Positions 1 through 64,000 of a stretch of DNA of 64,000 nucleotides are shown piece by piece. Under the pieces are notes generated by a model. That model saw nothing but the letters and a program-made list of their open reading frames with translations, made no database searches and was not told where the DNA came from. The DNA lies in NCBI RefSeq assembly GCF_000948985.2, contig NZ_CP059734.1, positions 186,001-250,000 of the forward strand, in the 5' to 3' direction. Position 1 is the first letter of the stretch, and every line of letters starts with the position of its first letter. The position numbers and the translations under genes are program-made. Origin of the DNA: Thalassomonas viridans. GTDB taxonomy: Bacteria > Pseudomonadota > Gammaproteobacteria > Enterobacterales > Alteromonadaceae.

Positions 1-154
1 TGATTTGCGCCGCCGCCACGTTCATTTTGTTTTCCTGTCCCCGGTTGCGGCCCTCGGATTTCGGCGGATTATTGATAATGGCCATCACGGCCGCACTGGC
101 AGCGAGCATAAGCACCGCCGGGATGATAATTTTTTTAAGCTTTTTCATATCCAT
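1..154 (-). CDS. Efflux pump periplasmic adaptor (membrane fusion protein), N-terminal part only
   Basis: The minus-strand frame reads MDMKKLKKIIIPAVLMLA and continues into a hydrophobic anchor followed by a polar linker (NNPPKSEGRNRGQ), then runs off the left edge. A basic start, one membrane anchor and a short linker are the usual N-terminus of HlyD/AcrA-type adaptors, which join an inner-membrane pump to an outer-membrane channel. The gene starts 8 bases after the stop of the upstream outer-membrane factor gene, as in an efflux operon; that context carries much of the call. ATG at 154 or 148 are both possible. Only about 50 residues are visible, so the subfamily (RND, ABC or MFS partner) cannot be named. 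Confidence 0.6.
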   Translation of the reverse strand, partial: MDMKKLKKIIIPAVLMLAASAAVMAIINNPPKSEGRNRGQENKMNVAAAQI

Positions 155-162
155 TTTTTATC

Positions 163-1545
163 TTAAGGCCTTGAACTTATGGTAGAAATAAGGGGAAGAT
201 CTTTGCCGCCGAGCGCCAGCATAAGATCTATGCGGTTGCTTGCCAGCTGGGTTTTTAACTGGATAACGCTGCTTTGCGCTTCCAGCGAGCGCTGCTGCGA
301 CACCAATACCGTGGCATAATTCACCAGTCCTTTCTGGTATTGTTCAAAGGACAGGGTTTCCGCCTCAATGGCATTAAATTCGGCTTCAAGCGCCGTGGTT
401 AATGTTTTTTTGGTGCTGGCATCTAAGGTCAGGGCATTTTCCACTGCGGTAAAGCTGTCGTAAATTTCAGCAACATAAACCTGTTCTGCCTGCCTTAAGT
501 TCAGCCGGGCTATGTCTTCATTGGCTTTTAAACGTCCGGCGTTGAAAACCGGCGCCGTGACCCCGCCCAGCAGCGACCAGGCCAGGGAGGAAGAATCCAG
601 CAGGTTCTCAACCTTAGGGGCCGACTGGCCGAGGGAGGCGGAGATATTCAGGCTGGGAAACCTTTGCTTATGGCTAAAAGCGAGATTGGCATCCGATGCC
701 AGTAAGGATAGCCAGGCGGATTGAATCGAAGGCTTTTGCGCAACCAAGTCGGACGGGATCACCTGGCTGATATCTTCCAGCCACAGCGGAATTTCCCGGC
801 TAAAATCAACCGAACCGCCGGGATATTGTCCCATTAAGCGTTCAAAGGTTCGGGTGGCGGTGACAACGACACTTTCCTGGGAGGCTACCCTAGATTGTTC
901 GCTGGTGTATTCGTTGCGGGTAAGATAAACGTCAAGAGCTTCATTCAGGCCAAGTTTGTGTCCGCGCTCGACGATCAGCAGGTTATTTTTCGCTGCTTCC
1001 CGGCGGCTTTTATACAATTGCAGCAGCTGTTTTGCCTGGATAATTTCCAGGTAGGATTTGATTACCTCTGCCGCCAGGGTCTGTTTGCTTTGAATAAATG
1101 CCTGCTCAGCCGCCAGATAACTCAGGGTAGCGTTTTGTTCCGCTGCGGATAGTTTGCCCCATAAATCAAGCTCGTATGAAATATCCAGGGAAAGCTCGCT
1201 GTCGTTGCTGAAAGTATCGCTTGTGGTCTTGCGCCGCTGGCTGGTCAGCCCGGCGGTAATTTGCGGCCATAGTTCACTTTGGCTGACGGTAACCTTAAGC
1301 TTGTCCGCCGCCAGGGCATAAGCCTGCTGCTTTAATTGCTGATTGTTTTGTAAGGCAAAACTGACCATATCAGCGATAGAGTCATAATTTGGATTATCGC
1401 CGATCGCCTGTATTTCGGACCAGCCGGGAGGCAAGGTGATATTGAGTTTATCATGCAGATCGGCGCGCTCCGGCCCGTTATTGGCAGAGCAGGCGGTCAG
1501 GCTGATAACCAGCATACATATCAGGATTTTTTTCGAAAATTTCAA
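163..1545 (-). CDS. RND/NodT-type efflux outer-membrane factor lipoprotein
   Basis: A 460-residue TolC-family channel protein. The N-terminus has a lipoprotein signal (KKILICMLVISLTAC), with lipidation predicted at the Cys of LTAC, typical of the NodT/OprM branch. The body shows the two-fold repeated outer efflux protein pattern: helices rich in Gln and Ala (NNQQLKQQAYALAADKLKV, then AEQNATLSYLAAEQAF) and strand-turn segments ending PVFNAGRLKAN, the usual second-repeat signature. It would form the outer-membrane exit duct for the adaptor encoded directly downstream. The best start is TTG at 1545, which keeps the Lys residues ahead of the hydrophobic core. An 11-bp perfect inverted repeat sits two bases upstream of that start. 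No inner-membrane pump is visible in the window. Confidence 0.88.
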   Translation of the reverse strand: MKFSKKILICMLVISLTACSANNGPERADLHDKLNITLPPGWSEIQAIGDNPNYDSIADMVSFALQNNQQLKQQAYALAADKLKVTVSQSELWPQITAGLTSQRRKTTSDTFSNDSELSLDISYELDLWGKLSAAEQNATLSYLAAEQAFIQSKQTLAAEVIKSYLEIIQAKQLLQLYKSRREAAKNNLLIVERGHKLGLNEALDVYLTRNEYTSEQSRVASQESVVVTATRTFERLMGQYPGGSVDFSREIPLWLEDISQVIPSDLVAQKPSIQSAWLSLLASDANLAFSHKQRFPSLNISASLGQSAPKVENLLDSSSLAWSLLGGVTAPVFNAGRLKANEDIARLNLRQAEQVYVAEIYDSFTAVENALTLDASTKKTLTTALEAEFNAIEAETLSFEQYQKGLVNYATVLVSQQRSLEAQSSVIQLKTQLASNRIDLMLALGGKDLPLISTISSRP

Positions 1546-1546
1546 A

Positions 1547-1581
1547 GCTAGCTGCCATGTTACTTTTTATTGGCAGCTAGC
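1547..1581 (-). promoter_or_regulatory. Perfect inverted repeat in the efflux gene leader
   Basis: GCTAGCTGCCA (1547-1557) pairs exactly with TGGCAGCTAGC (1571-1581) across a 13-base AT-rich spacer. On the minus strand the 3' arm ends two bases before the TTG start of the efflux outer-membrane factor, so it covers the place where a Shine-Dalgarno sequence should be. It could be a translational control hairpin, an operator for a dimeric repressor, or a weak terminator for the M19 gene ending at 1664; the sequence does not decide between these. Confidence 0.45.
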
Positions 1582-1663
1582 TTAACAAATGGCCGGTTAA
1601 TAAACGGTTATCAAAAAATAGAGGTGATAACTTTTTGTTCCGTTTATGTTTTATTTACTGCTA

Positions 1664-2803
1664 TTACCAGATTTCCCGGTATAGGTTGATCAAGTTTTTC
1701 CCTAATATTTTCTCTATCCGCAGGTCGGTAAAACCGGCTTTTTTCAGGTGCCAGGCAATAAGCTCCATGCGCCGCTCGCTGTTAAGATCTGGAATAAACG
1801 GCGGCCGTTCCGGCGTCTCCCCCGGTGCCGAAATGCCTGCGGCTATGCGCCTTTTTACCTCCTGGCGGATCATTTCCCGGTATTGCGGCGTATCGTTCAC
1901 GGGAATTATTCCCTGGTCGCTGCCGATGGAAACATAGTCTTCGCCGCAAACCTTTACCGCGTGCCTGATATGTTTGATCACTGTCTCGGCTTTGATTTCG
2001 TGACTGCCCCCTTCCAGGAAAGGCATCAGGTAGATGCCCACCACGCCGCCGTTTGCTGCCACCGCGCGTAACTCCGAGTCGTCGTTATTTCTCGGGTGGC
2101 GGTACAGGGCATTACAGCCGGTATGGGAAATGGTGATAGGTTTTTTGGCATGGGCAATGGCGTCTATCACGGTTTGTTTTCCTGAGTGGGACAGGTCAAC
2201 CAACACCTTGTTGGCTTCCATTCGGCGTAAGGCTGCTTTGCCTAAGGCCGTCAGTCCCTGATTGGCTTTCACCAAACCGCCGGAGCCGAACTGGGATGGC
2301 CCGTTATAGCTCATTTGCATATATCGCGTGCCACGCTGGGCGAAATGATCTATCAGGCTTAGGTCTTTGCCGAACATCTCGGTGGACTGAAAACCGATAA
2401 TGATGCCGACTTGTTTGTGTTTCTTGGCACTGAGGAGATCGTCTACCGTGTGTATCAAACGCAGGTAATCCGGGTATTTTTTAATAACTGCCAGGGTGTG
2501 ATCGATTTTGGCGTTTGTTTGCGCAAAGTCATCCCCCGGGTAAGGAATAGTAACATTGACGGCGGTGATGCCCGAGTGGCGGAAGATATCCAGAGTTTGC
2601 TGGTTTATTTCTGAAACCCCGTGGTCGAAGGCGGCGCTGAGGCCGTCGATGACCATACTGTTATCATAAGGTGCCCAGGTTTGTGCTCCGGGCTTGGATA
2701 AGCCCGGGTGAAAGGCATAACCCGGCAACATCAAACCTGTCGTGGAGGCCAGCGATATTTTAAGCAACCGGCGCCGGGATAAGGGAAATTGCATTGTGCT
2801 CAT
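1664..2803 (-). CDS. TAT-exported M19 (renal dipeptidase-like) peptidase homologue
   Basis: The start at 2803 (GGGGGAA upstream) gives a protein beginning MSTMQFPLSRRRLLKISLA, a twin-arginine signal (SRRRLLK), so a folded periplasmic product is expected. The body matches the M19 membrane dipeptidase fold: DLSHSGKQTV, ISHTGCNAL, HPRNNDD and IGSDQG correspond to the second zinc site His residues, the Arg/Asn block and the conserved Asp. The first metal site is unusual: the N-terminal HxD motif is replaced (VIDGLSAAFDHG), and the bridging Glu position reads Gln (GFQSTEM). Classical binuclear dipeptidase chemistry is therefore doubtful. It begins 10 bases after the amidohydrolase-RidA gene and is probably cotranscribed with it. 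Confidence 0.85.
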   Translation of the reverse strand: MSTMQFPLSRRRLLKISLASTTGLMLPGYAFHPGLSKPGAQTWAPYDNSMVIDGLSAAFDHGVSEINQQTLDIFRHSGITAVNVTIPYPGDDFAQTNAKIDHTLAVIKKYPDYLRLIHTVDDLLSAKKHKQVGIIIGFQSTEMFGKDLSLIDHFAQRGTRYMQMSYNGPSQFGSGGLVKANQGLTALGKAALRRMEANKVLVDLSHSGKQTVIDAIAHAKKPITISHTGCNALYRHPRNNDDSELRAVAANGGVVGIYLMPFLEGGSHEIKAETVIKHIRHAVKVCGEDYVSIGSDQGIIPVNDTPQYREMIRQEVKRRIAAGISAPGETPERPPFIPDLNSERRMELIAWHLKKAGFTDLRIEKILGKNLINLYREIW

Positions 2804-2813
2804 AAATTCCCCC

Positions 2814-4457
2814 TTACAGCTCTGCGGAACATTCCACTTCAACCTTGGCATTTAATGCCAGGCCGGAAGTAGCGAAGGCGCTGCGTGCCGGCAAAGACTG
2901 GAAGAAAGGCTTATAGGCTTTGTTGGCTGCCGGCCAGTCTTTGATATCTGCCAGCATTAAGGTGCATTTAACTATGTCGCTGTAGCCGAGGTCATATTCC
3001 TGCAGTACTGCGCCTATATTCTTCATGGCCTGGGTCATCTGAGTTTCGATATCCTCCCCTGCCAGGGTCATGGTTGAAGGGAAGTTGCCGATTTGTCCCG
3101 ACAGCCACAACATGCCTGCAGCCGGTTTGGCGCTGACAAAAGGCAGTTCCTTGCTGTCGCCCCTGTGGATGAATTCGCCGTTTTTGATGACATGGGCAAT
3201 GTCCAGGGCATGTTTAATGTTACCGCTCGGATCCTTATTTAAGATCACCAGGTTGGCGATATAGTCGGCTTTTATTTTGCCGTGGCTGTTTTCTATGCCG
3301 ATCACCTCGGCGCCAATAGTGGTTGCCGACTGTATTGCTTCAAGCGGCGTCAGGCCGATGTCGTTAACCAGCAGCTGCATTTCTTTTTGTACCAGGGGAT
3401 AGTCAAGCTGGTACTGGTCGCTTGCGCCGTCGGTGCCGGTGGCAATTTTAATGTCGTGCTCATGGGCCATACGGGTGAAGATTTTAGCCCATTGATACAT
3501 CAGCTCTCCCCGTTCGCCTCGCTGCTCTTTACTCATTTCAAACACGGTCAGGGTTGGGTCAAACAGGGTGCCCTTTTCTTTCATGAGCGTCATCAGCTCC
3601 TGGTAGCGGGCCAACTCAAAGGATTCTTTTTTCTGGGCTTCGCTGATATGTTTGCCTTCCCGGCGCAACTGGTAGAAGTTGTCAACAACATGGGAGGATA
3701 TATCGGGGGCATGGGAAATGGTTTCGACACCGCCTTCAATGGCATCAACCGGTCGGGCCGGGCCGACAAAGACATGCGACCATACTTTCAGGCCGTGTTT
3801 TTTTGCTGCTTTTTGTAATTTGCCCATCAAGGCCGGGGGAACTTTGGCGTATATCTTAATGCCGGTTGCTCCGGTGCCACGGGCCTTTAACATTACTTCG
3901 TCAAGGTCGGTTTTATCATCTACGGCGCGCATCCAGTCTACCGCTCCCGGTGTCTGGCCTTTGGCGGATGCTATGGTTCTGGGATCCGAGAAAAACTCCT
4001 GGCCTGCGATAATCACCGAATAATAGATATCCGGTGATTGAATAAGATCGTTGTCTGCCCGGCGTTTTAGCGAGCTTAACGCACGGGTATCGCCGCCCAT
4101 ATCGCGCACTGAGGTAACGCCGCCCCGCAGCAGGTTTCTCAACCGGGTGCGAGTCATTTGATCGTTATCCCAGTCGTCGGGAGAGGTGGCGTGATGCACA
4201 TGGGTGTCGATTAGGCCCGGGATGGCATATTTGTCTTTCATGTCTATGGTGATGACATCTTTGCCGGGGATGCGTTTTTTGCCATCCAGGATCGCCTTAA
4301 TCTTGTCGTCTTCAATTAAAATGGTTTTTAACTTGTCGATTTTCAGGGTATCGACATTGACGATATTGATATTTTTCAGGGCTAGGGTTTTGCTTGCTGC
4401 GGTAAAACTTAAACACGCAGTGGTAACCAATAGCGCCAGGCAGCGTTTAGTATTCAT
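2814..4457 (-). CDS. Secreted metal-dependent amidohydrolase fused to a C-terminal RidA domain
   Basis: The start at 4457 has AAGGA upstream and yields MNTKRCLALLVTTACLSFTAASK, a signal peptide. The first ~400 residues are an amidohydrolase (imidazolonepropionase/prolidase-like) barrel: metal ligands in GLIDTHVHH, a Lys in GIKIYAKV, His in VWSHVFVG and ISHAP, and Asp in TGTDGAS. The last ~110 residues are a complete RidA/YjgF domain (MLWLSGQIGN, then DIVKCTLMLADI, ending LPARSAFATSGLALNAKVEVE). RidA proteins hydrolyse reactive enamines and imines; the Arg of the family's substrate pocket appears retained in PARSA. The fusion suggests that ring opening or deamidation and imine clean-up occur in one periplasmic enzyme; the substrate is unknown. 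The M19 gene follows and a LysR gene is divergent. Confidence 0.88.
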   Translation of the reverse strand: MNTKRCLALLVTTACLSFTAASKTLALKNINIVNVDTLKIDKLKTILIEDDKIKAILDGKKRIPGKDVITIDMKDKYAIPGLIDTHVHHATSPDDWDNDQMTRTRLRNLLRGGVTSVRDMGGDTRALSSLKRRADNDLIQSPDIYYSVIIAGQEFFSDPRTIASAKGQTPGAVDWMRAVDDKTDLDEVMLKARGTGATGIKIYAKVPPALMGKLQKAAKKHGLKVWSHVFVGPARPVDAIEGGVETISHAPDISSHVVDNFYQLRREGKHISEAQKKESFELARYQELMTLMKEKGTLFDPTLTVFEMSKEQRGERGELMYQWAKIFTRMAHEHDIKIATGTDGASDQYQLDYPLVQKEMQLLVNDIGLTPLEAIQSATTIGAEVIGIENSHGKIKADYIANLVILNKDPSGNIKHALDIAHVIKNGEFIHRGDSKELPFVSAKPAAGMLWLSGQIGNFPSTMTLAGEDIETQMTQAMKNIGAVLQEYDLGYSDIVKCTLMLADIKDWPAANKAYKPFFQSLPARSAFATSGLALNAKVEVECSAEL

Positions 4458-4566
4458 AAAAAATCCTTGTTTGAGTTTATAAATCAGTCTGCCGGGAAGT
4501 GTTATGGTTTTAAAGCTCACAAAAGTTTATAGTGTCTGAACTTAAAGTTGGTTGTTGTGACGGTAA

Positions 4567-5466
4567 ATGAATAAATTTGAGGCAATGCGTGCCTTCTGTC
4601 TGGTTGCCGAGCGGGGAAGCTTTGCTTCGGCGGCAGAGCAAATGTCGGTGTCTGCGACTATGATCAGCCGTTACGTAAAGCAGTTGGAACAATCCCTGGG
4701 GTGTTTACTGCTGAAAAGAAATACCCGCAAGGTGTTTTTAACGGATGCCGGCAGCCGTTATTTACAGCAAATACAGCCTTTGCTCTTTAAAATCAGCCAG
4801 GTAGAACAGCAGGTTTCTGAACTGGGACAGGAACCGGCCGGTAAGCTAACTATTTCTGCCAGCATAGAATTCGGCGGTTTGTACCTGGCGCCCCTGATCG
4901 ACTCATACCGCAATAAATTCCCCAAAGTAGCACTGGAATTTACCTTAACCAATACCCCGGTGGATTTGTTTGATAGCGGTATAGACCTGGTATTCCGGGT
5001 TGCCCCTGCCCTGCCAAACGCCAGCCATATCGCCCAGGCGGTATGTACCTCTAAACTGTCTTTGTGGGCCAGCCCAGAGTACCTGCTACGATTCGGGACA
5101 CCGGAAAGCCCGCAAGATTTACATCAGCATAAATTGTTGTTTTTTAAACATAGTATCCGTAAAGACCAGTGGTTGTTTACTATGGACGGGCAGCAAAAGG
5201 CCGTTAGGTTCAACTGGGACTGGATGTCTGATAACGGCCGGCTGTTGAATGAAGCTGCGGCAAAAGGCATGGGGATCATCCAGGCACCCGGCTATTCCGT
5301 TGCCCCCTGGGTGCAGAATGGGGAATTGCAGGAAATCATGCCCGCATACGGCATCAGCCCTTTAACCATATCTGCGATTTATCCTCACAGGTATGATCTC
5401 TCTAATCGTGTGAAAACCTTTGTTGAAGTCGCCAAGGACTATTTTAAGGATAATTCCGTGCCTTAG
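4567..5466 (+). CDS. LysR-family transcriptional regulator
   Basis: A 299-residue LysR regulator. The N-terminal winged helix (MNKFEAMRAFCLVAERGSF, ASAAEQMSVSATMISRYVKQ, LEQSLGCLLLKRNTRKV) is followed by a linker helix and a periplasmic-binding-type effector domain (LTISASIEFG onward). It resembles the CrgA/DmlR branch, which is common next to small catabolic operons. It is divergent from the amidohydrolase/dipeptidase pair with a 109-base shared intergenic region, so it most likely controls that operon and itself; the inducer is unknown. The domain is full length. Confidence 0.93.
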   Translation: MNKFEAMRAFCLVAERGSFASAAEQMSVSATMISRYVKQLEQSLGCLLLKRNTRKVFLTDAGSRYLQQIQPLLFKISQVEQQVSELGQEPAGKLTISASIEFGGLYLAPLIDSYRNKFPKVALEFTLTNTPVDLFDSGIDLVFRVAPALPNASHIAQAVCTSKLSLWASPEYLLRFGTPESPQDLHQHKLLFFKHSIRKDQWLFTMDGQQKAVRFNWDWMSDNGRLLNEAAAKGMGIIQAPGYSVAPWVQNGELQEIMPAYGISPLTISAIYPHRYDLSNRVKTFVEVAKDYFKDNSVP

Positions 5467-5628
5467 ATGGGGCGTTAACTTTCTTTACTGTGCTGTTAAA
5501 AGGCTAAATCAAATGCTTTTGAGCTTTTATTTTCTTATTGCTAAGTAAGCCTAAAATATTTTGCTATACCTTAATCTGGATGCTTAAAGGCTATAGGCAA
5601 GTTCATTTCATCAAGAAAAGAGATTTTT

Positions 5629-6036
5629 ATGCCAACCTTTAAAACACTTCGGGATAATTTTCCTGAGCTTGAGGAAATGAAAAAGAAATGTTTGAACAGA
5701 CAACAAAAAACGAAGCCCCGTTCGATAATTACTGCGCTATTTTGATGAGCGAATGCATGAGCCGATCAGGCATTAAACTGGAGAGCTGTCCCGGGGTTAA
5801 GTGCTGGTCGTATGCCGGTAGCAAACATGTGATCAGGGCCGAAGGGTTGGTCAAAGCTCTGCCGAAGGAGTTCGCCGACAAGGTAGATATCACTCCTTCG
5901 AAATTTCAAAAACAGCTTTCAGGCCGCACCTGTGTCGTCTTTTTAAGGATTACTGGACCAGAACAACAGAAGTTTTCAGAATTGCAGCGGCGGTCATATC
6001 GACTTAGATAAACTGACTTTAACAAAATCAATTTAG
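5629..6036 (+). pseudogene. Decayed Tae4-like type VI amidase effector gene (three frameshifts)
   Basis: No single frame spans the gene, but three frames together rebuild a Tae4-type peptidoglycan amidase. Frame 1 gives MPTFKTLRDNFPELEE. A second frame from about 5690 gives FDNYCAILMSECMSRSGI, where the Cys sits in the family's N-C-A-I-R-M-S context. A third near 5939 gives LFKDYW, and the last returns to frame 1 with NCSGGHIDLDKLT, where the His is the expected catalytic partner, ending at TAG 6034-6036. All three shifts go in the same direction, as expected from three single-base losses, and the sum is in frame. Both catalytic residues survive at the DNA level. No Tai4-like immunity gene or secretion apparatus is nearby. 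Confidence 0.7.
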
Positions 6037-6054
6037 CCAAAAGAGAATTCAGTG

Positions 6055-7047
6055 ATGAAACACCTGCTATTGCCCTTAGCCCTGTTATTTATATGGGGCG
6101 CCTCTGAAAGCCATGCGGCCCAAACCCTGCCTTCGTTAGCCGAGGTTAAGGAGTGGAAGATTGAATGGGGTGGCCGTCCCCGGGATCCCTTTGTTGCGCC
6201 TGACGGTAAGGTATGGTTTTGCGGCCAGGCAGGTAATTATATCGGCCGTTTGGAGCCGTTACACGGTGGCCTGACCCGTTTTGAAGTGCCGGAAAAGTCC
6301 CATCCCCATAATGTCATTGTCGATAAGCAAGGCCTGGTTTGGTATGCGGGTAATCAAAATGGCCATATAGGGAGAATCACCCCGGCCGACGGTAAAGTTA
6401 AAGAATTTTTGATGCCGCAGGAGATATCCGATCCCCACACTTTGGTTTTTGACCAGCAGGAAAATATCTGGTTTACGGCCCAGCACAGCAATGCCATAGG
6501 CAAACTGGATACCGGGACGGGTCAGGTCAGGTTCGTATCCGCGACACAAAAACGTTCACGCCCTTATGGTATAGCGGTAGACAGCAACAACCACCCCTGG
6601 TCGGTATTGCTTGGCACCAATAAGCTTGCCACGGTTAATGCCACCACCTTTGAGCTGAGTGAAGTCAGCCTGCCCCGTGAAGATGCCCGTCCCAGGCGGC
6701 TGGCGATCACCCGGGATGACAATATCTGGTATGTTGATTATGCCGGCAGCTACCTGGGGCGCTACAACCCGAAAACAAAAGCTTTTCGTGAATGGAAAAT
6801 GCCTTCTTATCCTGCCAGTAACCCCTATGGCATGGCATTAGATTACGGCGGGCGTTTATGGATTGCCGAGACCGGCCAGTATCCCAATAAAATGGTGGTG
6901 TTTGATACCCAAAAAGAAAGCTTTATTTCTTCAACGCCGATACCTTCCGGCGGCGCAATCCGCCATATGTATTATGACGACAAACAGGACAAAATATGGT
7001 TCGGTGTTGATACCGGTTATATCAGCCACATAGGTTTGCGCCGCTAA
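6055..7047 (+). CDS. Secreted Vgb/virginiamycin-B-lyase-like beta-propeller protein
   Basis: The protein is 330 residues when started at ATG 6055 (AAGAGAA upstream; a GTG one codon earlier is also open). It has a signal peptide (MKHLLLPLALLFIWGASESHA) and then repeated blades with the motif I-W-F/Y ... G-x-I-G-R/K-L/I, for example KVWFCGQAGNYIGRLEP, GLVWYAGNQNGHIGRITP and NIWFTAQHSNAIGKLD. This is the six- or seven-bladed streptogramin lyase (Vgb) family, where His residues at the centre bind Mg2+ and cleave cyclic depsipeptide esters. Many homologues are not antibiotic lyases, and the periplasmic location here makes drug inactivation uncertain. It follows the tae4-like remnant by 18 bases but has no obvious functional tie to it. 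Confidence 0.82.
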   Translation: MKHLLLPLALLFIWGASESHAAQTLPSLAEVKEWKIEWGGRPRDPFVAPDGKVWFCGQAGNYIGRLEPLHGGLTRFEVPEKSHPHNVIVDKQGLVWYAGNQNGHIGRITPADGKVKEFLMPQEISDPHTLVFDQQENIWFTAQHSNAIGKLDTGTGQVRFVSATQKRSRPYGIAVDSNNHPWSVLLGTNKLATVNATTFELSEVSLPREDARPRRLAITRDDNIWYVDYAGSYLGRYNPKTKAFREWKMPSYPASNPYGMALDYGGRLWIAETGQYPNKMVVFDTQKESFISSTPIPSGGAIRHMYYDDKQDKIWFGVDTGYISHIGLRR

Positions 7048-7442
7048 TTCGGATCATTGCCGGTTTGTGTGTTGGTTTTATGCTGCAATGTTATTCATGA
7101 TAAATTTCGACCAGTTTGTATTGGGTGTGGGTAACTTCATTATGTTTTCAATATGATTGCCGTTTTGCTGATCTGAAAATACGAGTAAATTTGATCGAAT
7201 GCTCGGCGCGGTTTTTTACTGGCTTTTCATGAGTTCAAGTTTTGTCTGTGTTTTATTGGTGTTATTGAACTATTTAGGGGTATTTGATGGATAAATGCAA
7301 ATTTGCGGATGTCCCACATTGCTTGTTCGCCCCTATATTTGGTGTTGAACGAAGCCGGGCAGGCTACTCCTGTCATGATAAAGCTGCAGTACCTGTTTAA
7401 GATACAGCAGCTTAGCTTATGGCTTTTCAATAAAGCGCGGGG
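7048..7442. other. Intergenic region without a recognisable gene
   Basis: No supported coding region. An imperfect inverted repeat (AAGCTGCAGTA at 7381-7391 against TACAGCAGCTT at 7403-7413, one mismatch) lies downstream of the symE-like gene on its strand and may end that transcript, although it has no clear T-run. Confidence 0.4.
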
Positions 7443-7727
7443 TTAGTTTTTAACAGCCGGGCTTGGTTCCTCGGGTTTCGGTTTAATAACTATCTCCGCC
7501 TGACGGACAACAACACTAACCTTTTGCCCGGCAGGAAAACCGGCCTGCCTCAGCCATTTCCCCCTGAGCAATACACAGGGCTCCAGCTTGACGGGCACAT
7601 AGTTAATTCCTATGCCACGGGTTTTCGTCGCCGTGTTGCAAACCGTTTCCTGCACGGTAAGTTGCCGATAAATGGGATATTTTACTTTTGCCGAGGCGGG
7701 CTCTGGCGTATGATGATATTTAGCCAT
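7443..7727 (-). CDS. symE: SymE-like toxin-fold protein
   Basis: The start at 7727 is set by CAGGAG about 8 bases upstream and gives 94 residues. The C-terminal half matches the SymE family (AbrB-fold, SOS-induced RNA-cleaving toxin of type I systems in E. coli): RGIGINYVPVKLEPCVLLRG, then KWLRQAGFPAGQKVSVVV and a final EIVIKP strand. The N-terminal third (TPEPASAKVKYPIYRQLTVQ) also recurs in a broken copy near 59871. The long leader between 7728 and 7860 contains two hairpins and could hold an antisense antitoxin RNA like SymR, but I cannot show such an RNA. No LexA box is evident upstream. Confidence 0.8.
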   Translation of the reverse strand: MAKYHHTPEPASAKVKYPIYRQLTVQETVCNTATKTRGIGINYVPVKLEPCVLLRGKWLRQAGFPAGQKVSVVVRQAEIVIKPKPEEPSPAVKN

Positions 7728-7758
7728 TACGTACTCCTGTTGAAGTTCGTGGTGGTTA

Positions 7759-7835
7759 GCAATCTCTGGGTGTGTCACCACTCAGGGATTGCGGCTTAAG
7801 TTACTACGTTTGCTTTGCTTTCGCTTGGTAGTAAC
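7759..7835. repeat. Two inverted repeats in the symE-like leader
   Basis: GCAATCTCTG (7759-7768) pairs with CAGGGATTGC (7783-7792) with one mismatch; GTTACTAC (7800-7807) pairs exactly with GTAGTAAC (7828-7835). They lie 30-110 bases upstream of the symE-like start, in the region where SymE systems carry their antisense RNA. The structures are seen in the sequence; the regulatory role is inference. Confidence 0.4.
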
Positions 7836-8025
7836 GCCTGTTATTGCAGCAGTTCATGGGTGGACGTGTTGCAATAGCTGCTTTCCTTTTGGACTGGAAT
7901 AGCATTATTAATGAAAGACCAATTTACGGGGAAATCAATGGTGAATTGGTCTTTTTTTAAGTTAATTTGAAAACTTCGGCAGCAACTTTTTTGAGGTAAA
8001 TTTGGAGGTTTATTTATAGTACTGA

Positions 8026-8673
8026 TGGACTTCAAAACCTGCCTTAACCAACATTCAATCAGTTCCTCCAGAGGAACTTAATCAATTTGCCTTAAGTTTG
8101 GCTATTTCAGGGCCTGCTTGCGACAAATTTCTTAAAGGGACTTACAATCCCCCTGTGAGATGGTGGATTGGTATGATGACATTGCCGATCACGACTCCTG
8201 AGAGAATAATCGCCGTTATGCTGCTTTCACCCGACAAGTTTCATTACTACTCGTTTGGCGTCCAACTCATGATGATGGTCAGCAATGAGGCTGTGCTTCA
8301 ACGTGCGTCCAGGAGATGGATCGACAAGCTCAAACAGGTCGACGCAGAGATCGAAGTGATCTTCAGCAATGCAATGATTCACGCCTGTAAGTCTGGCGAA
8401 CTGGTTGTCAGCAATGCTGATCAAGACACGACGATGGACGCCATATCAGTTGGCATTTGGTCTATGCACGTAGGTTTCATACAGGTAGCTTATCAGCGCA
8501 GAGCGCTTGAAGATCAGAAGCACAGCATCAATCCTACATTTCCAGTTACAACCGATCATGGGTTCATCAAAAGTGCCCAGCTGCTAATCAACAGTTTTCC
8601 ATGGAAGAATCCGCTCGGTGCACAAAGTATTGAGAAGGCACAAGCATTACTTACCGAGCGGAATTTCCGGTAA
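8026..8673 (+). pseudogene. TetR-like C-terminal domain without a DNA-binding domain
   Basis: The frame opens after TGA at 8023-8025 but its first usable start is TTG 8098, giving 191 residues. The middle (RASRRWIDKLKQVDAEIEVI, then FSNAMIHACKSGELV and AISVGIWSMHVGFIQVAY) has the helical pattern of a TetR/AcrR effector-binding domain. The roughly 50-residue helix-turn-helix that should precede it is absent, and the sequence upstream of 8098 (KPALTNIQSVPPEELNQF) does not look like one. No Shine-Dalgarno precedes the TTG. I read it as the 3' remnant of a regulator gene; a stand-alone all-helical protein is the alternative. The family assignment is by pattern only. Confidence 0.4.
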
Positions 8674-8940
8674 GCTACATTCTTTCAGAGAGTAAACAAT
8701 AATTTTTTTAAATAACCTGAACTTGGATAAGGTGAGCCAGTAAATACTTAAATAGTAATAGGTTAGCCGTTGAGCACCTTTATCGTTTATCTCGTCTGAC
8801 ATTAAGAGAGCAGTTGCTTTTTTTAGTTGCTTGGCTTTAGCGGTTTTGGTGAATATGGAAAAAGCGGTGATATAGGCAAGCTGCTGTTATAGCACCTGAA
8901 ACAGGGCTCATTTGTGTAATTTATTAGGCAAAGCCTGGAA

Positions 8941-9735
8941 TTACCTCAGGATAAACTGCCCGGAGTTTTTTAGCTTGTGATACGAATGTTGTACTTTTTC
9001 ATATAATTCAGGAGATGTCGGCCCGCTAAAAGCCATATATTCCTGAATGGAGTAGGCATGTAAAACCTTTTCAAATAATGCAGGGTCTATCCCCGCCCTT
9101 TCCGTCTCGCTGTTGAAATTCTGCTCTGTTGACAGAATCAGGTCAATCCGGCCATTAAGCAGCATTTTTATGATTTGTTCGGTTCTGGTTACCAACAAAA
9201 TGTTATCGAAAGTGAATTCTTGCTCTTCGAGAAAGTTATGATAGTGAGTCGATTTTTCGGTTGAAATAATATACCGGTTGGCATCCTTTACTTCATTTAT
9301 AGTAATGGCAGCTTCTTTGAGTTTATAGAAATAAACCGCTTCGGGTTTGGCGACAGGGCCAATCCAGTGAAACAGCGGCTCTCTTTGTTTGGTTCTGGCC
9401 AATCCGACAATAAGATAATTTTTTTGATTTACGCCTAAGGCATAGATCCTGGACCAGGGAAAGAAATAAAGGTTAAAACCTATGTTGGCATCATCCAGCA
9501 CTTTCTTGGTTATATCGTATGCAAATCCTTTGTGTACGCCATTTTCCGAATAGACAAAAGGTTTCCAGTTGCTGGATAACACGTCTATCACCTGCGCCGG
9601 TTGTGTTTGTTTTGCTTCCGTGACATGGCTAAAGGCGATAATGGCTGCCAGAAAAAAACTGGCAAAGGCCGATTGCGCCAACCTGGTGTTGCTCCAAAAC
9701 AAGGTTTTAGTTTTTGTTTGATAATGGCACGGCAT
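8941..9735 (-). CDS. Periplasmic solute-binding (SBP_bac_3-like) protein
   Basis: The start is uncertain: ATG 9735 is used here, TTG 9756 is in frame, and neither has a good ribosome site. After an N-terminal hydrophobic stretch (SAFASFFLAAIIAFSHVTEA) the protein shows the type 3 extracellular binding-protein fold: WKPFVYSENGVHKGFAYDIT, then the FPWSRIY segment common in marine homologues, the hinge region and LLNGRIDLILST. No permease or ATPase gene is adjacent, so this belongs to the orphan amino-acid-binding-like proteins abundant in Alteromonadales, whose ligands are mostly unknown. Export rather than membrane anchoring is likely but not certain given the long pre-sequence. Confidence 0.75.
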   Translation of the reverse strand: MPCHYQTKTKTLFWSNTRLAQSAFASFFLAAIIAFSHVTEAKQTQPAQVIDVLSSNWKPFVYSENGVHKGFAYDITKKVLDDANIGFNLYFFPWSRIYALGVNQKNYLIVGLARTKQREPLFHWIGPVAKPEAVYFYKLKEAAITINEVKDANRYIISTEKSTHYHNFLEEQEFTFDNILLVTRTEQIIKMLLNGRIDLILSTEQNFNSETERAGIDPALFEKVLHAYSIQEYMAFSGPTSPELYEKVQHSYHKLKNSGQFILR

Positions 9736-9957
9736 TAATATTGAGGGATCCAGCAAAACAAAATGTTATAATACAAGATAAGTGACTGGCTGGGCTAGGT
9801 ATAGCTTGCTGTTTTATTAAAATAAGGCTTTTTATCGGTATTTCTGTTTTTCCTCTCGTTTGCCATTTATTCTCACTCATGGCCGGATGATTGAAATGGG
9901 CACATAAGATGCGGCCAAACTTGTATGAAAGGCCGCATCCGTGGACAAAAGTATCCG

Positions 9958-10659
9958 TTAACAGCAGTAGTCTGTCGGACAGGGCCCGATAGAAGGAGGA
10001 CAATCCTCTCCTTTGCCCAGGTAAGTAGTATCGGCAAGGTAAAAACCGGTAAAAGCTTCAATAAAATCATCCGCTACAGACTTTTCCGCAAGGCCGGTAT
10101 TTAATACCGCCTCCCGCCAGGCCTTGACCTTGGGATACTTTTCCAGAAAGTCATAACATGAGTGTTTTTTGATAACCGATGTCCTATGCAATAAAGGCAG
10201 CCAGGCAATATCAACATTGCTTAACGTTTTGCTTTTGAAATAAGGCTCCTTACCTAGTATCTTTTCCGCTTTTTCGAATGCCTTGCCTAACTTTTCATTA
10301 CGCTCGGCTAAGGTGGCGGCATCCGGACTTCTTTGGGCCGAACATTGCACTAAATAGTGCTTACTTGCCTGGTAGCTCCAGGCCCTGTCTTTCGCTCTTT
10401 GCTCGGGAGATAAACCGGCTTCAATCGGCGGAGAAATTTCATCTATGTATTATTCTATGATCGCATCTGACTCGAATAAGGCTTCGCCGGATTCGGTGAG
10501 CAGTACAGGCACCTGCCCCGTCGGTGAGAGGTCCAGAAACCACTGGGGTTTGTTGCTCAAATCGATATAGTCGATCTCATATGCAACTTCCTTGGCTTCG
10601 AGTAATGCAGTTACCCGCTGAACGAACGGACAAATTTTGAAACTGATAATTTTGATCAT
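9958..10659 (-). pseudogene. Glutathione S-transferase gene interrupted by an in-frame TAA
   Basis: ATG 10659 has AAGGAG upstream. The thioredoxin-fold N-terminus is intact (MIKIISFKICPFVQRVTALL, GQVPVLLTESG, ALFESDAIIE) and stops at TAA 10450-10452. The next codons, in the same frame, continue YIDEISPPIEAGLSPEQRAK and the helical C-terminal domain to 9958. GST sequences read E-S-x-x-I-x-E-Y-I/L-D-E without a gap, so the TAA is an extra codon. The local sequence GAATAATACATA is what a 3-bp duplication of AAT or TAA would produce. The C-terminal tail is Cys-rich (PSIGPCPTDYCC), unusual for a GST. No frameshift is needed, so the break may be recent or strain-specific. Confidence 0.85.
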
Positions 10660-10963
10660 GACGGCTCCTTAGTTAACTTTTTATATAAAGGTGGCGAGTA
10701 TAAAGACGCAAAACCGGGAAAAAAGACGATATTTTGTGCATAAATTGCCGGGAAATGGTCAGGGCATCAGCAGTAAGTCCTTGCAATTTGTTTGTCGTTC
10801 GCAGAACCGGAAAGCATTAATTTCAGGGATAACAACTCCCTGCCAAAAGAGCGTTAAATCACACTGGTGTTCTTATTTTCATCAACTACATTTACTTCAC
10901 GGTTTTACGGTTTGTGTAGTAAGTCACGGCAATCGGAATGTCCAATATTCGGAGATGTGAGTG

Positions 10964-13948
10964 ATGAAAGTGTTATTTCAGATAACCACAGCTGTAGTAC
11001 TACTGTTAATCGGCATAATGCAAAACCTCTATGCTGAAGTTAACAATGGGGTCAAAAAGTCCCCATACGGCTCTTATATCATTGTGATGGAGCTGGATCC
11101 CGCGGTGAAATATCAGGGTAATATCCAAGGTTACCCGGCGACCAAAGCAAGTGTCGGCAAAAAGTTTAACAGCCAGCACGGCGAGGTGAAAAAATACACC
11201 GAACTGCTCAGGCAAACGCATGTTAACACCCTGCAAAATGCCGGCATAAGCGCCACGAAAAAAGTGCATGACTATGTGCATGCCATTAACGGTTTTTCGG
11301 CGTTGATCACGCATCAGCAGGCCATCAAGCTGTCCAAGCAAAAAGGCGTTATGCGGGTAATCCCCGATGAAATGCGCTTTAAAACCACCGACAGTTCCCC
11401 CGACTTTTTGGGGCTGACCAACCCCGGTAGCCCGTGGAGTCAGGGCTATAAGGGGGAAGGCATAGTGGTAGGTGTTATCGACAGCGGCATCTGGCCCGAG
11501 CATCCTTCTTTTGCCGACGACGGCAGCTATAGTGCCCCGCCTGTTACCCTAGCGGGTAACAGCTGCGACTTCGGCAATAGTGAGCATAACCCCCTGGATC
11601 TTGCCTTTGAATGTAATAACAAGCTGATCGGCGCCCGGCAGATATTAGATACCTATCGGGCGATAGAAGGAGCCGAGCCGGATGAATACGATTCGGCGCG
11701 TGATGACGATGGCCACGGCACCCACACGGCTTCAACCGCTGCCGGTAATGCCGGGGTTGAAGCACAGATGTTCGGCATTCCCCGCGGCACGATTTCCGGC
11801 ATTGCGCCAAGGGCGCATGTTATTGCCTATAAGGGACTGGGCAATATGGGGGGCTTCGGCTCAGATCTGGCGGCAGCCATCGACCAGGCGGTCGCCGACG
11901 GTGTTGATGTTATCAACTACTCGGTTGGCGGCGGCGCCAGTTTAACCGGTGCTGACGATCTTGCGTTTTTATTCGCTGCCGATGCCGGCGTATTCGTTGC
12001 TACCTCGGCGGGCAATGACGGCCCGGGCGCAGGCACCATAGGCGGTCCGGCATCCGTTCCCTGGTTAACCACAGTGGGGGCCAATACCCAGACCCGGATG
12101 TTCCAGGGGACTGTGGTCTTGGGCGACGAGAGCGAATACACGGGCGCTTCGATAACCGAAGGTGTAGGGCCTTCATCCCTGATTGATGCCGAATTTGCCG
12201 GCGGTGATTTATGTGTGCCCGGCACCCTGACCGCTGCCGTTGAAGGCAAGATAGTGCTGTGCCGGCGCGGCGCCATTGCCCGGGTGGATAAAAGCGAGGC
12301 GGTCAGGCTGGCCGGTGGGGTCGGCATGATCATGTACAACAACAATGACGTGGACAACCTTAACAGCGACAACCATGCCGTGCCTTCGGTGCATATCGAC
12401 AATACCCCAGGGCTGGCCATTAAGGCTTATATTGCCGGTGGTTCCGCCACCGCGAGCATTAACTGTTGTGAAAACGGTGAATGGGATTCAGCCCCCTCTA
12501 TGGCAATATTTTCCTCCCGGGGCTCGAATACGGTGGCAGAAGACATTATCAAGCCGGACATTACCGCGCCCGGGCATATGATTTTAGCCGGTAACAGCCC
12601 GACCCCGGACCCCGGCCAGGTAGCAGGCGAGTTGTTCCAGTCGATTTCGGGCACTTCTATGTCCAGCCCGCATATCGCCGGGATTTTCGCGCTGATGAAA
12701 CAAGCGCATCCCGACTGGAGTCCGGCCATGGCCAAATCAGCCCTGATGACCAGCGCATACCAGGATGTCCGCGACAATGACCGCAGCTCTTTGGCTGGTC
12801 CTTTTGCCATGGGAGCGGGTCATGTCAATGTTGGCGGCGAGGACAATGAAACTTCTGTTTTGCGGCCGGGGCTGGTTTATAATGCCGACTTTTTCGACTA
12901 CCTGGGCTTTTTATGCGATGCCGAACCTTCGGCGCTGGACAGTGAAACCTGCGATTTGCTGGAGTTGATCGGCGTTCCTACAGATGCCAGCGATTTAAAC
13001 CTTGCCTCTATCGGTATTGCCGAACTGCCCGGCAGCCAGACGATCACCCGCACCCTGATCAGTGTTGATGAAGCAACGGGAGAGGAGGAAGAAGGCGGGA
13101 AAGAATACAAGGTAGAGACCCAGGCGCCGGCCGGCTACCAGGTTGAGGTTTCTCCCGACACCATCCGTCTGGAAAGCGGCGAAAGCGCGAGCTACCAGGT
13201 GACTTTTACCAATACCGGCGCCCCTAACGGCGAGTGGCGTTTCGGCTCGTTGACCTGGCGCGAGACAACCGGCCAATATGAGGTTTACAGCCCGATAGCC
13301 GTCAGGGGCGCGCCGTTTAGCGCTCCGGCAAATATCAGCGGCAACGGCAGAAACGGCAGCAGCAGTTTTGATATTAACTTCGGTTATAGCGGCAGTTACA
13401 GTGCAAATGCCCACGGCCTGGTAGCTGCAAGGGTTAAGCAGGATACTGTCGGCCAGGATCCGGATCAGAGCTTTGACCCCGCCGACGGTCATTCAGACGC
13501 TCATGTGATTGCCGTTAGCAATGCGTTGTTCCTGCGCCTTGCCATACCGCCGGAAGCCGTTGCCGAAGATATAGATCTGGATGTCTATGTTTTCGACCCC
13601 ACCAATACCCTGGTGGCGGCCAGCACCCTGATAGGCACAGATGAAGTGATTGAAATTACCGACCCGATGGACGGCAACTGGACCGTATATGTTCACGGCT
13701 GGCTCACTTTCGGCGAGGATGCCGACTATAGCCTGTACCACTGGCTTATCTCTGCTAAGCCCGGCGGTAATTTAACGCTTGAAGACGTGCCTGAATCGGC
13801 GACCTTAGGGGAAACGGCAACAATAGAGGCTAACTGGACCGGCGCTATTGGCGGTACCGGCATCGGTATGTGGTTTTTTGGCGCCGTCTCTCATACCGAT
13901 GCAAGCGGCCCGATGGGGTTAACCTTGCTTGAGGTTGATAACCGCTAG
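10964..13948 (+). CDS. Large secreted S8 subtilisin-family serine protease with PA domain
   Basis: ATG 10964 follows GGAG at 10951-10954 (a GTG one codon upstream is also open). Order: signal peptide (VLFQITTAVVLLLIGIMQ), an I9-type propeptide ending near residue 135, then the catalytic domain with Asp in VVGVIDSGIWPEHP (~174), His in DDGHGTHTASTAAGN (~255) and Ser in SGTSMSSPHIAG (~566). A protease-associated domain (LCRRGAIARVDKSEAVRLAG) is inserted before the Ser, as in plant subtilases and bacterial lactocepin-like enzymes. A fibronectin-III-like segment and a pre-peptidase-type beta domain (DLDVYVFDP, WTVYVHGW) follow. At ~994 residues it is a typical marine extracellular protease for protein scavenging. 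It is monocistronic, ending at a strong hairpin terminator. Confidence 0.95.
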   Translation: MKVLFQITTAVVLLLIGIMQNLYAEVNNGVKKSPYGSYIIVMELDPAVKYQGNIQGYPATKASVGKKFNSQHGEVKKYTELLRQTHVNTLQNAGISATKKVHDYVHAINGFSALITHQQAIKLSKQKGVMRVIPDEMRFKTTDSSPDFLGLTNPGSPWSQGYKGEGIVVGVIDSGIWPEHPSFADDGSYSAPPVTLAGNSCDFGNSEHNPLDLAFECNNKLIGARQILDTYRAIEGAEPDEYDSARDDDGHGTHTASTAAGNAGVEAQMFGIPRGTISGIAPRAHVIAYKGLGNMGGFGSDLAAAIDQAVADGVDVINYSVGGGASLTGADDLAFLFAADAGVFVATSAGNDGPGAGTIGGPASVPWLTTVGANTQTRMFQGTVVLGDESEYTGASITEGVGPSSLIDAEFAGGDLCVPGTLTAAVEGKIVLCRRGAIARVDKSEAVRLAGGVGMIMYNNNDVDNLNSDNHAVPSVHIDNTPGLAIKAYIAGGSATASINCCENGEWDSAPSMAIFSSRGSNTVAEDIIKPDITAPGHMILAGNSPTPDPGQVAGELFQSISGTSMSSPHIAGIFALMKQAHPDWSPAMAKSALMTSAYQDVRDNDRSSLAGPFAMGAGHVNVGGEDNETSVLRPGLVYNADFFDYLGFLCDAEPSALDSETCDLLELIGVPTDASDLNLASIGIAELPGSQTITRTLISVDEATGEEEEGGKEYKVETQAPAGYQVEVSPDTIRLESGESASYQVTFTNTGAPNGEWRFGSLTWRETTGQYEVYSPIAVRGAPFSAPANISGNGRNGSSSFDINFGYSGSYSANAHGLVAARVKQDTVGQDPDQSFDPADGHSDAHVIAVSNALFLRLAIPPEAVAEDIDLDVYVFDPTNTLVAASTLIGTDEVIEITDPMDGNWTVYVHGWLTFGEDADYSLYHWLISAKPGGNLTLEDVPESATLGETATIEANWTGAIGGTGIGMWFFGAVSHTDASGPMGLTLLEVDNR

Positions 13949-13992
13949 TTGATTGCCGTATAGATAAGCGCTTTATTTTACTTAAGGCCCTG

Positions 13993-14026
13993 AAAGTGCC
14001 GGTTGATGTTTTTGACCGGCACTTTT
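13993..14026. terminator. Bidirectional rho-independent terminator
   Basis: AAAGTGCCGGT (13993-14003) pairs perfectly with ACCGGCACTTT (14015-14025), followed by T and preceded by A residues, so it can work for both the protease gene and the convergent PLC-like gene. Confidence 0.8.
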
Positions 14027-14127
14027 CAAGCCAGGAGTTATGCTTTCCAGCCGTAACGAAAGTAAGCAAACTTGCAGGTAAAGCAGCTCCCTGACGTCAG
14101 CTCTCTGCTTTGCATAACTATCGGCTA

Positions 14128-15489
14128 TCAGCGCTGGCTCGGCGTAGTGAAAATGCCTTCCTGGGCGCTGTCGGTATAGTTTAACCAGACCTTAGTGACT
14201 CCAGCTTCTTCGGCTATAGCTGCCAATACCGCGTTTTCTATGGCATTGCGCGGCACCTCGAAATGCCAGTCACTGCCTAAATCCTGACAGGCCTGCTCTG
14301 CCCCGGCCCAAGTAGTGGTGGAGGCAGACAGAGACCAGAGATTATAGATGGCACTGTTGTCCTTGGAATAAAGCTCACTGCCGCCGGTCCATTTGCAGGC
14401 GGCGCGGCGGGTGTATGAGCATGAAGCATCATTCCAGCGGTTGTCGTCATAGTCGGTTCTTAACTCGGCACAATCTTCTCCTGAGCCGGCATCGTTGGGC
14501 TCGCCGTCGCTCCACGACCACTGGGCGTTTTCGCGGAAACGTCCATCATCTGTGTGAACATCGTGTAGGCCGATCACGCTTTTACCGTCTTGCCAGTAGC
14601 CGATCAGATCGCTGCCGGTAATATTTAAGGTAGAGCTTGAAGTTGGATAGCCGTCTTTTTCCCATACCCGGGAACCGTTTAATTTACCTGAATCTTCGAA
14701 GATCCAGTCCAGCACCTCGTGGTTGTCGCTTTTATTGTAGCCGGAGAAATAGATAACAAAACGTTTGCCTTTATCAAGCAGGTGTTGCCGGGTCAGCTCA
14801 GATTCGGGAAAGGAGGTGGCTTTATTTGCAGTGACATTCGCGCCGTTGGGGAAGTCGTTTTTGTAGTCTGTAGGCATATAAATATGCTCGGCCCCGACCC
14901 GGCTGTTAAGCTGGTTTTTCAGATCTGTGTAATATTCGTTGTCTTCCAGGTCGCTTTCGATATAAATGACCGCGGTTCTGGTGGTGTCTTTCGCGTTCAT
15001 ATCCTCGGCCCATTCCCTGAGATCATCAAGTATTGAGTGGGAATTTACCGAGTCGAAGTAGCAGAATTCGCCATGGCAAAAATCAATATCGTGCCCTGTG
15101 GTCCAGACGTGATGTACGTCCAGTTCGATCCATTCCACGCCTTCGTTCATCTGGCCTATTACTGTCATTTCCTGCTGCGGCCACAGGGTAATGTTGTAGG
15201 CCTCGGAATTATAGGAATTGTGTGTGCCTAAAAAGCTGGTGTAGTAAATAGGTACATCCAGCATCAGGCGTCTTTGCAGTTCCATGGCGTATTTGGCCTG
15301 GGGATCTGAGGTGGTGTTAATGTCATACTCAAGGCCAAACTGCTCAAGCATGGCGTCGGCATCTGTTGCCGCCGTGGCGGATTGAATATTGGTACCGGCA
15401 ACGGCCATAGCGAGCAGTAATTTATATGCTGCTGAACTCGCTTTGGCTGGTTTATGTTTTGTATTTGTGAAGTAACTGAATATATTCAT
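14128..15489 (-). CDS. Secreted PI-PLC-like phosphodiesterase with C-type lectin-like domain
   Basis: The start at 15489 has AAGGATAG upstream. A signal region (AYKLLLAMAVAGTNIQSATA) leads into a phosphatidylinositol-specific phospholipase C X-like barrel: FLGTHNSYNS and WIELDVHHVW carry the His/Asp/Glu positions of the family, and DFCHGEFC the second His region. From about residue 320 a C-type lectin-like module follows, with SWSDGEPNDAGSGEDCAELR, NRWNDASC and RRAACKW, the WND and Cys signature of carbohydrate or Ca2+-binding lectins. The likely role is a secreted enzyme that cleaves a phosphodiester in lipids or glycolipids while bound to glycans; the substrate is not determinable. The gene is convergent with the subtilase gene. 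Confidence 0.82.
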   Translation of the reverse strand: MNIFSYFTNTKHKPAKASSAAYKLLLAMAVAGTNIQSATAATDADAMLEQFGLEYDINTTSDPQAKYAMELQRRLMLDVPIYYTSFLGTHNSYNSEAYNITLWPQQEMTVIGQMNEGVEWIELDVHHVWTTGHDIDFCHGEFCYFDSVNSHSILDDLREWAEDMNAKDTTRTAVIYIESDLEDNEYYTDLKNQLNSRVGAEHIYMPTDYKNDFPNGANVTANKATSFPESELTRQHLLDKGKRFVIYFSGYNKSDNHEVLDWIFEDSGKLNGSRVWEKDGYPTSSSTLNITGSDLIGYWQDGKSVIGLHDVHTDDGRFRENAQWSWSDGEPNDAGSGEDCAELRTDYDDNRWNDASCSYTRRAACKWTGGSELYSKDNSAIYNLWSLSASTTTWAGAEQACQDLGSDWHFEVPRNAIENAVLAAIAEEAGVTKVWLNYTDSAQEGIFTTPSQR

Positions 15490-16145
15490 AACTATCCTTT
15501 TTATATATTTCTTATTGGTTTGCAGGCTGTTTAAGTACGTTTACAAAAACAGTCCGTCCTTTCCCGTAAACCCGGTAACAGAGTTTTATTGCTTGTTAGC
15601 GATGAAACGGTAAAGCCTGGTCACTAAAGATAAACGGTTAAAATATGGTGCTTATCTATACGAATCTTTTATATCAAGCTGCAGTTGATGGTGGCGGGGA
15701 ATGTATTGCTGCGATCTTTCCATGATTCATTTTCCTGGTTGTTATAAATTTTGCTAACGGATACCTGTTAGCGGGGTTTGGCTATAACTTGCCTGTATCA
15801 CCAGATATGAGTGGGGGAGCTCTGTCTGAGTCGCTGAAAGCGGTTTATGCGGACGATACTTAATCAATTCAGAAGTGTCTAGTATTTTTATTGGTCTTGG
15901 TCATTCTTTACAAATCTTTAATTTGAACAGTGCTTTATTAAGGCTTATTTACCATTGTATTTTTTTGGTGAGTGCTTTGTTTGAATAAGAGTTCTTTGGT
16001 TGTATGGTGGAAAAGTAACAGGGGCTGTTGCTGGCCTGCAGATGCCGGTTTTATTTGGTTATTAGAAATTCGGATTTAATATCTACCTGCCCCGCTTTGC
16101 TGCTGTCGGCAGTATAGCGGGAGCAGTTCAATTACGGATGATTTT
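15490..16145. other. Long AT-rich intergenic region, no gene recognised
   Basis: About 650 bases with no convincing coding frame, RNA gene or repeat. It contains the promoter region of the PLC-like gene on the minus strand and the downstream sequence of the next minus-strand gene. Confidence 0.5.
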
Positions 16146-16640
16146 TTATTTTGCCAACACAAGATAGTTTGTCGTTGAATCAACCCTGGAGCCGCTTTGA
16201 TAATAGCACTTGTTGTGATCAACAAATAAATATCCGATTGTGATATTGTGCTCGGAGCTGCCTGCCGGCTGACATGGGATCATTTCATAACCGTCGTGAC
16301 GGTAAGTCCTGACATAGTTGTAGACATTGAAGGCGTCATACCTTACCCAACGGAAGTTATCGCCAAATGAAGCATGCAGCACATGGTAGCTGTTCTGGGG
16401 GTAAATGACATTGTCATAGGGGACATTACATTGAAAGCCGTTGTAGGTTGAGCCCATACCAATAATGTTGTATCTGTCTTTACAAATAAAAGCCGGCCAG
16501 GACCAGCCCCACACCAGCTGGTTACCCGGGCTGTAAAATCCTTGCTGGCTTGAGCTGTTGCTGACCCAGGTTTCAGCCTGCGTAACGCCGCAAGCAGCAG
16601 AAAACAACAGACCAAGCGCTAACGTTTTTAATACTTTCAT
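16146..16640 (-). CDS. Small secreted protein of unknown function
   Basis: 164 residues, with AAGGAAATAAA upstream of ATG 16640. It has a clear signal peptide (MKVLKTLALGLLFSAACGVTQA), then an aromatic-rich mature domain with four Cys (FICKD, GFQCNV, MIPCQP, NKCYY). Two similar segments, each with Y/N-x-G ... C and an HNITIGY or VIYPQNSYHVL strand, faintly recall DM9/DUF3421 repeats, but the resemblance is too weak to assign. Probably periplasmic or extracellular and disulphide-bonded. No operon partner. Confidence 0.65.
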   Translation of the reverse strand: MKVLKTLALGLLFSAACGVTQAETWVSNSSSQQGFYSPGNQLVWGWSWPAFICKDRYNIIGMGSTYNGFQCNVPYDNVIYPQNSYHVLHASFGDNFRWVRYDAFNVYNYVRTYRHDGYEMIPCQPAGSSEHNITIGYLFVDHNKCYYQSGSRVDSTTNYLVLAK

Positions 16641-16822
16641 TTTATTTCCTTATTTTATCTCTGGAGAAATTTTCGCTGGCAGTTTTTACCGTTTGCCGGG
16701 AACAGATCGAGTAAAACAGGGTAAAAATTAAGGTAAAAGCGCTTTTATATTGGTAAAATTTAAATATAAACAAGCGCTTATTTTTAAGGTAAGTGATTTG
16801 ATTATATGAATAGCTTTGCCGG

Positions 16823-17212
16823 TCAGCCGATCCTTTCCATGATCATTTCGCTGTTTACCGAGACCAGGAAACCTAGAATACAAATAAGTAAACCACAGAC
16901 TTCCACCCAGTTGATGTTTTTCGACTGCAGCAGCGAAAACTGCAAAATAATCGCGACCACCAGGGCACCTAGCTTGGCATATACCGACATTGCCGGATAA
17001 CTGAAATATTCAGCTCCCCTACCGTAAAACATGGTATAGCCTGTTGTGGCAACTATGGTTATTGGTAAGGTCAGCAAGGTTATTTTCAATGCCCCTAAAG
17101 CGGTCAGGGTTTCCCCGTTTGACTGCGATTGTATTCCTAAAATATTTGGCACCTGTACCGCGATTGTGGCGATAACCAGCCAGAAAAAACAAATCATCAT
17201 ATGCGTTTTCAC
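16823..17212 (-). CDS. Small four-helix membrane protein, DMT/SMR-like
   Basis: 129 residues from GTG 17212 (ATG 17200 is also in frame). Four predicted transmembrane helices: ICFFWLVIATIAVQVPNIL, ITLLTLPITIVATTGYTMF, AKLGALVVAIILQFSLL and VEVCGLLICILGFLVSV. Length and the last two helices recall small multidrug resistance or half-size EamA proteins, but the diagnostic Glu of SMR helix 1 is not seen. Function unknown. Confidence 0.55.
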   Translation of the reverse strand: MKTHMMICFFWLVIATIAVQVPNILGIQSQSNGETLTALGALKITLLTLPITIVATTGYTMFYGRGAEYFSYPAMSVYAKLGALVVAIILQFSLLQSKNINWVEVCGLLICILGFLVSVNSEMIMERIG

Positions 17213-17433
17213 TTGGTTACCAGCAGGCCGAAAATGGCCGGCCGGTGTCGGTTTTTGTTTATGTAATTTGTCAGGAACTCATCCGGCGTATTTGTTTCAC
17301 TTTAATTTTTGGCTGATCGGCAGTGATAAAAATATCGTGAATTTATCCCCTCTTAAGGAACTACTTTTAATTTTCATTAACCAGACTGTGTTTTGGAGCT
17401 GGCGAAGGATTTAGGAAAACCTTACTTTGCTCT

Positions 17434-18351
17434 ATGAAGACTTTTCAGTGTTTCAAGGCTTGGCAAGCCCTGAAAAACTGGCTAAGCTGTGGCCGGTTTG
17501 ATAACTGGACGGACAAGATGAGCATCAAGGAACAATTACAACGACAAGTGCAATTTTTTCACCCGGAAAAAAAATATCCGTTTTTGCGCGGTGGATTCTC
17601 CAGCGCCGCCCATGCTGCCCTGTTTGGCCTGCGCGAGCAGTTTTATAATGCCATCAAGGAAAGCTTCTCCGACCGGGTGAATGAGAGTGCGAAAACATTA
17701 TGCCAGGACAGCGATTATGCCGCGGCGATAAAAGCCCTGCCCTTTAAGAAAAAAGCCAGAATAGTGGTTATCGGCGACAGTTTAACCGACGACAGTCAGT
17801 CCTGGTTTGCCATTATCGAACGCTCTTTTGCCCTGCTCAGGCCGGATGACAATATCCGTTTTACCAACCTTGCCGTGTCAGGCGATACCACCGCTCAGTT
17901 GCTGGGCTCGGTGATCCCCGCCGCCAATATGAAGGCAGATTTATATTTTAGTTTCAGCGGTACCAATGACGCCCGCATTCAGGGAGGCAGCCGCTACAAA
18001 CCCTGCACCAGTATCGACGAAGTCGGGCGTAACCTTGCCAGCGTTATCGACTTTGCCAAACGCAATACCAAAGCGCCCTGGGTTTGGCTGACGCCGGTAG
18101 GCGTTGACCCGGACCGGGTGGCAGAGCATGAGTTTTTAAAACCCCTGATGGCCAGCTGGTGTAACGAACATATCGCCCAGGTGGCTGAGCTGATCAAGCA
18201 ACAGGCGGAAAACGTGATTGATTTGCGCCCGCATTTTACCGATTTGCAAAACAGTAATTTACTTGATGAAGATGGCCTGCACTGGACCATAGACGGCCAC
18301 GAGGTGGCAGCCAAGGTTATTATCAAACAGCTGGCCGCCATCATCGGCTGA
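17434..18351 (+). CDS. SGNH/GDSL-family hydrolase
   Basis: An SGNH esterase/lipase fold spanning residues ~105-300. Block I is VVIGDSLTDDS with the nucleophile Ser, block II has NLAVSGDT (oxyanion Gly), block III FSGTNDAR (Asn) and block V DGLHWTIDGHEV with the Asp-x-x-His pair, so the catalytic set is complete. The ~100-residue N-terminal extension is Lys-rich and helical with no signal peptide, suggesting a cytoplasmic enzyme. Starts at 17434 or ATG 17518 (MSIKEQLQRQ) are both possible; the second has GGACAAG upstream. The substrate is unknown. It is followed by a hairpin at 18375-18401 that separates it from the biosynthetic cluster. Confidence 0.87.
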   Translation: MKTFQCFKAWQALKNWLSCGRFDNWTDKMSIKEQLQRQVQFFHPEKKYPFLRGGFSSAAHAALFGLREQFYNAIKESFSDRVNESAKTLCQDSDYAAAIKALPFKKKARIVVIGDSLTDDSQSWFAIIERSFALLRPDDNIRFTNLAVSGDTTAQLLGSVIPAANMKADLYFSFSGTNDARIQGGSRYKPCTSIDEVGRNLASVIDFAKRNTKAPWVWLTPVGVDPDRVAEHEFLKPLMASWCNEHIAQVAELIKQQAENVIDLRPHFTDLQNSNLLDEDGLHWTIDGHEVAAKVIIKQLAAIIG

Positions 18352-18882
18352 TTTTTATATTATGCAGAAGTAATCCCCGGTTAAAAAAAGTACAACCGGG
18401 GAACTGGGCTGCACAACTTACGGACAAAAAATGTGGGATTATTGGCCGTAGAGAAGGCTAAAGCTCTGCTTGCAACAGGATTTTTCCCTGCTTTTTTAAA
18501 ACATCCTGGACTTTTTTCTGACGTAAGTTTTGATGTAACATTGTATTAACAAATAACATATGTTTGCCGCTAAACACCTCTTAACGTCGGGAATTAAATC
18601 CCCGCCGAAAATGGCGAAAAACCTGTCTTTGGTAACTTGTAACTAATTTGTATTCTTATGTTACTAAATGTAAAAAATTGCTTAATATAAGCCGTTTTTT
18701 GTTAATAAATCGTCTTTTTGTGATCAAAAACAAGACTAATTTGTTAAAAAAAGTACAGTGAAATGCTTGTTTTCTTGATTTGTCTCCAATAAAGTGTTCG
18801 CTTCAAGTGGTACGACAAGGTCGTCGGTGGTGTTAATTTAGCCGACATTTGTTGTGAAGTAACATTCAAGGAATGATAAATC
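18352..18882. promoter_or_regulatory. Intergenic region upstream of the biosynthetic operon
   Basis: About 530 bases without a gene. A perfect inverted repeat CCCCGGTT/AACCGGGG (18375-18382 and 18394-18401) with an A-rich loop lies just after the SGNH gene and probably acts as a terminator, although it lacks a T-run on this strand. The AT-rich stretch from about 18530 must contain the operon promoter; no confident -35/-10 pair is visible. AAGGA precedes the ligase start. Confidence 0.4.
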
Positions 18883-20364
18883 ATGTTGTTTTCTCTTAGC
18901 GATATCCAGATCAAACTAGAACAAAAAAACTGGCGCGGACAAATCAATTTTTATCCGTCAGGGCAAAGCTTCACCCTGGAAGTGATGTCCGAACATCAAA
19001 ACTACCTCAGGCAGAATCTGCAATTTGCTTTTGGCGACAAAATTATTGTTGTCACCACACCAACGCCGGAAACGGTTGCCACCCTGCTATGGCTATGGCA
19101 TCAGGGCGCGGTAGTGGTGCCGGTTAAGCATGATATGGAAGCGGATGCGATACAAAGAATCGCCGACGATTGCCACGCCCATGCCATGATCAAAGATCAA
19201 ACCATTACCGAGCTTGAGCCCTCGCCCCAGCCGCAGTTGCTGTTTCGCGAAAACAGTTCACGCCAGGTATGCGGCACAGATCTGGCGCTGCTGATTTATA
19301 CCTCCGGCAGTACCGGCAAGCCCAAGGGTATTATGCTCAGCCACAGCAATGTCATCACAGCAATGAATTCCATTGCCACTTACCTGAAAATCGACAGTGA
19401 AGAACATATTCTCGGCCTTTCCCCGCTGTCGTTTGATTACGGTCTTTACCAGTTGCTGTTTAGCCTGGCGTTTGATTGCGGCTTTACCTTGTTTGAAGAA
19501 AATTTCCATCCCATCAAAGTGATCAAGGCCCTGGACGAACAGCAGATCACCCTGCTGCCTGTGGTGCCGGCCATGGCTATTTCCCTGGCGAAGATACTGC
19601 GGGCATTAAAACGTCAGCTGCCGCATTTGCGTAAGCTCACCAATACCGGCGGCCACCTCGGTGAAACCGTGATCGACGATTTGATCAGCCTGGTGCCGCA
19701 GCTGAATGTTTATGCCATGTACGGCCTGACCGAATGTAAGCGCGCCCTGTACCTGCCGCCGGATAAAACCCAGCAAAAGCGGGGGTCGGTAGGTATTGCC
19801 ATTCCGGGCCTTGAAGCCAAGTTGTTCAACAAGGTACAAAGTGAATCCGGTCCCCATTACCAGGAAGTCGCCACCGGCGATGTCGGGGAGTTGTTTGTCC
19901 GTGGCGCTACGGTTATGCAGGGCTATTACGGCCAGGCCAATGCCGGGGCAAACCTGATCCCGGGCAATTACCGTGACGATAACTGGCTTGCCACCGGTGA
20001 TTTATTTTCCCAGGATGAAGACGGTTATTTCTATTTCAAAGGCCGTACCAAGGAACTGATCAAGCAAGCCGGTTTCTGTATCTATCCCACCGAAAGCGAG
20101 GCATTGATCGAGAAATGTCCGCTGGTGCATCTGGCCGCCATTATTCAGTCTGAAGACAAGTTTGGCGATGAGATCGCCTGCTTGTGTCTGCAGCTACACG
20201 ACAACAGTAAAGAAAACCAGGACGCATTTAAGAACTGGCTAAAAGCCAATACCGATCCGGACTATCGTCCGCGCGAAGTGCGTTTTATCGAGCAAATGCA
20301 GCTGACCGCCAACAGCAAGGTCGATAAACAGTCCCTGGTGGCCAAGTTAGAACCGGAGAAGTAA
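18883..20364 (+). CDS. AMP-forming acyl/aminoacyl ligase of a biosynthetic cluster
   Basis: A 493-residue adenylate-forming enzyme. A3 core LLIYTSGSTGKPKGIMLSH, A5 YGLTECKRALYLPP, A7 WLATGDLFSQDEDGYFYFKG, A8 GRTKELIKQAGFCIYP and the C-terminal A10 Lys in NSKVDKQSL are all present, so it should be active. It activates a carboxylic or amino acid as the adenylate and probably loads it on the free carrier protein encoded at 29414. The ligase-decarboxylase order resembles BtrJ/BtrK-type chemistry on a carrier protein, and also the ligase/decarboxylase pair of exosortase-associated loci, though no exosortase is present. It is the first gene of the operon; the next gene starts one base after its stop. 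Substrate not predictable by eye. Confidence 0.9.
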   Translation: MLFSLSDIQIKLEQKNWRGQINFYPSGQSFTLEVMSEHQNYLRQNLQFAFGDKIIVVTTPTPETVATLLWLWHQGAVVVPVKHDMEADAIQRIADDCHAHAMIKDQTITELEPSPQPQLLFRENSSRQVCGTDLALLIYTSGSTGKPKGIMLSHSNVITAMNSIATYLKIDSEEHILGLSPLSFDYGLYQLLFSLAFDCGFTLFEENFHPIKVIKALDEQQITLLPVVPAMAISLAKILRALKRQLPHLRKLTNTGGHLGETVIDDLISLVPQLNVYAMYGLTECKRALYLPPDKTQQKRGSVGIAIPGLEAKLFNKVQSESGPHYQEVATGDVGELFVRGATVMQGYYGQANAGANLIPGNYRDDNWLATGDLFSQDEDGYFYFKGRTKELIKQAGFCIYPTESEALIEKCPLVHLAAIIQSEDKFGDEIACLCLQLHDNSKENQDAFKNWLKANTDPDYRPREVRFIEQMQLTANSKVDKQSLVAKLEPEK

Positions 20365-20365
20365 A

Positions 20366-21496
20366 GTGCAACAGATCAAACAAATGCTGGATCAAAACCC
20401 GGCAGAGATTTCTACACCCTGTTATTTTTACAGCGTCAGTAAATTACAGCAAAATTTCGAGGCGTTAAAGGCGGCGCTGGGCACTCAGGTGATCGTTTCG
20501 GTTAAAGCCAACAGCAATACCGACCTGCTGATCCGTGCCAGCCATTTTCTTACCGACGGCGTCGAAGTGGCGTCGATCAAAGAGCTACAGGGCATAGTCG
20601 GCGGCGACCGTACCCGCTACGTCAACAATCCTTCCGCCGACAAGGTATTCTTGCGGGCCGCGGTTTCCGGCAAGGCCCGTTTGATTATCGACAGCCTGGC
20701 GCAGTTGGAAATCGTTGCCGAGCTGGCGCAAAAGCGCCCTCCGGCCGGTATTATCTTACGCCTGAACCCTGTGGTGCTGAAACAGTTTAACGACGCCCAC
20801 CCCAAGGTGCGCCCGGATCAGTTCGGTATGGACTGGGACACCGCCTGTATCGCCATAGATATCTGCAAGGCGAACAACCTGCCGTTGATGGGCTTTCATT
20901 TGTTTAAAGGCTCCTACAGTTTTGAGCGCAGTGCCATGGCAACCGTGGACTCGGTTAAGGGCATTATTGCCGGAATGGAAAGACGCTACGGCCAGCCGTT
21001 GTCTTTTGCCAATCTCGGCGGCGGTTTCAGTGAGCGCTGGCAGGAAAGCGAGTTTGATTTTGCCGCCTACCGGGAAAAGCTGGCTGAGCTGCCGCAGCAC
21101 ATTACCCTGGCGCACGAGTCTGGTCGCGGCCTGATGGCCAGTGCCGGCTATTTCGCCGTGCGGGTGCGCTATGTCAAACAAATCGAAAGTCAGCATTATG
21201 CCATTTGCGATGGCGGGATTGCGCAGAACTTCCTGTTGGCGCAAACGGAAAATGCCCTGCGCAAACTTAAGACCCCTGCCTTGTGGCAAGCGGAGCCAAG
21301 CGATGCCAAAGCCGCCTGCACTTTCGTCGGCAGCTCTTGTAGCAAAGACGATGTTATCGGCAAGCAGTCTGATGAGCATGTTCTGCCCAAACCTGGGGAT
21401 GTCTGCATTTTCGATCATTGCGGCGCCTATAACGCCAGCTATACGGTGGCGCCGTTTTTACAGCTGCCCCAGGCTACCACTTACATTGTCGAATAG
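20366..21496 (+). CDS. PLP-dependent (fold type III) decarboxylase
   Basis: 376 residues from GTG 20366, directly after the ligase stop. An alanine-racemase-like barrel of the Orn/DAP/Arg decarboxylase family: PLP Lys in VIVSVKANSN (K47), GFHLFKGSYS, phosphate-binding ANLGGGFSERW, HESGRGLMASAGYF, CDGGIAQNF, the C-terminal catalytic motif FVGSSCSKDDVI, and FDHCGAYNASY. All cofactor positions are present. Relatives such as BtrK act on amino acids tethered to a carrier protein, and the neighbouring ligase and the carrier protein at 29414 make that likely here. The product would be a carrier-bound amine or beta/gamma-amino acyl unit; which amino acid is unknown. Confidence 0.9.
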   Translation: MQQIKQMLDQNPAEISTPCYFYSVSKLQQNFEALKAALGTQVIVSVKANSNTDLLIRASHFLTDGVEVASIKELQGIVGGDRTRYVNNPSADKVFLRAAVSGKARLIIDSLAQLEIVAELAQKRPPAGIILRLNPVVLKQFNDAHPKVRPDQFGMDWDTACIAIDICKANNLPLMGFHLFKGSYSFERSAMATVDSVKGIIAGMERRYGQPLSFANLGGGFSERWQESEFDFAAYREKLAELPQHITLAHESGRGLMASAGYFAVRVRYVKQIESQHYAICDGGIAQNFLLAQTENALRKLKTPALWQAEPSDAKAACTFVGSSCSKDDVIGKQSDEHVLPKPGDVCIFDHCGAYNASYTVAPFLQLPQATTYIVE

Positions 21497-21504
21497 GTGA
21501 GCAC

Positions 21505-22581
21505 TTGTCTAAAAATATATCTAAAAATAATAATATCAATCAAGTCCCCGACATTTTTGGCCGCTGTATTACCTCTCACCTGGCCCGGAGCGGACAGGTG
21601 CCGTCAGCGCTTGAGGCTTTAGTGCATAAAGCTGCGGTGACCCTGATGGGCAGCGACATGATCATCGAAGACAACTTTGCCCCTATGGCAAAGTTGCAGC
21701 AGCCGCGCATCTCCCAGCCGCTGGAAAGTTTTGAGCAAACGGTTTTTATCGATGAGTTAACCGACAAGGTAAAAAGCGAAGGTTTCGGTCCGCACTTTCA
21801 TCAAATTATCGGCCTGTTTGGCTCTATCATGCTGGGCCTATGCGCCACAGAAGCGCAACAGCAGCAGGTCAACCAATGGCTGGAACAGGGCCATTTCGGT
21901 AATTTTATGATGACAGACGGCGGCGGTCCGACGCTGGCATACTGGAACTCCACTCTGACCCCGGGGGATGACGACAGCTTCACTTTAAATATCGACAAGA
22001 AGTGGTGTATCGAAGGACAAAATGTCGGCTTCGGCATGGTGGTTTGCCAGCAAAAAGGTAAGCCTTTCCCGATGACGGTGTTGCTGTCGCCGGAAAAATC
22101 AAAAGCCCTGCAACAGGAAGCCTGCGGCGGCAGTTTCCTCGATGGCAGGCTGCAGCTGGGTAATGTTAAAGGCCAGGCGCAGGTCAGTAAGGACGAGTTT
22201 CTGACCAAAGGCGGTCTGGGCAGCGTAAACCGCTTTTTAACCTTAGTGCGTCCCCGTTTTGTTAAATCGTTAATGCACCACTTGTTATGGCTGCGGGATC
22301 AGGATCGTCTGATGCTGGAGCAAGACGACCTTAGCGCCATCGACTTCCTCATCAATATGGCCAACTGGTGCACTGCCCGGGATACTTTCTCTATCCATTC
22401 GGTGGATCAGGTGCTGGCATTGAAATTTGCCAGCAACGAGTTGTTGCTTTCCCTGGTGCTTAAAGGCGCCTTGAAGCACATCGGCGATCAGCGGGATCTG
22501 CTCGGCTTTACCAAAATGGAAGGCAGTTCATACCGCTGCCTGTTTGAGGTTTACAGCAAATTCAAGCGGGGCCGCGTATGA
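21505..22581 (+). CDS. Acyl-CoA-dehydrogenase-like flavoenzyme
   Basis: 358 residues from TTG 21505, preceded by AGGTGA. Short for the family (usually ~380). The middle beta domain is recognisable (HFGNFMMTDGGGPTLAYWNS, then FTLNIDKKWCIEGQNVGFG), where FAD would bind, and the C-terminal part is helical. The usual Glu-containing catalytic segment is not obvious; KMEGSSYRCLFEVYSKFKRG near the C-terminus is the best candidate. In pyrrole pathways a related enzyme (PltE) oxidises carrier-bound prolyl groups, so a carrier-tethered substrate is plausible. Its last four bases overlap the next start (ATGA type). Confidence 0.75.
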   Translation: MSKNISKNNNINQVPDIFGRCITSHLARSGQVPSALEALVHKAAVTLMGSDMIIEDNFAPMAKLQQPRISQPLESFEQTVFIDELTDKVKSEGFGPHFHQIIGLFGSIMLGLCATEAQQQQVNQWLEQGHFGNFMMTDGGGPTLAYWNSTLTPGDDDSFTLNIDKKWCIEGQNVGFGMVVCQQKGKPFPMTVLLSPEKSKALQQEACGGSFLDGRLQLGNVKGQAQVSKDEFLTKGGLGSVNRFLTLVRPRFVKSLMHHLLWLRDQDRLMLEQDDLSAIDFLINMANWCTARDTFSIHSVDQVLALKFASNELLLSLVLKGALKHIGDQRDLLGFTKMEGSSYRCLFEVYSKFKRGRV

Positions 22582-23510
22582 GCATAGACGTTACAGAGCA
22601 GACGATGCCCGGCCTGGAGGTGAAAGGCATAGCCTTTACGCCTCTGCCGCAGCCGTTGTTTGATACCCTGCCCCCCATTGATGAAGTTATGTCTTTACTG
22701 GCGGAAAAACTGGGCAGCCAGGTGAACCAATTGATCGAGCAAACCGGTATATCCCCTGATGAATTTGCCCGGCATTTTCTCTGCTCGACCATGATAGAAA
22801 TGCCGTTCACCACCCAGTCGGTGAAATGGCAGGACATCGCCGAACAGCTGAAAACATATGGTGAGCACCAGCCGGACACTTTCGTCAATGCTTATGAATG
22901 CGCTTCTTGGGGGTATTCATTGAGGCATTATCTTAAGGTAGAAAGTCTTAAGGTAGAAAGTCTTAAGGTAGAAAGTCTTAAACAGGGGGAGCTTGAGCAA
23001 GAACAACCCAGGTACATGATAGTCAGTATCCTGGATGCCAATGTCTATAACTTTGACTTCTGGGTGTATAACGAAAACTGGGAGCATTCCGGCTTTGGCA
23101 TCACCACAGTGATTCTCGAAGTTACCGCTCCTTTAACGGATGAACTGACCATAGGTTCGGCCGTCACCCATAACAGCGTGGCGGAGTTTGCCACTGTGGT
23201 GCGCCGCACCATGATGAAAAAGCCGGGCGCTACGGTTGCGCTGCCGTTTTTCCCGGTGAATGTGCAGCAGATGTTTGAAAAGCTGCTACGCGGTCAGCCG
23301 AGCCTGCCGGACCTGCATGCCAGCTACGGCCACTGTTTCGGATCAGATCCCTGGCTGTCGCTGCTAAACCATGGCCTGAGCAACAAGCTTGAACAGCCTG
23401 AACGTTTTATGGCCTGCTCGGTGGCTCTAAACGGCTATTACACCATTGCCGACCTGATGCTGACGCCGGATACCGTATTGATTATGAACAAGGAGTGGCA
23501 GCGTGACTGA
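22578..23510 (+). CDS. Divergent KAS III-like protein (Cys kept, His position lost)
   Basis: 310 residues. It has the layout of a 3-oxoacyl-ACP synthase III. FVNAYECASWGYSL matches the KAS III nucleophile region, with Cys 108. Where the family has P-H-Q-A-N the sequence reads ALPFFPVNVQQ, with no His, and the N-T-S-A block is replaced by YGHCFGSDPWLSLL. It may therefore act as an acyl transferase or as the non-condensing partner of a pair. An exact triple repeat of LKVES (residues 119-133) is inserted after the Cys helix. It overlaps both neighbours by a few bases, so expression is coupled. This is a manual alignment; an unrelated thiolase-like fold is possible. Confidence 0.55.
   Translation: MSIDVTEQTMPGLEVKGIAFTPLPQPLFDTLPPIDEVMSLLAEKLGSQVNQLIEQTGISPDEFARHFLCSTMIEMPFTTQSVKWQDIAEQLKTYGEHQPDTFVNAYECASWGYSLRHYLKVESLKVESLKVESLKQGELEQEQPRYMIVSILDANVYNFDFWVYNENWEHSGFGITTVILEVTAPLTDELTIGSAVTHNSVAEFATVVRRTMMKKPGATVALPFFPVNVQQMFEKLLRGQPSLPDLHASYGHCFGSDPWLSLLNHGLSNKLEQPERFMACSVALNGYYTIADLMLTPDTVLIMNKEWQRD
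22932..22976 (+). repeat. Three exact tandem 15-bp units inside the KAS III-like gene
   Basis: CTTAAGGTAGAAAGT occurs three times head to tail (22932-22946, 22947-22961, 22962-22976) and a fourth unit begins (CTTAA). Each unit adds Leu-Lys-Val-Glu-Ser without changing the frame. Identity at every base implies recent slippage expansion. Confidence 0.97.
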
Positions 23511-24012
23511 ACCGACACTTACGTACCGTGGCACTCTTAAATCTATGCCGTTTCCCCACAAACCTTCGGTTGCCGAAGCCCAGATGCTGCCGCTTACCAG
23601 CGACAGCGATTTTGAGGTTTTTACCGGCTTTAGCAGTTCATCCTGCCCGGTACTGCTTAATGTCCGGGAGCATTATCAGTTGCTGTCGGATCTGGTGGAT
23701 GTTGCCCAGGAATGTTGGCCGGGGATCACTATTTTAGTGAGGATTTCCATGCCCGGTGGCATGCGTATTCCGGCCAAGCTTTTGACTGACAATATTTTAT
23801 TGCTTGAAGATGTCGCCGCCGAAGAGCAAAAGCTCGTTGCCGCGAACAAGACGTTTTTGGTGGTTGAAGACAGGTTCAGCCATGTTGAAATAGACAACAA
23901 TGACAACAGTATTTACCTGCGCCTTTATGCAAATGAAGATGGGCAAACGCTGACAACCAATGCTTTGCAGCCCCTGATTAGCTGTTTACAAGAAAGGGGA
24001 GTTGTCGGCTAA
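23503..24012 (+). CDS. Unknown protein between two ketosynthase-like genes
   Basis: 169 residues from GTG 23503, overlapping the preceding gene by 8 bases and the next by one (TAATG). No recognisable motif. It is a soluble alpha/beta-looking protein with GITILVRISMPGGMRIPAKL and a final helix (ALQPLISCLQERG). Strict overlap on both sides suggests a subunit or carrier-interacting partner of the two ketosynthase-like proteins. I do not recognise the family. Confidence 0.7.
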   Translation: MTEPTLTYRGTLKSMPFPHKPSVAEAQMLPLTSDSDFEVFTGFSSSSCPVLLNVREHYQLLSDLVDVAQECWPGITILVRISMPGGMRIPAKLLTDNILLLEDVAAEEQKLVAANKTFLVVEDRFSHVEIDNNDNSIYLRLYANEDGQTLTTNALQPLISCLQERGVVG

Positions 24013-25010
24013 TGACAGCGCCTGTGGTCATCTCACAGTATTGGGCGGTAGATGCCATAGAGCCGGTTGACGCCATAGCCGGGCTGAAAGAGCAACTGTT
24101 GGCGCTGGATGAATTGCCGGGTCATGTCACCCTGGTCAGCGCCGGTGAAGTGGGGGTATTGCGTGACCCCCTGGTGATTGAATTTCACCTTTGGCTGCAA
24201 GCGTATTGTCAGGTGACTTTTGTCAGCGCCGCCTGTACCAGCTTACATGCCGGTATTTTGGATTTTTATCACAGCGGGCTAACTGCAACCCTAGTGATCT
24301 CGCTTGAGCTGGATAAAGCATTCCAGCAGGCATGCCTTAATTCCCTGGGGATAGGCAACGAGAAGGATCAAGACGGGCTGGATGTCGTGCCTGGGCTTGG
24401 CTTTATTGCGTTAAAAAAACTGGATAAGGATAAAGCACCGGCCGCGCATGAACTGCTTATCGAAAAGTGCCAGCTGTTAAGCCAGCCGGGCGGCATGCGC
24501 GGTACCCATACGCTTATCGGCAGATTGTCTCAGCAGCTGCAGGCATTGCCAAAAGAGGTATTGCCGGTGTCGTTTGATATCTGCTCCAGCTGGGGAAAGT
24601 CTCTGCTGATGGGGCTGAATATCCGGCTGGCAGGCAAACGGCAGCCGGTGGAATGGTTAGCCAGCATTGAAAGCTGCCAGCGTCACTACTTAAGCTTAAA
24701 GCCTTTGTTTGAACTGCAGCTGTATAAAGAAAAATTAAAAGAGAACAGCTTGTTGCTGTTTACCCTGGGAGGTGGAGGCCGGGTCGGTATCCTGCAACTG
24801 GGCTGCAGCAACAGTAAGACATCAGGCGAGCCCGAACTGCCGAAGGCAAGTTTTGAACAGCAGTCGCTGGCGGACGATATCAAGGGTTATGAATTGGCGC
24901 TGAACCTGCTTGGGGATGATAAACCGGCCGGTTACCAGCAAATAAGGGATACGCTGAAATATCCTCACTCCCGTTATCGGGGGATGGATAACCACTACTT
25001 TAAATGGTAG
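24012..25010 (+). CDS. Ketosynthase-like protein with active-site Cys
   Basis: 332 residues. VTFVSAACTSLHAGILDFYH is the thiolase-superfamily nucleophile elbow (Cys 75), like the A-C-x-S/A-G/S motif of FabH/FabF enzymes, followed by the usual hydrophobic strand (ATLVISLELD). A Gly-rich strand near the end (LLFTLGGGGRVGILQLG) matches the closing core strand of the fold. The canonical second and third catalytic residues (His, Asn/His) cannot be placed with confidence; GGMRGTHTLIG may hold one. It probably pairs with the KAS III-like protein at 22578, as a condensing enzyme or an acyltransferase. A 108-base gap separates it from the flavoprotein gene. Confidence 0.6.
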   Translation: MTAPVVISQYWAVDAIEPVDAIAGLKEQLLALDELPGHVTLVSAGEVGVLRDPLVIEFHLWLQAYCQVTFVSAACTSLHAGILDFYHSGLTATLVISLELDKAFQQACLNSLGIGNEKDQDGLDVVPGLGFIALKKLDKDKAPAAHELLIEKCQLLSQPGGMRGTHTLIGRLSQQLQALPKEVLPVSFDICSSWGKSLLMGLNIRLAGKRQPVEWLASIESCQRHYLSLKPLFELQLYKEKLKENSLLLFTLGGGGRVGILQLGCSNSKTSGEPELPKASFEQQSLADDIKGYELALNLLGDDKPAGYQQIRDTLKYPHSRYRGMDNHYFKW

Positions 25011-25118
25011 AGCTTTAAGTGGCAAACAGCGTAAATAACAAAAAGTGGTAATTTTCGGCAAGTAATAAAGCGGTAACTTCCGGCAAGGAATAAGAAAAAG
25101 AATAACAGGGACTAAGGC

Positions 25119-27056
25119 ATGATAAACAATCAATCGATAGCACAGGAATATGACGTCGTTATAGTCGGCGCCGGTTGGGCCGGTCTGGCCCTGGCACGCC
25201 AGCTGAAAAGAGAAAATGCAGATCTGCGCATTATTCAGCTCGAAGCCAGCACCGAATTTAAAGCGAAAATCGGCGAAGCCACGGTAGAGATCACCGGCCA
25301 TTATTTTTTGAAAAAATTGGGACTGGCCAATTATTTATACCGCCACCAGCTGCCGAAAAATGCCCTGCGCTTTTTCTTTGATACCCCGGAGCACAGCCTG
25401 CCGATTGAGCAGATGAGCGAACAGGGTACGGTTTATATCCCGCCCCACCCTGCTTTCCAGCTGGAACGCGCCACCTTTGAAGCCGCCCTGATGGAGATGA
25501 ACCGCGAAGACGGCATCACTATTTTGCAAGGGGCCAGGATGACAGGCTTTGAACTGGATCATCAGGATGGTCATACGGTGAACTTCAAGTACCAGGATCA
25601 AGTCCACCAGGTGCGGGGCAAGTGGCTGGTAGATGCCAGCGGCCGCGCCGGGGTGATCACCAAGAAAATGAAAAGCCACAACCGTGAAAACGTGCCTATG
25701 CACAGCTCGGCCTGGGGACGTTTTCGCGGCGTGAAAGACTTCGATAGCGCCGGCACCCGCGCCTGGCAAGACAAGGCATCGAGCCGGTTCCTGTCCACCA
25801 ACCATTTTACCGGCCACGGCTATTGGATCTGGTTTATTCCCCTGAAAAGCGGCCTGACCAGCATAGGCATAGTCTGCGATAAAACTAAGGTGGAAAGCCC
25901 GCCGCTGAAAGAAGCAGACTTTATTGCCAAACTGAAAGAACATACCGCCATCGCCGACCTGATTGAAGATGCCGAAATGGAAGACTTTGAAGCCTGGGGC
26001 CAGCTGGCGTACCGGGGCAACGGCGTAGTCAACCGCGAGCGCTGGGGAGCCACCGGCTTTTCCGCCATGTTCCTCGATCCCCTGCTAAGCGGCGGCGGCG
26101 ACGTTATCGCCATGAGCAACGATAACCTGAGCAAGCTGATCCTGGCAGACTTTGCCAACCCGGATAAAGAGGCGGCACAAACGGCGCTGGATGAGGGCGT
26201 GCCTTATGCCAACGCCATGCTTAACTATTACTATCAGTTCCTGTACGCCCAGTTGATGAACCTCTATCCGGTGCTCGACTGCGCCCGTTTGTGCTCGCCG
26301 GTGATGGCCTATATCAATGCCACTTACTTTATTACCAATGCCTGGGATTACCTGGAAGGCAATTTTACCGACTATCCACACTTTGATAAAAACGCCTATA
26401 TCCGCCGCGGTAGTTACGCGCTGGAAATGATGATGCAGCGCCAGATACTGGATACCCTGGAGGTTTTGCGTAGCGAAGACCGTGCTTTCGACCGCAATGA
26501 CGAAGGCTTTTTTGAAACCGGCGCCGACTTGTACAAATACTACATCTACCAGATGGGACAAAAAGGCAAAGACGGCTACCGCATCGACTTTAGGGTGAAA
26601 CTTTTTACCTTGTGCTTTGCCCAGGTAACCGGCACTAAGCTGAACCTGCCCAAGTTCGGTAACCGCCGCATGGTGCAAAATGCCCTGAACCTGCCGATGA
26701 TACTGAAAAACCCGACCTTTGGCCGCGAACAGCTGCCGGCCCTGCTCAGCGCCATGAGTGAAAATCTCACCCGGGAACTGCAGCAAACCACAGAGCATAC
26801 CGTGCTGGTGGAGGTCAGCGAAACGTCTTTCCATGATGAAAAGGTCAGCCTGACCGTGGTCGGTGATACCGCAGACAGCGCCCAGCTCAAGCAGCTGCAA
26901 CGCACCGCCAATAGTATCTGGATGCACCAGCAGGAATATATAGATCAGGCCAGCTTCGTGCCCGAGTTTCTGCGTTTTGCCAGGCAGCAGCCTGAGGATT
27001 TGATGGATCCCTGTTATCCGGTCAGGTTAGAAAGCAGTGAGATGTTAACCCAGTGA
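25119..27056 (+). CDS. FAD-dependent halogenase-family flavoprotein
   Basis: 645 residues. FAD Rossmann motif VVIVGAGWAGLALARQL, then GEATVEITGHYFLKKLGL, the halogenase signature GYWIWFIPL (W-x-W-x-I-P type) and FLDPLLSGGGDVIAMSND, where flavin halogenases carry their substrate/chloride loop. Lys 80 (QLPKNALRFF) falls at the position of the catalytic Lys that makes the haloamine in PrnA-type enzymes, by eye alignment. The protein is ~100 residues longer than many halogenases, with an extra C-terminal region. It could chlorinate or brominate the carrier-bound intermediate, or be a halogenase-like oxygenase without halide activity; seawater would supply halide. A partner flavin reductase is not in the window. 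Confidence 0.8.
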   Translation: MINNQSIAQEYDVVIVGAGWAGLALARQLKRENADLRIIQLEASTEFKAKIGEATVEITGHYFLKKLGLANYLYRHQLPKNALRFFFDTPEHSLPIEQMSEQGTVYIPPHPAFQLERATFEAALMEMNREDGITILQGARMTGFELDHQDGHTVNFKYQDQVHQVRGKWLVDASGRAGVITKKMKSHNRENVPMHSSAWGRFRGVKDFDSAGTRAWQDKASSRFLSTNHFTGHGYWIWFIPLKSGLTSIGIVCDKTKVESPPLKEADFIAKLKEHTAIADLIEDAEMEDFEAWGQLAYRGNGVVNRERWGATGFSAMFLDPLLSGGGDVIAMSNDNLSKLILADFANPDKEAAQTALDEGVPYANAMLNYYYQFLYAQLMNLYPVLDCARLCSPVMAYINATYFITNAWDYLEGNFTDYPHFDKNAYIRRGSYALEMMMQRQILDTLEVLRSEDRAFDRNDEGFFETGADLYKYYIYQMGQKGKDGYRIDFRVKLFTLCFAQVTGTKLNLPKFGNRRMVQNALNLPMILKNPTFGREQLPALLSAMSENLTRELQQTTEHTVLVEVSETSFHDEKVSLTVVGDTADSAQLKQLQRTANSIWMHQQEYIDQASFVPEFLRFARQQPEDLMDPCYPVRLESSEMLTQ

Positions 27057-28042
27057 TGGAAACCTTAATGATCCCCGCAAGAGACGGGACAAGACTTGCC
27101 TGTCACCGCTATCTGCCCGAGCAAGAATATAAGCCCTGTGCACGGATACTGTTTTTTCACGGCAGTACTTTTAACAGCCGCCGTTATGCCAACATAGCCA
27201 AGGCATGCGTGAAAAGCGGCTTTGAAGTTTTGCTGTGCGACTGGCGCGGTCACGGTGAGTCGCAAGGTACACCCGGTACCTGCGATTATATCGGTCAGCT
27301 TGAAGATGATATCTGCGACATTATCGGCTGGTTTGAACAGCCGCAGTCATTACCGGTAATCCTCGGCGGTCACTCGGCCGGCTCGATGATTTGCTTGCGC
27401 TACATGGAAAAGTACGGCCAGGATAAGCTGGCCGGCTGTTATTTTGTCGCACCAACCTTCAATAATACCCAGGAGCCGTTGCGTTACGACAAGCCGGGCA
27501 GCCAAAAAAGTTTTCTATTACGCCATTTCCGTAAAAAAGCCTTGTTCAATCCGGCGCCGGAAAGCGCCCTTAAACATATGCCGGTAATGAACAACCGTAT
27601 GTTTTTCCTGGCCCTGGCTTTGCCGTTTTTACGTCACCGCAAAGTGATCACTTTTCCCGGTGCTGCGAAAATGGCGGCGCTTGAAGGTCGGGTGCTGGAT
27701 TATTCCTTTAACCTGATGGCGTCCGTGTCCATACCCAGCTACAGCCGTGCCCTGCGCCAGCTCAAGCTGCCGGTGACTTTTATTTGCGGTGAAAATGATG
27801 AGGGCCTGCATCCTGAATTTTTACCTATGGTGGCGCAATGGCATTTGTCGCCCGAGCTGGACAAAGAAGTGGTTATGCTACCCAAGCTTAACCATATGTC
27901 TGTACTAAACGCCGCCGCCAGATTGTTGCCGCAATGGCTGGCTGAGCGCTGGGGAAATACCGAGCCTGTTGACCGGCAACAAGAAACAGAGCAAATACAA
28001 ACAGAGGTTGTGCCTGAGCTGAACATGGAGCAAGCGTCATGA
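27056..28042 (+). CDS. Alpha/beta hydrolase (thioesterase/lysophospholipase-like)
   Basis: 328 residues. ATG 27056 overlaps the flavoprotein stop (TGATG). Oxyanion strand RILFFHGSTFNSR, CDWRGHGESQG, nucleophile elbow VILGGHSAGSMIC (Ser in GHSAG), acid region FICGENDEGLHP and His in LPKLNHMSVL complete a Ser/Asp/His triad. It resembles serine aminopeptidase S33/monoacylglycerol lipase-type enzymes; in this cluster it may release or transfer the product from the carrier protein. Hydrolases of this type also sit in the exosortase-associated ligase/decarboxylase loci. It overlaps the next gene by four bases (ATGA). Confidence 0.87.
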   Translation: METLMIPARDGTRLACHRYLPEQEYKPCARILFFHGSTFNSRRYANIAKACVKSGFEVLLCDWRGHGESQGTPGTCDYIGQLEDDICDIIGWFEQPQSLPVILGGHSAGSMICLRYMEKYGQDKLAGCYFVAPTFNNTQEPLRYDKPGSQKSFLLRHFRKKALFNPAPESALKHMPVMNNRMFFLALALPFLRHRKVITFPGAAKMAALEGRVLDYSFNLMASVSIPSYSRALRQLKLPVTFICGENDEGLHPEFLPMVAQWHLSPELDKEVVMLPKLNHMSVLNAAARLLPQWLAERWGNTEPVDRQQETEQIQTEVVPELNMEQAS

Positions 28043-29325
28043 GTTTAATGAAGAATCAAGGCTGCTTCTTTCATCAAGGGTCTGGGGCCGAACAGGAGTT
28101 GCAGGGGCTCACTGCAAACCAATGTTTTCTTCTGGGCTACCTGAGCAATGAACGGCAGCTTTATCAGCAGCTCAATATCGAGAACGGCGATCAGCAAGCC
28201 CTGTTAAACGCCGCTGTTTCCCATTGGGGTCGGGAAGCAAACCGGCACTTGTTTGGCGACTATCTGCTGATCTGGCTGACCGATGAACAGCTGATGGTAA
28301 CCAGCAGCGCCCGCGCCAGTTTTACGCTTTTTTATACAAGAGATAAAGACCAACTGGCCCTGGCTACGGATTTAAAACTTCTGACGGAGATGGTCCAGGC
28401 CGGGCTTAACCAGTCATACCTCTTGCAGCTGCTGGCCCTGGGGCAGCTGGCTGCGAAAGATACCAGCTTCGAGCAAATCAGCAGGCTGCAAGCCGGTGAA
28501 ACCCTGATCTGGCAATTAGAGAAAGAGATTGCCCTGACTCATGAATCCCGGTTATCTGATACCGAGCAGCTGGAACTTGTACAGCTTTTCGCTTTACCGC
28601 CGGGTGAAGCATTGGCTCCAAGAACAGTGGATGATGTTAATGAAACCGGGTTATTCAACCAGTTACCTTCCCTGGCCTACCGCCTGGGAGAGCCTGTTGT
28701 TGATGCCGCACTGGCCCATTTCGACAGCCTGGTGCACGCCAGCAGCAGTGACACCCTGGTGCTTGATATCAGCTGGCTCAATGCCCGCAATACGGTGGCG
28801 GAGCAAGCAAATAACAAAATCTGGTGTAAAAGCATCTTAAAGCGTCCGCTGCTGGCACAGCGTAAAGTTTTGCAGCAGTGCCAGCAGCAGCTGGCTTCGG
28901 CGTTTAAAGCGGCGCAGGATGAACACAGCGAGTTCCTGACATTTAGCCAATGGCTGGATCTGCACTATGTGATCCCCGCCTGGTGTCAGCTGCTGCAGCG
29001 CATTTGCCGGCTGCACGGCAAAACCCTGATTAATCCTTATATGCAGCCGGGGCACCTGATGCCGGTAGTGAAACAGGCGGTTAAGCCGTCTTCTGCTTAC
29101 TTTTCACTGCAGCAAATCAGCCTGGCCAATGTATATGACGCCATGCAGCGGCTGTTTTATACCGGAGAAGCCGGTACCCGGGAGTTGTTTGATCTCAATC
29201 CCATGGACACCGCAGGTTTGCTGCGCAAAACAGAGCGGCGGCGGGTGGAGCAGTTGGCGGTACTTGTGCTGACCCTGGATTACCTGGTTCGCTTTGAACC
29301 AGGCGGGGTGGCAGGCAAAGGGTAA
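28039..29325 (+). CDS. Degenerate asparagine-synthetase-like protein
   Basis: 428 residues. The first ~190 match the glutaminase-like Ntn domain of asparagine synthetase B/lasso-cyclase proteins (LFGDYLLIWLTDEQLMVTSS, LALATDLKLL, RLQAGETLIW) but lack Cys 2, so glutamine cannot be hydrolysed. The C-terminal half follows the synthetase domain layout, but the ATP-binding SGGxDS loop is replaced by TLVLDISWLNARNTV. Neither reaction of the family seems possible by the classical mechanism. It may be a structural or substrate-binding pseudoenzyme, or a condensing subunit using another site. It overlaps the hydrolase gene. Confidence 0.65.
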   Translation: MSLMKNQGCFFHQGSGAEQELQGLTANQCFLLGYLSNERQLYQQLNIENGDQQALLNAAVSHWGREANRHLFGDYLLIWLTDEQLMVTSSARASFTLFYTRDKDQLALATDLKLLTEMVQAGLNQSYLLQLLALGQLAAKDTSFEQISRLQAGETLIWQLEKEIALTHESRLSDTEQLELVQLFALPPGEALAPRTVDDVNETGLFNQLPSLAYRLGEPVVDAALAHFDSLVHASSSDTLVLDISWLNARNTVAEQANNKIWCKSILKRPLLAQRKVLQQCQQQLASAFKAAQDEHSEFLTFSQWLDLHYVIPAWCQLLQRICRLHGKTLINPYMQPGHLMPVVKQAVKPSSAYFSLQQISLANVYDAMQRLFYTGEAGTRELFDLNPMDTAGLLRKTERRRVEQLAVLVLTLDYLVRFEPGGVAGKG

Positions 29326-29413
29326 AACAACAATTAAATAGCAACAAAAAGCCTAACTAGTAAATAGTTAGCACATAAATATAACCATAACTAAAAAAGT
29401 CGAGGAATATAAA

Positions 29414-29665
29414 ATGGAAATAGGTCAAACCTTACCGGAACTGAAAGAACAGGTTGCGGAAATGCTCAACATTGAAGCTGCTGATGTCGATGTTGAAGCG
29501 CCTTTGGGGGAGCTTGGCGTTGACTCATTAAATATCGTAGAGCTGATCCTGATCGTTGAACAGCTTTATCCTAACGTCATGGATCCGGATGCCCTGACAT
29601 TTGACGAACACACCACTTTGGCGCAAATGGATGAGCAATTGGTGGAATCTTCCGTAGAAGTTTAA
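29414..29665 (+). CDS. Free-standing acyl carrier protein
   Basis: 83 residues, acidic, with GAGGA before ATG 29414. The phosphopantetheine site is LGELGVDSLNIVELIL (Ser 38 in the DSL motif), inside the four-helix carrier fold (VAEMLNIEAADVDVEAPLG and TFDEHTTLAQMDEQL). It is the only carrier protein in the cluster, so the ligase, decarboxylase, dehydrogenase, ketosynthase-like and flavoprotein products probably all act on or through it. No phosphopantetheinyl transferase is nearby; a housekeeping one would be needed. A terminator at 29742 follows. Confidence 0.93.
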   Translation: MEIGQTLPELKEQVAEMLNIEAADVDVEAPLGELGVDSLNIVELILIVEQLYPNVMDPDALTFDEHTTLAQMDEQLVESSVEV

Positions 29666-29741
29666 TCCCTGGCTTTGCCTGGTTGCCCTTTACTTAGCTA
29701 AAAGTTAGCTAAAAAGTTAGGTAAAGAGTGTTGGCTTAAGG

Positions 29742-29774
29742 GGCAGTTAAGAACTGTCAACCACTGCCTTTTTT
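29742..29774 (+). terminator. Terminator between biosynthetic and export genes
   Basis: GGCAGT (29742-29747) and ACTGCC (29763-29768) form a hairpin followed by six T residues. It can end or attenuate transcription after the carrier-protein gene, separating the enzyme block from the export block. Confidence 0.6.
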
Positions 29775-29832
29775 CGCCAGCCATTACCAGGCGGAGCTTT
29801 TTTACCCTGACACAGCCTATTTGAGTTTTGTT

Positions 29833-30558
29833 ATGAAAAAATTATTGATTTTCCTTTCATTAAACCTGCTGATCGGTAATGTTGTTGCCTGGTTTATGGG
29901 CGCGGCGCCGATTGAGTTCAAACCTGTGCCCTATTCACAGCAAGAGCAAGCGCTGATCAGCGAACTCAAAGCAGAGCTGGCAGAAAACGCCGACGATCCT
30001 GCCCTGCAGACCCAGCTGGGTTCCCTGTACTCATTGCATAACCAGCTTGACGATGCCGGGCAATTGTTAACGGCCGCCAGCGCTTCCGGCGACGATGCTA
30101 CCGCGCTGGCATGGCTGAGCGGCACCCGGGCCAAACAGGCCGGCGCCATGTTTGATCCCCTGATGGGGTTGCGCAAATTATATCTGTTGCGTTCTGCCTG
30201 CTCAGACATGGACCGCGCCGTAGCCATGGACCCGGAAAATTTTGAAGTGCGCATGGTGCGCCTGGCAACTTATGCTCCCACGGCGGTGATGAATTGTAGC
30301 CTGGAAACGGCGTTTACCGACGAAGCCTGGTTTAAGCAATATTTTGCCGCCCAGGGGGCGCTGGCGCCGCTGGAATTAAAGCTGCAATTTAACCTTACCA
30401 TGAGCATTGCCTATGCTAAGGCGGGCGGCAGCGATAATCAGCAAACAGCCAACAATTATATGGCGGAATACCAAAAGCTGTCGCGGGAAACCGAACAACC
30501 GCCGCTGGTATTGGAGCAACTGGCTGCGGCCAATAAACTCCTGACGGAGGGCTCCTGA
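29833..30558 (+). CDS. Membrane-anchored TPR-like protein of the export block
   Basis: 241 residues from ATG 29833, with an N-terminal hydrophobic anchor or signal (KKLLIFLSLNLLIGNVVAWF). The body is Ala/Leu-rich helical repeats in the TPR style (DPALQTQLGSLYSLHNQLDD). The segment DMDRAVAMDPENFEVRMVR has a close parallel in the lipoprotein encoded at 31282 (YLDRAVKNAPNNLGVRLYR), so the two are probably related partners. It is directly before, and overlapping, the ABC ATPase gene, suggesting a periplasmic accessory subunit of that exporter. Confidence 0.7.
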   Translation: MKKLLIFLSLNLLIGNVVAWFMGAAPIEFKPVPYSQQEQALISELKAELAENADDPALQTQLGSLYSLHNQLDDAGQLLTAASASGDDATALAWLSGTRAKQAGAMFDPLMGLRKLYLLRSACSDMDRAVAMDPENFEVRMVRLATYAPTAVMNCSLETAFTDEAWFKQYFAAQGALAPLELKLQFNLTMSIAYAKAGGSDNQQTANNYMAEYQKLSRETEQPPLVLEQLAAANKLLTEGS

Positions 30559-31289
30559 TGACAGTGGTCAAATTACAGGGTATCAGCCGGGCTTTTCCGC
30601 TAGGCAACAATACAGTTACCGCGCTGGATAAGCTGGACCTGACCCTGGATAAAGGCGAGTTTGTGGTGCTCAGGGGGGCCAGCGGCAGCGGTAAGAGCAC
30701 CCTGCTCAACCTGATCGGCGCCATGGACGCCCCCGACGAAGGGGAAGTGTTCATTCACGGCCAGGCGTTAAGCTTGCTGTCGGACAAAGCAAAGTCACAG
30801 CTGCGCAGCCGTTATATCGGCTTTATTTTCCAGGCGTTTAACCTGATCCCGGTATTAACCGCGCTAGAAAACGTGCAATATCCGCTGTCGCTGCAAAAGG
30901 TGCCGGACCGCGAAGCCAAAGCGCGTGCCGAAAAGGCACTGGCCCAGGTGGGGCTGGCGGATTTTGTCGACCGCCGTCCCAACCAGCTTTCGGGGGGGCA
31001 AATGCAGCGGGTAGCCATAGCCCGCGCCCTGGTGACCAATCCGGACATCATACTGGCGGACGAACCCACCGCCAATCTTGATTCAGAGACCTCAAAACAG
31101 ATCATGGACCTGCTCGGCACCCTTAACCGTGAAACCGGCGTAACCTTTTTGTTTGCCACTCATCACGACTTTGTCCTCAGCCGGGCATCAAGAATTTTGG
31201 AATTGAAAGACGGCCATATCGTGAGAGACGAACAGCCGCAGAATTTACAGCTGGTGGAGGAAGTCCACCTGGGAGAGAAACTTGGTTAA
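30558..31289 (+). CDS. ABC transporter ATPase, LolD/MacB type
   Basis: 243 residues. Walker A GASGSGKSTLLNLIGAMD, Q-loop FIFQAFNLIPVLTALENV, signature LSGGQMQRVAIARAL, Walker B IILADEPTANLDS and the switch His in FATHH are all intact. It belongs to the LolCDE/MacB/FtsE branch, which works as a mechanotransducer rather than a channel. It pairs with the FtsX-like permease at 32114, with a lipoprotein gene between them that overlaps by 8 bases. Confidence 0.95.
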   Translation: MTVVKLQGISRAFPLGNNTVTALDKLDLTLDKGEFVVLRGASGSGKSTLLNLIGAMDAPDEGEVFIHGQALSLLSDKAKSQLRSRYIGFIFQAFNLIPVLTALENVQYPLSLQKVPDREAKARAEKALAQVGLADFVDRRPNQLSGGQMQRVAIARALVTNPDIILADEPTANLDSETSKQIMDLLGTLNRETGVTFLFATHHDFVLSRASRILELKDGHIVRDEQPQNLQLVEEVHLGEKLG

Positions 31290-32109
31290 CTCGTATCTGG
31301 TAACAAGCCTGAAAAAGAAATTAAACAAGAGTGGTTGGTTATTGCTGGCAATGGCCATTGCCGGCTGTTCAGAGCAAGCACCACAGAATGAAAGCCAGGC
31401 TGCGGCAAGCGCTGAAAAAGTTAAGGCTGTTAGTGCTGTTATCCCGGCTTCGGATGAATTAGTCAAACCTACCCTGGTGCCGACCACGAATGAAGAGCGC
31501 CGGGTCTTGTTAGATTCCCTGAACATTACCGCTGACAGCCCGGAAGATAAGAAGCGTCTGGCCCTGTTTGTCCGCTATACCTATTTTGCCGACAATCCCC
31601 AGCGCCAGCTGGCAACCCTGGAGCAACTGATTGCCGAGATTGCCACCATGCGTGAAAGCCGCCCGGACGATCATGAGCTGACGGCGCTTTATGGCAGCGC
31701 CATCAGTTTGCAAACCGTGTTTTTCCTCGACAACCTCGGCAAAACCAATTTGTTGTCGAAAAAAGGCAGCCGTTATCTGGACCGCGCCGTGAAAAATGCC
31801 CCGAATAACCTGGGCGTGCGTTTATATCGCGGCATCACCTATGCCGAAATGCCGGCCTTTTTGGGCAAAGCCCGCCAGGCGGTGAAAGATTTCCAGATGA
31901 TCAAGCACGTCAGCGATGGTTTTTCTGCCGGTAACAGCAGCAGGCAGGAGAGCGAAAAGTTCGCGGCTATGGTCAACTACTACTACGCCATGGCCCTGAT
32001 TAAAAATCAGCAACAGGACCAGGGCATCAGGCTGCTGACGTCGCTGGTAGGCAAAGAGATAGTCCCCTGGTCCAAGCGGGCGGCGGCATTAAAACAAGAG
32101 CAGGGCTAA
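31282..32109 (+). CDS. TPR-like lipoprotein of the export block
   Basis: 275 residues from TTG 31282 with GGAGAG upstream. Lipoprotein signal LLLAMAIAGC with lipidated Cys in IAGCSEQ, a low-complexity linker, then helical repeats. The segment RYLDRAVKNAPNNLGVRLYR and the following TYAEMPAF mirror the protein at 29833, so the two look paralogous. It is placed between ATPase and permease genes and is likely attached to the periplasmic face as an assembly or substrate-guiding factor. Confidence 0.75.
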   Translation: MVNSYLVTSLKKKLNKSGWLLLAMAIAGCSEQAPQNESQAAASAEKVKAVSAVIPASDELVKPTLVPTTNEERRVLLDSLNITADSPEDKKRLALFVRYTYFADNPQRQLATLEQLIAEIATMRESRPDDHELTALYGSAISLQTVFFLDNLGKTNLLSKKGSRYLDRAVKNAPNNLGVRLYRGITYAEMPAFLGKARQAVKDFQMIKHVSDGFSAGNSSRQESEKFAAMVNYYYAMALIKNQQQDQGIRLLTSLVGKEIVPWSKRAAALKQEQG

Positions 32110-32113
32110 CAAT

Positions 32114-33340
32114 ATGTTGCGGTTAAAACTGGCTTTATTAAACGTATTGCGTAACGGCCGGCGCAGTTTTATTACCCTGCTGGCAATCCAGTTCGGGGTG
32201 ATCAGCCTGATCCTGATGGGGGGCTTTTTTGCCTCTATGTACGAAGGTATGCGCGAAGGCGTGATCCGCTCGCAGCTGGGGCATATCCAGATTTATAAAG
32301 AAGGCTTTAACCAGTTCGGCAGCCAGGAGCCGGAAAAATACCTGATAGATGCTAAAGTATTGCAGCAGGTTACCGGACAAATTGAAGCGCTGGAACAGGT
32401 GGAGCTGGTTACGCCGAGATTAAACCTTACCGGCCTGCTGACCGACGGCAGCAAATCGCTGGCGGTTGTGGTTGAAGGCATAGATCCGGAAAAAGAGGCG
32501 CTGCTAAGCTCGGCGGTAAAACTTACCGCAGGTGAAGACCTGTTTGAAGAAGACACGGACGGTGCGTTAATCGGCGACGGCTTATTTAAAGCGCTGAATC
32601 TGGAGGCGGGGGCATCGTTAACCCTGATGGCAACCACAGCAGACGGCAGCTTTGACGCCCGCGATGTTATCGCTACCGGGGCAATTTCTACCGGCACCCG
32701 CGAAGTGGACAACCGCTTTATGCGCATTAACCTCAAACACGCGCAGGATCTAATGTATACCCAGGGGGTGACCCGTTTGGTGGTTTTGCTTAAAGACACG
32801 CAAGATACCGAGCAGGTGATGGCGCAGTTAAGTCAGGCGTTTAAGCAGCAGGGACTGGCGCTGGAGCTGCGCAGCTGGAGCGATCTGGCGGATTACTACC
32901 ATGAAGTGGTGAACCTGTTTGACGGTATTTTTTCTATCGTCCAGATCATAGTGCTGGCTATTGTGCTGCTGGGCATAGTGAATACTATGGTAATGGCGGT
33001 GATGGAACGTACTCCGGAAATCGGCACCATACGCGCCATAGGCGGCACCCGCGGCGAAGTGATGAAACTCTTTATCAGCGAAGCCTTTATTTTGGGTTTA
33101 GTGGGCAGTGTGCTCGGGGTGATTTTTGCTGTCTTGCTGGCGCAGGGCATTACCGCAGCTGAAATTATGATGCCGACCCCGCCGGGCAGCTCTCAAACCT
33201 ATCCCATCCGTATTTTTACCGACGCGGATCTGCTGTGGAAAAACGGCATGTTCGGCTTGTTGATCGCTGTGGTATCCAGCATCTATCCGGCGGTAAAAGC
33301 CTCGCGCATGGTGATCACCCAGGCTTTGAGATTTGCCTGA
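32114..33340 (+). CDS. FtsX/LolC-type ABC permease
   Basis: 408 residues. N-terminal transmembrane helix (FITLLAIQFGVISLILMGGFF), a large periplasmic MacB-like domain from ~50 to 265, then three C-terminal helices (IFSIVQIIVLAIVLLGIVNT, FILGLVGSVLGVIFAVLLAQ, GLLIAVVSSIYPAV) with the conserved ERTPEIGTIRAIGGTRG loop that contacts the ATPase. This is the LolC/E and MacB topology: periplasmic substrates or lipids are lifted from the inner membrane. Single-gene permeases work as homodimers. Confidence 0.93.
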   Translation: MLRLKLALLNVLRNGRRSFITLLAIQFGVISLILMGGFFASMYEGMREGVIRSQLGHIQIYKEGFNQFGSQEPEKYLIDAKVLQQVTGQIEALEQVELVTPRLNLTGLLTDGSKSLAVVVEGIDPEKEALLSSAVKLTAGEDLFEEDTDGALIGDGLFKALNLEAGASLTLMATTADGSFDARDVIATGAISTGTREVDNRFMRINLKHAQDLMYTQGVTRLVVLLKDTQDTEQVMAQLSQAFKQQGLALELRSWSDLADYYHEVVNLFDGIFSIVQIIVLAIVLLGIVNTMVMAVMERTPEIGTIRAIGGTRGEVMKLFISEAFILGLVGSVLGVIFAVLLAQGITAAEIMMPTPPGSSQTYPIRIFTDADLLWKNGMFGLLIAVVSSIYPAVKASRMVITQALRFA

Positions 33341-33363
33341 TTGCCGGAAAAGGAGTAATTCAA

Positions 33364-34332
33364 ATGAAAAAGTTTACTAAAGTACTGCTGCCTCTTGGAC
33401 TGGTTTGGATCAGCCCTGCCCTGCTGGCAGCAGCGGAACCGACGACGGTCAATGCACAGATCACCGATGCTGTAGAAAAGCCGGCTATTGCCGAAGGAAA
33501 TGTCGAAAACAAAGTTGCAGATACAGGCAAAACAACAACAGAGCCAACGACCGGTCCGGTAACGGGGAAAGAAGCAGTTGCCGAACCAGCCGTTAAGGTG
33601 CAAGAAGGCAAGGAGCAAACTTCTGTTGTCAAAGCCGATAGCGAAGCAAAAGAGATAAATGCCGAACCTGACGCCCAGCAGCTGCTGGAATTTATCGACA
33701 GCCTGCGCGGCTATCAGGATCAAAGCTTTACCTTTGACTTGTCCAACGTCAGCTTTAAAGACAACGAGCAAAAGCACCGCAACAAACTGGCGGTAAAAGT
33801 GCTGAGTGACGCCTCCCTGGTGGAGTTTACCGCCCCGGCCCGCTCCAAAGGGCGCAAAATTTTAAAACAGGCGCAAAACATGTGGATCCGTTTTCCCGGC
33901 ACCCGCAACGTATTGCGCATATCGCCTGCCCAGCGTTTGCTGGGGGAAGCGAGCAACGGTGATGTAACCGGCACCAACTTCTCGCAGGATTACAGCGCCA
34001 GTTATGAAGGCATGGAAATGCTCGACGACAAGCAGGTGCTTAAACTTAAACTGGATGCCAAACACGATAAAGCCACCTACAAACAAGTGATGTTTTACCT
34101 GGACAGCGAAAACAAGCTGCCGCTGCGCAGCGACTTTTACGCCCGTTCCGGCAAACTGGCCAAGCAAGCTTATTACACCATGTTTAAAGAGTTTGACGGC
34201 GATCTGAAACTGCACCGCATGAAACTGGTAGACCCTATTATGGAGGGCAGCTACACCTGGATGATGTTTGACAACTATCAGAAACAGGAGCTGGACGCCG
34301 CCATTTTCCATAAAGATGCCCTGACGAGGTAG
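33364..34332 (+). CDS. LolA-like outer-membrane lipid/lipoprotein carrier
   Basis: 322 residues from ATG 33364, after GGAAAAGGAG. Signal peptide MKKFTKVLLPLGLVWISPALLAA, then a ~100-residue Glu/Thr/Ala-rich linker, then a LolA-like half-barrel matching the 'outer membrane lipoprotein-sorting protein' family (KVLSDASLVEFTAPARSKGR, ILKQAQNMWIRFPGTRNVLR, DYSASYEGMEMLDDKQVLK, LDSENKLPLRSDFYARSGKL). Such proteins ferry hydrophobic molecules across the periplasm. Its position after the ABC permease and before a barrel protein fits a Lol-like route for the cluster's product. Confidence 0.85.
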   Translation: MKKFTKVLLPLGLVWISPALLAAAEPTTVNAQITDAVEKPAIAEGNVENKVADTGKTTTEPTTGPVTGKEAVAEPAVKVQEGKEQTSVVKADSEAKEINAEPDAQQLLEFIDSLRGYQDQSFTFDLSNVSFKDNEQKHRNKLAVKVLSDASLVEFTAPARSKGRKILKQAQNMWIRFPGTRNVLRISPAQRLLGEASNGDVTGTNFSQDYSASYEGMEMLDDKQVLKLKLDAKHDKATYKQVMFYLDSENKLPLRSDFYARSGKLAKQAYYTMFKEFDGDLKLHRMKLVDPIMEGSYTWMMFDNYQKQELDAAIFHKDALTR

Positions 34333-34336
34333 CACG

Positions 34337-35653
34337 ATGAAAGTAAAATTCTGGCCGCTGCTCGCCCTGGTTTCCGGCCCGTTAAGCCAGGTGAATGCCT
34401 ATAACCCGGAAGGGGATCCCTTTGCTGATGATCCTTTTGCCGACGACCCCTTTGTTAATGAGCCGGTGGCAGAAAACAACAAGCTTAATTCCGGGCATAG
34501 CAGCCGGGTAGAGTTTAAAAGCTACTATCAGGACAACAAGCTGCGTAATACCCACCCCTTTAATCCGGGACCGGTGAAGTTTGGTGATGCCGTTAGTCAG
34601 GTATCTCTGGATGTTACACTGGAAAGCGACTGGCAAAACCAGTGGAAAACCCGCGCCAGAGTGTATCAGCGCTATCTTGATAATGGTGTAAAAGACAGCA
34701 ATGACACTTACCTGCTTGAAGGGCTTGTGCAATGGCAAAGCGACAACCGCGATTTGGCGATAGAAGTTGGCCGCAGCAAACCCCAGTGGAGCAACGGCTA
34801 CAGCTACGACATAGCCAATATGCTGCAACCCCAGCGCAGCTTGCCCTATATCGATCAGGACAACGCGCTACAAAGCAAAGGCTGGGACATGATATCCGGA
34901 CAATATTTTTCCGGCCCCTGGTCGTTTGCCGGTTATCTGGCAGCGAGCGACAGCCGCTATCTTGATGCCGACACCGAAGCCGTATTACGCCTGGGTTATC
35001 AGCAGGACGACGCCTTTTCCTTGTTATTGCACAAAATAGACGGCCAGGATCTGTCGTACGGTGCTACCTACAGCAGCCTGCTGACCGATTCTATTACCTT
35101 CAGGGCCGAGTGGACCCGCCACGGCTACCGGCTAATGGAACCCTTGCAGGTAAATAGCTGGCAAAGAAAGCAAAAGTCTAACTACCAGCGCTTTGTGGCG
35201 GGCTCCACCTATACCGCAGCTGCGGGCTGGTCACTTACCGGCGAATATTTTTATAATGAACACGGCGCCAGCGAAAAAGAATGGCAGAGCCTGACCGCAG
35301 ATGCCGCCGCCGGTGCCAAGCGTATCAAACAAAACCAGTCGAGCGATCCGACAAGCGACTTCAACCATGCCTTTGCCGGTCTGGCATTTATGGGTCAGGG
35401 TTGGTCGCGTGAACGTTATTTGTCGTTGATGTTTATGTCGGCGGAAAGCGAAAACCTGTGGCAATTGCGCCTGAGTTCGCAAATCAGCCTGGACGACGAC
35501 AGCCAGCTGCACCGCTTTGAACTGCTTAAATCTTTTACCGGCAACCTGTCGGCGCGGCTGCAATGGCAGGTATTTAACGGCTGTGAGCTGTGCGAATACG
35601 GCCTGAATCCCAGCAAGAACAATATCCGTTTGACTGCCAGCTGGCTGTTTTAA
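34337..35653 (+). CDS. Outer-membrane beta-barrel protein of the export block
   Basis: 438 residues with a signal peptide (FWPLLALVSGPLSQVNA), a short acidic repeat (DPFADDPFADDPFVNEP) and then many alternating amphipathic strands typical of a 14-16-strand barrel (VSLDVTLESDWQNQWKTRAR, ending NNIRLTASWLF with a C-terminal Phe, the Bam recognition signature). It resembles barrel proteins that accompany LolA-like and MMPL/ABC genes in lipid-export loci. It starts four bases after the carrier gene stop. Likely the outer-membrane acceptor or exit for the product. Confidence 0.8.
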   Translation: MKVKFWPLLALVSGPLSQVNAYNPEGDPFADDPFADDPFVNEPVAENNKLNSGHSSRVEFKSYYQDNKLRNTHPFNPGPVKFGDAVSQVSLDVTLESDWQNQWKTRARVYQRYLDNGVKDSNDTYLLEGLVQWQSDNRDLAIEVGRSKPQWSNGYSYDIANMLQPQRSLPYIDQDNALQSKGWDMISGQYFSGPWSFAGYLAASDSRYLDADTEAVLRLGYQQDDAFSLLLHKIDGQDLSYGATYSSLLTDSITFRAEWTRHGYRLMEPLQVNSWQRKQKSNYQRFVAGSTYTAAAGWSLTGEYFYNEHGASEKEWQSLTADAAAGAKRIKQNQSSDPTSDFNHAFAGLAFMGQGWSRERYLSLMFMSAESENLWQLRLSSQISLDDDSQLHRFELLKSFTGNLSARLQWQVFNGCELCEYGLNPSKNNIRLTASWLF

Positions 35654-35699
35654 GCCGCCCCGGTAATAACTAAAAAATATAAAAACAAAGAGATAAAAG

Positions 35700-37586
35700 A
35701 TGGATTTTAACAATAACTACCGTGTTGATCTGCGTGACCTTAATTTCCTGTTGTGGGAGCAGTTCGACATAGAAAACACTCTGCTTGACCCGAGCATAAA
35801 CGGCGAATACAGCAAAGACTTTATCCAGCAGCTGTTATTTCACGCCCGTGATTTCGCCTATAACGAGCTGGGCGCCAACTACCAGAGAGCCGACCGTGAA
35901 GGCTGTAAATTGCAGGAAGACGGCTCGGTGCAACTGCCGTCGAAATACCCGGAAATCTGGCAAAAATACACAGACGCGCAATGGGGCCGATTAAGCTCGC
36001 CGCCGAAATATGACGGCCTGGGCTCTCCCTACATGGTGGCGCAAATGATCTATGAAATCTTCCAGGGGGCCGATGCCTCCTTTATGGTGTATCCGGGATT
36101 TTGCAGTCCGGCCATGCACCTGATTGAAAGGTTTGCTACCGCAGATGTTAAAGAACGCTTCAGCCATAAACTGGCCACTAACGAATGGGCCGCCTGCTTA
36201 TGTATGACCGAGCCTCAGGCTGGCAGCGACGTAGGTGCGATAACCACCAAAGCCATTCCGCAGGATGACGGCAGCTACCATATTGAAGGCGGCAAAATAT
36301 TTATCTCAGGCGGTATGCACGATTTAACCGACAACATCGTTTACATGCTGCTGGCCCGGGTGGAAGGCGCCCGTTCCGGCACCACGGGTTTGTCATGTTT
36401 TGTTGTGCCCCGCTTTGATATACGGGAAGATGGCTCGCTGGTGGATAACCATGTGCGCTGCATCCGCCTGGAAGATAAAATGGGCATCCACGGCTGTGCT
36501 ACCGCCCAACTGAGTTTTGGCGACAACGGCCCGTGTAAAGCCTATTTGCTCGGCGAGCGGGAAAACATAGGTTTGCGCCAGCTGTCTACCATGATGCACA
36601 TGGCGCGGATCTCAACCGGTATTTATGCACTAGGTTTGGCCGGGCGCGCCTATATGAGCGCTGCCGAATATGCTGCCGAACGTATACAGGGCACCAGCTT
36701 TAAAGAAGCCTTTAACCCCAGGGCGGAAAAAGTCTCGATTATGGCCCACGTAGACGTGCGCCGCATGCTGCTGGAAATGAAGTCTAAGGTAGAAGGTTGC
36801 CGGGCACTGATCCACAAACTGACTTTCCATCAAAGCTGGGTGACTAACCTGCAAACTTTGCAAGAGATGCACCCGGAAAAAGTCGATGAATACAAGGCAC
36901 AGAGCAAACACCACGAATCCCTGGTAAGCCTGCTGACCCCGATAGTAAAAGCCTACACCTCAGATCAGGCATGGCGGGTAGCCGAACTGGCGATACAAGT
37001 TTATGGCGGACACGGTTACGTAAAAGATCACCCGGTAGAGCAAGTAGCGCGGGACGTGAAGATATTGTCAATTTGGGAAGGCACCTCCTTTATCCAATCA
37101 GCCGACCTGATGAAAGACAAACTGGGCATGGGCCTGACCTCAAAACTGCTGAGCATTTATCAGGAACAGGTAGAAGCCAGCATAGCCCGTAATCGCGATG
37201 CCGGTGTGCTGCTGGCAGAAACCGATGCTTTGGAAGCGTCACTGGCAACCTTTATTGAAACCCATGCTCTGATGGGCCGCTGGGTGAAAGAGCGCAAAGT
37301 CGAACTGATTTTTTCGGTATCCACCCGCTTTTTGGAAATGATGGCGGAAGTGACCTTGTCATGGCTACTGCTGGACGGTGCGGTAATCGCAGCGCAGAAG
37401 TTGGAAAACCTTGAAGACCAGCAAGATGAAGCTTTCTATCAAGGCAAGATTACCGCTGCCCGGTTCTACATCAACAACATACTGCCGGGTGTTAAATCCA
37501 AAGCTGAAATTATTGCCAAAGAAGATAATTCCGCCCTTGATGCGAGCGGAGGTATTTTTTTGCAGCGTACTGATTTGTACGGTTAA
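35700..37586 (+). CDS. Acyl-CoA dehydrogenase with C-terminal extension
   Basis: 628 residues, the long FadE-like type. The FAD domain shows CLCMTEPQAGSDVGAITTKA and the beta-domain YHIEGGKIFISGG; the C-terminal helices contain the catalytic Glu in KILSIWEGTSFIQ and VYGGHGYVKDHPVEQVARD. The last ~110 residues match the extra C-terminal domain of long-chain dehydrogenases (ARFYINNILPGVKSKAEII). It probably introduces a double bond in the acyl chain of the product or supplies an enoyl precursor. It is the last gene of the unit, before a strong terminator. Confidence 0.92.
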   Translation: MDFNNNYRVDLRDLNFLLWEQFDIENTLLDPSINGEYSKDFIQQLLFHARDFAYNELGANYQRADREGCKLQEDGSVQLPSKYPEIWQKYTDAQWGRLSSPPKYDGLGSPYMVAQMIYEIFQGADASFMVYPGFCSPAMHLIERFATADVKERFSHKLATNEWAACLCMTEPQAGSDVGAITTKAIPQDDGSYHIEGGKIFISGGMHDLTDNIVYMLLARVEGARSGTTGLSCFVVPRFDIREDGSLVDNHVRCIRLEDKMGIHGCATAQLSFGDNGPCKAYLLGERENIGLRQLSTMMHMARISTGIYALGLAGRAYMSAAEYAAERIQGTSFKEAFNPRAEKVSIMAHVDVRRMLLEMKSKVEGCRALIHKLTFHQSWVTNLQTLQEMHPEKVDEYKAQSKHHESLVSLLTPIVKAYTSDQAWRVAELAIQVYGGHGYVKDHPVEQVARDVKILSIWEGTSFIQSADLMKDKLGMGLTSKLLSIYQEQVEASIARNRDAGVLLAETDALEASLATFIETHALMGRWVKERKVELIFSVSTRFLEMMAEVTLSWLLLDGAVIAAQKLENLEDQQDEAFYQGKITAARFYINNILPGVKSKAEIIAKEDNSALDASGGIFLQRTDLYG

Positions 37587-37593
37587 TAAATAC

Positions 37594-37648
37594 GGTAATC
37601 CAGCCGCTGCTAAGTTCGATTAATAGCGGCTGGATTACCTTGTTCTTT
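37594..37648 (+). terminator. Strong rho-independent terminator closing the cluster
   Basis: GGTAATCCAGCCGCT (37594-37608) pairs perfectly over 15 bp with AGCGGCTGGATTACC (37625-37639), followed by TTGTTCTTT. It lies 8 bases after the dehydrogenase stop. Confidence 0.9.
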
Positions 37649-37881
37649 GCAATATTTTCTGCTTTTGTACAAATAATACCACCCTCCTTTTAATCACATA
37701 CAACCTTGTTAGCTATCGCCATATAACAGCTCACTTCTTGGTTTTTGCGTAAAAAATTAGCCAATAGCTCAAAAACCTGACACTTGTGTCAAAAATATGA
37801 GTTGTACCCCTTCCACTTTGAAAACTCTGTGCTAAAATCCGCGCCTTTTTTCCAACGATAGTCCAAACAAGGAGGATTTTG

Positions 37882-38667
37882 ATGAAATCATTTTCAAAGA
37901 CTATTATCGCCATGGCATTCTCTGCGCCATTCTTTTCCGCACAGGCAGACACCAGCACATTCACCGCGCCTGTATTCAGCCAATGTGAAACAAATACTGC
38001 CGGAAGCAACACGGAAAACCATGATGTGTTCCGGCTGCAATCAGAGTTTTATTACCAGATTGAAGACCACCGTGAATATGCTATTGCGGCGGTTAAGGCT
38101 TGGGCCAAAAAATTCCATAGCAAGGATTCAAGTTGTGTGCAGCAGCAGGTAGAAATCAGCCTGGAAGACGTGCAATGTGATAACAGCATCAACGGCGCGC
38201 CTGTATGTGCCATTGAAAGCGACAGCGGTGATTTTATTGTGGTGAAAGACTATGTGGACTCTACCAATGTGGTAGCAGTAGCCCACGATAACCAAAGCTG
38301 GCCAGCTATTTCTGCTAGTAACGACAGTGATGATTTATATATGCCAAATCCTGAGCAGTGTTACTCTGATCTGCTCGGTACCGGTGGTGATTCTCAAGCT
38401 TATTACATCGATGCTTATAACTACCGTTATTTTGGCGACTATCGTTTTGTTATGGCAAGAACTGCCAGGGATCTGGTGCAGAATCTAAGCAAACGAAACG
38501 CATCTTGCAGTTATCGAGCACAGGCTATTGCGGCGTCGGATATGAATTGCAATAGTACCAGTAATGGCGTTCAATATTGTACGCTAAGCAGCACCAATAC
38601 TGGTTATTTTGTATTTGTTAGTGATGATAATCATGGCATGCATTTGATTTTTAATCGCTGGGAGTAG
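37882..38667 (+). CDS. Secreted protein with two Cys-rich repeats, unknown function
   Basis: 261 residues. AAGGAGGA precedes ATG 37882 at ideal spacing. Signal peptide KSFSKTIIAMAFSAPFFSAQA. The mature part is an internal duplication: each half has an early Q-C, an aromatic-rich helix, then S-C, then C-D/N-S-x-x-N-G-x-x-x-C (DSSCVQQQVEISLEDVQC / NGAPVCAIES and NASCSYRAQAIAASDMNC / NGVQYCTLSS), ending in a hydrophobic strand. Conserved Cys suggest disulphides in the periplasm or outside. Family not recognised. It has its own promoter region after the terminator. Confidence 0.75.
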   Translation: MKSFSKTIIAMAFSAPFFSAQADTSTFTAPVFSQCETNTAGSNTENHDVFRLQSEFYYQIEDHREYAIAAVKAWAKKFHSKDSSCVQQQVEISLEDVQCDNSINGAPVCAIESDSGDFIVVKDYVDSTNVVAVAHDNQSWPAISASNDSDDLYMPNPEQCYSDLLGTGGDSQAYYIDAYNYRYFGDYRFVMARTARDLVQNLSKRNASCSYRAQAIAASDMNCNSTSNGVQYCTLSSTNTGYFVFVSDDNHGMHLIFNRWE

Positions 38668-39000
38668 GTTTAGACTTTATTCTTTAAATTGGGGCGAGAG
38701 TGTTTGGTACTTTATAAGCAGGAGTGCTAATTGGTTTCGCCTCAGAATTGATATCGTTTTAGGTTGTATTATCCTTTTCTTAATGTCTTATGGCACTGTC
38801 CCCTCAAGACTCCGATACACAATCAAGTATTTAGCATTAAAACATAAACTTACGATGTAAACAGTCAGTTTTTCACTAGAGAAAAATAGCAATTTTTTGA
38901 AAAAAATGGAAATTAAGGAAAACAATAATTTAGTTATTTTGTCTTGCCTTAAAACTACTGTATAAGGGGACACTTTTTACTTTGTAATACTGCAAGTTTT
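38668..39000. other. AT-rich intergenic region with short related GTCCCC boxes
   Basis: No supported gene. Two opposed boxes, CTGTCCCCTC near 38792 and AAGGGGACAC near 38966, flank ~170 AT-rich bases. Similar AGTGTCCCC strings often border REP-associated or Y1-transposase relics, but no transposase frame is visible here. Confidence 0.3.
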
Positions 39001-40521
39001 CTAAATGCTATTTTCTCCCCAACGGATAGGGAGTGGGGTACCAAAAAATTCAGCCAATACAGTCTCCCAACTATCGGGTAAATAATGATATATCTCAGGC
39101 CAAAACAATAAAGTAAACACCGCTCCAATTATCAAATAACTGACTGTTGTAATGTTACGCAAACGATATACCACCCGAATGAACTTAACTTGATTCCAGC
39201 GATACTTCTGTCCATATTTTTCAGCAGAATCCAATTCTATTGATACAGTCCATACCTTAAGCCATAAAAAGATAGTTAAGAGGGCTGTTGTCAACTGAAA
39301 CCACTGCCAAGGTTTAATCGCCAACAAATCGATGGATAAAAGGTATGGAAATAGTATCCCTGGATTAGTACTTCGAATATCAATGAAGTCTCCCTTAGAA
39401 ACCGAGGTATAAAACATCAGTACTAAGGTAATTAGTGCTAGCAGTAATCGTAATTGTTCCAATGGATGTTTTTTTAGGTAGTTAACAAAGTAATGTTTTT
39501 CAATATCTTTATTAAGTTGACCACTTTGAATATATAAAAGTGGCCAGTAAAACCAAAATGTCGACTTTATACTCCAGCGGTATAACAAAATAGGAAGGTA
39601 AATAAAAAATAGCATGCCTACCACAGAAACTCTATCGGCAACACCTCCAAACTGATAATTATTCAATAACTCTTGCCCCGATAACTTTTTAATTCCAGGT
39701 ATCAATACTGGCGGATGCCACGGATCAATAATAAATAGATTTTCTTTCCAATTTTCAGCTAAATAGGACAGTCCAGCAGGGACATGGAGCAATGTTGCAC
39801 TTACACGGACGATGATAGAAAAGAGCCAGCCCCCAATAGCAACAAAAGGTGCTAAAAACAATGTCAGAAGTTTAGTTATCCAGTTGTTTAAATTTGTACC
39901 AACTAAAATAGCAATAACTACTATAGAAGTTAAAACACCAATTACGGCACCAACTAAAGCTACAGTACCAGCTACAACACCAAAGAAAGAAACAACAACA
40001 CCAGAGACAATAGCAATGCCCGTATAAACGACAATGCTAGAATCAAAGACAATGCCACCGATAACAACAGCGGCAATTCTACTTTTTATTTTATTAATGA
40101 TATTTATAACAAAAACAAAGAAAGACACAAAGCAAGTAAAAATGCCCGCTCCTATCAATGTCGAGCGCCAAAATAGTGCTCCCTTTTCATACTCAAGCAA
40201 CCAGTAAGTACATGACCAACAGATGAGTGATAGGGTTATCATTGCAACTATGATAAGAAATACAATTACCCCACTATTAAGAGACTTTTGAAAGTTGATA
40301 AAATTGACTATTTTCCTAGACTCTTGTAACGATTCAGGTGAACGTAACAATAATAGCGGTGCAATAAGCAAACTAGTTAAGAGGTGCAGGTGAGTATCAA
40401 ACCAATACCAAACAAGCCAATATAAGAAAATGCTCCATATAACTTCGATGCAAGCTATAATAGATACCTGTTTTTTAGTAATACTGTCAGGCGTACTCCG
40501 CCAGACAAATTTGCTAGCCAT
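39001..40521 (-). CDS. Large polytopic membrane protein of unknown function
   Basis: 506 residues with about 10-12 hydrophobic helices (for example LLTSLLIAPLLLL, GVIVFLIIVAMITLSLICW, IVYTGIAIVSGVVVSFFG, LVGAVIGVLTSIVVIAILVG) and a cytosolic stretch around GQLNKDIEKHYFVNYLKKHP. No transporter motif is recognised. GC and codon use are clearly lower than in the genes to the left, marking the start of an AT-rich island. It stands alone on the minus strand. Confidence 0.7.
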   Translation of the reverse strand: MASKFVWRSTPDSITKKQVSIIACIEVIWSIFLYWLVWYWFDTHLHLLTSLLIAPLLLLRSPESLQESRKIVNFINFQKSLNSGVIVFLIIVAMITLSLICWSCTYWLLEYEKGALFWRSTLIGAGIFTCFVSFFVFVINIINKIKSRIAAVVIGGIVFDSSIVVYTGIAIVSGVVVSFFGVVAGTVALVGAVIGVLTSIVVIAILVGTNLNNWITKLLTLFLAPFVAIGGWLFSIIVRVSATLLHVPAGLSYLAENWKENLFIIDPWHPPVLIPGIKKLSGQELLNNYQFGGVADRVSVVGMLFFIYLPILLYRWSIKSTFWFYWPLLYIQSGQLNKDIEKHYFVNYLKKHPLEQLRLLLALITLVLMFYTSVSKGDFIDIRSTNPGILFPYLLSIDLLAIKPWQWFQLTTALLTIFLWLKVWTVSIELDSAEKYGQKYRWNQVKFIRVVYRLRNITTVSYLIIGAVFTLLFWPEIYHYLPDSWETVLAEFFGTPLPIRWGENSI

Positions 40522-40692
40522 ACATTCAAACCTTTAAATAAAAATGCATGTTTAAGCAATTATGGTTTACAGGCTATGGTATGGCAAAATACTGAAAGGC
40601 TTAACATCGTGCTACACCTCTCTTCACATAAGATTCTTAGGATTTTTCTTTATCCCTGTGTTACCCGCATCTAGCAGTAAAAATGAAAGCTG

Positions 40693-40750
40693 TGCAATGG
40701 AGGGATTCGAACCCTCGGGGATATGTTTTGATACCCCTCAACGCACCGCT
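40693..40750 (-). other. Class II tRNA 3'-end-like fragment (possible attachment-site remnant)
   Basis: On the minus strand GAGGGTTCGAATCCCTC (40700-40716) is a perfect T-arm with TTCGAAT loop, preceded by a GGGG...CCCC stem that looks like the long variable arm of a Ser/Leu-type tRNA. The following acceptor bases (CATTGCA) lack a proper CCA end, and the 5' half of a tRNA is absent. A 3' tRNA fragment near the edge of an AT-rich island is what integration at a tRNA gene leaves behind; no integrase gene is seen nearby. Confidence 0.4.
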
Positions 40751-40915
40751 AGGCCCTGTATTTTCGTTGATTTAAATTCTGCGTAGGGCCTATGGGGGCC
40801 ACAAAGTCTTTTCTGTTGGCTCCCAAATAGCCCCAAATTTATAGCCCAGATATACTGAACTTCATCACAAAAATCATTACACTTGCCGGGCATCATACAA
40901 CAAACGGAAGTTCCC

Positions 40916-41600
40916 ATGAAACAATTGCTTTTAATCTTTGCCCTCTTACTACCGGCTATTTCCCAAGTCTTAACGTTTAGCCAGGCCAAAAGCAGCTTAA
41001 AACAATTTATAAGGCTAATCCTGAAACGTTTTACTGCGGCTGTGATATCAAGTGGGAAACTAAAAAGAAGCTGGTACCAGTTACAAATGATTGTGGATAT
41101 AAGCCATGGAATTCCAAAACTAAGAAGGGTAAAATCAACATGCGAGCTCAATGTATCGAGTGGGAACATGTAGTACCGGCCTGGGAGTTTGGCCACCAGC
41201 TGCAGTGCTGGCAAACCGGCAAGCGGAAAAACTGCGCTGCAACCTCACCAAAATTTCAACAAATGGAAGGGGATCTGCACAACCTAGTGCCAGCCATCGG
41301 AGAAATTAACGAAGATTGCTCTAACTTTAAGTACAGCATGATCCCTGGCGAAACCCGAGTTTATGGCCGGTGTTTAAAGGGAAAATCTTTGAGCTGGAGC
41401 CCAATGTTCAAGGGGATATTGCCCGGACGTATTTCTATTTTGAAAAGCAATACGAATTAAAGATCAGCAAAAAGCAACGCCAGTTATTCACAGCCTGGAA
41501 CAAAACTGATCCTGTCGATGCTGAAGAATGCAAAATCCATAACAAGAAGGCTAAGATTCAGGGCAATGAAAATAAATTTATTGCCCTGTCATGTGGCTGA
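40916..41600 (+). pseudogene. endA: Endonuclease I (EndA/NucM-like) gene with two frameshifts
   Basis: Three frames together restore one secreted nuclease. Frame A from ATG 40916 (GGAAG upstream): signal MKQLLLIFALLLPAISQ then TFSQAK. Near 40993 the reading moves to frame B: TIYKANPETFYCGCDIKW, INMRAQCIEWEHVVPAWEFG (catalytic His in EWEHVVPA), DLHNLVPAIGEINEDCSNFK. Near 41375 it moves to frame C: LKGKIFELEPNVQGDIARTY, ending CKIHNKKAKIQGNENKF and LSCG at TGA 41598-41600. The residue order matches endonuclease I from end to end, and the Cys residues of the family are present. As written no functional enzyme is made. Confidence 0.85.
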
Positions 41601-41641
41601 ATCCAGAAGTAACAAAACTATGGATTTGATAGAGAAAAGTC

Positions 41642-42928
41642 ATGAATGAATTAACAGAAAAAATAGAAACTGAACTACAGACACCTGATAACAATGTTTA
41701 TTATCGATTATATCTTGAAGGTGAAGATATTTGGAATAGATGGGCTAGAGGCGCTTTCAGTGACGAGGAAGCCGAGGAATATGGTCTTGGTAAAGTTGAA
41801 CCATTTTCAGATAAAGAGAAAGCAAACCTTGCTGCCAAGCTAAGGGTTAAGCTCTTACCTGAGTATGAAGATGAAATTGATTTTTCTTATTTACATTTTG
41901 GCCTGATAACTAACTTTCGAGGTTATGTTTTCCCTATTAATGTGACTTTCAATGGGGCAGTTTTTAATGGAATTGCAGACTTCAGTAAAGCTACTTTTGC
42001 ACGGCCGGTAGATTTCACAAGAGCTATTTTTAAAGAGGAGTCTGCATTCCACAGTACAACCTTTACAACAAGAACTAACTTCAATGAAGCAACTTTTTTA
42101 GGAGCATCTGACTTTACTTTATCGACTTTTATGCGACGGGCTATCTTCGAAGAGTCAACTTTTAAAGGAAAGGTTACAACTTTCAGAGAAGTTACTTTTA
42201 AGGGGCAAGTTGAATTTAGTAGAGTACAGTTTTTTGAAATAGTTGACTTCATCAACTCAGGTTTTTTAGGGCCTGCTGATTTCGATGGTACTATGTTCAA
42301 CTCATATTCTTCTTTCGAAAATTCTTCATTTTTAGCAATAACCGATTTTAGTAATGGATATTTTAAGCAAGTACCTGATTTTTCTGGCGCTAAACTCCAC
42401 GAGGGCACCACTTTTTATAAACGATATTTTAATAGAAAAAATAAAAATGCAAATAGTAATGGATATGCTAAGTTCGAAGATTCATACCGAATATTAAAAA
42501 AGCACATGATAGATACAAATAATCATACAATGGCATTAAAATTCTATTCTTATGAACAAGATGAAAGGATCAAGCACCTTCCATTGTTTAAAAAAACTCC
42601 GCTGTTATTATATAAATGGATGTCAGGGTATGGAGTAAGCTTTGTTAGACCTCTCATAGCTATTTTCATGACAATCTTAGTGTTCACTCTCACTTATACG
42701 AAAATATATAATTCTCTTAGTTTTATGGAAGCATTAAGGTTTTCTACGGCCAATATGTTTCCTTTTGCTTCCGGTAGTAAACTTATAATCTCGGATGTAT
42801 TCCGTGACCCCTTGCTAACAAACTTTATCGGAACCTTACAGGCGTTAACTATTATCCAGTCATTAGTTAGCTTAATTCTTTTATTTTTTATTGGATTATG
42901 GGCCAAGAATACATTTCAGATGAAGTAG
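41642..42928 (+). CDS. Pentapeptide-repeat protein with C-terminal channel-like membrane domain
   Basis: 428 residues, AT-rich. Residues ~95-260 are pentapeptide-like repeats in a five-residue beat (FNGAVFNGIADFSKATF, VDFTRAIFKEESAF, TNFNEATFLGASDF), expected to form a right-handed beta-helix. After a linker (RILKKHMIDTNNHTMALKFY) there are two transmembrane helices (VRPLIAIFMTILVFTLTY and QSLVSLILLFFIGLWA) around a re-entrant-looking segment (FMEALRFSTANMFPFASG), as in pentapeptide proteins fused to ion-channel domains. The potassium-selective T-x-G-Y-G filter is absent. Role unknown; membrane-linked sensing or effector function is possible given the defence-rich surroundings. Confidence 0.75.
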   Translation: MNELTEKIETELQTPDNNVYYRLYLEGEDIWNRWARGAFSDEEAEEYGLGKVEPFSDKEKANLAAKLRVKLLPEYEDEIDFSYLHFGLITNFRGYVFPINVTFNGAVFNGIADFSKATFARPVDFTRAIFKEESAFHSTTFTTRTNFNEATFLGASDFTLSTFMRRAIFEESTFKGKVTTFREVTFKGQVEFSRVQFFEIVDFINSGFLGPADFDGTMFNSYSSFENSSFLAITDFSNGYFKQVPDFSGAKLHEGTTFYKRYFNRKNKNANSNGYAKFEDSYRILKKHMIDTNNHTMALKFYSYEQDERIKHLPLFKKTPLLLYKWMSGYGVSFVRPLIAIFMTILVFTLTYTKIYNSLSFMEALRFSTANMFPFASGSKLIISDVFRDPLLTNFIGTLQALTIIQSLVSLILLFFIGLWAKNTFQMK

Positions 42929-43062
42929 GTGCCATAAATCCTACTCCAAAAACTTAATTTATTAAAACCTACGTTTAGGTAAATTATTAAAATATCCATT
43001 TTAAAAAGTCATTTTCGGATTTTTTCTCGAAGTGTAACCCGCTACACAAAATTTGAGTCGAA

Positions 43063-43078
43063 CTGTTTTAATATACAG
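43063..43078. promoter_or_regulatory. LexA (SOS) box upstream of umuC remnant
   Basis: CTGTTTTAATATACAG fits the gammaproteobacterial consensus CTGT-N8-ACAG with an AT-only spacer. It is ~57 bases upstream of the umuC-like start fragment, as in umuDC operons. Confidence 0.75.
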
Positions 43079-43134
43079 TGTTTGTTTTCCATGGAAGGTG
43101 TGGTTTTAACTTCCCCTGACAGGAGACTCCCATA

Positions 43135-43206
43135 ATGTACGCCGTGTGCGATGTAAATTCCGGCGTACACCACCGCTTGAAGGACATTCCAAAAATTCAG
43201 TGTTAG
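43135..43206 (+). pseudogene. umuC: N-terminal scrap of umuC (DNA polymerase V)
   Basis: ATG 43135 follows AGGAG and reads MYAVCDVNS, the invariant start of UmuC, which continues F-Y-A-S-C-E in intact proteins. Here it diverges at once (GVHHRLKDIPKIQC, stop at 43204), so only nine residues remain. umuD is missing although the LexA box in front survives. The match is short, but the combination with the SOS box supports a deleted umuDC operon. Confidence 0.5.
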
Positions 43207-43363
43207 GTAACTTTGCACCCCTTAGTGCTGGGGCGGTTGCCTTCCTATTTCTGAAATGCTTTCCCGCAATGACCCCCCTTAAAAGTAAGCGTCCGGGCAA
43301 CTACGTCTGATCAAAGGTAATGGATTTCGCTAAGCTATTTCCCAAACCTGAGGAAAATAGCTT

Positions 43364-43672
43364 ATGAGAACATACCGAAACCCAGCGCAGTGGCGCACCC
43401 TAATTGAAGCCCAAGCAGAAAGCGGACTGACGATTACCCAATATTGTCAGCAACAAGGTTGCTCAACAAATGCTTTTTATGCGCAACGGGCGAAACTTTT
43501 TGGCAAGCAGGCCCAGGACAGCAAACTCATCAAAGCCACCCTGACGCAACAAGTGGAAGTCAGCTGCCAGGAGCTTAACCCGGTCACGCTTACCGTAGGC
43601 GATATCACACTCTCATTGCCTGGCAGTACGCCACCGGCATATATTATTGAAGTGATACGGGGGCTTGCCTGA
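43364..43672 (+). CDS. tnpA: IS66 family accessory protein TnpA
   Basis: 102 residues. N-terminal helix-turn-helix-like region (WRTLIEAQAESGLTITQYCQ, QQGCSTNAFYAQRAKL) and a C-terminal strand pair (VTLTVGDITLSLPG), as in IS66 OrfA proteins, needed together with TnpB for transposition. Its TGA overlaps the tnpB ATG. Confidence 0.9.
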   Translation: MRTYRNPAQWRTLIEAQAESGLTITQYCQQQGCSTNAFYAQRAKLFGKQAQDSKLIKATLTQQVEVSCQELNPVTLTVGDITLSLPGSTPPAYIIEVIRGLA

Positions 43673-44019
43673 TGAGGATGTTTGTCGAACCTGAATCGGT
43701 TTACCTGTATCGTGATTATGTCGACTTTCGAAAAGCCATTAATGGCTTGGCTGCCCTGGTAGAATTGGAGCTGGACGTCTCGCCTAAAGACGGTGCGCTT
43801 TTTGTGTTTTGTAATAAAGCCAAAAACAAGCTCAAGATTCTTTACTGGGATCGGACAGGATTTGCCCTTTGGCAAAAGCGCCTTGAAAAAGCCAAGTTCA
43901 AATGGCCGAGCCAGCATGCGTGTGAAACACTTGAGCTTAATGAGCAACAACTCAACTGGTTGCTCGGTGGTTATGATGTCATTGGGCATAATCCGGTCAG
44001 CTACCGGGCGGTAAGCTAA
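43672..44019 (+). CDS. tnpB: IS66 family accessory protein TnpB (Orf2)
   Basis: 115 residues with the hallmark IS66 Orf2 sequence: VYLYRDYVDFRKAINGLAAL, GALFVFCNKAKNKLKILYWD and RTGFALWQKRLEKAKFKWP. Full length and translationally coupled to tnpA. Its exact role is unknown, but the family always carries it. Confidence 0.95.
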   Translation: MRMFVEPESVYLYRDYVDFRKAINGLAALVELELDVSPKDGALFVFCNKAKNKLKILYWDRTGFALWQKRLEKAKFKWPSQHACETLELNEQQLNWLLGGYDVIGHNPVSYRAVS

Positions 44020-44092
44020 AAAACTTTAACGATCATCAAAGTTTATGCACAAAATCAGGCAGGCATCACATGCCTCTGGTAACATAACGGGC

Positions 44093-45614
44093 ATGACTGA
44101 TGATATCCACGCCTTACCCGATGACCCTAAGCTGCTGGAAGCAGATGCTGGCAACGCTTCAACAGGAGCTGGCTCAGGCACATTCAAAATATGAGCATCT
44201 GCTAGAGCAATTTCGCCTTGCCCAGCATCAGCGCTTTGGCAAAAGCAGCGAAGCTGCGCCCGGCCAGGGCGAGCTGTTTAATGAGGCGGAAATTGAACTT
44301 GATGCACCTGTTGATGAAGCGGGCAAGCAGGATATCAGCCACACCCGCAGCAAGGCGAAGCGGAAGCAGTTACCACAAGATTTACCGCGTGAAATCGTGC
44401 TGCATGATTTAGCGGATGATGAAAAGTTCTGCGACGGCTGCCAGGGCGAACTGCACAAAATCGGGGAAGATAAAAGCGAAAAGCTGGAATTTATCCCTGC
44501 ACAGGTGAAAGTGATTGAGCAGGTTCGCCCCAAATATGCCTGCCGCCACTGTGAGCAGCATGGCATTGAGGTAAAAGTAAAACAAGCCCCAGTGCCGCCG
44601 GGCCCAATCCCCAAAGGGATTGCCACGGCGAGCCTGCTCAGTCAAATTATCACCAGTAAATACCAGTATGGGCTGCCGTTATACCGGCAAGAGAGCCTGT
44701 TCAAGCAATACGGTATTGAGCTGAGCCGTAAAACTATGGCGGACTGGATGATAAAGATGGGACACTTACTTGAGCCACTTTATCAACGACTTAAAACTGA
44801 ATTACTTAAACAGCCGGTAATACAGGCAGACGAAACCCCGCTTAATGTCATCAAAGAAGAAAAGTCGACTTGCTACATGTGGCTTTACTGCACGGGAGCA
44901 GACTCCCCGGTCAAAGACAGGGCGATAGCGAATATTGTGCTTTACGACTACCAGTCTAGTCGGGCCGGTACCTGCCCGAAAAACTACCTTGACGGTTATA
45001 ACGGCTATTTGCAAGTCGACGGCTATCAGGCATATGAGCAAACAGATGCAACCTTAGCGGGCTGCATGGCCCATGCGCGCCGTAAGTTTACCGAAGCCAA
45101 AAAAGCGCAGCCCAAAGGAAAAACCGGCAAAGCCGATATGGCATTGAGCCAAATACAAAAACTCTACGGCATTGAAAGCCAGCTTAAGGGGAAATCGGCG
45201 GATGAAAAATACCGAGTCCGCCAGGAAAAAGCCAAACCGTTGATAGATAAGCTTTACCAGTGGTTGGCGGTAACCCAGCCTAATGTTGCTGAAAAATCGG
45301 TGCTGGGCAAAGCGGTGAACTACATGCTCAACCAATGGCCAAAACTCATACGCTATCTTGACGACGGCTTGCTGAGCATAGATAACAACCGTGCGGAGCG
45401 CGCGATAAAACCGTTTGTTATTGGCCGGAAAAACTGGTTGTTCTCTCATACGGCCAACGGCGCCCAGGCCAGTGCCATGCTCTATAGCATCATTGAAACA
45501 GCCAAAGCTAATGGACTGATGCCGTTCGACTACTTGAATCATCTATTAACTGAGCTCCCCAAGCCAGATCATAACCTGGAAACCATGCTACCTTGGCAGA
45601 GTAAGGATTATTAG
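44093..45614 (+). pseudogene. tnpC: IS66 transposase TnpC with N-terminal frameshift
   Basis: The DDE transposase is complete from about 44139 on: QADETPLNVI (first Asp), YLQVDGYQAYEQ (second Asp), GCMAHARRKFTEA, the zinc-finger region CDGCQGEL ... YACRHCEQHG, and NNRAERAIKPFVIGRKNWLF (Glu). The natural start, ATG 44093, reads MTDDIHALPDDPKLLE and then leaves the frame; the conserved continuation KQMLATLQQELAQAHSKY lies in another frame, consistent with one extra G near 44135. An internal ATG at 44100 or 44139 could still give a slightly shortened protein. Activity is doubtful. Confidence 0.85.
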
Positions 45615-45637
45615 ACGTAATTGCCCGGACGCTTACC

Positions 45638-46642
45638 TTCTTTATTACTTATAGCTCCGAAGACAAAGTTTGGGCAGAGTGGATAGCTTGGAATTTAGAG
45701 CGTGCAGAATATAGTGTGACCATCCAAGCGTGGGACTTTATACCGGGACAGAATTTTGTATTAGAAATGCATAAAGCATCTATAAACGCAAATAAAACGT
45801 TAGCGGTACTCTCTCAATCATATTTAGATGCTTTGTACACCCAGCCCGAATGGGCAGCTGCATTCTCAGATGACCCACTTGGTATCTCATGCAAGATAAT
45901 TCCAATAAGGGTACGACCATGTAAACTTGAGGGGATGTTACGTCAGATTATTTTTATTGACTTACTTGATAGAGATGAATCTGATGCTAGAGCAGCTCTG
46001 TTATTAGGAGTTAGTGGAAAGCGGGTAAAACCCGCAACAGCTCCTGACTTCCCTAGTAACAATCCTGACCTAAAATCAAAAAAGAGCCCCTCAGAGCCTA
46101 AGAAAAAAGTCGTTTCAAAGTTAAAAATAGCAGATCGCCATAAAGGTCGGGAATATCTAAAATTTCATTTCGGAAAACTTATAACTGAAACCCAAGGAGA
46201 CGGTTATTTCATGCTCCTTGATGTTGATAAAATGAGCGGTATTAATAGGAAGTTTGGTGATGAATTGGGAAATGAAGTCCTTAATATTATTTTGAATATG
46301 TTAAAAGAAATAGAAGAACCAGATATATACGGACGTTGCGGAGATGATACTTTTTTTGCCATATTTAAGAGTTTTGATCACTCAACAGCATACTCTTGGT
46401 ATAAACAAATTCTTAATAGAATAAAAAGTAATGACTGGCAGAAGCTAGCCCCCAAACTTTTCGTATCATGCAGTATAGGTTACGTTCGTTTTGATAAAAA
46501 AGATGTTCCAGATAGAGTAGTTTCCAGAACCATAATAGGGCTTGATAATGCAAAAGCTTTAGGAGGTAATGCTATATATGCTGGCCCTGGATATGTTTCA
46601 AAGCGTGCTATTTTTTCGAGTTGGGAGGAAGATTTATCCTAA
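45638..46642 (+). pseudogene. TIR domain fused to GGDEF/palm-like cyclase domain, 5' end cut by IS66
   Basis: The frame is open from inside the IS66 right repeat. FFITYSSEDKVWAEWIAWNL is the first strand and helix of a TIR domain, followed by WDFIPGQNFVLEMHKA, SQSYLDALYTQPEWAAAF (candidate catalytic Glu in PEW) and IPIRVRPCKLEGML. After a Ser/Lys linker comes a nucleotide-cyclase palm: YFMLLDVDKMSGINRKFGDE (first metal Asp) and YGRCGDDTFFAIF in place of R-x-G-G-D-E-F, then FVSCSIGYVRF and DNAKALGGNAIY. There is no ATG or GTG before GTG 45716, which would omit the first TIR strand. Such a pairing suggests NAD-cleaving immunity controlled by nucleotide signalling; this is inference. Confidence 0.7.
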
Positions 46643-46867
46643 TCAAGTATCTTTCAATTGAATCGCAATAAATCAGTAAAGTACCTAATTAATAGTTGAG
46701 ATACTATTAATCAAATAAAACAGACTCCCGCAGAGTGGTTTCAAATTTTTTTGAGCACTTCTTTTATAACAAGTAATTTTCAATCGAGGTACAGAAAGAC
46801 ACAAAATTTGAATTTTGATAAGCTACAACAAGTAGTTATGAGTAAATTAATATAATTAGGGAAAATA

Positions 46868-47567
46868 ATGATTTTTGAAATAGGCACAGATGCAGATATT
46901 CAGCAATGTAAAGTAATTCAACATGAATATTATCGAACTCAAGAAGCATTTGTACGGTTTAATAAAATAGCCACATAACTAACGGGAAGAGAGCATCCAA
47001 AAGAAATATCATATGCTGCTTATAATGCATATTCTTCCTTTGTATGAGTTTTTGCTAGCTTGCTATGCTCGTGATTATAAAAATACTGATATCATATCTA
47101 TCCGTTCGAAAGACAATCAAATAAGAAAAAAACAAATAAAACAGGAAAAAAGCGGAAAAATAATTCTAGTTAACTCGGCCAAGAAACGTAGAGAGCGTAT
47201 TGATAATTTAATTACTGAAGATGTTTATAAAGTTATTAAATCTAGGATCAATAGAATAAAAAATGGAACAGCACCTGATTGGGAAAATGATATTAATCAC
47301 TATGAAAAATTATTACCTGTTCCTGCTGATTTTGTGGCGAGCTTTCGACAATATAGAAATAAAGTCGCCGGCCATGCTTCATACGAACGAATCCACAAAT
47401 TAAATTTGACAGAATTTATTCAAAAATACCACAGTTACCTATTTTTGCTATACAAAGATCTCGGAGAGTTTTGGTGCCGTAAACTTAATAACTTTCCTGA
47501 TTTTGGTGATGTTACAAATTTTTTATCAGTGCTAACGAAGCAAAAAGAAGAGCAAAAAGTAACTTAA
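46868..47567 (+). pseudogene. HEPN-like protein gene with stop and frameshift
   Basis: ATG 46868 opens MIFEIGTDADIQQCKVIQHE but stops at TAA 46976-46978. The same frame then continues LTGREHPKEISYAAYNAYSS before the reading must shift near 47040 into the frame YEFLLACYARDYKNTD that runs to 47567. The later part contains FRQYRNKVAGHASYER, an R-x(5)-H arrangement like the HEPN RNase motif R-x4-6-H, in a Lys-rich helical protein. It lies directly downstream of the TIR-cyclase gene and shares its low GC, so both may come from one defence locus. The family call rests on the motif only. Confidence 0.45.
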
Positions 47568-47657
47568 CCAGAATCCCCCCGAGTGTTTCATCCGGGCGTC
47601 GAAAACCAGCCGGTTACTGGCCCTGATCTTACCAAAAGCCTCAATCCCTGACTAAAA

Positions 47658-47687
47658 TTGAAACACTTCTCTAGAGAAGTGTTTCAA
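47658..47687. terminator. Perfect 30-bp palindrome
   Basis: Arms TTGAAACACTTCTC and GAGAAGTGTTTCAA flank a central TA, making a fully palindromic 30-mer, followed by TTATT. It may be a terminator for the broken HEPN-like gene, or an operator for the next gene at 47743. Confidence 0.55.
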
Positions 47688-47742
47688 TTATTAGCTACCA
47701 ATAAGCTAATCTCCGTAAGAAAGAGTGATTGTATCGGAATAG

Positions 47743-48273
47743 ATGCCGGACATGATGTCAGAACAGCGCCAAGAGGATATGCACGCCATGCAAAATACAA
47801 AACCCAGCACATCAATGATTGTTGAATTATTGATACGCAGTTTGTCGGCTACTGCTGGTATTTTTATATTTGTTTGCGTGTTAGCCATAGTTAGAGGCAT
47901 AGCACAGGATATTCCCATTGAGCGTTTGAAATCAGACGATCCATTTTGGGTGGCTTTGTTTTTAAGTGCCTGGTGTATTATTCCGGCAATACCCGCGTCA
48001 ATTGCCCAGTTTATGAGGGATAAACGAACCCGGCTTGTTACTTATTGGACAGTAACGATTATTCAGGCTGTTGGTTTATATTTGGCTGGTTATGTGATGT
48101 CTCTTGATCCTGAATCTGAGGTTGCCAGTTCGGCATTGCCTTTGTTGGTTTGGTTAACTATACCTTTGGCGGGACTTTATTATCCGCTGTTTTTTTATGG
48201 CAAATCACAGGATATGTCGCGCAATATTCTGATTTTTATAGGTTTGATGCTTGCTGTATATGGTTTCCTGTAA
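47743..48273 (+). CDS. Four-helix membrane protein, unknown function
   Basis: 176 residues from ATG 47743; starts at 47752 or 47767 (AAGAGG just upstream) are also possible. Four transmembrane helices: LSATAGIFIFVCVLAIVRGI, PFWVALFLSAWCIIPAIPAS, VTIIQAVGLYLAGYVMSL and LPLLVWLTIPLAGLYYPLFF, with a last short helix (NILIFIGLMLAVYGFL). No family recognised. It lies inside the AT-rich island and has no evident partner. Confidence 0.65.
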   Translation: MPDMMSEQRQEDMHAMQNTKPSTSMIVELLIRSLSATAGIFIFVCVLAIVRGIAQDIPIERLKSDDPFWVALFLSAWCIIPAIPASIAQFMRDKRTRLVTYWTVTIIQAVGLYLAGYVMSLDPESEVASSALPLLVWLTIPLAGLYYPLFFYGKSQDMSRNILIFIGLMLAVYGFL

Positions 48274-48318
48274 GCATTAAATTTTAGTCTGTTAACGAAT
48301 TTGTCACTATAGCTTTTT

Positions 48319-48816
48319 TTATTGCTTAGCTTTGGCATTAAGTATTTTTTCAACCTCCTCTCTAGCTTCTTTAATATCAGCAAAATGATCGTGTTGGTAT
48401 TGCACTAACTTCCAGTACGTTTTGCTAGATATTAAATAAAAAGTGATAAGCATCAGGAAGATGTTAATGAAATAAAATGGATAATAAGGCTCTTCTACAA
48501 TTACAAAAGCGGGTAAACAAGCTGCTGCCAGAAACAATGTGTAATACTGAAGGATTTTTGCGCAAAGGAATGATCCTCTGGTGACGCGGAAGTTAATTAT
48601 GCAAAAAATTATGCCAATGAATGCCAGGCTGCCCAAAAGCCATTCTGGTGTAAAATTAAAGTATTTCGATAGTACTGTACTGCCGGTAAATGCCGTACCG
48701 AGTGCAAGTAAAACAGTAACTACTAAAAAGCAAACCATCGATTTAATTGGTGGCAGTAAACCAACTATTTCATTTTCTTCTCTTTTTTTATCTGATTCTT
48801 TGAGGGTATTTGACAT
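48319..48816 (-). CDS. Membrane protein, candidate immunity partner
   Basis: 165 residues with four hydrophobic helices (SMVCFLVVTVLLALGTAFTG, WLLGSLAFIGIIFCIINF, LQYYTLFLAAACLPAFVIV, FYFINIFLMLITFYLISS) and a charged C-terminal tail. Its ATG overlaps the stop of the upstream gene (TAATG), so translation is coupled. Small polytopic proteins encoded directly after a membrane-active toxin usually protect the inner membrane, which is the proposed role. Confidence 0.6.
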   Translation of the reverse strand: MSNTLKESDKKREENEIVGLLPPIKSMVCFLVVTVLLALGTAFTGSTVLSKYFNFTPEWLLGSLAFIGIIFCIINFRVTRGSFLCAKILQYYTLFLAAACLPAFVIVEEPYYPFYFINIFLMLITFYLISSKTYWKLVQYQHDHFADIKEAREEVEKILNAKAKQ

Positions 48817-49736
48817 TACTTAGCTAGCTCCTCATATATTCCTATAGCAAGAGAATTTATCGTGCCCGATAGAGCACTGCCTGCAAAACTCATTGAAGCC
48901 CCAATAGCATCTTTTAATTGCAGTTTAAGGGTGTGATTGATCTGGATACCGGTATAGCGTTTGGGAAAGTTACCATTTCTTACTAAGCCTTTAAGCAGTT
49001 TATTGGAAATACCGGGATGATTTAAACGGATAATATCTTGAGTAAGCCTTTTCTTCTCTGGCCTGGATAAGCCTTTTAAAATATTTATTGTGGATTTGTT
49101 GGTATTTGCTTGTAGCAGTTTTACTGCTTTGAGAGTGGCCGCACCTGCGGCAATGGCTCCTGCGAGAGAAATAACATCTAAAGAAAAGGTAATGTGTTGG
49201 TACCATTCTTGTGAGTCCAGATAGTCATTTAATTCAGGATCATTAAGTTCATTACGAATCCGTAAGCCACCGTTTATGCACTGTAAAAAGCTGGCTGTAC
49301 CCGCTGCAGCAGCCAAGTAGGTTATCGCACTACTTGTCCCGCCGGTTAATGGTATTGCAACTGAGCTACCAAGCACGACAATCCAGCCTAAAAAAGCAGC
49401 ACTACAACTAAGAGCTGCCCCTGCAATTTCACCTACCAGTCTGGATTCTCTTGCATCACTCTGAGCACCTTTTAAATGAGCTGAAAACTGTGCCTGATTC
49501 AATCCCTCGGGCGGCTCTCGCAGTACAACCTTAACCGGTTCAATGCGGCATATAGCAGAGAATGGCCGCAACTCGACCATAGTGTAGTTTTTATCAATAT
49601 AAATCACCCCCGCGCCGTGAAGTTCGGGGATATTATCTATCTGCTTAAATAATTTTTCCTGATCTAAGGCGAGTGAGAGTTTATCTTTGAGCTGTCTTTC
49701 ATCAAAACCCAAGTGGTCGAACGGTGCCATAGTCAC
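48816..49736 (-). CDS. Candidate membrane-active effector/toxin, unknown family
   Basis: 306 residues, with no signal peptide. A soluble N-terminal region (~110 residues, MVELRPFSAICRIEPVKVVL) precedes two long hydrophobic hairpin-like segments: EIAGAALSCSAAFLGWIVVL with SAITYLAAAAGTASFL, and FSLDVISLAGAIAAGAATLK, then a basic C-terminal part. This soluble-then-helical-hairpin design recalls pore-forming effectors, and the next gene encodes a small membrane protein with overlapping start. No Rhs, VgrG or PAAR gene is near. Toxicity is inference; a membrane-associated housekeeping role is possible. Confidence 0.5.
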   Translation of the reverse strand: MTMAPFDHLGFDERQLKDKLSLALDQEKLFKQIDNIPELHGAGVIYIDKNYTMVELRPFSAICRIEPVKVVLREPPEGLNQAQFSAHLKGAQSDARESRLVGEIAGAALSCSAAFLGWIVVLGSSVAIPLTGGTSSAITYLAAAAGTASFLQCINGGLRIRNELNDPELNDYLDSQEWYQHITFSLDVISLAGAIAAGAATLKAVKLLQANTNKSTINILKGLSRPEKKRLTQDIIRLNHPGISNKLLKGLVRNGNFPKRYTGIQINHTLKLQLKDAIGASMSFAGSALSGTINSLAIGIYEELAK

Positions 49737-49855
49737 ATCCTTTGTGAGTAAATCCTTTCCGATGAAATCAGTTTAATGCTTCTTGCTGATTAAGCAATGT
49801 TAATTCGCTGTCTCCATGACTATAACTTTGCTGAAGCAAGAAAAGAAAAAACGCC

Positions 49856-51922
49856 TTACTTCCACATCCCCAAAATAGACTTCTTAATATCCATAATCGC
49901 TGCCTGTCCTTTATTTCTCTGCTCAGTTGTCGGGTTTACCTGGGGGTAGCTGATCGGCTCCAGGTGTTGCATCACGGCTTCGGTGAGAAAGCGGCTTTTG
50001 GCGCCGTAAACATGTTGGTCGCCGTGCTTTTGCTGTTCCGGTACCCAGTACCTTAGCGGATACATCAGGTGCAGGCCGGTTTTGGCGCGGGTGATGGCTA
50101 CGTTTAGCAAGCGCCGTTCTTCTTCGATTTGCCGTTTGTCGCCCGTGGCGTATTCGTTGGGGAAGTTGCCGTCGGCTATATTGAGGATGAATACTTCCCG
50201 CCACTCCTGGCCTTTGGCGCTGTGAACTGTTGACAGGTGTAGAAAGTCGTCATCGATATGCGGAGCCCCGGATAGGTCTCCGCTCGATTGTGGCGGGTCC
50301 AGGGTTAACTCGGACAGAAAGCGTTCCCGGTTGGGAAATTGCTGTGAAATCTGCATCAGTTGTTCGATATCGCCGTAGCGGACAAAATGATCTTCATAAT
50401 GTTGTTCCAGCAATGGCCGGTATTGTACGGCGATGGCGGCAACCTGTTCGGTCCAGGGGAGCTGTTCTGAATAAACGTCGTTTAACAGCTTTACAAAAGC
50501 GGGCCAGAGATCCTGGGCGGCAGCGGGTAAGTTGATGTCTGCTAAGGCGCTGAGCTGATACTGGTTTTCTTCCAGGTGGCGCAGTACTTTATCTGCGGTT
50601 TTTGGTCCTACTCCCGGGAAGAGTTTTAAGATCCTAAAAGCGCCGATGCGGTATTTTGGGTTGTCGGCCCAGCGCAGGATCGACAGCAAGTCTTTAACAT
50701 GCGCGGCTTCGAGGAATTTCAGGCCGCCGTGTTTAACATAGGGGATATTGCGCCGGGTTAGTTCCAGCTCCAGGCGGTCGCTGTGGTGGCTGGAGCGAAA
50801 CAGCACGGCCTGTTGTTTCAGCTCGGTGCCCTGCTCCCGGTTATCGAGAATTTGTTTCACTATGTATTCTGCCTGGCGGGCATCGTCTTCCACCGTAACC
50901 AGTTTGGGTTTCGGTCCGGTTTTGTTGTCGCTGAACAGCGCCACTTTATAGCCTTCGCTGCCTTCCTCCAGCAAGATGTTGGACAGATCCAATATGTGCT
51001 GGTGGGAGCGGTAGTTCTGGGTCAGGCTGATCACCCGGGCCTTTGGGGTAAAAAGCTCTGGAAAACCCAATATATTATCGACCGTGGCCGCGCGGAAACC
51101 ATAGATTGACTGGGCGTCATCACCAACCACGGTCAAACCCTCACCGGTTGGGAAAAAACCGGTGAGAATACCGGCTTGCAGCACATTGGTATCCTGGTAT
51201 TCATCCACCAGAATATGATCAAATTGTGCCCTTATCCGGGCTGCTATTTCCGGCACCTGGGCCATATGGAAGCAATAAAGCAGCAGGTCGTCGTAATCCA
51301 GGCACACCTGGTTAATTTTGATTTCGGCATAGCGGGCGAACAGTGTTGTCAGCTCCTGTTGCCAGTCTTTGCAGTGGGGAAAATACCGCTCTAATACCTC
51401 TTCCAGACCCTGTTGGGCATTTACGCAGCGGGAGTAGATTTCCAGGCAGGTTTTCTTTTTTGGAAAACGGGTTTCGGTTTGGGTATAACCTAACTCGTGT
51501 CGTAACAAGTCGAGCATATCGGCGGCATCGTTGCGATCCAAAATAGTAAAGTCTGGCGACAGGCCGATGCTTTCGGCATGCTCGCGCAGCAGGCGTCCGG
51601 CAATGGCGTGGAAGGTGCCCATCCAGGGAATTTTAACCGGGTGATACTGTTTTTGTTGCTGCTGTAAGGTTTGCTCGACAATACGGTTGGCGCGCGATGC
51701 CAGTTCACCGGCTGCCCGCCGGGCAAAGGTCATCAGCAGGATACGCTCAGGGCTGGCTCCTTGCAGCAACAGGTTGGCGGCTCTGTGCGCCAGGGTATTG
51801 GTTTTACCTGTACCGGCGCCGGCAATAATCAGTAAGGGGGATGGCAGTTGCTCTTTTGCTTCCTGAGCACTGACTGCCGCCGCCGCGGCTTGTGCGGTGT
51901 TTAAACTGTTTGTTGCTAGCAT
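49856..51922 (-). CDS. UvrD/Rep-family (SF1A) DNA helicase
   Basis: 688 residues. Motif I LLIIAGAGTGKTNTLAHRA, Ia ILLMTFARRAAGEL, II HILVDEYQDTNVLQ, III VVGDDAQSIYGFRAA, IV SLTQNYRSHQHIL, V HLSTVHSAKGQEW and VI RRLLNVAITRAKTGLHL are all intact, so it should be an active 3'-5' helicase. It is shorter than UvrD (about 720) and lacks its C-terminal extension; close relatives are often annotated as UvrD-like or PcrA-like helicases of unknown pathway. A near-consensus LexA box lies 52 bases upstream of the ATG, so SOS induction is likely. Confidence 0.95.
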   Translation of the reverse strand: MLATNSLNTAQAAAAAVSAQEAKEQLPSPLLIIAGAGTGKTNTLAHRAANLLLQGASPERILLMTFARRAAGELASRANRIVEQTLQQQQKQYHPVKIPWMGTFHAIAGRLLREHAESIGLSPDFTILDRNDAADMLDLLRHELGYTQTETRFPKKKTCLEIYSRCVNAQQGLEEVLERYFPHCKDWQQELTTLFARYAEIKINQVCLDYDDLLLYCFHMAQVPEIAARIRAQFDHILVDEYQDTNVLQAGILTGFFPTGEGLTVVGDDAQSIYGFRAATVDNILGFPELFTPKARVISLTQNYRSHQHILDLSNILLEEGSEGYKVALFSDNKTGPKPKLVTVEDDARQAEYIVKQILDNREQGTELKQQAVLFRSSHHSDRLELELTRRNIPYVKHGGLKFLEAAHVKDLLSILRWADNPKYRIGAFRILKLFPGVGPKTADKVLRHLEENQYQLSALADINLPAAAQDLWPAFVKLLNDVYSEQLPWTEQVAAIAVQYRPLLEQHYEDHFVRYGDIEQLMQISQQFPNRERFLSELTLDPPQSSGDLSGAPHIDDDFLHLSTVHSAKGQEWREVFILNIADGNFPNEYATGDKRQIEEERRLLNVAITRAKTGLHLMYPLRYWVPEQQKHGDQHVYGAKSRFLTEAVMQHLEPISYPQVNPTTEQRNKGQAAIMDIKKSILGMWK

Positions 51923-51973
51923 GGGCCTGTGAGTGTTGAATATTTGCCCTAACTATACCCTGAAAACTCACGA

Positions 51974-51989
51974 CTGTATATAAAAACAG
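51974..51989. promoter_or_regulatory. LexA (SOS) box upstream of the UvrD-like helicase
   Basis: CTGTATATAAAAACAG matches CTGT-N8-ACAG, with the spacer ATATAAAA close to the E. coli consensus ATATATAT. It is 52-67 bases upstream of the helicase start on the minus strand, the usual place for LexA repression of uvrD-type genes. Confidence 0.75.
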
Positions 51990-52227
51990 TTTCATGTTGA
52001 AGGGCTTTTGTTTCTTCAACGGCTTGAATATTAAATTCTCTTTTTGTCAGTAATTTTATTATTTTCGATTAGCAAATAAGAAACAACACTAAATACTGGC
52101 AAGGAAACGACGGAGTCAACCGTTTCAGTGCTTACGGTGGATTATTATCAGATTACTATTATGGTTAATAGATATCGAAATAGAGCTATCCGTTGTAAAT
52201 CAATACGAACTTTTCAGGACAAAGGTT
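51990..52227. other. Spacer between helicase and Tse2-like genes
   Basis: Divergent intergenic DNA, AT-rich, carrying the promoters of both flanking genes. Nothing else recognised. Only a weak purine stretch precedes ATG 52228 (GGACAAAGGTT). Confidence 0.4.
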
Positions 52228-52716
52228 ATGATTACTCTCGAAGAGATCATTATTGCTCGCGGTGATATTGAAAAAGTTTATAAATCAAATATTAGCCTTA
52301 CGTTGTGGCGGGCTGTTCATAAGTCGGCTAAAGGGAATATCACTAATCCTCTATATCCGGACCTGAAAGAACGAGAGCTTGCTAATGGTCGTATTAGAGC
52401 CGCTGATGTCGCAACATATCGGGATGCAAAAGGTGTACTGTATGTGAAATCAGAAGAAAGCCGTGGAACTTCACTCTCAGATATCCGTGCCATATTTGGC
52501 CTGAAAAGCTGGGATTATGTGGTGATTCCAGCCAAAACTCGTATTCCCGAGAAACTTATCATTACTAAAGATCATTTTGTTGCGGCTAAAAAAGCCTGGC
52601 ATTATTCTATATCTCCTAATTTTGACATGCCGGTTGATGATTTTCTTGCCGCCTTAGATGAATTAGCCGTTAACGCACGAATCAAACTACAGGTCAGGAA
52701 AAATGCCAAATATTGA
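52228..52716 (+). CDS. tse2: Tse2-like ADP-ribosyltransferase-fold toxin
   Basis: 162 residues, close to the 158 of Pseudomonas Tse2. Matching blocks by eye: SNISLTLWRAVHKSAKGN against Tse2 SLTLYRAVFKA, then SRGTSLSDIRAIF against GGTSVFDR, DYVVIPAKTRIPEKL against DFVIPDGTDIPPDL, and KAWHYSISPNFDMPVDDFLA against THYTIMPAKPMYREVL. Tse2 is a cytoplasm-acting toxin secreted by the H1 type VI system and neutralised by Tsi2. The overlapping downstream gene encodes a Tsi2-like protein. No secretion genes are in the window, so it may be delivered by a system elsewhere or serve as a toxin-antitoxin module. Confidence 0.75.
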   Translation: MITLEEIIIARGDIEKVYKSNISLTLWRAVHKSAKGNITNPLYPDLKERELANGRIRAADVATYRDAKGVLYVKSEESRGTSLSDIRAIFGLKSWDYVVIPAKTRIPEKLIITKDHFVAAKKAWHYSISPNFDMPVDDFLAALDELAVNARIKLQVRKNAKY

Positions 52717-52930
52717 TAACCGAACTATTGCGGTATGTATACAAGCACTTGAAGATGCGGTGAGCTATTACGAGTTATTGTCGCAGTCGGAAACTGTTGA
52801 TAGTGATGATCATGAAGAGTGCAAATATATGTATGAAGTTGAATTAAGTCGGTTATGCGAGATCTACAAAGCTGAAGAGAGCAATGGACTTGCACCTATT
52901 CCTTTATCTAAATTACTTAAGAGAAAATAA
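52703..52930 (+). CDS. tsi2: Tsi2-like immunity protein
   Basis: 75 residues, all-helical and acidic, near the 77 of Tsi2. RTIAVCIQALEDAVSYYELL corresponds to Tsi2 QTLMVAIQCVAARTRELDAQ, and NGLAPIPLSKLLKRK to its C-terminal YSGLPPYDRLIEE. The ATG lies 14 bases inside the toxin gene, so toxin and immunity protein are made together. Acidic helices that clasp the toxin active site are the known Tsi2 mechanism. Confidence 0.7.
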   Translation: MPNIDNRTIAVCIQALEDAVSYYELLSQSETVDSDDHEECKYMYEVELSRLCEIYKAEESNGLAPIPLSKLLKRK

Positions 52931-52990
52931 GAGATATGTCTGCAGGGAGAAAATGGCTCCCGGAAATTTCCATATCCGGGAGCTGACAGG

Positions 52991-53320
52991 TTATCTATTC
53001 AAACTCCTTTGAGCTTCGTATATTCTCTCTTTGAAGCTTTCTACCTGTTCCTTGAGCCAGATGCTGTAATGGCTGAAACCGGCAATGGTGGGGTCGTCCA
53101 GGGTTTCCGGCTCCCTGACTATGGAGGCGAAGGCGTCGCAGACGAAGGCGCATTCTTCGTTGAATTGCGCAAAGTCGTCGCACAGCTGTAACATATCGGC
53201 TTTAAGCTGTTTGGCTGTGTCTTTTTCGGCGACTTCCGAAGCCTTTTCCTTATCAGGGGTTTCGGAAGGGGTGCTTTTGGCGGCGGCTTTTTCATTTGGG
53301 GTTGGTGTAGACTCAGACAT
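52991..53320 (-). CDS. Small helical protein of unknown function
   Basis: 109 residues with GGAGG before ATG 53320. A disordered Lys/Glu/Pro-rich N-terminus (TPTPNEKAAAKSTPSETPDK) leads into a helical domain with two Cys (MLQLCDDFAQFNEECAFVCD) and GFSHYSIWLKEQVESFKERI. The upstream 66-codon frame ends inside its start codon region, suggesting translational coupling. Family not recognised. Confidence 0.65.
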   Translation of the reverse strand: MSESTPTPNEKAAAKSTPSETPDKEKASEVAEKDTAKQLKADMLQLCDDFAQFNEECAFVCDAFASIVREPETLDDPTIAGFSHYSIWLKEQVESFKERIYEAQRSLNR

Positions 53321-53513
53321 AACACTGCCCTCCTTTAGTTTGGGTAAGTAAATAGTTTGCTGCCTGCTGCGGGCGTGAATGTGCTGGCGGGCGTCTGGGG
53401 TGGCGGTTATTACTGCGGGTTTTTAACTGTTGGCGGCAGGCGTGGCTGTCACTTTTATTTGTTAAAAAAACTTTAACCGAGAAAAAGTCTGGCATATCAT
53501 TAAGTTTAGCCAT
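53313..53513 (-). CDS. Short basic peptide gene, possible
   Basis: 66 codons from ATG 53513 with GAGG upstream, ending at TGA inside the next gene's ATGTCTGA start. The first 22 residues look ordinary (MAKLNDMPDFFSVKVFLTNK), and the rest is Arg/His/Pro/Gln-rich (RSNNRHPRRPPAHSRPQQ). The good ribosome site and exact overlap support a real leader or small protein; the low-complexity C-terminus argues for caution. Confidence 0.4.
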   Translation of the reverse strand: MAKLNDMPDFFSVKVFLTNKSDSHACRQQLKTRSNNRHPRRPPAHSRPQQAANYLLTQTKGGQCYV

Positions 53514-53929
53514 AATTGATACCTCTAATATCGGTTGTGGTTAGCTGCCTCTGTGTGTTGCTGCACTCAGGGGTAGCGCCATGTTTTAAGTAAAAAATGC
53601 TTGTTTACTATTGCTCCTGTTGTTGTGAATTCCCCTTTATTCTATAGACTAAAAGGCTGGTTATCTCCACAGTTTTGGATAGTTTATTTGATAATAAAAA
53701 GCATTGTTTTTACGTCTTTTTGTTCAGAGTGTTTCGCTTTGTTTTATCGGTTGTCCGGGGGGATTTCACCGAACAGCCGTTGATTGCTAACCATCTGATA
53801 AGTTTATAATAAGCTGCTTTTTGATAAGAAATCTTGGCATTAACAGCCGGATTTGCAATTATTGAAATCCGGCGCATTATTTATTGATGTCTGTGAGTGC
53901 GATAATAGTTATTTCGCAGCTAAGAATCA
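53514..53929. other. Intergenic region without a recognisable gene
   Basis: About 415 AT-rich bases. An open frame at 53601-53783 has no ribosome site and resembles no protein I know. No RNA gene or repeat recognised. Confidence 0.4.
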
Positions 53930-54598
53930 CTAAACCTTAATTTCAAATTGGCGGTGGTATTGTTCGCGGGCAATTTCTGTCGACATAGACCACAGCAGCA
54001 TAAAGGCACAACCGGTCAGTATGCTTTTCATATCCAGATAATGGTAATAAACCCAAGTCCAGCCGGAAAATTTTTGTGCAACTTCCATGCTGAAACCAAT
54101 AGCGTCCAGGTGGCGGATGAAGTTTTCCACCAGCGCCAGTAAGTCGATAAACATAAATACAGAAAACAGGCTGGCAAAGGCAACTTCCGCCTTATACATG
54201 CGTATTTTGTCGGTGGGTTTATTCCGGGCGGCCAACCTGGCGCGGGTAAAAGGCGCCCTGAGCAGTACCATATAAAACAGAATCAGATCGATTATGAAGT
54301 GGGTGGCAAATGTCACCGCACCAAGCCAAACCGTGCTTTTGGTTTCATCGGTATAAACGTCGCTGAAACCGGGTTCGATGGCAAGCGTAAAAAGGGCTCT
54401 TTCAATTATCTTCACGATAATAAAACCGGTACATAAATATACGATATTGATATCGTGACGGTTCATCAACATTGCCGCCATTATGCTGACGCTAAAGACA
54501 ATACTGATCAACAGGGTATTCCTGCTGGCAATAGCGAACGCTACGATGGCAAAGATCAGCGCCAGTTTCAGGATGCTTTCATTTTTTATCGTACTCAC
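53930..54598 (-). CDS. Six-helix membrane protein, unknown function
   Basis: 222 residues with about six transmembrane helices (ILKLALIFAIVAFAIASRN, LLISIVFSVSIMAAMLM, INIVYLCTGFIIVKII, LGAVTFATHFIIDLILFYMV, ASLFSVFMFIDLLALVENF, MKSILTGCAFMLLWSMS). Basic residues between helices 4 and 5 (FTRARLAARNKPTDKIR) mark a cytoplasmic loop. No family recognised. It stands alone on the minus strand. Confidence 0.7.
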   Translation of the reverse strand: MSTIKNESILKLALIFAIVAFAIASRNTLLISIVFSVSIMAAMLMNRHDINIVYLCTGFIIVKIIERALFTLAIEPGFSDVYTDETKSTVWLGAVTFATHFIIDLILFYMVLLRAPFTRARLAARNKPTDKIRMYKAEVAFASLFSVFMFIDLLALVENFIRHLDAIGFSMEVAQKFSGWTWVYYHYLDMKSILTGCAFMLLWSMSTEIAREQYHRQFEIKV

Positions 54599-54893
54599 AG
54601 CAAGCTCCCTCCCTTGACAGAATTTATAATTTTTCTTTTAGGCAGGCGCCATTGCTGGTTTACGTAAAGGGGGCGATGTTGTTGTGGGTAACGGGTTACC
54701 CGGAAAAAAACAGCATGAGTCTTCATAATGATCCTTTTAAATTTGGATTTATCCGACTATCGGCCCGTGGCACTAGCAGCTGTTTCTTTCCGGACAAGCC
54801 TGTTGCAGGTAACTTGTTGCAAGTTAATCCCGGCAAGGCTTGTTTAAAGCAGGTTTGTTTTAAACAAGAGACCTGCTTGCGGTTAAATCAGCT

Positions 54894-55088
54894 TTAGTTG
54901 CTGGTGGCCGATAGTAATGTCCCGTTGTTATTCTCCAACGGGGTGGTTACTTGTGGTCTGGGTGGTGTATCACCGCTACTACCCACGCCGCCGGCAATGC
55001 CGGCCAGCATGTTTGCAGTGAAATTGATTGAGCTGTCAAGTTTTGTATTGTCTTGAGGCGCGTTTACGAGTTTTTCGAAGTTTTTCAT
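54894..55088 (-). CDS. Small Gly/Ser-rich peptide, candidate precursor peptide
   Basis: 64 residues from ATG 55088 with AAAGGGA upstream, overlapping the 3' end of the XRE gene by 53 bases in another frame. A charged N-terminal half (MKNFEKLVNAPQDNTKLDSS) is followed by NMLAGIAGGVGSSGDTPPRP, with a GG-containing segment, and a Thr/Ser/Asn-rich tail. The shape, a leader-like half and a small-residue core directly after a regulator, is reminiscent of modified peptides or bacteriocins, but no modifying or export enzyme is adjacent. It could equally be a small structural or regulatory protein. Confidence 0.45.
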   Translation of the reverse strand: MKNFEKLVNAPQDNTKLDSSINFTANMLAGIAGGVGSSGDTPPRPQVTTPLENNNGTLLSATSN

Positions 55089-55326
55089 TTTCGTCCCTTT
55101 CTTTAAATTGATCTCTAAGTTGTGAGATTTGCTTAAATAAGGGAGTCATGTTTAGCGAGCAAGCACGGCCAATATCAATAAATTGGTTTATCTTGGGCCC
55201 GCCAACACCGCATTCCCAGTTTTCGTAGGTAATACGGCTGACTCCAATTTTTTCTGCCATTTCCTTGGTAGTTTTATTTACACTCAGGCGCATGTTACGC
55301 AAATCCTCACCCATAATATCAAACAT
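55036..55326 (-). CDS. XRE-family DNA-binding regulator
   Basis: 96 residues with GAGGGAA before ATG 55326. A Cro/CI-type helix-turn-helix spans residues 5-60: LRNMRLSVNKTTKEMAEKIG, VSRITYENWECGVGGPKIN, QFIDIGRACSLNMTPLF. A basic coiled tail (LRKTRKRASRQYK) follows. It is divergent from the second XRE gene at 55621, with two repeated operators between them, so mutual regulation is likely. Probably controls the small peptide gene it overlaps. Confidence 0.85.
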   Translation of the reverse strand: MFDIMGEDLRNMRLSVNKTTKEMAEKIGVSRITYENWECGVGGPKINQFIDIGRACSLNMTPLFKQISQLRDQFKERDENEKLRKTRKRASRQYKT

Positions 55327-55515
55327 GATAATTCCCTCTATAGTTATTTTTCAGTAAAAAACCGGAACATAGGCCCGGTAAGTTTAATCGGGCTTACCGG
55401 GCCGCTCCCGCGAAAGGCTTAGCTGGTGTTGTTGTCGCCAGCTTTACCTTAATTCTTATGGCCTGTTTTATTGTTCAGGCCGGGTTAAGTGCTTATCTGT
55501 ATTTTATTATAATGA

Positions 55516-55557
55516 GTACTATTGTACCTGTCACTATAAAAATGAGTACAATCGTAC
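55516..55557. promoter_or_regulatory. Paired operators GTAC-N4-GTAC
   Basis: GTACTATTGTAC (55516-55527) and GTACAATCGTAC (55546-55557) are two copies of the same dyad, each inside an ATGAGTAC context and spaced 30 bp (about three helical turns). They lie 64-105 bases upstream of the XRE start at 55621 and fit cooperative binding of a small homodimeric regulator. Confidence 0.65.
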
Positions 55558-55620
55558 GTGGTTCTGTAGTGTATGTTGTGCCAAGATAGAAATACATTCT
55601 TTTTTTGGAGGGATAAAACG

Positions 55621-55842
55621 ATGGAAGCTATGTTGGAACAAGACCTGGAAGTGCGTTTTGGTGAGAAGTTGAGACGAGTGAGAACTGACAAGTTAATTTC
55701 TCAGGAAGTACTGGCGGACAAGGCCGGGTTAACCCGCAGTTATATTGGTCGGATTGATCGGGGTCAGATCAATGTTAGCCTGGCAACCTTATATAAACTG
55801 GCGGATGCACTGGAGGTTACGCCGGGTGAGTTGTTGCCTTAG
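55621..55842 (+). CDS. XRE-family regulator resembling restriction-modification C proteins
   Basis: 73 residues from ATG 55621 after GGAGGG; upstream in-frame codons lack a ribosome site. The whole protein is one helix-turn-helix domain: FGEKLRRVRTDKLISQEVLA, DKAGLTRSYIGRIDRGQINV, SLATLYKLADALEVTPGELL. This is the sequence type of controller (C) proteins and short CI-like repressors, which bind paired operators such as those at 55516-55557 and autoregulate. No methylase or restriction enzyme is present in the window. Confidence 0.88.
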   Translation: MEAMLEQDLEVRFGEKLRRVRTDKLISQEVLADKAGLTRSYIGRIDRGQINVSLATLYKLADALEVTPGELLP

Positions 55843-56042
55843 GCAATTAACGGTAGTGGTGTGAAAGGTTGATAGTTAAAATTGAGTTGCTAACTTTTTC
55901 ATCTGGATCTTGAGGGCGTTTTACTTTTTAGCTGCCATGCGGCTTTTGGAGGTTGTAAAACGCCTGCCACTTTTTCAATGAAAAACCCGTCTGTTCTTGG
56001 GCTGTTCTTGGGCTGGGAAAATGTTATGGGCATGTGGTGTTA

Positions 56043-56522
56043 CTAACATTTGTTGTCTCGTCGGAATTTGTCGAAGGAACACATGTTTTGTTCTTTTTGC
56101 CGCTGCCGTAATGCGGTTAGTTCGCAAAACGATTGCTGGCCTTTATCTTCAAGATGTAAGCAGTTATTGCTTTTAATGGTTTTATAATTATTTTTTTCCT
56201 GCTGCATACAGGCATTAAATTTTTTACGTGATTTATTAAGGCATTGTTCACGAGCTTCTTTTTTGGGGGGCTTGATAGCAGAACTACTGCTGCCTCTACC
56301 GACAAATGTGCCAGTTTTATTAGTTGGATTTGGCGACTCCCCTAGCCCGCTGTTGCCATTGCCTATTTCTTCTGAACGCTCAGCTATGATTGCCACACAG
56401 CCGTCACCTTTTTCGCTGCAACTACTGCCTGCCGGTGTTGCCGATAAGTCAAAAACAAATGGGGCTACTAATAGAGGCAACATTGCAAAACGTTGCGCAG
56501 TTTTGAGTGATCTTTGTAGCAT
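56043..56522 (-). CDS. Secreted Cys-rich protein of unknown function
   Basis: 159 residues, start 56522 chosen for AAGGA-type site (GGAAAACGGAC) and signal peptide (FAMLPLLVAPFVFDLSATPA). The mature chain has a Gly/Ser/Asn-rich middle and eight Cys (SSCSEKGDGC, EQCLNKSRKKFNACMQ, NNCLHLEDK, FCELT, MCSFDKFRRDNKC). Basic and probably disulphide-linked. Family not recognised. Confidence 0.6.
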   Translation of the reverse strand: MLQRSLKTAQRFAMLPLLVAPFVFDLSATPAGSSCSEKGDGCVAIIAERSEEIGNGNSGLGESPNPTNKTGTFVGRGSSSSAIKPPKKEAREQCLNKSRKKFNACMQQEKNNYKTIKSNNCLHLEDKGQQSFCELTALRQRQKEQNMCSFDKFRRDNKC

Positions 56523-56754
56523 GTCCGTTTTCCTTCTATGCAAAAACCGATTAATTACTTCAAGTAATCACCTAGCTCTGGGCAACTTTGATGCCATTAA
56601 GATTATCAATTGATATTTTGATGTTTTTTGATTGTGTCTTCTGTAATTTATTTTAAAGTGGAAATTTTGTTGACTATTTATTTGGCGAATGCCTCTGACT
56701 TTTTCATTCAAGGTGTGCTGTAGAGTATTTATATTTAGTTGAGTTGGTAACAAA

Positions 56755-56787
56755 AAATTCAGGGGCAGCTGTTATGCCCCTGAATTT
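56755..56787 (-). terminator. Rho-independent terminator of the secreted hydrolase gene
   Basis: AAATTCAGGGGCA (56755-56767) pairs perfectly with TGCCCCTGAATTT (56775-56787). On the minus strand the stem is followed by a run of T residues, 18 bases after the stop of the gene ending at 56805. Confidence 0.85.
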
Positions 56788-56804
56788 GATATTAATGACG
56801 CTTC

Positions 56805-58421
56805 TTAATTCAGGTCATTCGGTAAGGAATAATTGCCATTTAGTCCCAACTCGATAATTGCCTGATTAATCGCACGCTCTATTGCGCGGCGAGATTCCGC
56901 AGCCCGGTCTTGTTCAATTTGCGTATTGCCCGGCTGATTGGTTTCCACATCCTTATAATCGAAGCCATGTCGTGCGGGAGAGAAAACTTCGCCAATTACC
57001 GATACTGAGCCGTTCGTGATTGCCGAAGCCGCGAATGTGCCTGCGACATCGGTTTGAACTGCTGCTTCATTCACTCGGTCATCACACTCAGATACATAAA
57101 GAGAATCTTCATCACCAAAGCTGAACATGGTTTTAATCGCAACTTTGTAGCCGTTGGCATTGTCGCCGTCGTCTTCTACCACATCTGGCGCTAAGGTATT
57201 ATCTTTTTCCATCATGCCGTCTAACCGGCAGCCGGGGTAAAGTGCGTGGATCATTTTTACGTCGGTGTAAAAACTGCCACCGATGAAAGCAGTCAGATCA
57301 GCATGATAAGTATCTGCAGAGAAATTTCCATTAGGGTTTACTTCCGGTTCTTCTACATTGGCCTGTTCACCCGCTGTGCCATTAATAACCGTGTGGTTGC
57401 TGTATAAATTCAGTGACTCGCCATTGTTTAGCCTGGCGTCTAAATCTGCTGCGCTAATGTTGGCTAACATGGCATTGAAGGCATCGGCATACTGCGGATT
57501 GTTAACTATGTCGTTCAGGGTTAGTGCAGGGATAATTACCGGCTCGGGATCTGGTTCTGGCTCCTCTTCAGGGGCCGGTAGGTTGCGGCCCCAAAACTCC
57601 CGGGTTTCCAGTGGCCATATATTGTGATCGGCAGCTAAGGCGATCATTGCTGAGCCGCCGTTAGAACGGCCTTCGATGATGATATTGTCCAGGGATATGC
57701 TGGGGTATTGTTCTTTGATGGCTTTATAGAGAAAGATGTTGTCGAATCCGGCGATGTCAGGCGCTGCATGTATGGGCCGTAAGTCGCCATCGATATCGGA
57801 TACGCCGTAGCCGTCAAAGTTATACGGGGGGAGAGTATCCCGGGTAACGCTGTTTTCATCGGTGAGATTGAGCCAGTAAAGTGCATTATCTAAATGGGCT
57901 GCATCCTTTACTACGTTGTAACGCCCCACCATAAAGATGTGTACCGGGGAGTCGAATTGCGCAAACGCATCTTGCCAATACCAGGCGGCGAACGCTGTGC
58001 TGCCAACAATTTTTTTCAGCATGAAATCTTCAAGCAGAGGCCCTACGGGAACATTGCTGGCGTTGAAGTCTGCCAGGAAGACTTCATTACCATTGCCGTC
58101 AACTTCACATAGGCCGTCGTATAGCGTGCCGGCAAAGTCGCCGTTGCCATTGATATAATCAGGCCCGCAAACGCCAAATTCTGTGTCAATTTCATCGTAC
58201 CACTCACCGCCAGAGCCATGATTCAGGAAAATGGTAACGGCAGGCCCCTGCCCGTTTTCGTTAAATGCCCAGTGGTAGGCCTGTTTATAATTACCGTCGC
58301 CGGTATAGACCGCGAAGCGTTCATGGGGCTTGGCCTTAAAGTCGGAATCTACACCCGCCAAGACCTGGCTGCCTGGTATTAAAAAAATGGCTGAGACTAA
58401 GATGGTTTTTAATGAATTCAT
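56805..58421 (-). CDS. Secreted alpha/beta hydrolase
   Basis: 538 residues. Signal peptide MNSLKTILVSAIFLIPGSQVLA. Hydrolase core: oxyanion strand VTIFLNHGSGGEWYD, nucleophile elbow IIIEGRSNGGSAMIA (Ser in GRSNGG), acid likely in the YVSECDDRVNE region, and His in SPARHGFDYKD. A Glu/Pro linker (PEEEPEPDPEP) and a ~100-residue insertion with LNDIVNNPQYADAFNAMLAN separate the elbow from the acid. GxSxGG-type esterases of this layout include PHB depolymerase- and dienelactone hydrolase-like enzymes; the substrate is unknown. Single gene with its own terminator. Confidence 0.8.
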   Translation of the reverse strand: MNSLKTILVSAIFLIPGSQVLAGVDSDFKAKPHERFAVYTGDGNYKQAYHWAFNENGQGPAVTIFLNHGSGGEWYDEIDTEFGVCGPDYINGNGDFAGTLYDGLCEVDGNGNEVFLADFNASNVPVGPLLEDFMLKKIVGSTAFAAWYWQDAFAQFDSPVHIFMVGRYNVVKDAAHLDNALYWLNLTDENSVTRDTLPPYNFDGYGVSDIDGDLRPIHAAPDIAGFDNIFLYKAIKEQYPSISLDNIIIEGRSNGGSAMIALAADHNIWPLETREFWGRNLPAPEEEPEPDPEPVIIPALTLNDIVNNPQYADAFNAMLANISAADLDARLNNGESLNLYSNHTVINGTAGEQANVEEPEVNPNGNFSADTYHADLTAFIGGSFYTDVKMIHALYPGCRLDGMMEKDNTLAPDVVEDDGDNANGYKVAIKTMFSFGDEDSLYVSECDDRVNEAAVQTDVAGTFAASAITNGSVSVIGEVFSPARHGFDYKDVETNQPGNTQIEQDRAAESRRAIERAINQAIIELGLNGNYSLPNDLN

Positions 58422-58448
58422 ATTGAAACTCCCTCTTTAACGTATTAT

Positions 58449-58547
58449 TTATTGGCTTAAGGCCGGTTGTAAGCTTGCTGATTTCCCTGTTTCTAAATCA
58501 GTTTCCGGGTTGGTATCGCTGGTATATTTTCGATAAATATTTTTCAT
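58449..58547 (-). CDS. Possible 32-residue peptide gene
   Basis: ATG 58547 with AGAGGAC seven bases upstream, reading MKNIYRKYTSDTNPETDLET and ending in PALSQ before TAA. It sits in the leader of the secreted hydrolase gene, 27 bases from its start. The strong ribosome site is the only support; it may be a leader peptide. Confidence 0.35.
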   Translation of the reverse strand: MKNIYRKYTSDTNPETDLETGKSASLQPALSQ

Positions 58548-58855
58548 TGCGTCCTCTTTAAGTATCTATACATGATTTTAAAAACCTGAAAATAGTGAAG
58601 TTCAGGGCCTGGTTTTGCTTTATTTTCAGTGATATGGCCTGTTATAGCGGAACAGTAAAAGCCAGAAGCCGTTGTCACTTCACCTATGCAAGTGCGCTTA
58701 AAGGGGAAGGTGTCTCACCTGAATAGATAAAAAATTACAGCTAAAGTAAATTTATAGGAAAACAAGAAAGTTATAAGGGTGAAAATTAATTTAATTATCA
58801 AGAGATATTTAGCAGATTGATGTGCTCTGTAGTACTCGCCTTGGGGAGTTATCTG
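58548..58855. other. Intergenic region without a recognisable gene
   Basis: About 300 AT-rich bases between the secreted hydrolase locus and ccdB. No gene, RNA or repeat recognised; promoter of the hydrolase transcript must lie here. Confidence 0.4.
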
Positions 58856-59173
58856 CTATATACCTGTGATCGCAAAGTCAATTGCTGCGATAATCTCATC
58901 TCTCATTGTTTCTAATGAGCCAATAGGATTCTTGAGTAAACTGGCAGGTATAGAGGCTATTTGAGGGGTAAGTAAAATAAGTTCTTCACTTTTATACTTT
59001 ATGATTGGCGTTAGCCCATCCATTTGTTTATTTCTAAAACGGCTAAGCCTTCCTAACGGGATCACTATTCTTGTCGTAATATCACTAATTAGAGCGTTTT
59101 GAACATCAATAATATAAGGATATGCTTCACGGCTTTTTTTGCTTGGATTTTCGTAGACATCAAATTGCGACAT
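58856..59173 (-). CDS. ccdB: CcdB-family toxin (DNA gyrase poison)
   Basis: 105 residues, the family's usual length. MSQFDVYENPSKKSREAYPY, IDVQNALISDITTRIVIPLG and MRDEIIAAIDFAITGI match CcdB: the N-terminal Q-F-x-V-Y-x-N motif, central V-I-P-L strand and the C-terminal helix ending near residue 101 (W-G-I in F-plasmid CcdB, here T-G-I) that inserts into GyrA. The exact gyrase-contact Trp is absent, so poisoning strength is uncertain. It overlaps ccdA by one base. Confidence 0.92.
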   Translation of the reverse strand: MSQFDVYENPSKKSREAYPYIIDVQNALISDITTRIVIPLGRLSRFRNKQMDGLTPIIKYKSEELILLTPQIASIPASLLKNPIGSLETMRDEIIAAIDFAITGI

Positions 59174-59418
59174 TAAAACTCTCTAAACTCATCAGCAAAA
59201 CAGCCATTTTCTTCAACAAAATCATTGTAGGCATTAATGGCATTTTTATTTTCTTTAAGCCATTTTTGGGCTTCAATATTTTTTAGCTTCTCTTTTAATG
59301 CTTGCTCTAAAGTAGCTGACAAATTAATGTTTAGTGCTTTAGCTTTTTTCAGTAAGTCACTATTTAGGCTAAGGTTTGTTGCTTTTTTGGGGGCGTCAAG
59401 ATCGTATAATGGTTGCAT
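59173..59418 (-). CDS. ccdA: CcdA-family antitoxin
   Basis: 81 residues from ATG 59418 with GGAGAG upstream. The N-terminal half is a ribbon-helix-helix DNA-binding domain (APKKATNLSLNSDLLKKAKA, NINLSATLEQALKEKLK), and the C-terminal half a disordered toxin-binding tail (WLKENKNAINAYNDFVEENG, FADEFREF), with the W-x-x-E-N motif of CcdA. It neutralises CcdB and represses the operon through the palindromes upstream. Confidence 0.93.
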   Translation of the reverse strand: MQPLYDLDAPKKATNLSLNSDLLKKAKALNINLSATLEQALKEKLKNIEAQKWLKENKNAINAYNDFVEENGCFADEFREF

Positions 59419-59448
59419 AACTTTCTCTCCAGATGAGTGTATGCTGAT

Positions 59449-59469
59449 TATGCGCATGACTATGCGCAT
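59449..59469. promoter_or_regulatory. ccdAB operator: two TATGCGCAT palindromes
   Basis: TATGCGCAT at 59449-59457 and again at 59461-59469, a 12-bp period, 31 bases upstream of ccdA. Closely spaced palindromes of this size are what ribbon-helix-helix CcdA/CcdB complexes bind for autoregulation. Confidence 0.7.
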
Positions 59470-59662
59470 TGTAAAGGGTGATAATTGTTTTGTTTCAGTT
59501 AAGTCTTTAAATTCACTACCCCTATCTGCATAGATTAACTATCGCCAAGCAATTCTCTGCATAACCTCTTGTCAATATCCGGTAAAAATCCCTGTATTTA
59601 AATTTCAGCCCCAAGCATATGCCCCATAAGCACAAAACAGGTAACAAACTGAGAGTAAGGAA

Positions 59663-59893
59663 ATGATCATGAAAATTGATAGAGATGCTGTAATGAAAGC
59701 CAATGAAAAGCTGTTAAGTGCTTATATCCCGGGTATCATCTCCAATGACAATAAAGATTCAGGTAAGAGTATGACGAGGGGCCTGATTCAGGTTTCCCCG
59801 AACAACCTTGATGCAAAATCGAGTACCGTACGGTTTTGTCTAACTTCTGGCATGGTATTGACGAGAGACCATGGAAAAGGCCGTCTCGGTTAA
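59663..59893 (+). CDS. Hypothetical small protein, uncertain
   Basis: 76 codons from ATG 59663 (AAGGA upstream; ATG 59669 is in frame). The first 30 residues look protein-like (MKIDRDAVMKANEKLLSAYI), but the rest (SSTVRFCLTSGMVLTRDHGK) runs into the decayed symE copy in another frame, so the 3' end may be accidental. Possibly the stump of a gene cut by a rearrangement. Confidence 0.35.
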   Translation: MIMKIDRDAVMKANEKLLSAYIPGIISNDNKDSGKSMTRGLIQVSPNNLDAKSSTVRFCLTSGMVLTRDHGKGRLG

Positions 59894-59958
59894 AGTGAAA
59901 TATCTTGTTTATCGGTAATTTACCGTGCAGGAAACTGTTTGTAGTGTAGCCGCGATAA
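59871..59958 (+). pseudogene. symE: N-terminal remnant of a second symE-like gene
   Basis: ATG 59871 reads MEKAVSVKVKYLVYR, then TAA, then FTVQETVCSVAAIS in the same frame. This parallels SAKVKYPIYRQLTVQETVCN of the intact copy near 7700, with a stop replacing the Gln codon. The C-terminal SymE domain is absent. It is 52 kb from the other copy. Confidence 0.7.
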
Positions 59959-60094
59959 GTTTTTGCGCCCTCTTCGCAGCTTTTGAATATAACAACTGCC
60001 CTATCCTGCAATTTTTATTAACTGCCTCTGCGTAATGCAAAGAAAAGCTTTCAATCACCTGATTACAATATCTTATGGTTTTTTAACAGGAAGT

Positions 60095-60583
60095 ATGCAG
60101 GTGAATAGCGAGCTGATAAATTATTTAACTGCCACTGTATTACAGGAACAAATTAAGCAGCCCTTGCTGTCGATAGAAGCAATATTAAATAGTGCCGGTG
60201 TTTGTGGCATCAGCGCCGAGGCTATGCTTGAGATCAGGGCTGGTGTTTATCGCCAGTTGGGCCGCGGGTTGACCCCGGACAACGAGTTAAGCAAAGCCCT
60301 TCGTTGTTTTGTCTTTGATTATCCGGTTTTCCGCTGGTCTGAACTGCGTTTTTATTTTATAGCTGAACCTAAGCATGTGCTCACAGACCTGCTAAAGGAG
60401 TTTAAATATAAGTGCCGTCACCTTTCAGGGCATGAGGAGCTGGTTTGGGCGCATATACGTATGTGGAATGTTACCGCCAGGCATCAACTGGCGCATCGTG
60501 ACAGGGTTGGAGATAAGGCGTATTTTGATTTTCTGAACTATCAGGGGGGAGCTGTAATGACCAACCAATTAATGTCCGGGTAG
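60095..60583 (+). CDS. Helical cytoplasmic protein of unknown function
   Basis: 162 residues from ATG 60095 (ACAGGAAGT just upstream); an in-frame start at 60035 is less likely. All-helical look (NYLTATVLQEQIKQPLLSIE, FRWSELRFYFIAEPKHVLTD, LVWAHIRMWNVTARHQLAHR). No domain recognised, no signal peptide, no operon partner. Confidence 0.6.
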   Translation: MQVNSELINYLTATVLQEQIKQPLLSIEAILNSAGVCGISAEAMLEIRAGVYRQLGRGLTPDNELSKALRCFVFDYPVFRWSELRFYFIAEPKHVLTDLLKEFKYKCRHLSGHEELVWAHIRMWNVTARHQLAHRDRVGDKAYFDFLNYQGGAVMTNQLMSG

Positions 60584-60983
60584 CCTAGTGATAAATCAGT
60601 TTATTCGAATTTCAGGGGCTGGAACCGGCAGGCTTTAAAATTTTTACCGAACAGTAGTAAGTTATGGGGAACGGACTCCCTTCAATGGTGCCGGCAACCG
60701 CCAATGAGTTTAGTTTTGTGGCGTTCATTCTTGAATAGAAAACAAATAGTGACCTGCCGGTTAAGGCGGAAGCTCCCGGGCTGATAGATAATTATTTTGA
60801 TATCGTCGCCTGGCTTTATAAAAACTGGCTTTGTTAAGTACTTCTGATTGGCTACTACGGCTGCCATAACGATTGAACCGGGTTATTTCGTTGGCTGAAC
60901 TCTTTGAACTATTTCATGAAATAGGGCGGTCCCGGGAGTGTGCCGGAACCGTGGATAGACTGTGTTGGTTGTAAGAACCTGAA
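60584..60983. other. Intergenic region, at most a doubtful small frame
   Basis: A minus-strand frame at 60682-60867 (MAAVVANQKYLTKPVFIKPG, 61 codons) has a protein-like first half but no ribosome site. Otherwise nothing recognised in about 400 bases. Confidence 0.35.
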
Positions 60984-62204
60984 TCAGAGCGAGCTGCTTT
61001 CAATGGTAGTGTCGGTGAACTTTAATTTTTCGATATCTTCCAGGGTATTGCTGCCGTCACGGCCATCTTGCAAGTCTGTGACGGTTAAGCTGTCGCCTTC
61101 TTTCGAGATTTGATATTCAGACGACGGACCTGAAAAAACAACCGTATTGGTGCCGGTATTGCCGCTGATGTTGTTGTTGAGTTCGTTGACGAGCACATTG
61201 CTGTCATTGCTGCCGGTCAGGGTAACATCTTTTAAGTACCTGGCGTGGTGGGTATACGGCAGGTTGTCCTGAAATTTCAGGCTGAAGTCGCCGGTGAAGC
61301 TTTCGTCGATTCTGGCGTTATAGGTGAGGTACGGGTGGAAAAACATGTCCATTAATGCCGAGCCTTGGGGATCTTTGCCCGGTAAGTCATCGCGCGTTTT
61401 GGCGATATAAAAGCCCCACATACCGTATTCGCTTTCATGGGCGCCCCACAGGCCGTAGAAAGAATCGACCACTGAGGCCAGGTATTCCTGGGTCAGGCTG
61501 TTTTCTGCCGTCAGCTCCGCCAGCCAGTCTGCCTGCTCAGCACCCCAGGCCCAAAGCTGTCCTGATAAGGCGGTGGTTTGTGCTGCGCGAATTTCCGCCT
61601 GGTATTCGGCTGATGCACCTATGAATTCTTCGCCCTGATCAATGCCTATGCCGTAGTCATGAACCAGATGCAGGATTTCTTCATAGGAGGCGTCGCGGTG
61701 CTCGTAGTTCTGGTTGATATACCAGCTATGCCCTTCTACCTGTATCTCGCCATAATACAGGGGCTGGCCGTCAAGCTCTGCGCCGGCATTGGTGCCGTCA
61801 TCCACGCCGTTAAGCAGCATTAAGGTAGCGCCATTTTCGGCCATTTTGTTGGCGACGGCACTTTTGTCTTCACCGTATTGCGAGCCGGGGAAGTCGGTTA
61901 AAAAGTGCTGCAGGATATTGCGGGAACGAACGATCTGGTTTTCGGTAATTTGATCCTGGGCGACGATATGAATGGCGCCGCCGTTGGGGGTATCTACTTT
62001 TGTGTAGCGATCGAATTTCAGGGCTGGGGTGTAAGTGGCTTTTAGTGTATCCGGGATTGCAGAAATTCCCGATTCATTAACCTCAGGAACAGTAGGCGCT
62101 GTCGGTGATGTGGTGGTGTTTTTACTGTTGCCGGAACCGCCGCATGCCGCCAATGTGGCACAGACCGCCAGGGCCAATACGCTGTTGGTGAAATTTATAT
62201 TCAT
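60984..62204 (-). CDS. Lipoprotein with RTX-like C-terminal segment, possible metalloprotein
   Basis: 406 residues from ATG 62204, with GGGAGAA upstream. Lipoprotein signal SVLALAVCATLAACGGSGN (lipidated Cys) and a Thr/Pro linker. The central domain carries YEEILHLVHDYGIGIDQGEE, where H-L-V-H next to Glu looks like a metal site but is not the classical H-E-x-x-H. The last 70 residues (ISGNTGTNTVVFSGPSSEYQ, DLQDGRDGSNTLEDIEKLKF) match the calcium-binding beta-roll tail of many secreted marine proteins. Probably surface-exposed; enzymatic activity not established. Confidence 0.65.
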   Translation of the reverse strand: MNINFTNSVLALAVCATLAACGGSGNSKNTTTSPTAPTVPEVNESGISAIPDTLKATYTPALKFDRYTKVDTPNGGAIHIVAQDQITENQIVRSRNILQHFLTDFPGSQYGEDKSAVANKMAENGATLMLLNGVDDGTNAGAELDGQPLYYGEIQVEGHSWYINQNYEHRDASYEEILHLVHDYGIGIDQGEEFIGASAEYQAEIRAAQTTALSGQLWAWGAEQADWLAELTAENSLTQEYLASVVDSFYGLWGAHESEYGMWGFYIAKTRDDLPGKDPQGSALMDMFFHPYLTYNARIDESFTGDFSLKFQDNLPYTHHARYLKDVTLTGSNDSNVLVNELNNNISGNTGTNTVVFSGPSSEYQISKEGDSLTVTDLQDGRDGSNTLEDIEKLKFTDTTIESSSL

Positions 62205-62414
62205 GATTTTCTCCCTGATTTTTCCTGTAAAATTAATATCAAGTTTTAAGTTGTGAACCATTGTCCGATAAACCGGCAGCTTTTAGGGTAAGCGGGAGTA
62301 AGGCATTGTAAGAGGCCCGCGGCTTATGTAAGCAGGTGTAAGCCTCTCTTCAAACAGAGGAACTTTTCCGCTACATTTGAATCGCCGATTAGATATGCCC
62401 TTCCGGGAGAAAGA

Positions 62415-63089
62415 ATGAACAAGACACATGTATTACTTATTGAAGATGACGATGAGATATCCCGGTTAACGGCAATGTATCTGGAAGCTGAGGGCTACCG
62501 GATGGGTGTGGTTAAGGACGGCAGCCTGGCGCTGGCGGCGATCAAAGAGATAATGCCGGAGCTGATCATTCTTGACCTTATGCTGCCGGGGATGAGCGGT
62601 ATTGAAATATGTAAGCTCGCCAGAGAGTTTTACCAGCAGCCGATCCTTATTTTGACGGCCTGTGATGATGATGTCAGTGAAGTAAGCCTTTTAAAAATGG
62701 GGGCGGACGATTATCTGGTGAAACCCTTAAGGCCCCATGTACTGGTGGCAAGAATAGAAGCCTTGCTGAGGCGAAATAAAGCGCCGCAAGTTTCTCCCCC
62801 CTCTCCTTTTACCATCAGTGAACAAAGCAACCAGGTGAGTTTTAAAGGTAAAACACTGGCTTTGACCAGTGCCGAATATGAAATGCTGAAGTTACTGCAC
62901 AAACATGCCGGTGAGGTGATCAGCCGCGAACAATGCTGTCAGGCACTGAGGGGCATAGATTATGACTTTAGCAACAGGTCTATCGATATGCGCATTTCGG
63001 GATTAAGGAAAAAACTCGGTGATGATCAAGCGCCCTACAAAGTTATTGTTACGGTAAGAAACCAGGGATATAAGCTGATCAATGAATAA
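62415..63089 (+). CDS. OmpR/PhoB-family response regulator
   Basis: 224 residues. Receiver domain with acidic pair LLIEDDDEISR, phosphoacceptor Asp in ELIILDLMLPGMSG, Thr in PILILTACDDD and Lys in DDYLVKPLRP. C-terminal winged helix (LALTSAEYEMLKLLHKHAGE, VISREQCCQALRGIDYDFSN, RSIDMRISGLRKKLGDD). It overlaps the histidine kinase start by eight bases. Close in type to RstA/CpxR. GGGAGAAAG precedes ATG. Targets unknown; the adjacent divergent lipoprotein gene could be one. Confidence 0.95.
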   Translation: MNKTHVLLIEDDDEISRLTAMYLEAEGYRMGVVKDGSLALAAIKEIMPELIILDLMLPGMSGIEICKLAREFYQQPILILTACDDDVSEVSLLKMGADDYLVKPLRPHVLVARIEALLRRNKAPQVSPPSPFTISEQSNQVSFKGKTLALTSAEYEMLKLLHKHAGEVISREQCCQALRGIDYDFSNRSIDMRISGLRKKLGDDQAPYKVIVTVRNQGYKLINE

Positions 63090-64000
63090 GTCGTCGTTGT
63101 CGCTGTTTCCGCGCCTTTATCTGGGCATAGTGCTTACCGTTATTTTGAGTATTACTCTGACCCGGTTTGTGGTTGAAATTTACAGTGAGCGGGAAGAGCT
63201 GAATTTCTTCATCAGGGATGCCAATTATATCCTGGATTATATTGAGGACAGTCAGCTGGCTGAAACCGCAGCTAAGCAGCCAAATATCCGTTTGCCTTTT
63301 CCGTTTAATATCGAGTTTTCCGCCAGGTTTGTTGACTTAAAAACCAATGAACAGGTGTGTACAGCATGCGAATTTCTGAAAACGGTAGACAATCAGCATT
63401 ATTATGAGCTGGAAGAAGGCGAGCGTATGATGCAGGCTAAGCTGGCAGGGCTTAACCGAGACGTGATCATCTATGAAAAACTTGATAGTGAACGCAGTAG
63501 TGAAGAGTTGTCGGCCATGGATGCTGAGATGGATATCGGTCAATTGATCTTCTTTTTACAGATAGCCGTTATCTCATTATTCCTGGGGTTGACCATTTAC
63601 CGGCCGATTAAGAAATTACAGGCGCAGATCAAAGCCCTTATTCATTCCCACCGCTTGTTTGGTGAAGGCAATCTGACGATAAAAGCCGATGAGAATATTC
63701 AAAAGCCCTTGGATGAGCTGGCGGCAAGTTTTAATGAAATGGCCCGTGCCATTGAGGAAAATGTTAAAGAGCGGGATATCTTTGCCCAGGCCATACCCCA
63801 TGAGGTGAGAACGCCGCTGAGCCGTATTCAGCTGGCTTCGGGGTTGATCCGTAAAAAAAGCCAGGATCTGGACGTGCTGGTATTGCTTGATGATCTCGAC
63901 AGCTATATTGTCGATATTAATGAGCTGATTGGCCAAATAGTGGAGTTTTCACGGGTTAATGAGCATAAAGATATTGAAGGTGAGCAATATCAAAATATTA
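63082..64000 (+). CDS. Sensor histidine kinase, 3' end beyond the window
   Basis: Starts at ATG 63082, overlapping the response regulator stop, and stays open to the window edge (306 codons). First transmembrane helix LYLGIVLTVILSITLTRFVV, a periplasmic sensor of ~120 residues with a C-x-x-C (QVCTACEF), second helix LIFFLQIAVISLFLGLTIY, a HAMP domain, then the dimerisation/phosphoacceptor helix AQAIPHEVRTPLSRIQLASG with the His. The ATPase domain lies outside. RstB-like in layout; the C-x-x-C pair may be redox-sensitive or metal-binding. Signal unknown. Confidence 0.92.
   Translation, partial: MNKSSLSLFPRLYLGIVLTVILSITLTRFVVEIYSEREELNFFIRDANYILDYIEDSQLAETAAKQPNIRLPFPFNIEFSARFVDLKTNEQVCTACEFLKTVDNQHYYELEEGERMMQAKLAGLNRDVIIYEKLDSERSSEELSAMDAEMDIGQLIFFLQIAVISLFLGLTIYRPIKKLQAQIKALIHSHRLFGEGNLTIKADENIQKPLDELAASFNEMARAIEENVKERDIFAQAIPHEVRTPLSRIQLASGLIRKKSQDLDVLVLLDDLDSYIVDINELIGQIVEFSRVNEHKDIEGEQYQNI

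Follow-up and report, generated by a model that had tools for sequence, protein, structure and literature searches.

Thalassomonas viridans carries, in a 64,000-nucleotide stretch of contig NZ_CP059734.1 (positions 186,001 to 250,000, hereafter the window), a nearly contiguous run of 17 genes, all on the + strand between positions 18883 and 37586, which raises the question of what these genes build and where their product goes. The initial annotation found no characterised pathway with this set, a view now outdated: AFC-BC11, made by a Burkholderia gene cluster with a homologous core (afc), was solved in 2025 (PMC12186527), and bolagladin comes from the related bol cluster. The genes, in window coordinates, are as follows.

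18883..20364, + strand: lig, a VinN/AfcQ/BolO-type stand-alone adenylation enzyme (PF00501, 184.5 bits)
20366..21496, + strand: dec, an AfcP/BtrK-like PLP decarboxylase (PF02784, 59.3 bits)
21505..22581, + strand: acd1, an AfcJ homologue, acyl-CoA-dehydrogenase-like (36-37% to the Burkholderia afc gene)
22578..23510, + strand: ksA, an AfcL-type (KAS III-like) acyltransferase homologue by hhalign, with Cys108/His252/Asp257
23503..24012, + strand: h169, an AfcM-like protein (hhalign to a 206-aa afc gene)
24012..25010, + strand: ksB, a second KS-like protein (AACTS and GGGGR motifs)
25119..27056, + strand: hal, a flavin-dependent halogenase-family protein with a long C-terminal extension (PF04820, 57.4 bits, above cut-off)
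27053..28042, + strand: abh, an alpha/beta hydrolase, candidate release enzyme (PF12146, PF00561)
28039..29325, + strand: asn, a degenerate asparagine-synthetase-like protein (GATase_7, below cut-off)
29414..29665, + strand: acp, the sole carrier protein of the set, an AfcK homologue with Ser38 (PF00550, 40.6 bits)
29821..30558, + strand: tpr1, a TPR-like protein with a hydrophobic N-terminal stretch (TPR_19, below cut-off)
30558..31289, + strand: LolD-like ATPase (TIGR02211, 229.8 bits; cut-off 307.75)
31282..32109, + strand: lip2, a probable lipoprotein (4 of 5 orthologues examined carry a lipobox)
32114..33340, + strand: FtsX/LolC-E-like permease, single copy (PF02687, PF12704)
33364..34332, + strand: LolA-like periplasmic carrier (PF17131, 128.5 bits)
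34337..35653, + strand: omp, a putative outer-membrane barrel (signal-like start)
35700..37586, + strand: acd2, an AfcE-type dehydrogenase of 628 aa (PF12806, 92.4 bits, and relatives)

The overlapping, same-strand layout described in the initial annotation holds, with gaps of -8 to +155 bp and overlaps at 7 of the 16 junctions, and no + strand terminator-like site was listed for any gap between the genes. The complete set occurs in 10 genomes, including that of T. viridans, from four genera of one family and two further families, and is therefore not a product of chance; the synteny check that had been suggested returned the same gene order in nine of these ten. One scan of genome contigs, with a single protein as query instead of an alignment, found two loci. 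A third arrangement, in which type II PKS genes stand instead, was found in two related genomes (G740 and G791). Nine proteins pass a Pfam gathering score and take their names from it, namely the ligase, the decarboxylase, the halogenase-family flavoprotein, the hydrolase, the carrier, the ABC ATPase, the FtsX permease, the LolA-like protein and the 628-aa acyl-CoA dehydrogenase. Two more match below cut-off only (28039, GATase_7; 29821, TPR), and six (starts 21505, 22578, 23503, 24012, 31282 and 34337) match no Pfam family at E <= 0.01. As first noted, the 17 genes include no NRPS or PKS module.

AFC-BC11 is an antifungal whose unusual nonribosomal assembly dispenses with condensation domains; the afc cluster is conserved in various Burkholderia strains, and the steps of AfcQ, AfcP, AfcK, AfcA and AfcL have been shown in vitro (PMC12186527). 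Ten of the 17 proteins have Burkholderia afc homologues, nine at E <= 1e-11 by tblastn and the tenth by profile comparison (E 2.8e-5), with phmmer also run: the VinN/AfcQ-type ligase, AfcP, AfcK, AfcE, AfcJ, AfcL, an AfcM-like protein, and the Lol-like ATPase, permease and LolA, at identities of 22-55%. Among them are counterparts of the enzymes that, as demonstrated or as expected, assemble and transfer the dehydro-β-alanine chain of AFC-BC11.

The ligase is predicted to activate L-Asp at its side-chain carboxylate. Its best PDB match is 3wvn, which we take to be VinN and whose residue spacings of 101 and 32 agree with VinN Asp230/Ser299/Arg331. The equivalents of Asp230 (in SFDYGLY) and Arg331 (in TECKR or TESKR) are invariant in 13 of 13 lig proteins, and the Ser299 position is occupied by Thr, likewise in AfcQ. 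We do not regard lig as an AfcQ orthologue, since a reverse search with AfcQ ranked it third of 80 (151 bits), with a domain within a 3271-aa open reading frame at the top of the genome's matches (169 bits), and since the two fall in separate lineages of an unrooted tree. 3-Methylaspartate was down-weighted in favour of Asp as substrate, given that a genome search for glutamate mutase (PF06368) came back empty; this is moderate evidence, since in the control the profile gave a signal in just 1 of 14 genomes, and that one under its cut-off. The decarboxylase is predicted to convert isoaspartyl-S-carrier into beta-alanyl-S-carrier; its best PDB matches are 6knh and BtrK (2j66/7ru7), it is the best match of AfcP in the whole genome (243 vs 53 bits), and it shares with AfcP the SxKAN/SxKSN and C-x-x-x-D motifs. 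The carrier is 55% identical to that of afc, GELGxDSLNIVE being common to acp (Ser38) and AfcK (Ser40). Some of the residue comparisons here and below (lig, ksA/acp, dec/acd1/acd2, hal) draw on 5-8 of the available orthologues.

Of the two ketosynthase-like proteins initially annotated, the one at 22578 is instead an AfcL-type acyltransferase homologue (hhalign probability 99.9), its Cys108 aligning with AfcL Cys111, and the other, ksB, owes its tentative KS-like label solely to AACTS and GGGGR signatures, which all 11 orthologues retain. Across 72,556 plasmid records (E <= 0.01), ksA matched just two, both afc loci, and in class-level draws its own genome was the sole match (1 of 369). Its profile returned no meaningful match among PDB sequences, and its AlphaFold model (pLDDT 31) gave no usable fold. 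Neither AfcL, AfcO and AfcR by profile nor the PDB returned a match to ksB, which has no detected afc homologue, and its assignment as AfcO or AfcR is unsupported by this comparison, in which AfcR was represented by a 400-residue open-frame tail rather than a defined protein (the Algicola MAG row was left out of both KS profiles). Like the 206-aa afc gene that it matches (hhalign E 2.8e-5, probability 74), h169, whose AfcM likeness the initial annotation had overlooked, directly follows the AfcL-type gene; its model (pLDDT 71.5) resembled no known fold at E <= 0.001, and the top rank, PksG at E 0.2, was disregarded.

Acyl-CoA dehydrogenases usually take fatty acyl thioesters, which would suit a saturated beta-alanyl amino-lipid or amide in which both dehydrogenase-like proteins work on the fatty cap and not on beta-alanine. 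In afc itself, moreover, the role of AfcE is expected, not shown, and AfcJ has no assigned role (PMC12186527). Against this, acd2 is by a wide margin the best match of AfcE in the whole 7.95-Mb genome (519 vs 258 bits) and shares its S(I/L)WEGT motif, while deletion of BolQ, named as the AfcE homologue (PMC12186527), yields beta-alanine in place of dehydro-beta-alanine (PMC7756342). We thus consider the saturated product unlikely, and acd2 is predicted to convert beta-alanyl into dehydro-beta-alanyl units, its counterpart AfcE being thought by the authors of that work to require an N-acylated substrate (PMC12186527). The partner protein acd1 matched just two of the 72,556 plasmid records (E <= 1e-5), both afc loci, and only its own genome in class-level draws (1 of 321); KMEGSSYRC or RMEGSSYRC occurs in all six aligned sequences including AfcJ, and its profile found no meaningful match among PDB sequences. 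That acd1, ksA and acd2 point to afc also speaks against an exosortase- or exopolysaccharide-type surface modification system, suggested by the resemblance of the ligase, decarboxylase, hydrolase and Asn-synthetase-like protein to exosortase-A-associated families. The best NCBIfam match of lig is indeed TIGR03098, but at 264.1 bits against a curated score of 592.35, and the weak matches to TIGR03099, TIGR03101 and TIGR03108 likewise stay far under their cut-offs (120 of 478, 20 of 203 and 18 of 817 bits); with the genome's only exosortase match on another contig, this origin is highly improbable.

A finer choice concerns hal, which may be a hydroxylase or other oxidase acting on the same beta-alanyl/dehydro-beta-alanyl core, giving a product without halogen; this is a version of the afc/bol-type explanation, with which its odds overlap, and we hold it to be a serious contender at slightly below even odds. 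The GDA of PltA and CmlS, one flavin-binding motif where hal departs from them, is replaced by GF(A/S)(A/S) in 10 of 10 full-length proteins, and the monooxygenase QhpG follows directly after CmlS in NCBIfam, both below cut-off and matching only about residues 12-333. WxWxIP and Lys80 are halogenase signatures, however, and both WxWxIP and PKN (Lys80) are kept in the same ten proteins; the closest solved relatives are likewise named halogenases, with PltA, CmlS and ChlB4 as the best PDB profile matches. No hal homologue was detected in afc at E <= 10 among B. arboris locus frames of at least 100 aa, and around distant relatives in three genomes (G014, G021 and G066; 32-37% identity) the surrounding 20 kb holds no other cluster gene. 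The initial annotation of asn as degenerate holds, its SGGxD(S/T) ATP loop being absent in 11 of 11 orthologues.

The Lol-like export line beside a carrier-based biosynthesis operon, also proposed initially, is borne out by the ATPase, permease and LolA-like matches. The ATPase and permease are 42% and 31% identical to their afc counterparts and stay under the curated LolD (229.8 of 307.75 bits) and LolC/E (128.5 of 362.45 bits) scores. An AGGAG 8 bases before the ATG makes 33364 a more likely start for the LolA-like gene than 33235. The putative barrel has no family match; a protein of marginal similarity (blastp E 0.029) adjoins acd2 in the PKS variant, where a lip2 homologue is also present. 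Against an export role, Burkholderia can do without the outer-membrane protein AfcI in production (PMC12186527) and without BCAS0204, an ABC transporter gene, in antifungal activity (PMC6301696).

Homology, key residues and synteny are read directly from these sequences, and from them we infer every reaction in T. viridans as well as the chain length, cap, halogenation and export of the product. With a probability of roughly 0.62, the operon is a condensation-domain-free, single-carrier assembly system of afc/bol type. Several findings count against it, namely the rank and separate lineage of lig relative to AfcQ, the modest identities to afc proteins, the lack of an AfcA homologue in the set and the lost GDA motif of hal. 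In this scheme, lig would adenylate L-Asp at the side-chain carboxylate and load the carrier, dec would strip the alpha-carboxylate to leave beta-alanyl-S-carrier, and both steps may repeat to give a short beta-alanyl chain. An acyl donor would then cap the N-terminus, with ksB as a candidate for this step, no AfcA (FAAL) homologue lying among the 17. Oxidation of the capped chain to dehydro-beta-alanine by acd2, perhaps with acd1, would be followed by transfer to an acceptor via Cys108 of ksA; hal might act by halogenation or oxidation on either the cap or the electron-rich enamide, release could fall to abh, and the Lol-like ATPase/permease/LolA/barrel set would move the product towards the outer membrane. 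The most likely product is thus an amide of dehydro-β-alanine that is assembled on the carrier, capped at its N-terminus, tailored by the flavoprotein and exported, its core supported by homology and key residues. Of the amino-lipid or amide first envisaged, the amide type stands; in place of a generic amino-lipid, the relation to afc and bol indicates isoaspartyl to beta-alanyl to dehydro-beta-alanyl chemistry.

More tentatively, at odds of about one in three, lig, dec, the carrier, acd1, acd2, ksA, h169 and the Lol-like export genes may form a mobile core for dehydro-beta-alanine that combines with different capping modules, at least three in number: a fatty-acid/citrate one in Burkholderia, a type II polyketide one in G740/G791, and here a halogenase-bearing module that would yield, without condensation domains, alpha-halo-dehydro-beta-alanine amides sent to the outer membrane, a residue type for which we know of no precedent. 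Here genes resembling the afc machinery are joined to a halogenase-like enzyme and an outer-membrane export line, and the product is probably not yet known and possibly halogenated, making the gene set a target for new compounds of this kind. That marine Gammaproteobacteria have the backbone genes in the company of two further gene sets helps to tell the requirements of a dehydro-β-alanine chain from those of the lipid, and marks acd1/AfcJ and h169/AfcM as core parts. The T. viridans chromid to which the window is assigned (pTvir) is reported to disappear spontaneously from cultures (PMC9860883); strains with and without it may therefore be obtainable as a matched pair, in which metabolomics could test the product directly.

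Compared with afc, both systems use one carrier and no condensation domain, and the replicons, here and in two Burkholderia records, measure 1.1-1.3 Mb. The gene order differs, however, and AfcA (FAAL) and AfcS (citrate synthase), both encoded in the B. arboris afc locus, where they serve the fatty cap, have no homologues among the 17 genes, which encode a single AMP-binding protein but lack a citrate synthase; no AfcN or AfcO homologue was detected, while the halogenase-family protein, ksB, the hydrolase, the degenerate Asn-synthetase-like protein, tpr1 and lip2 are extra. Lipoprotein export by LolCDE/LolA resembles the present line in its LolD-like ATPase, FtsX-fold permease and LolA-like carrier, but here a single permease gene, with scores under the curated Lol cut-offs, stands alongside genes for biosynthesis and for a putative barrel. 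Bolagladin biosynthesis (BolO/BolN/BolC/BolQ), likened by the paper's description and not by sequence, shares Asp loading, decarboxylation and dehydrogenation for one dehydro-beta-alanine, whereas it relies on a modular NRPS. Finally, VinN/VinO/VinL of vicenistatin, of which only VinN was compared, present a ligase that activates the beta-carboxylate and has the same Asp and Arg for recognition, as well as decarboxylation on a stand-alone carrier, but there the substrate is 3-methylaspartate and the unit feeds a modular PKS.

The candidate operon at 18883-37586 was described in the initial annotation as a run of 17 same-strand genes, and all 17 open frames indeed lie on the + strand, with junctions of -8 to +155 bp. 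Nine of the encoded proteins, the carrier among them, score above a Pfam gathering threshold that names them, two have sub-cut-off matches only, and six match no Pfam family at E <= 0.01. Upstream of the set lies one further gene that recurs beside it in other genomes:

17434-18351: GDSL hydrolase, 305 aa

This gene ends at a terminator-like site and also adjoins the set in G001, G002, G042, G664, G765 and an Algicola MAG, while no match was found beside the set in G031. The cluster has a large subtilase (10961-13948), bearing PA and fibronectin-like domains, on its upstream side and an IS66-family transposase (44100-45614) downstream. Within the gene for the AfcL-type acyltransferase homologue (ksA), a perfect 15-bp tandem repeat of 3.4 copies (22931-22981) adds in-frame LKVES units, which are missing in the six other ksA proteins aligned.

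The genome totals 7,945,408 bases, 1,218,661 of them in the contig carrying the window. PMC9860883 gives T. viridans 6,726,747 bp plus a chromid, pTvir, of 1,218,661 bp, which add up to exactly this total; on these lengths the window is taken as pTvir 186001-250000. The paper reports spontaneous loss of pTvir in culture, describes T. haliotis as having no chromid, and mentions a 300-kb secondary-metabolite region, with which dozens of adenylation-domain matches in very long open frames at ~315000-585000 of this contig are in line.

Across overlapping genome draws, the halogenase-family flavoprotein (hal) has matches of at least 70% identity in 7/196 genomes, own counted, and the profile of the AfcJ-like dehydrogenase (acd1) matches 11/395 genomes of the family and 3/295 when widened to the order; in class-level draws acd1 (1/321) and ksA (1/369) matched the own genome only. 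G003, from the same genus, has no acd1 match. The full 17 genes are present at 10 of 14 compared loci (own genome G000, G001, G002, G031, G042, G081, G664, G765, G914 and G1011), in identical order except in G1011, where hal and the AfcE-like dehydrogenase (acd2) precede the ligase. The loci of G074 (11 genes, one partial) and the Algicola MAG (seven, one partial) reach a contig or record end.

Eleven of the genes recur in two further genomes, G740 and G791: ligase, decarboxylase, acd1, ksA, the AfcM-like gene (h169), carrier, lolD, probable lipoprotein lip2, ftsX, lolA and acd2. Neither has a match to hal, the asparagine-synthetase-like protein, the second KS-like protein or the TPR-like tpr1; the hydrolase match in G740 is weak, partial and outside the set, and the barrel-like protein of this relative is barely similar to that of T. 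viridans. In the G740 locus (C27:160000-199999, L053+L054) the cassette takes a type II PKS form, with a fused KS/CLF-like protein, a ketoreductase, FabA-like and 4HBT proteins, one additional carrier, one additional ksA and an ABC-2 transporter. Homologues of this transporter's ATPase and permease occur in the B. arboris afc locus. G791 encodes 27/27 tested G740 proteins at 88-100% identity. Downstream of the PKS version come genes for an AsnB-like protein containing an SGGIDS loop, for a phosphopantetheinyl transferase and for a LuxI-type autoinducer synthase.

Among 72,556 plasmid records searched by tblastn, acd1 and ksA matched two Burkholderia replicons only, at loci that also match ligase, decarboxylase, carrier, acd2, lolD, ftsX and lolA; h169 matches by profile the 206-aa gene after AfcL. 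In B. arboris, AfcL Cys111 and AfcK Ser40 fall exactly at the residue positions, and AfcQ Arg311 and Lys503 show the spacing, given in PMC12186527, and because these numbers fit, we identified the genes as afc, the cluster for AFC-BC11. The AfcE gene adjoins a citrate synthase gene, in keeping with the names that PMC6301696 gives to BCAS0208 and BCAS0207; the letters J and M are presumptive, assigned from position. Window proteins searched against B. arboris frames of at least 100 aa gave nothing more at E <= 10 except paralogous ligase and lolD hits, and the afc cap genes are therefore absent from the 17. In B. cenocepacia CMCC(B)23006 the AfcQ-like gene (L060, ~14954-16542) is split over two overlapping frames, reflecting either sequencing error or decay; that of B. 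arboris is not.

VinN (vicenistatin ligase) Asp230 and Arg331 equivalents are kept in 13/13 set ligases, with Thr at the Ser299 position, as in AfcQ. Since the ligase is only the third of 80 matches to AfcQ in its own genome and stands apart from it on the tree, we propose the same chemistry and claim no orthology. The best genomic matches of AfcE and AfcP, by a clear margin, are acd2 and the decarboxylase. All six exosortase-A-associated ligases found above the TIGR03098 cut-off (L066-L071) carry equivalents of VinN Asp230, Ser299 and Arg331, and AfcQ nests among them; such ligases and their partner decarboxylases may make beta-alanyl-carrier. Halogenation is uncertain because all ten full-length hal proteins replace GDAA with GF(A/S)(A/S), despite keeping Lys80 and WxWxIP. 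Among the open-licence papers listed on Thalassomonas gene clusters, bolagladin or dehydro-beta-alanine, AFC-BC11 and the T. viridans chromid, none of the titles or displayed abstracts describes the cluster, and no paper was listed that combines dehydro-beta-alanine with a halogenase.

As PMC12186527 describes it, the chain starts from L-Asp, which AfcQ activates and AfcP then decarboxylates on the carrier AfcK, and the cycle repeats; AfcA, a FAAL, adds the fatty acid, AfcL moves the chain, and AfcE is expected to desaturate. There, deletion of afcJ, L, M, N, O or P abolished the product, which was still made without afcI. For bolagladin, PMC7756342 proposes the same start, and bolQ deletion left β-alanine where dehydro-β-alanine had stood. 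Seven biosynthesis genes are common to the set and afc, among them those with a demonstrated or expected role in building and moving the dehydro-β-alanine chain; what the set lacks are the afc genes linked to the lipid cap. It is mainly this pattern of shared core and missing cap, together with conservation over three families, that leads us to read the set as a probable dehydro-β-alanine maker.
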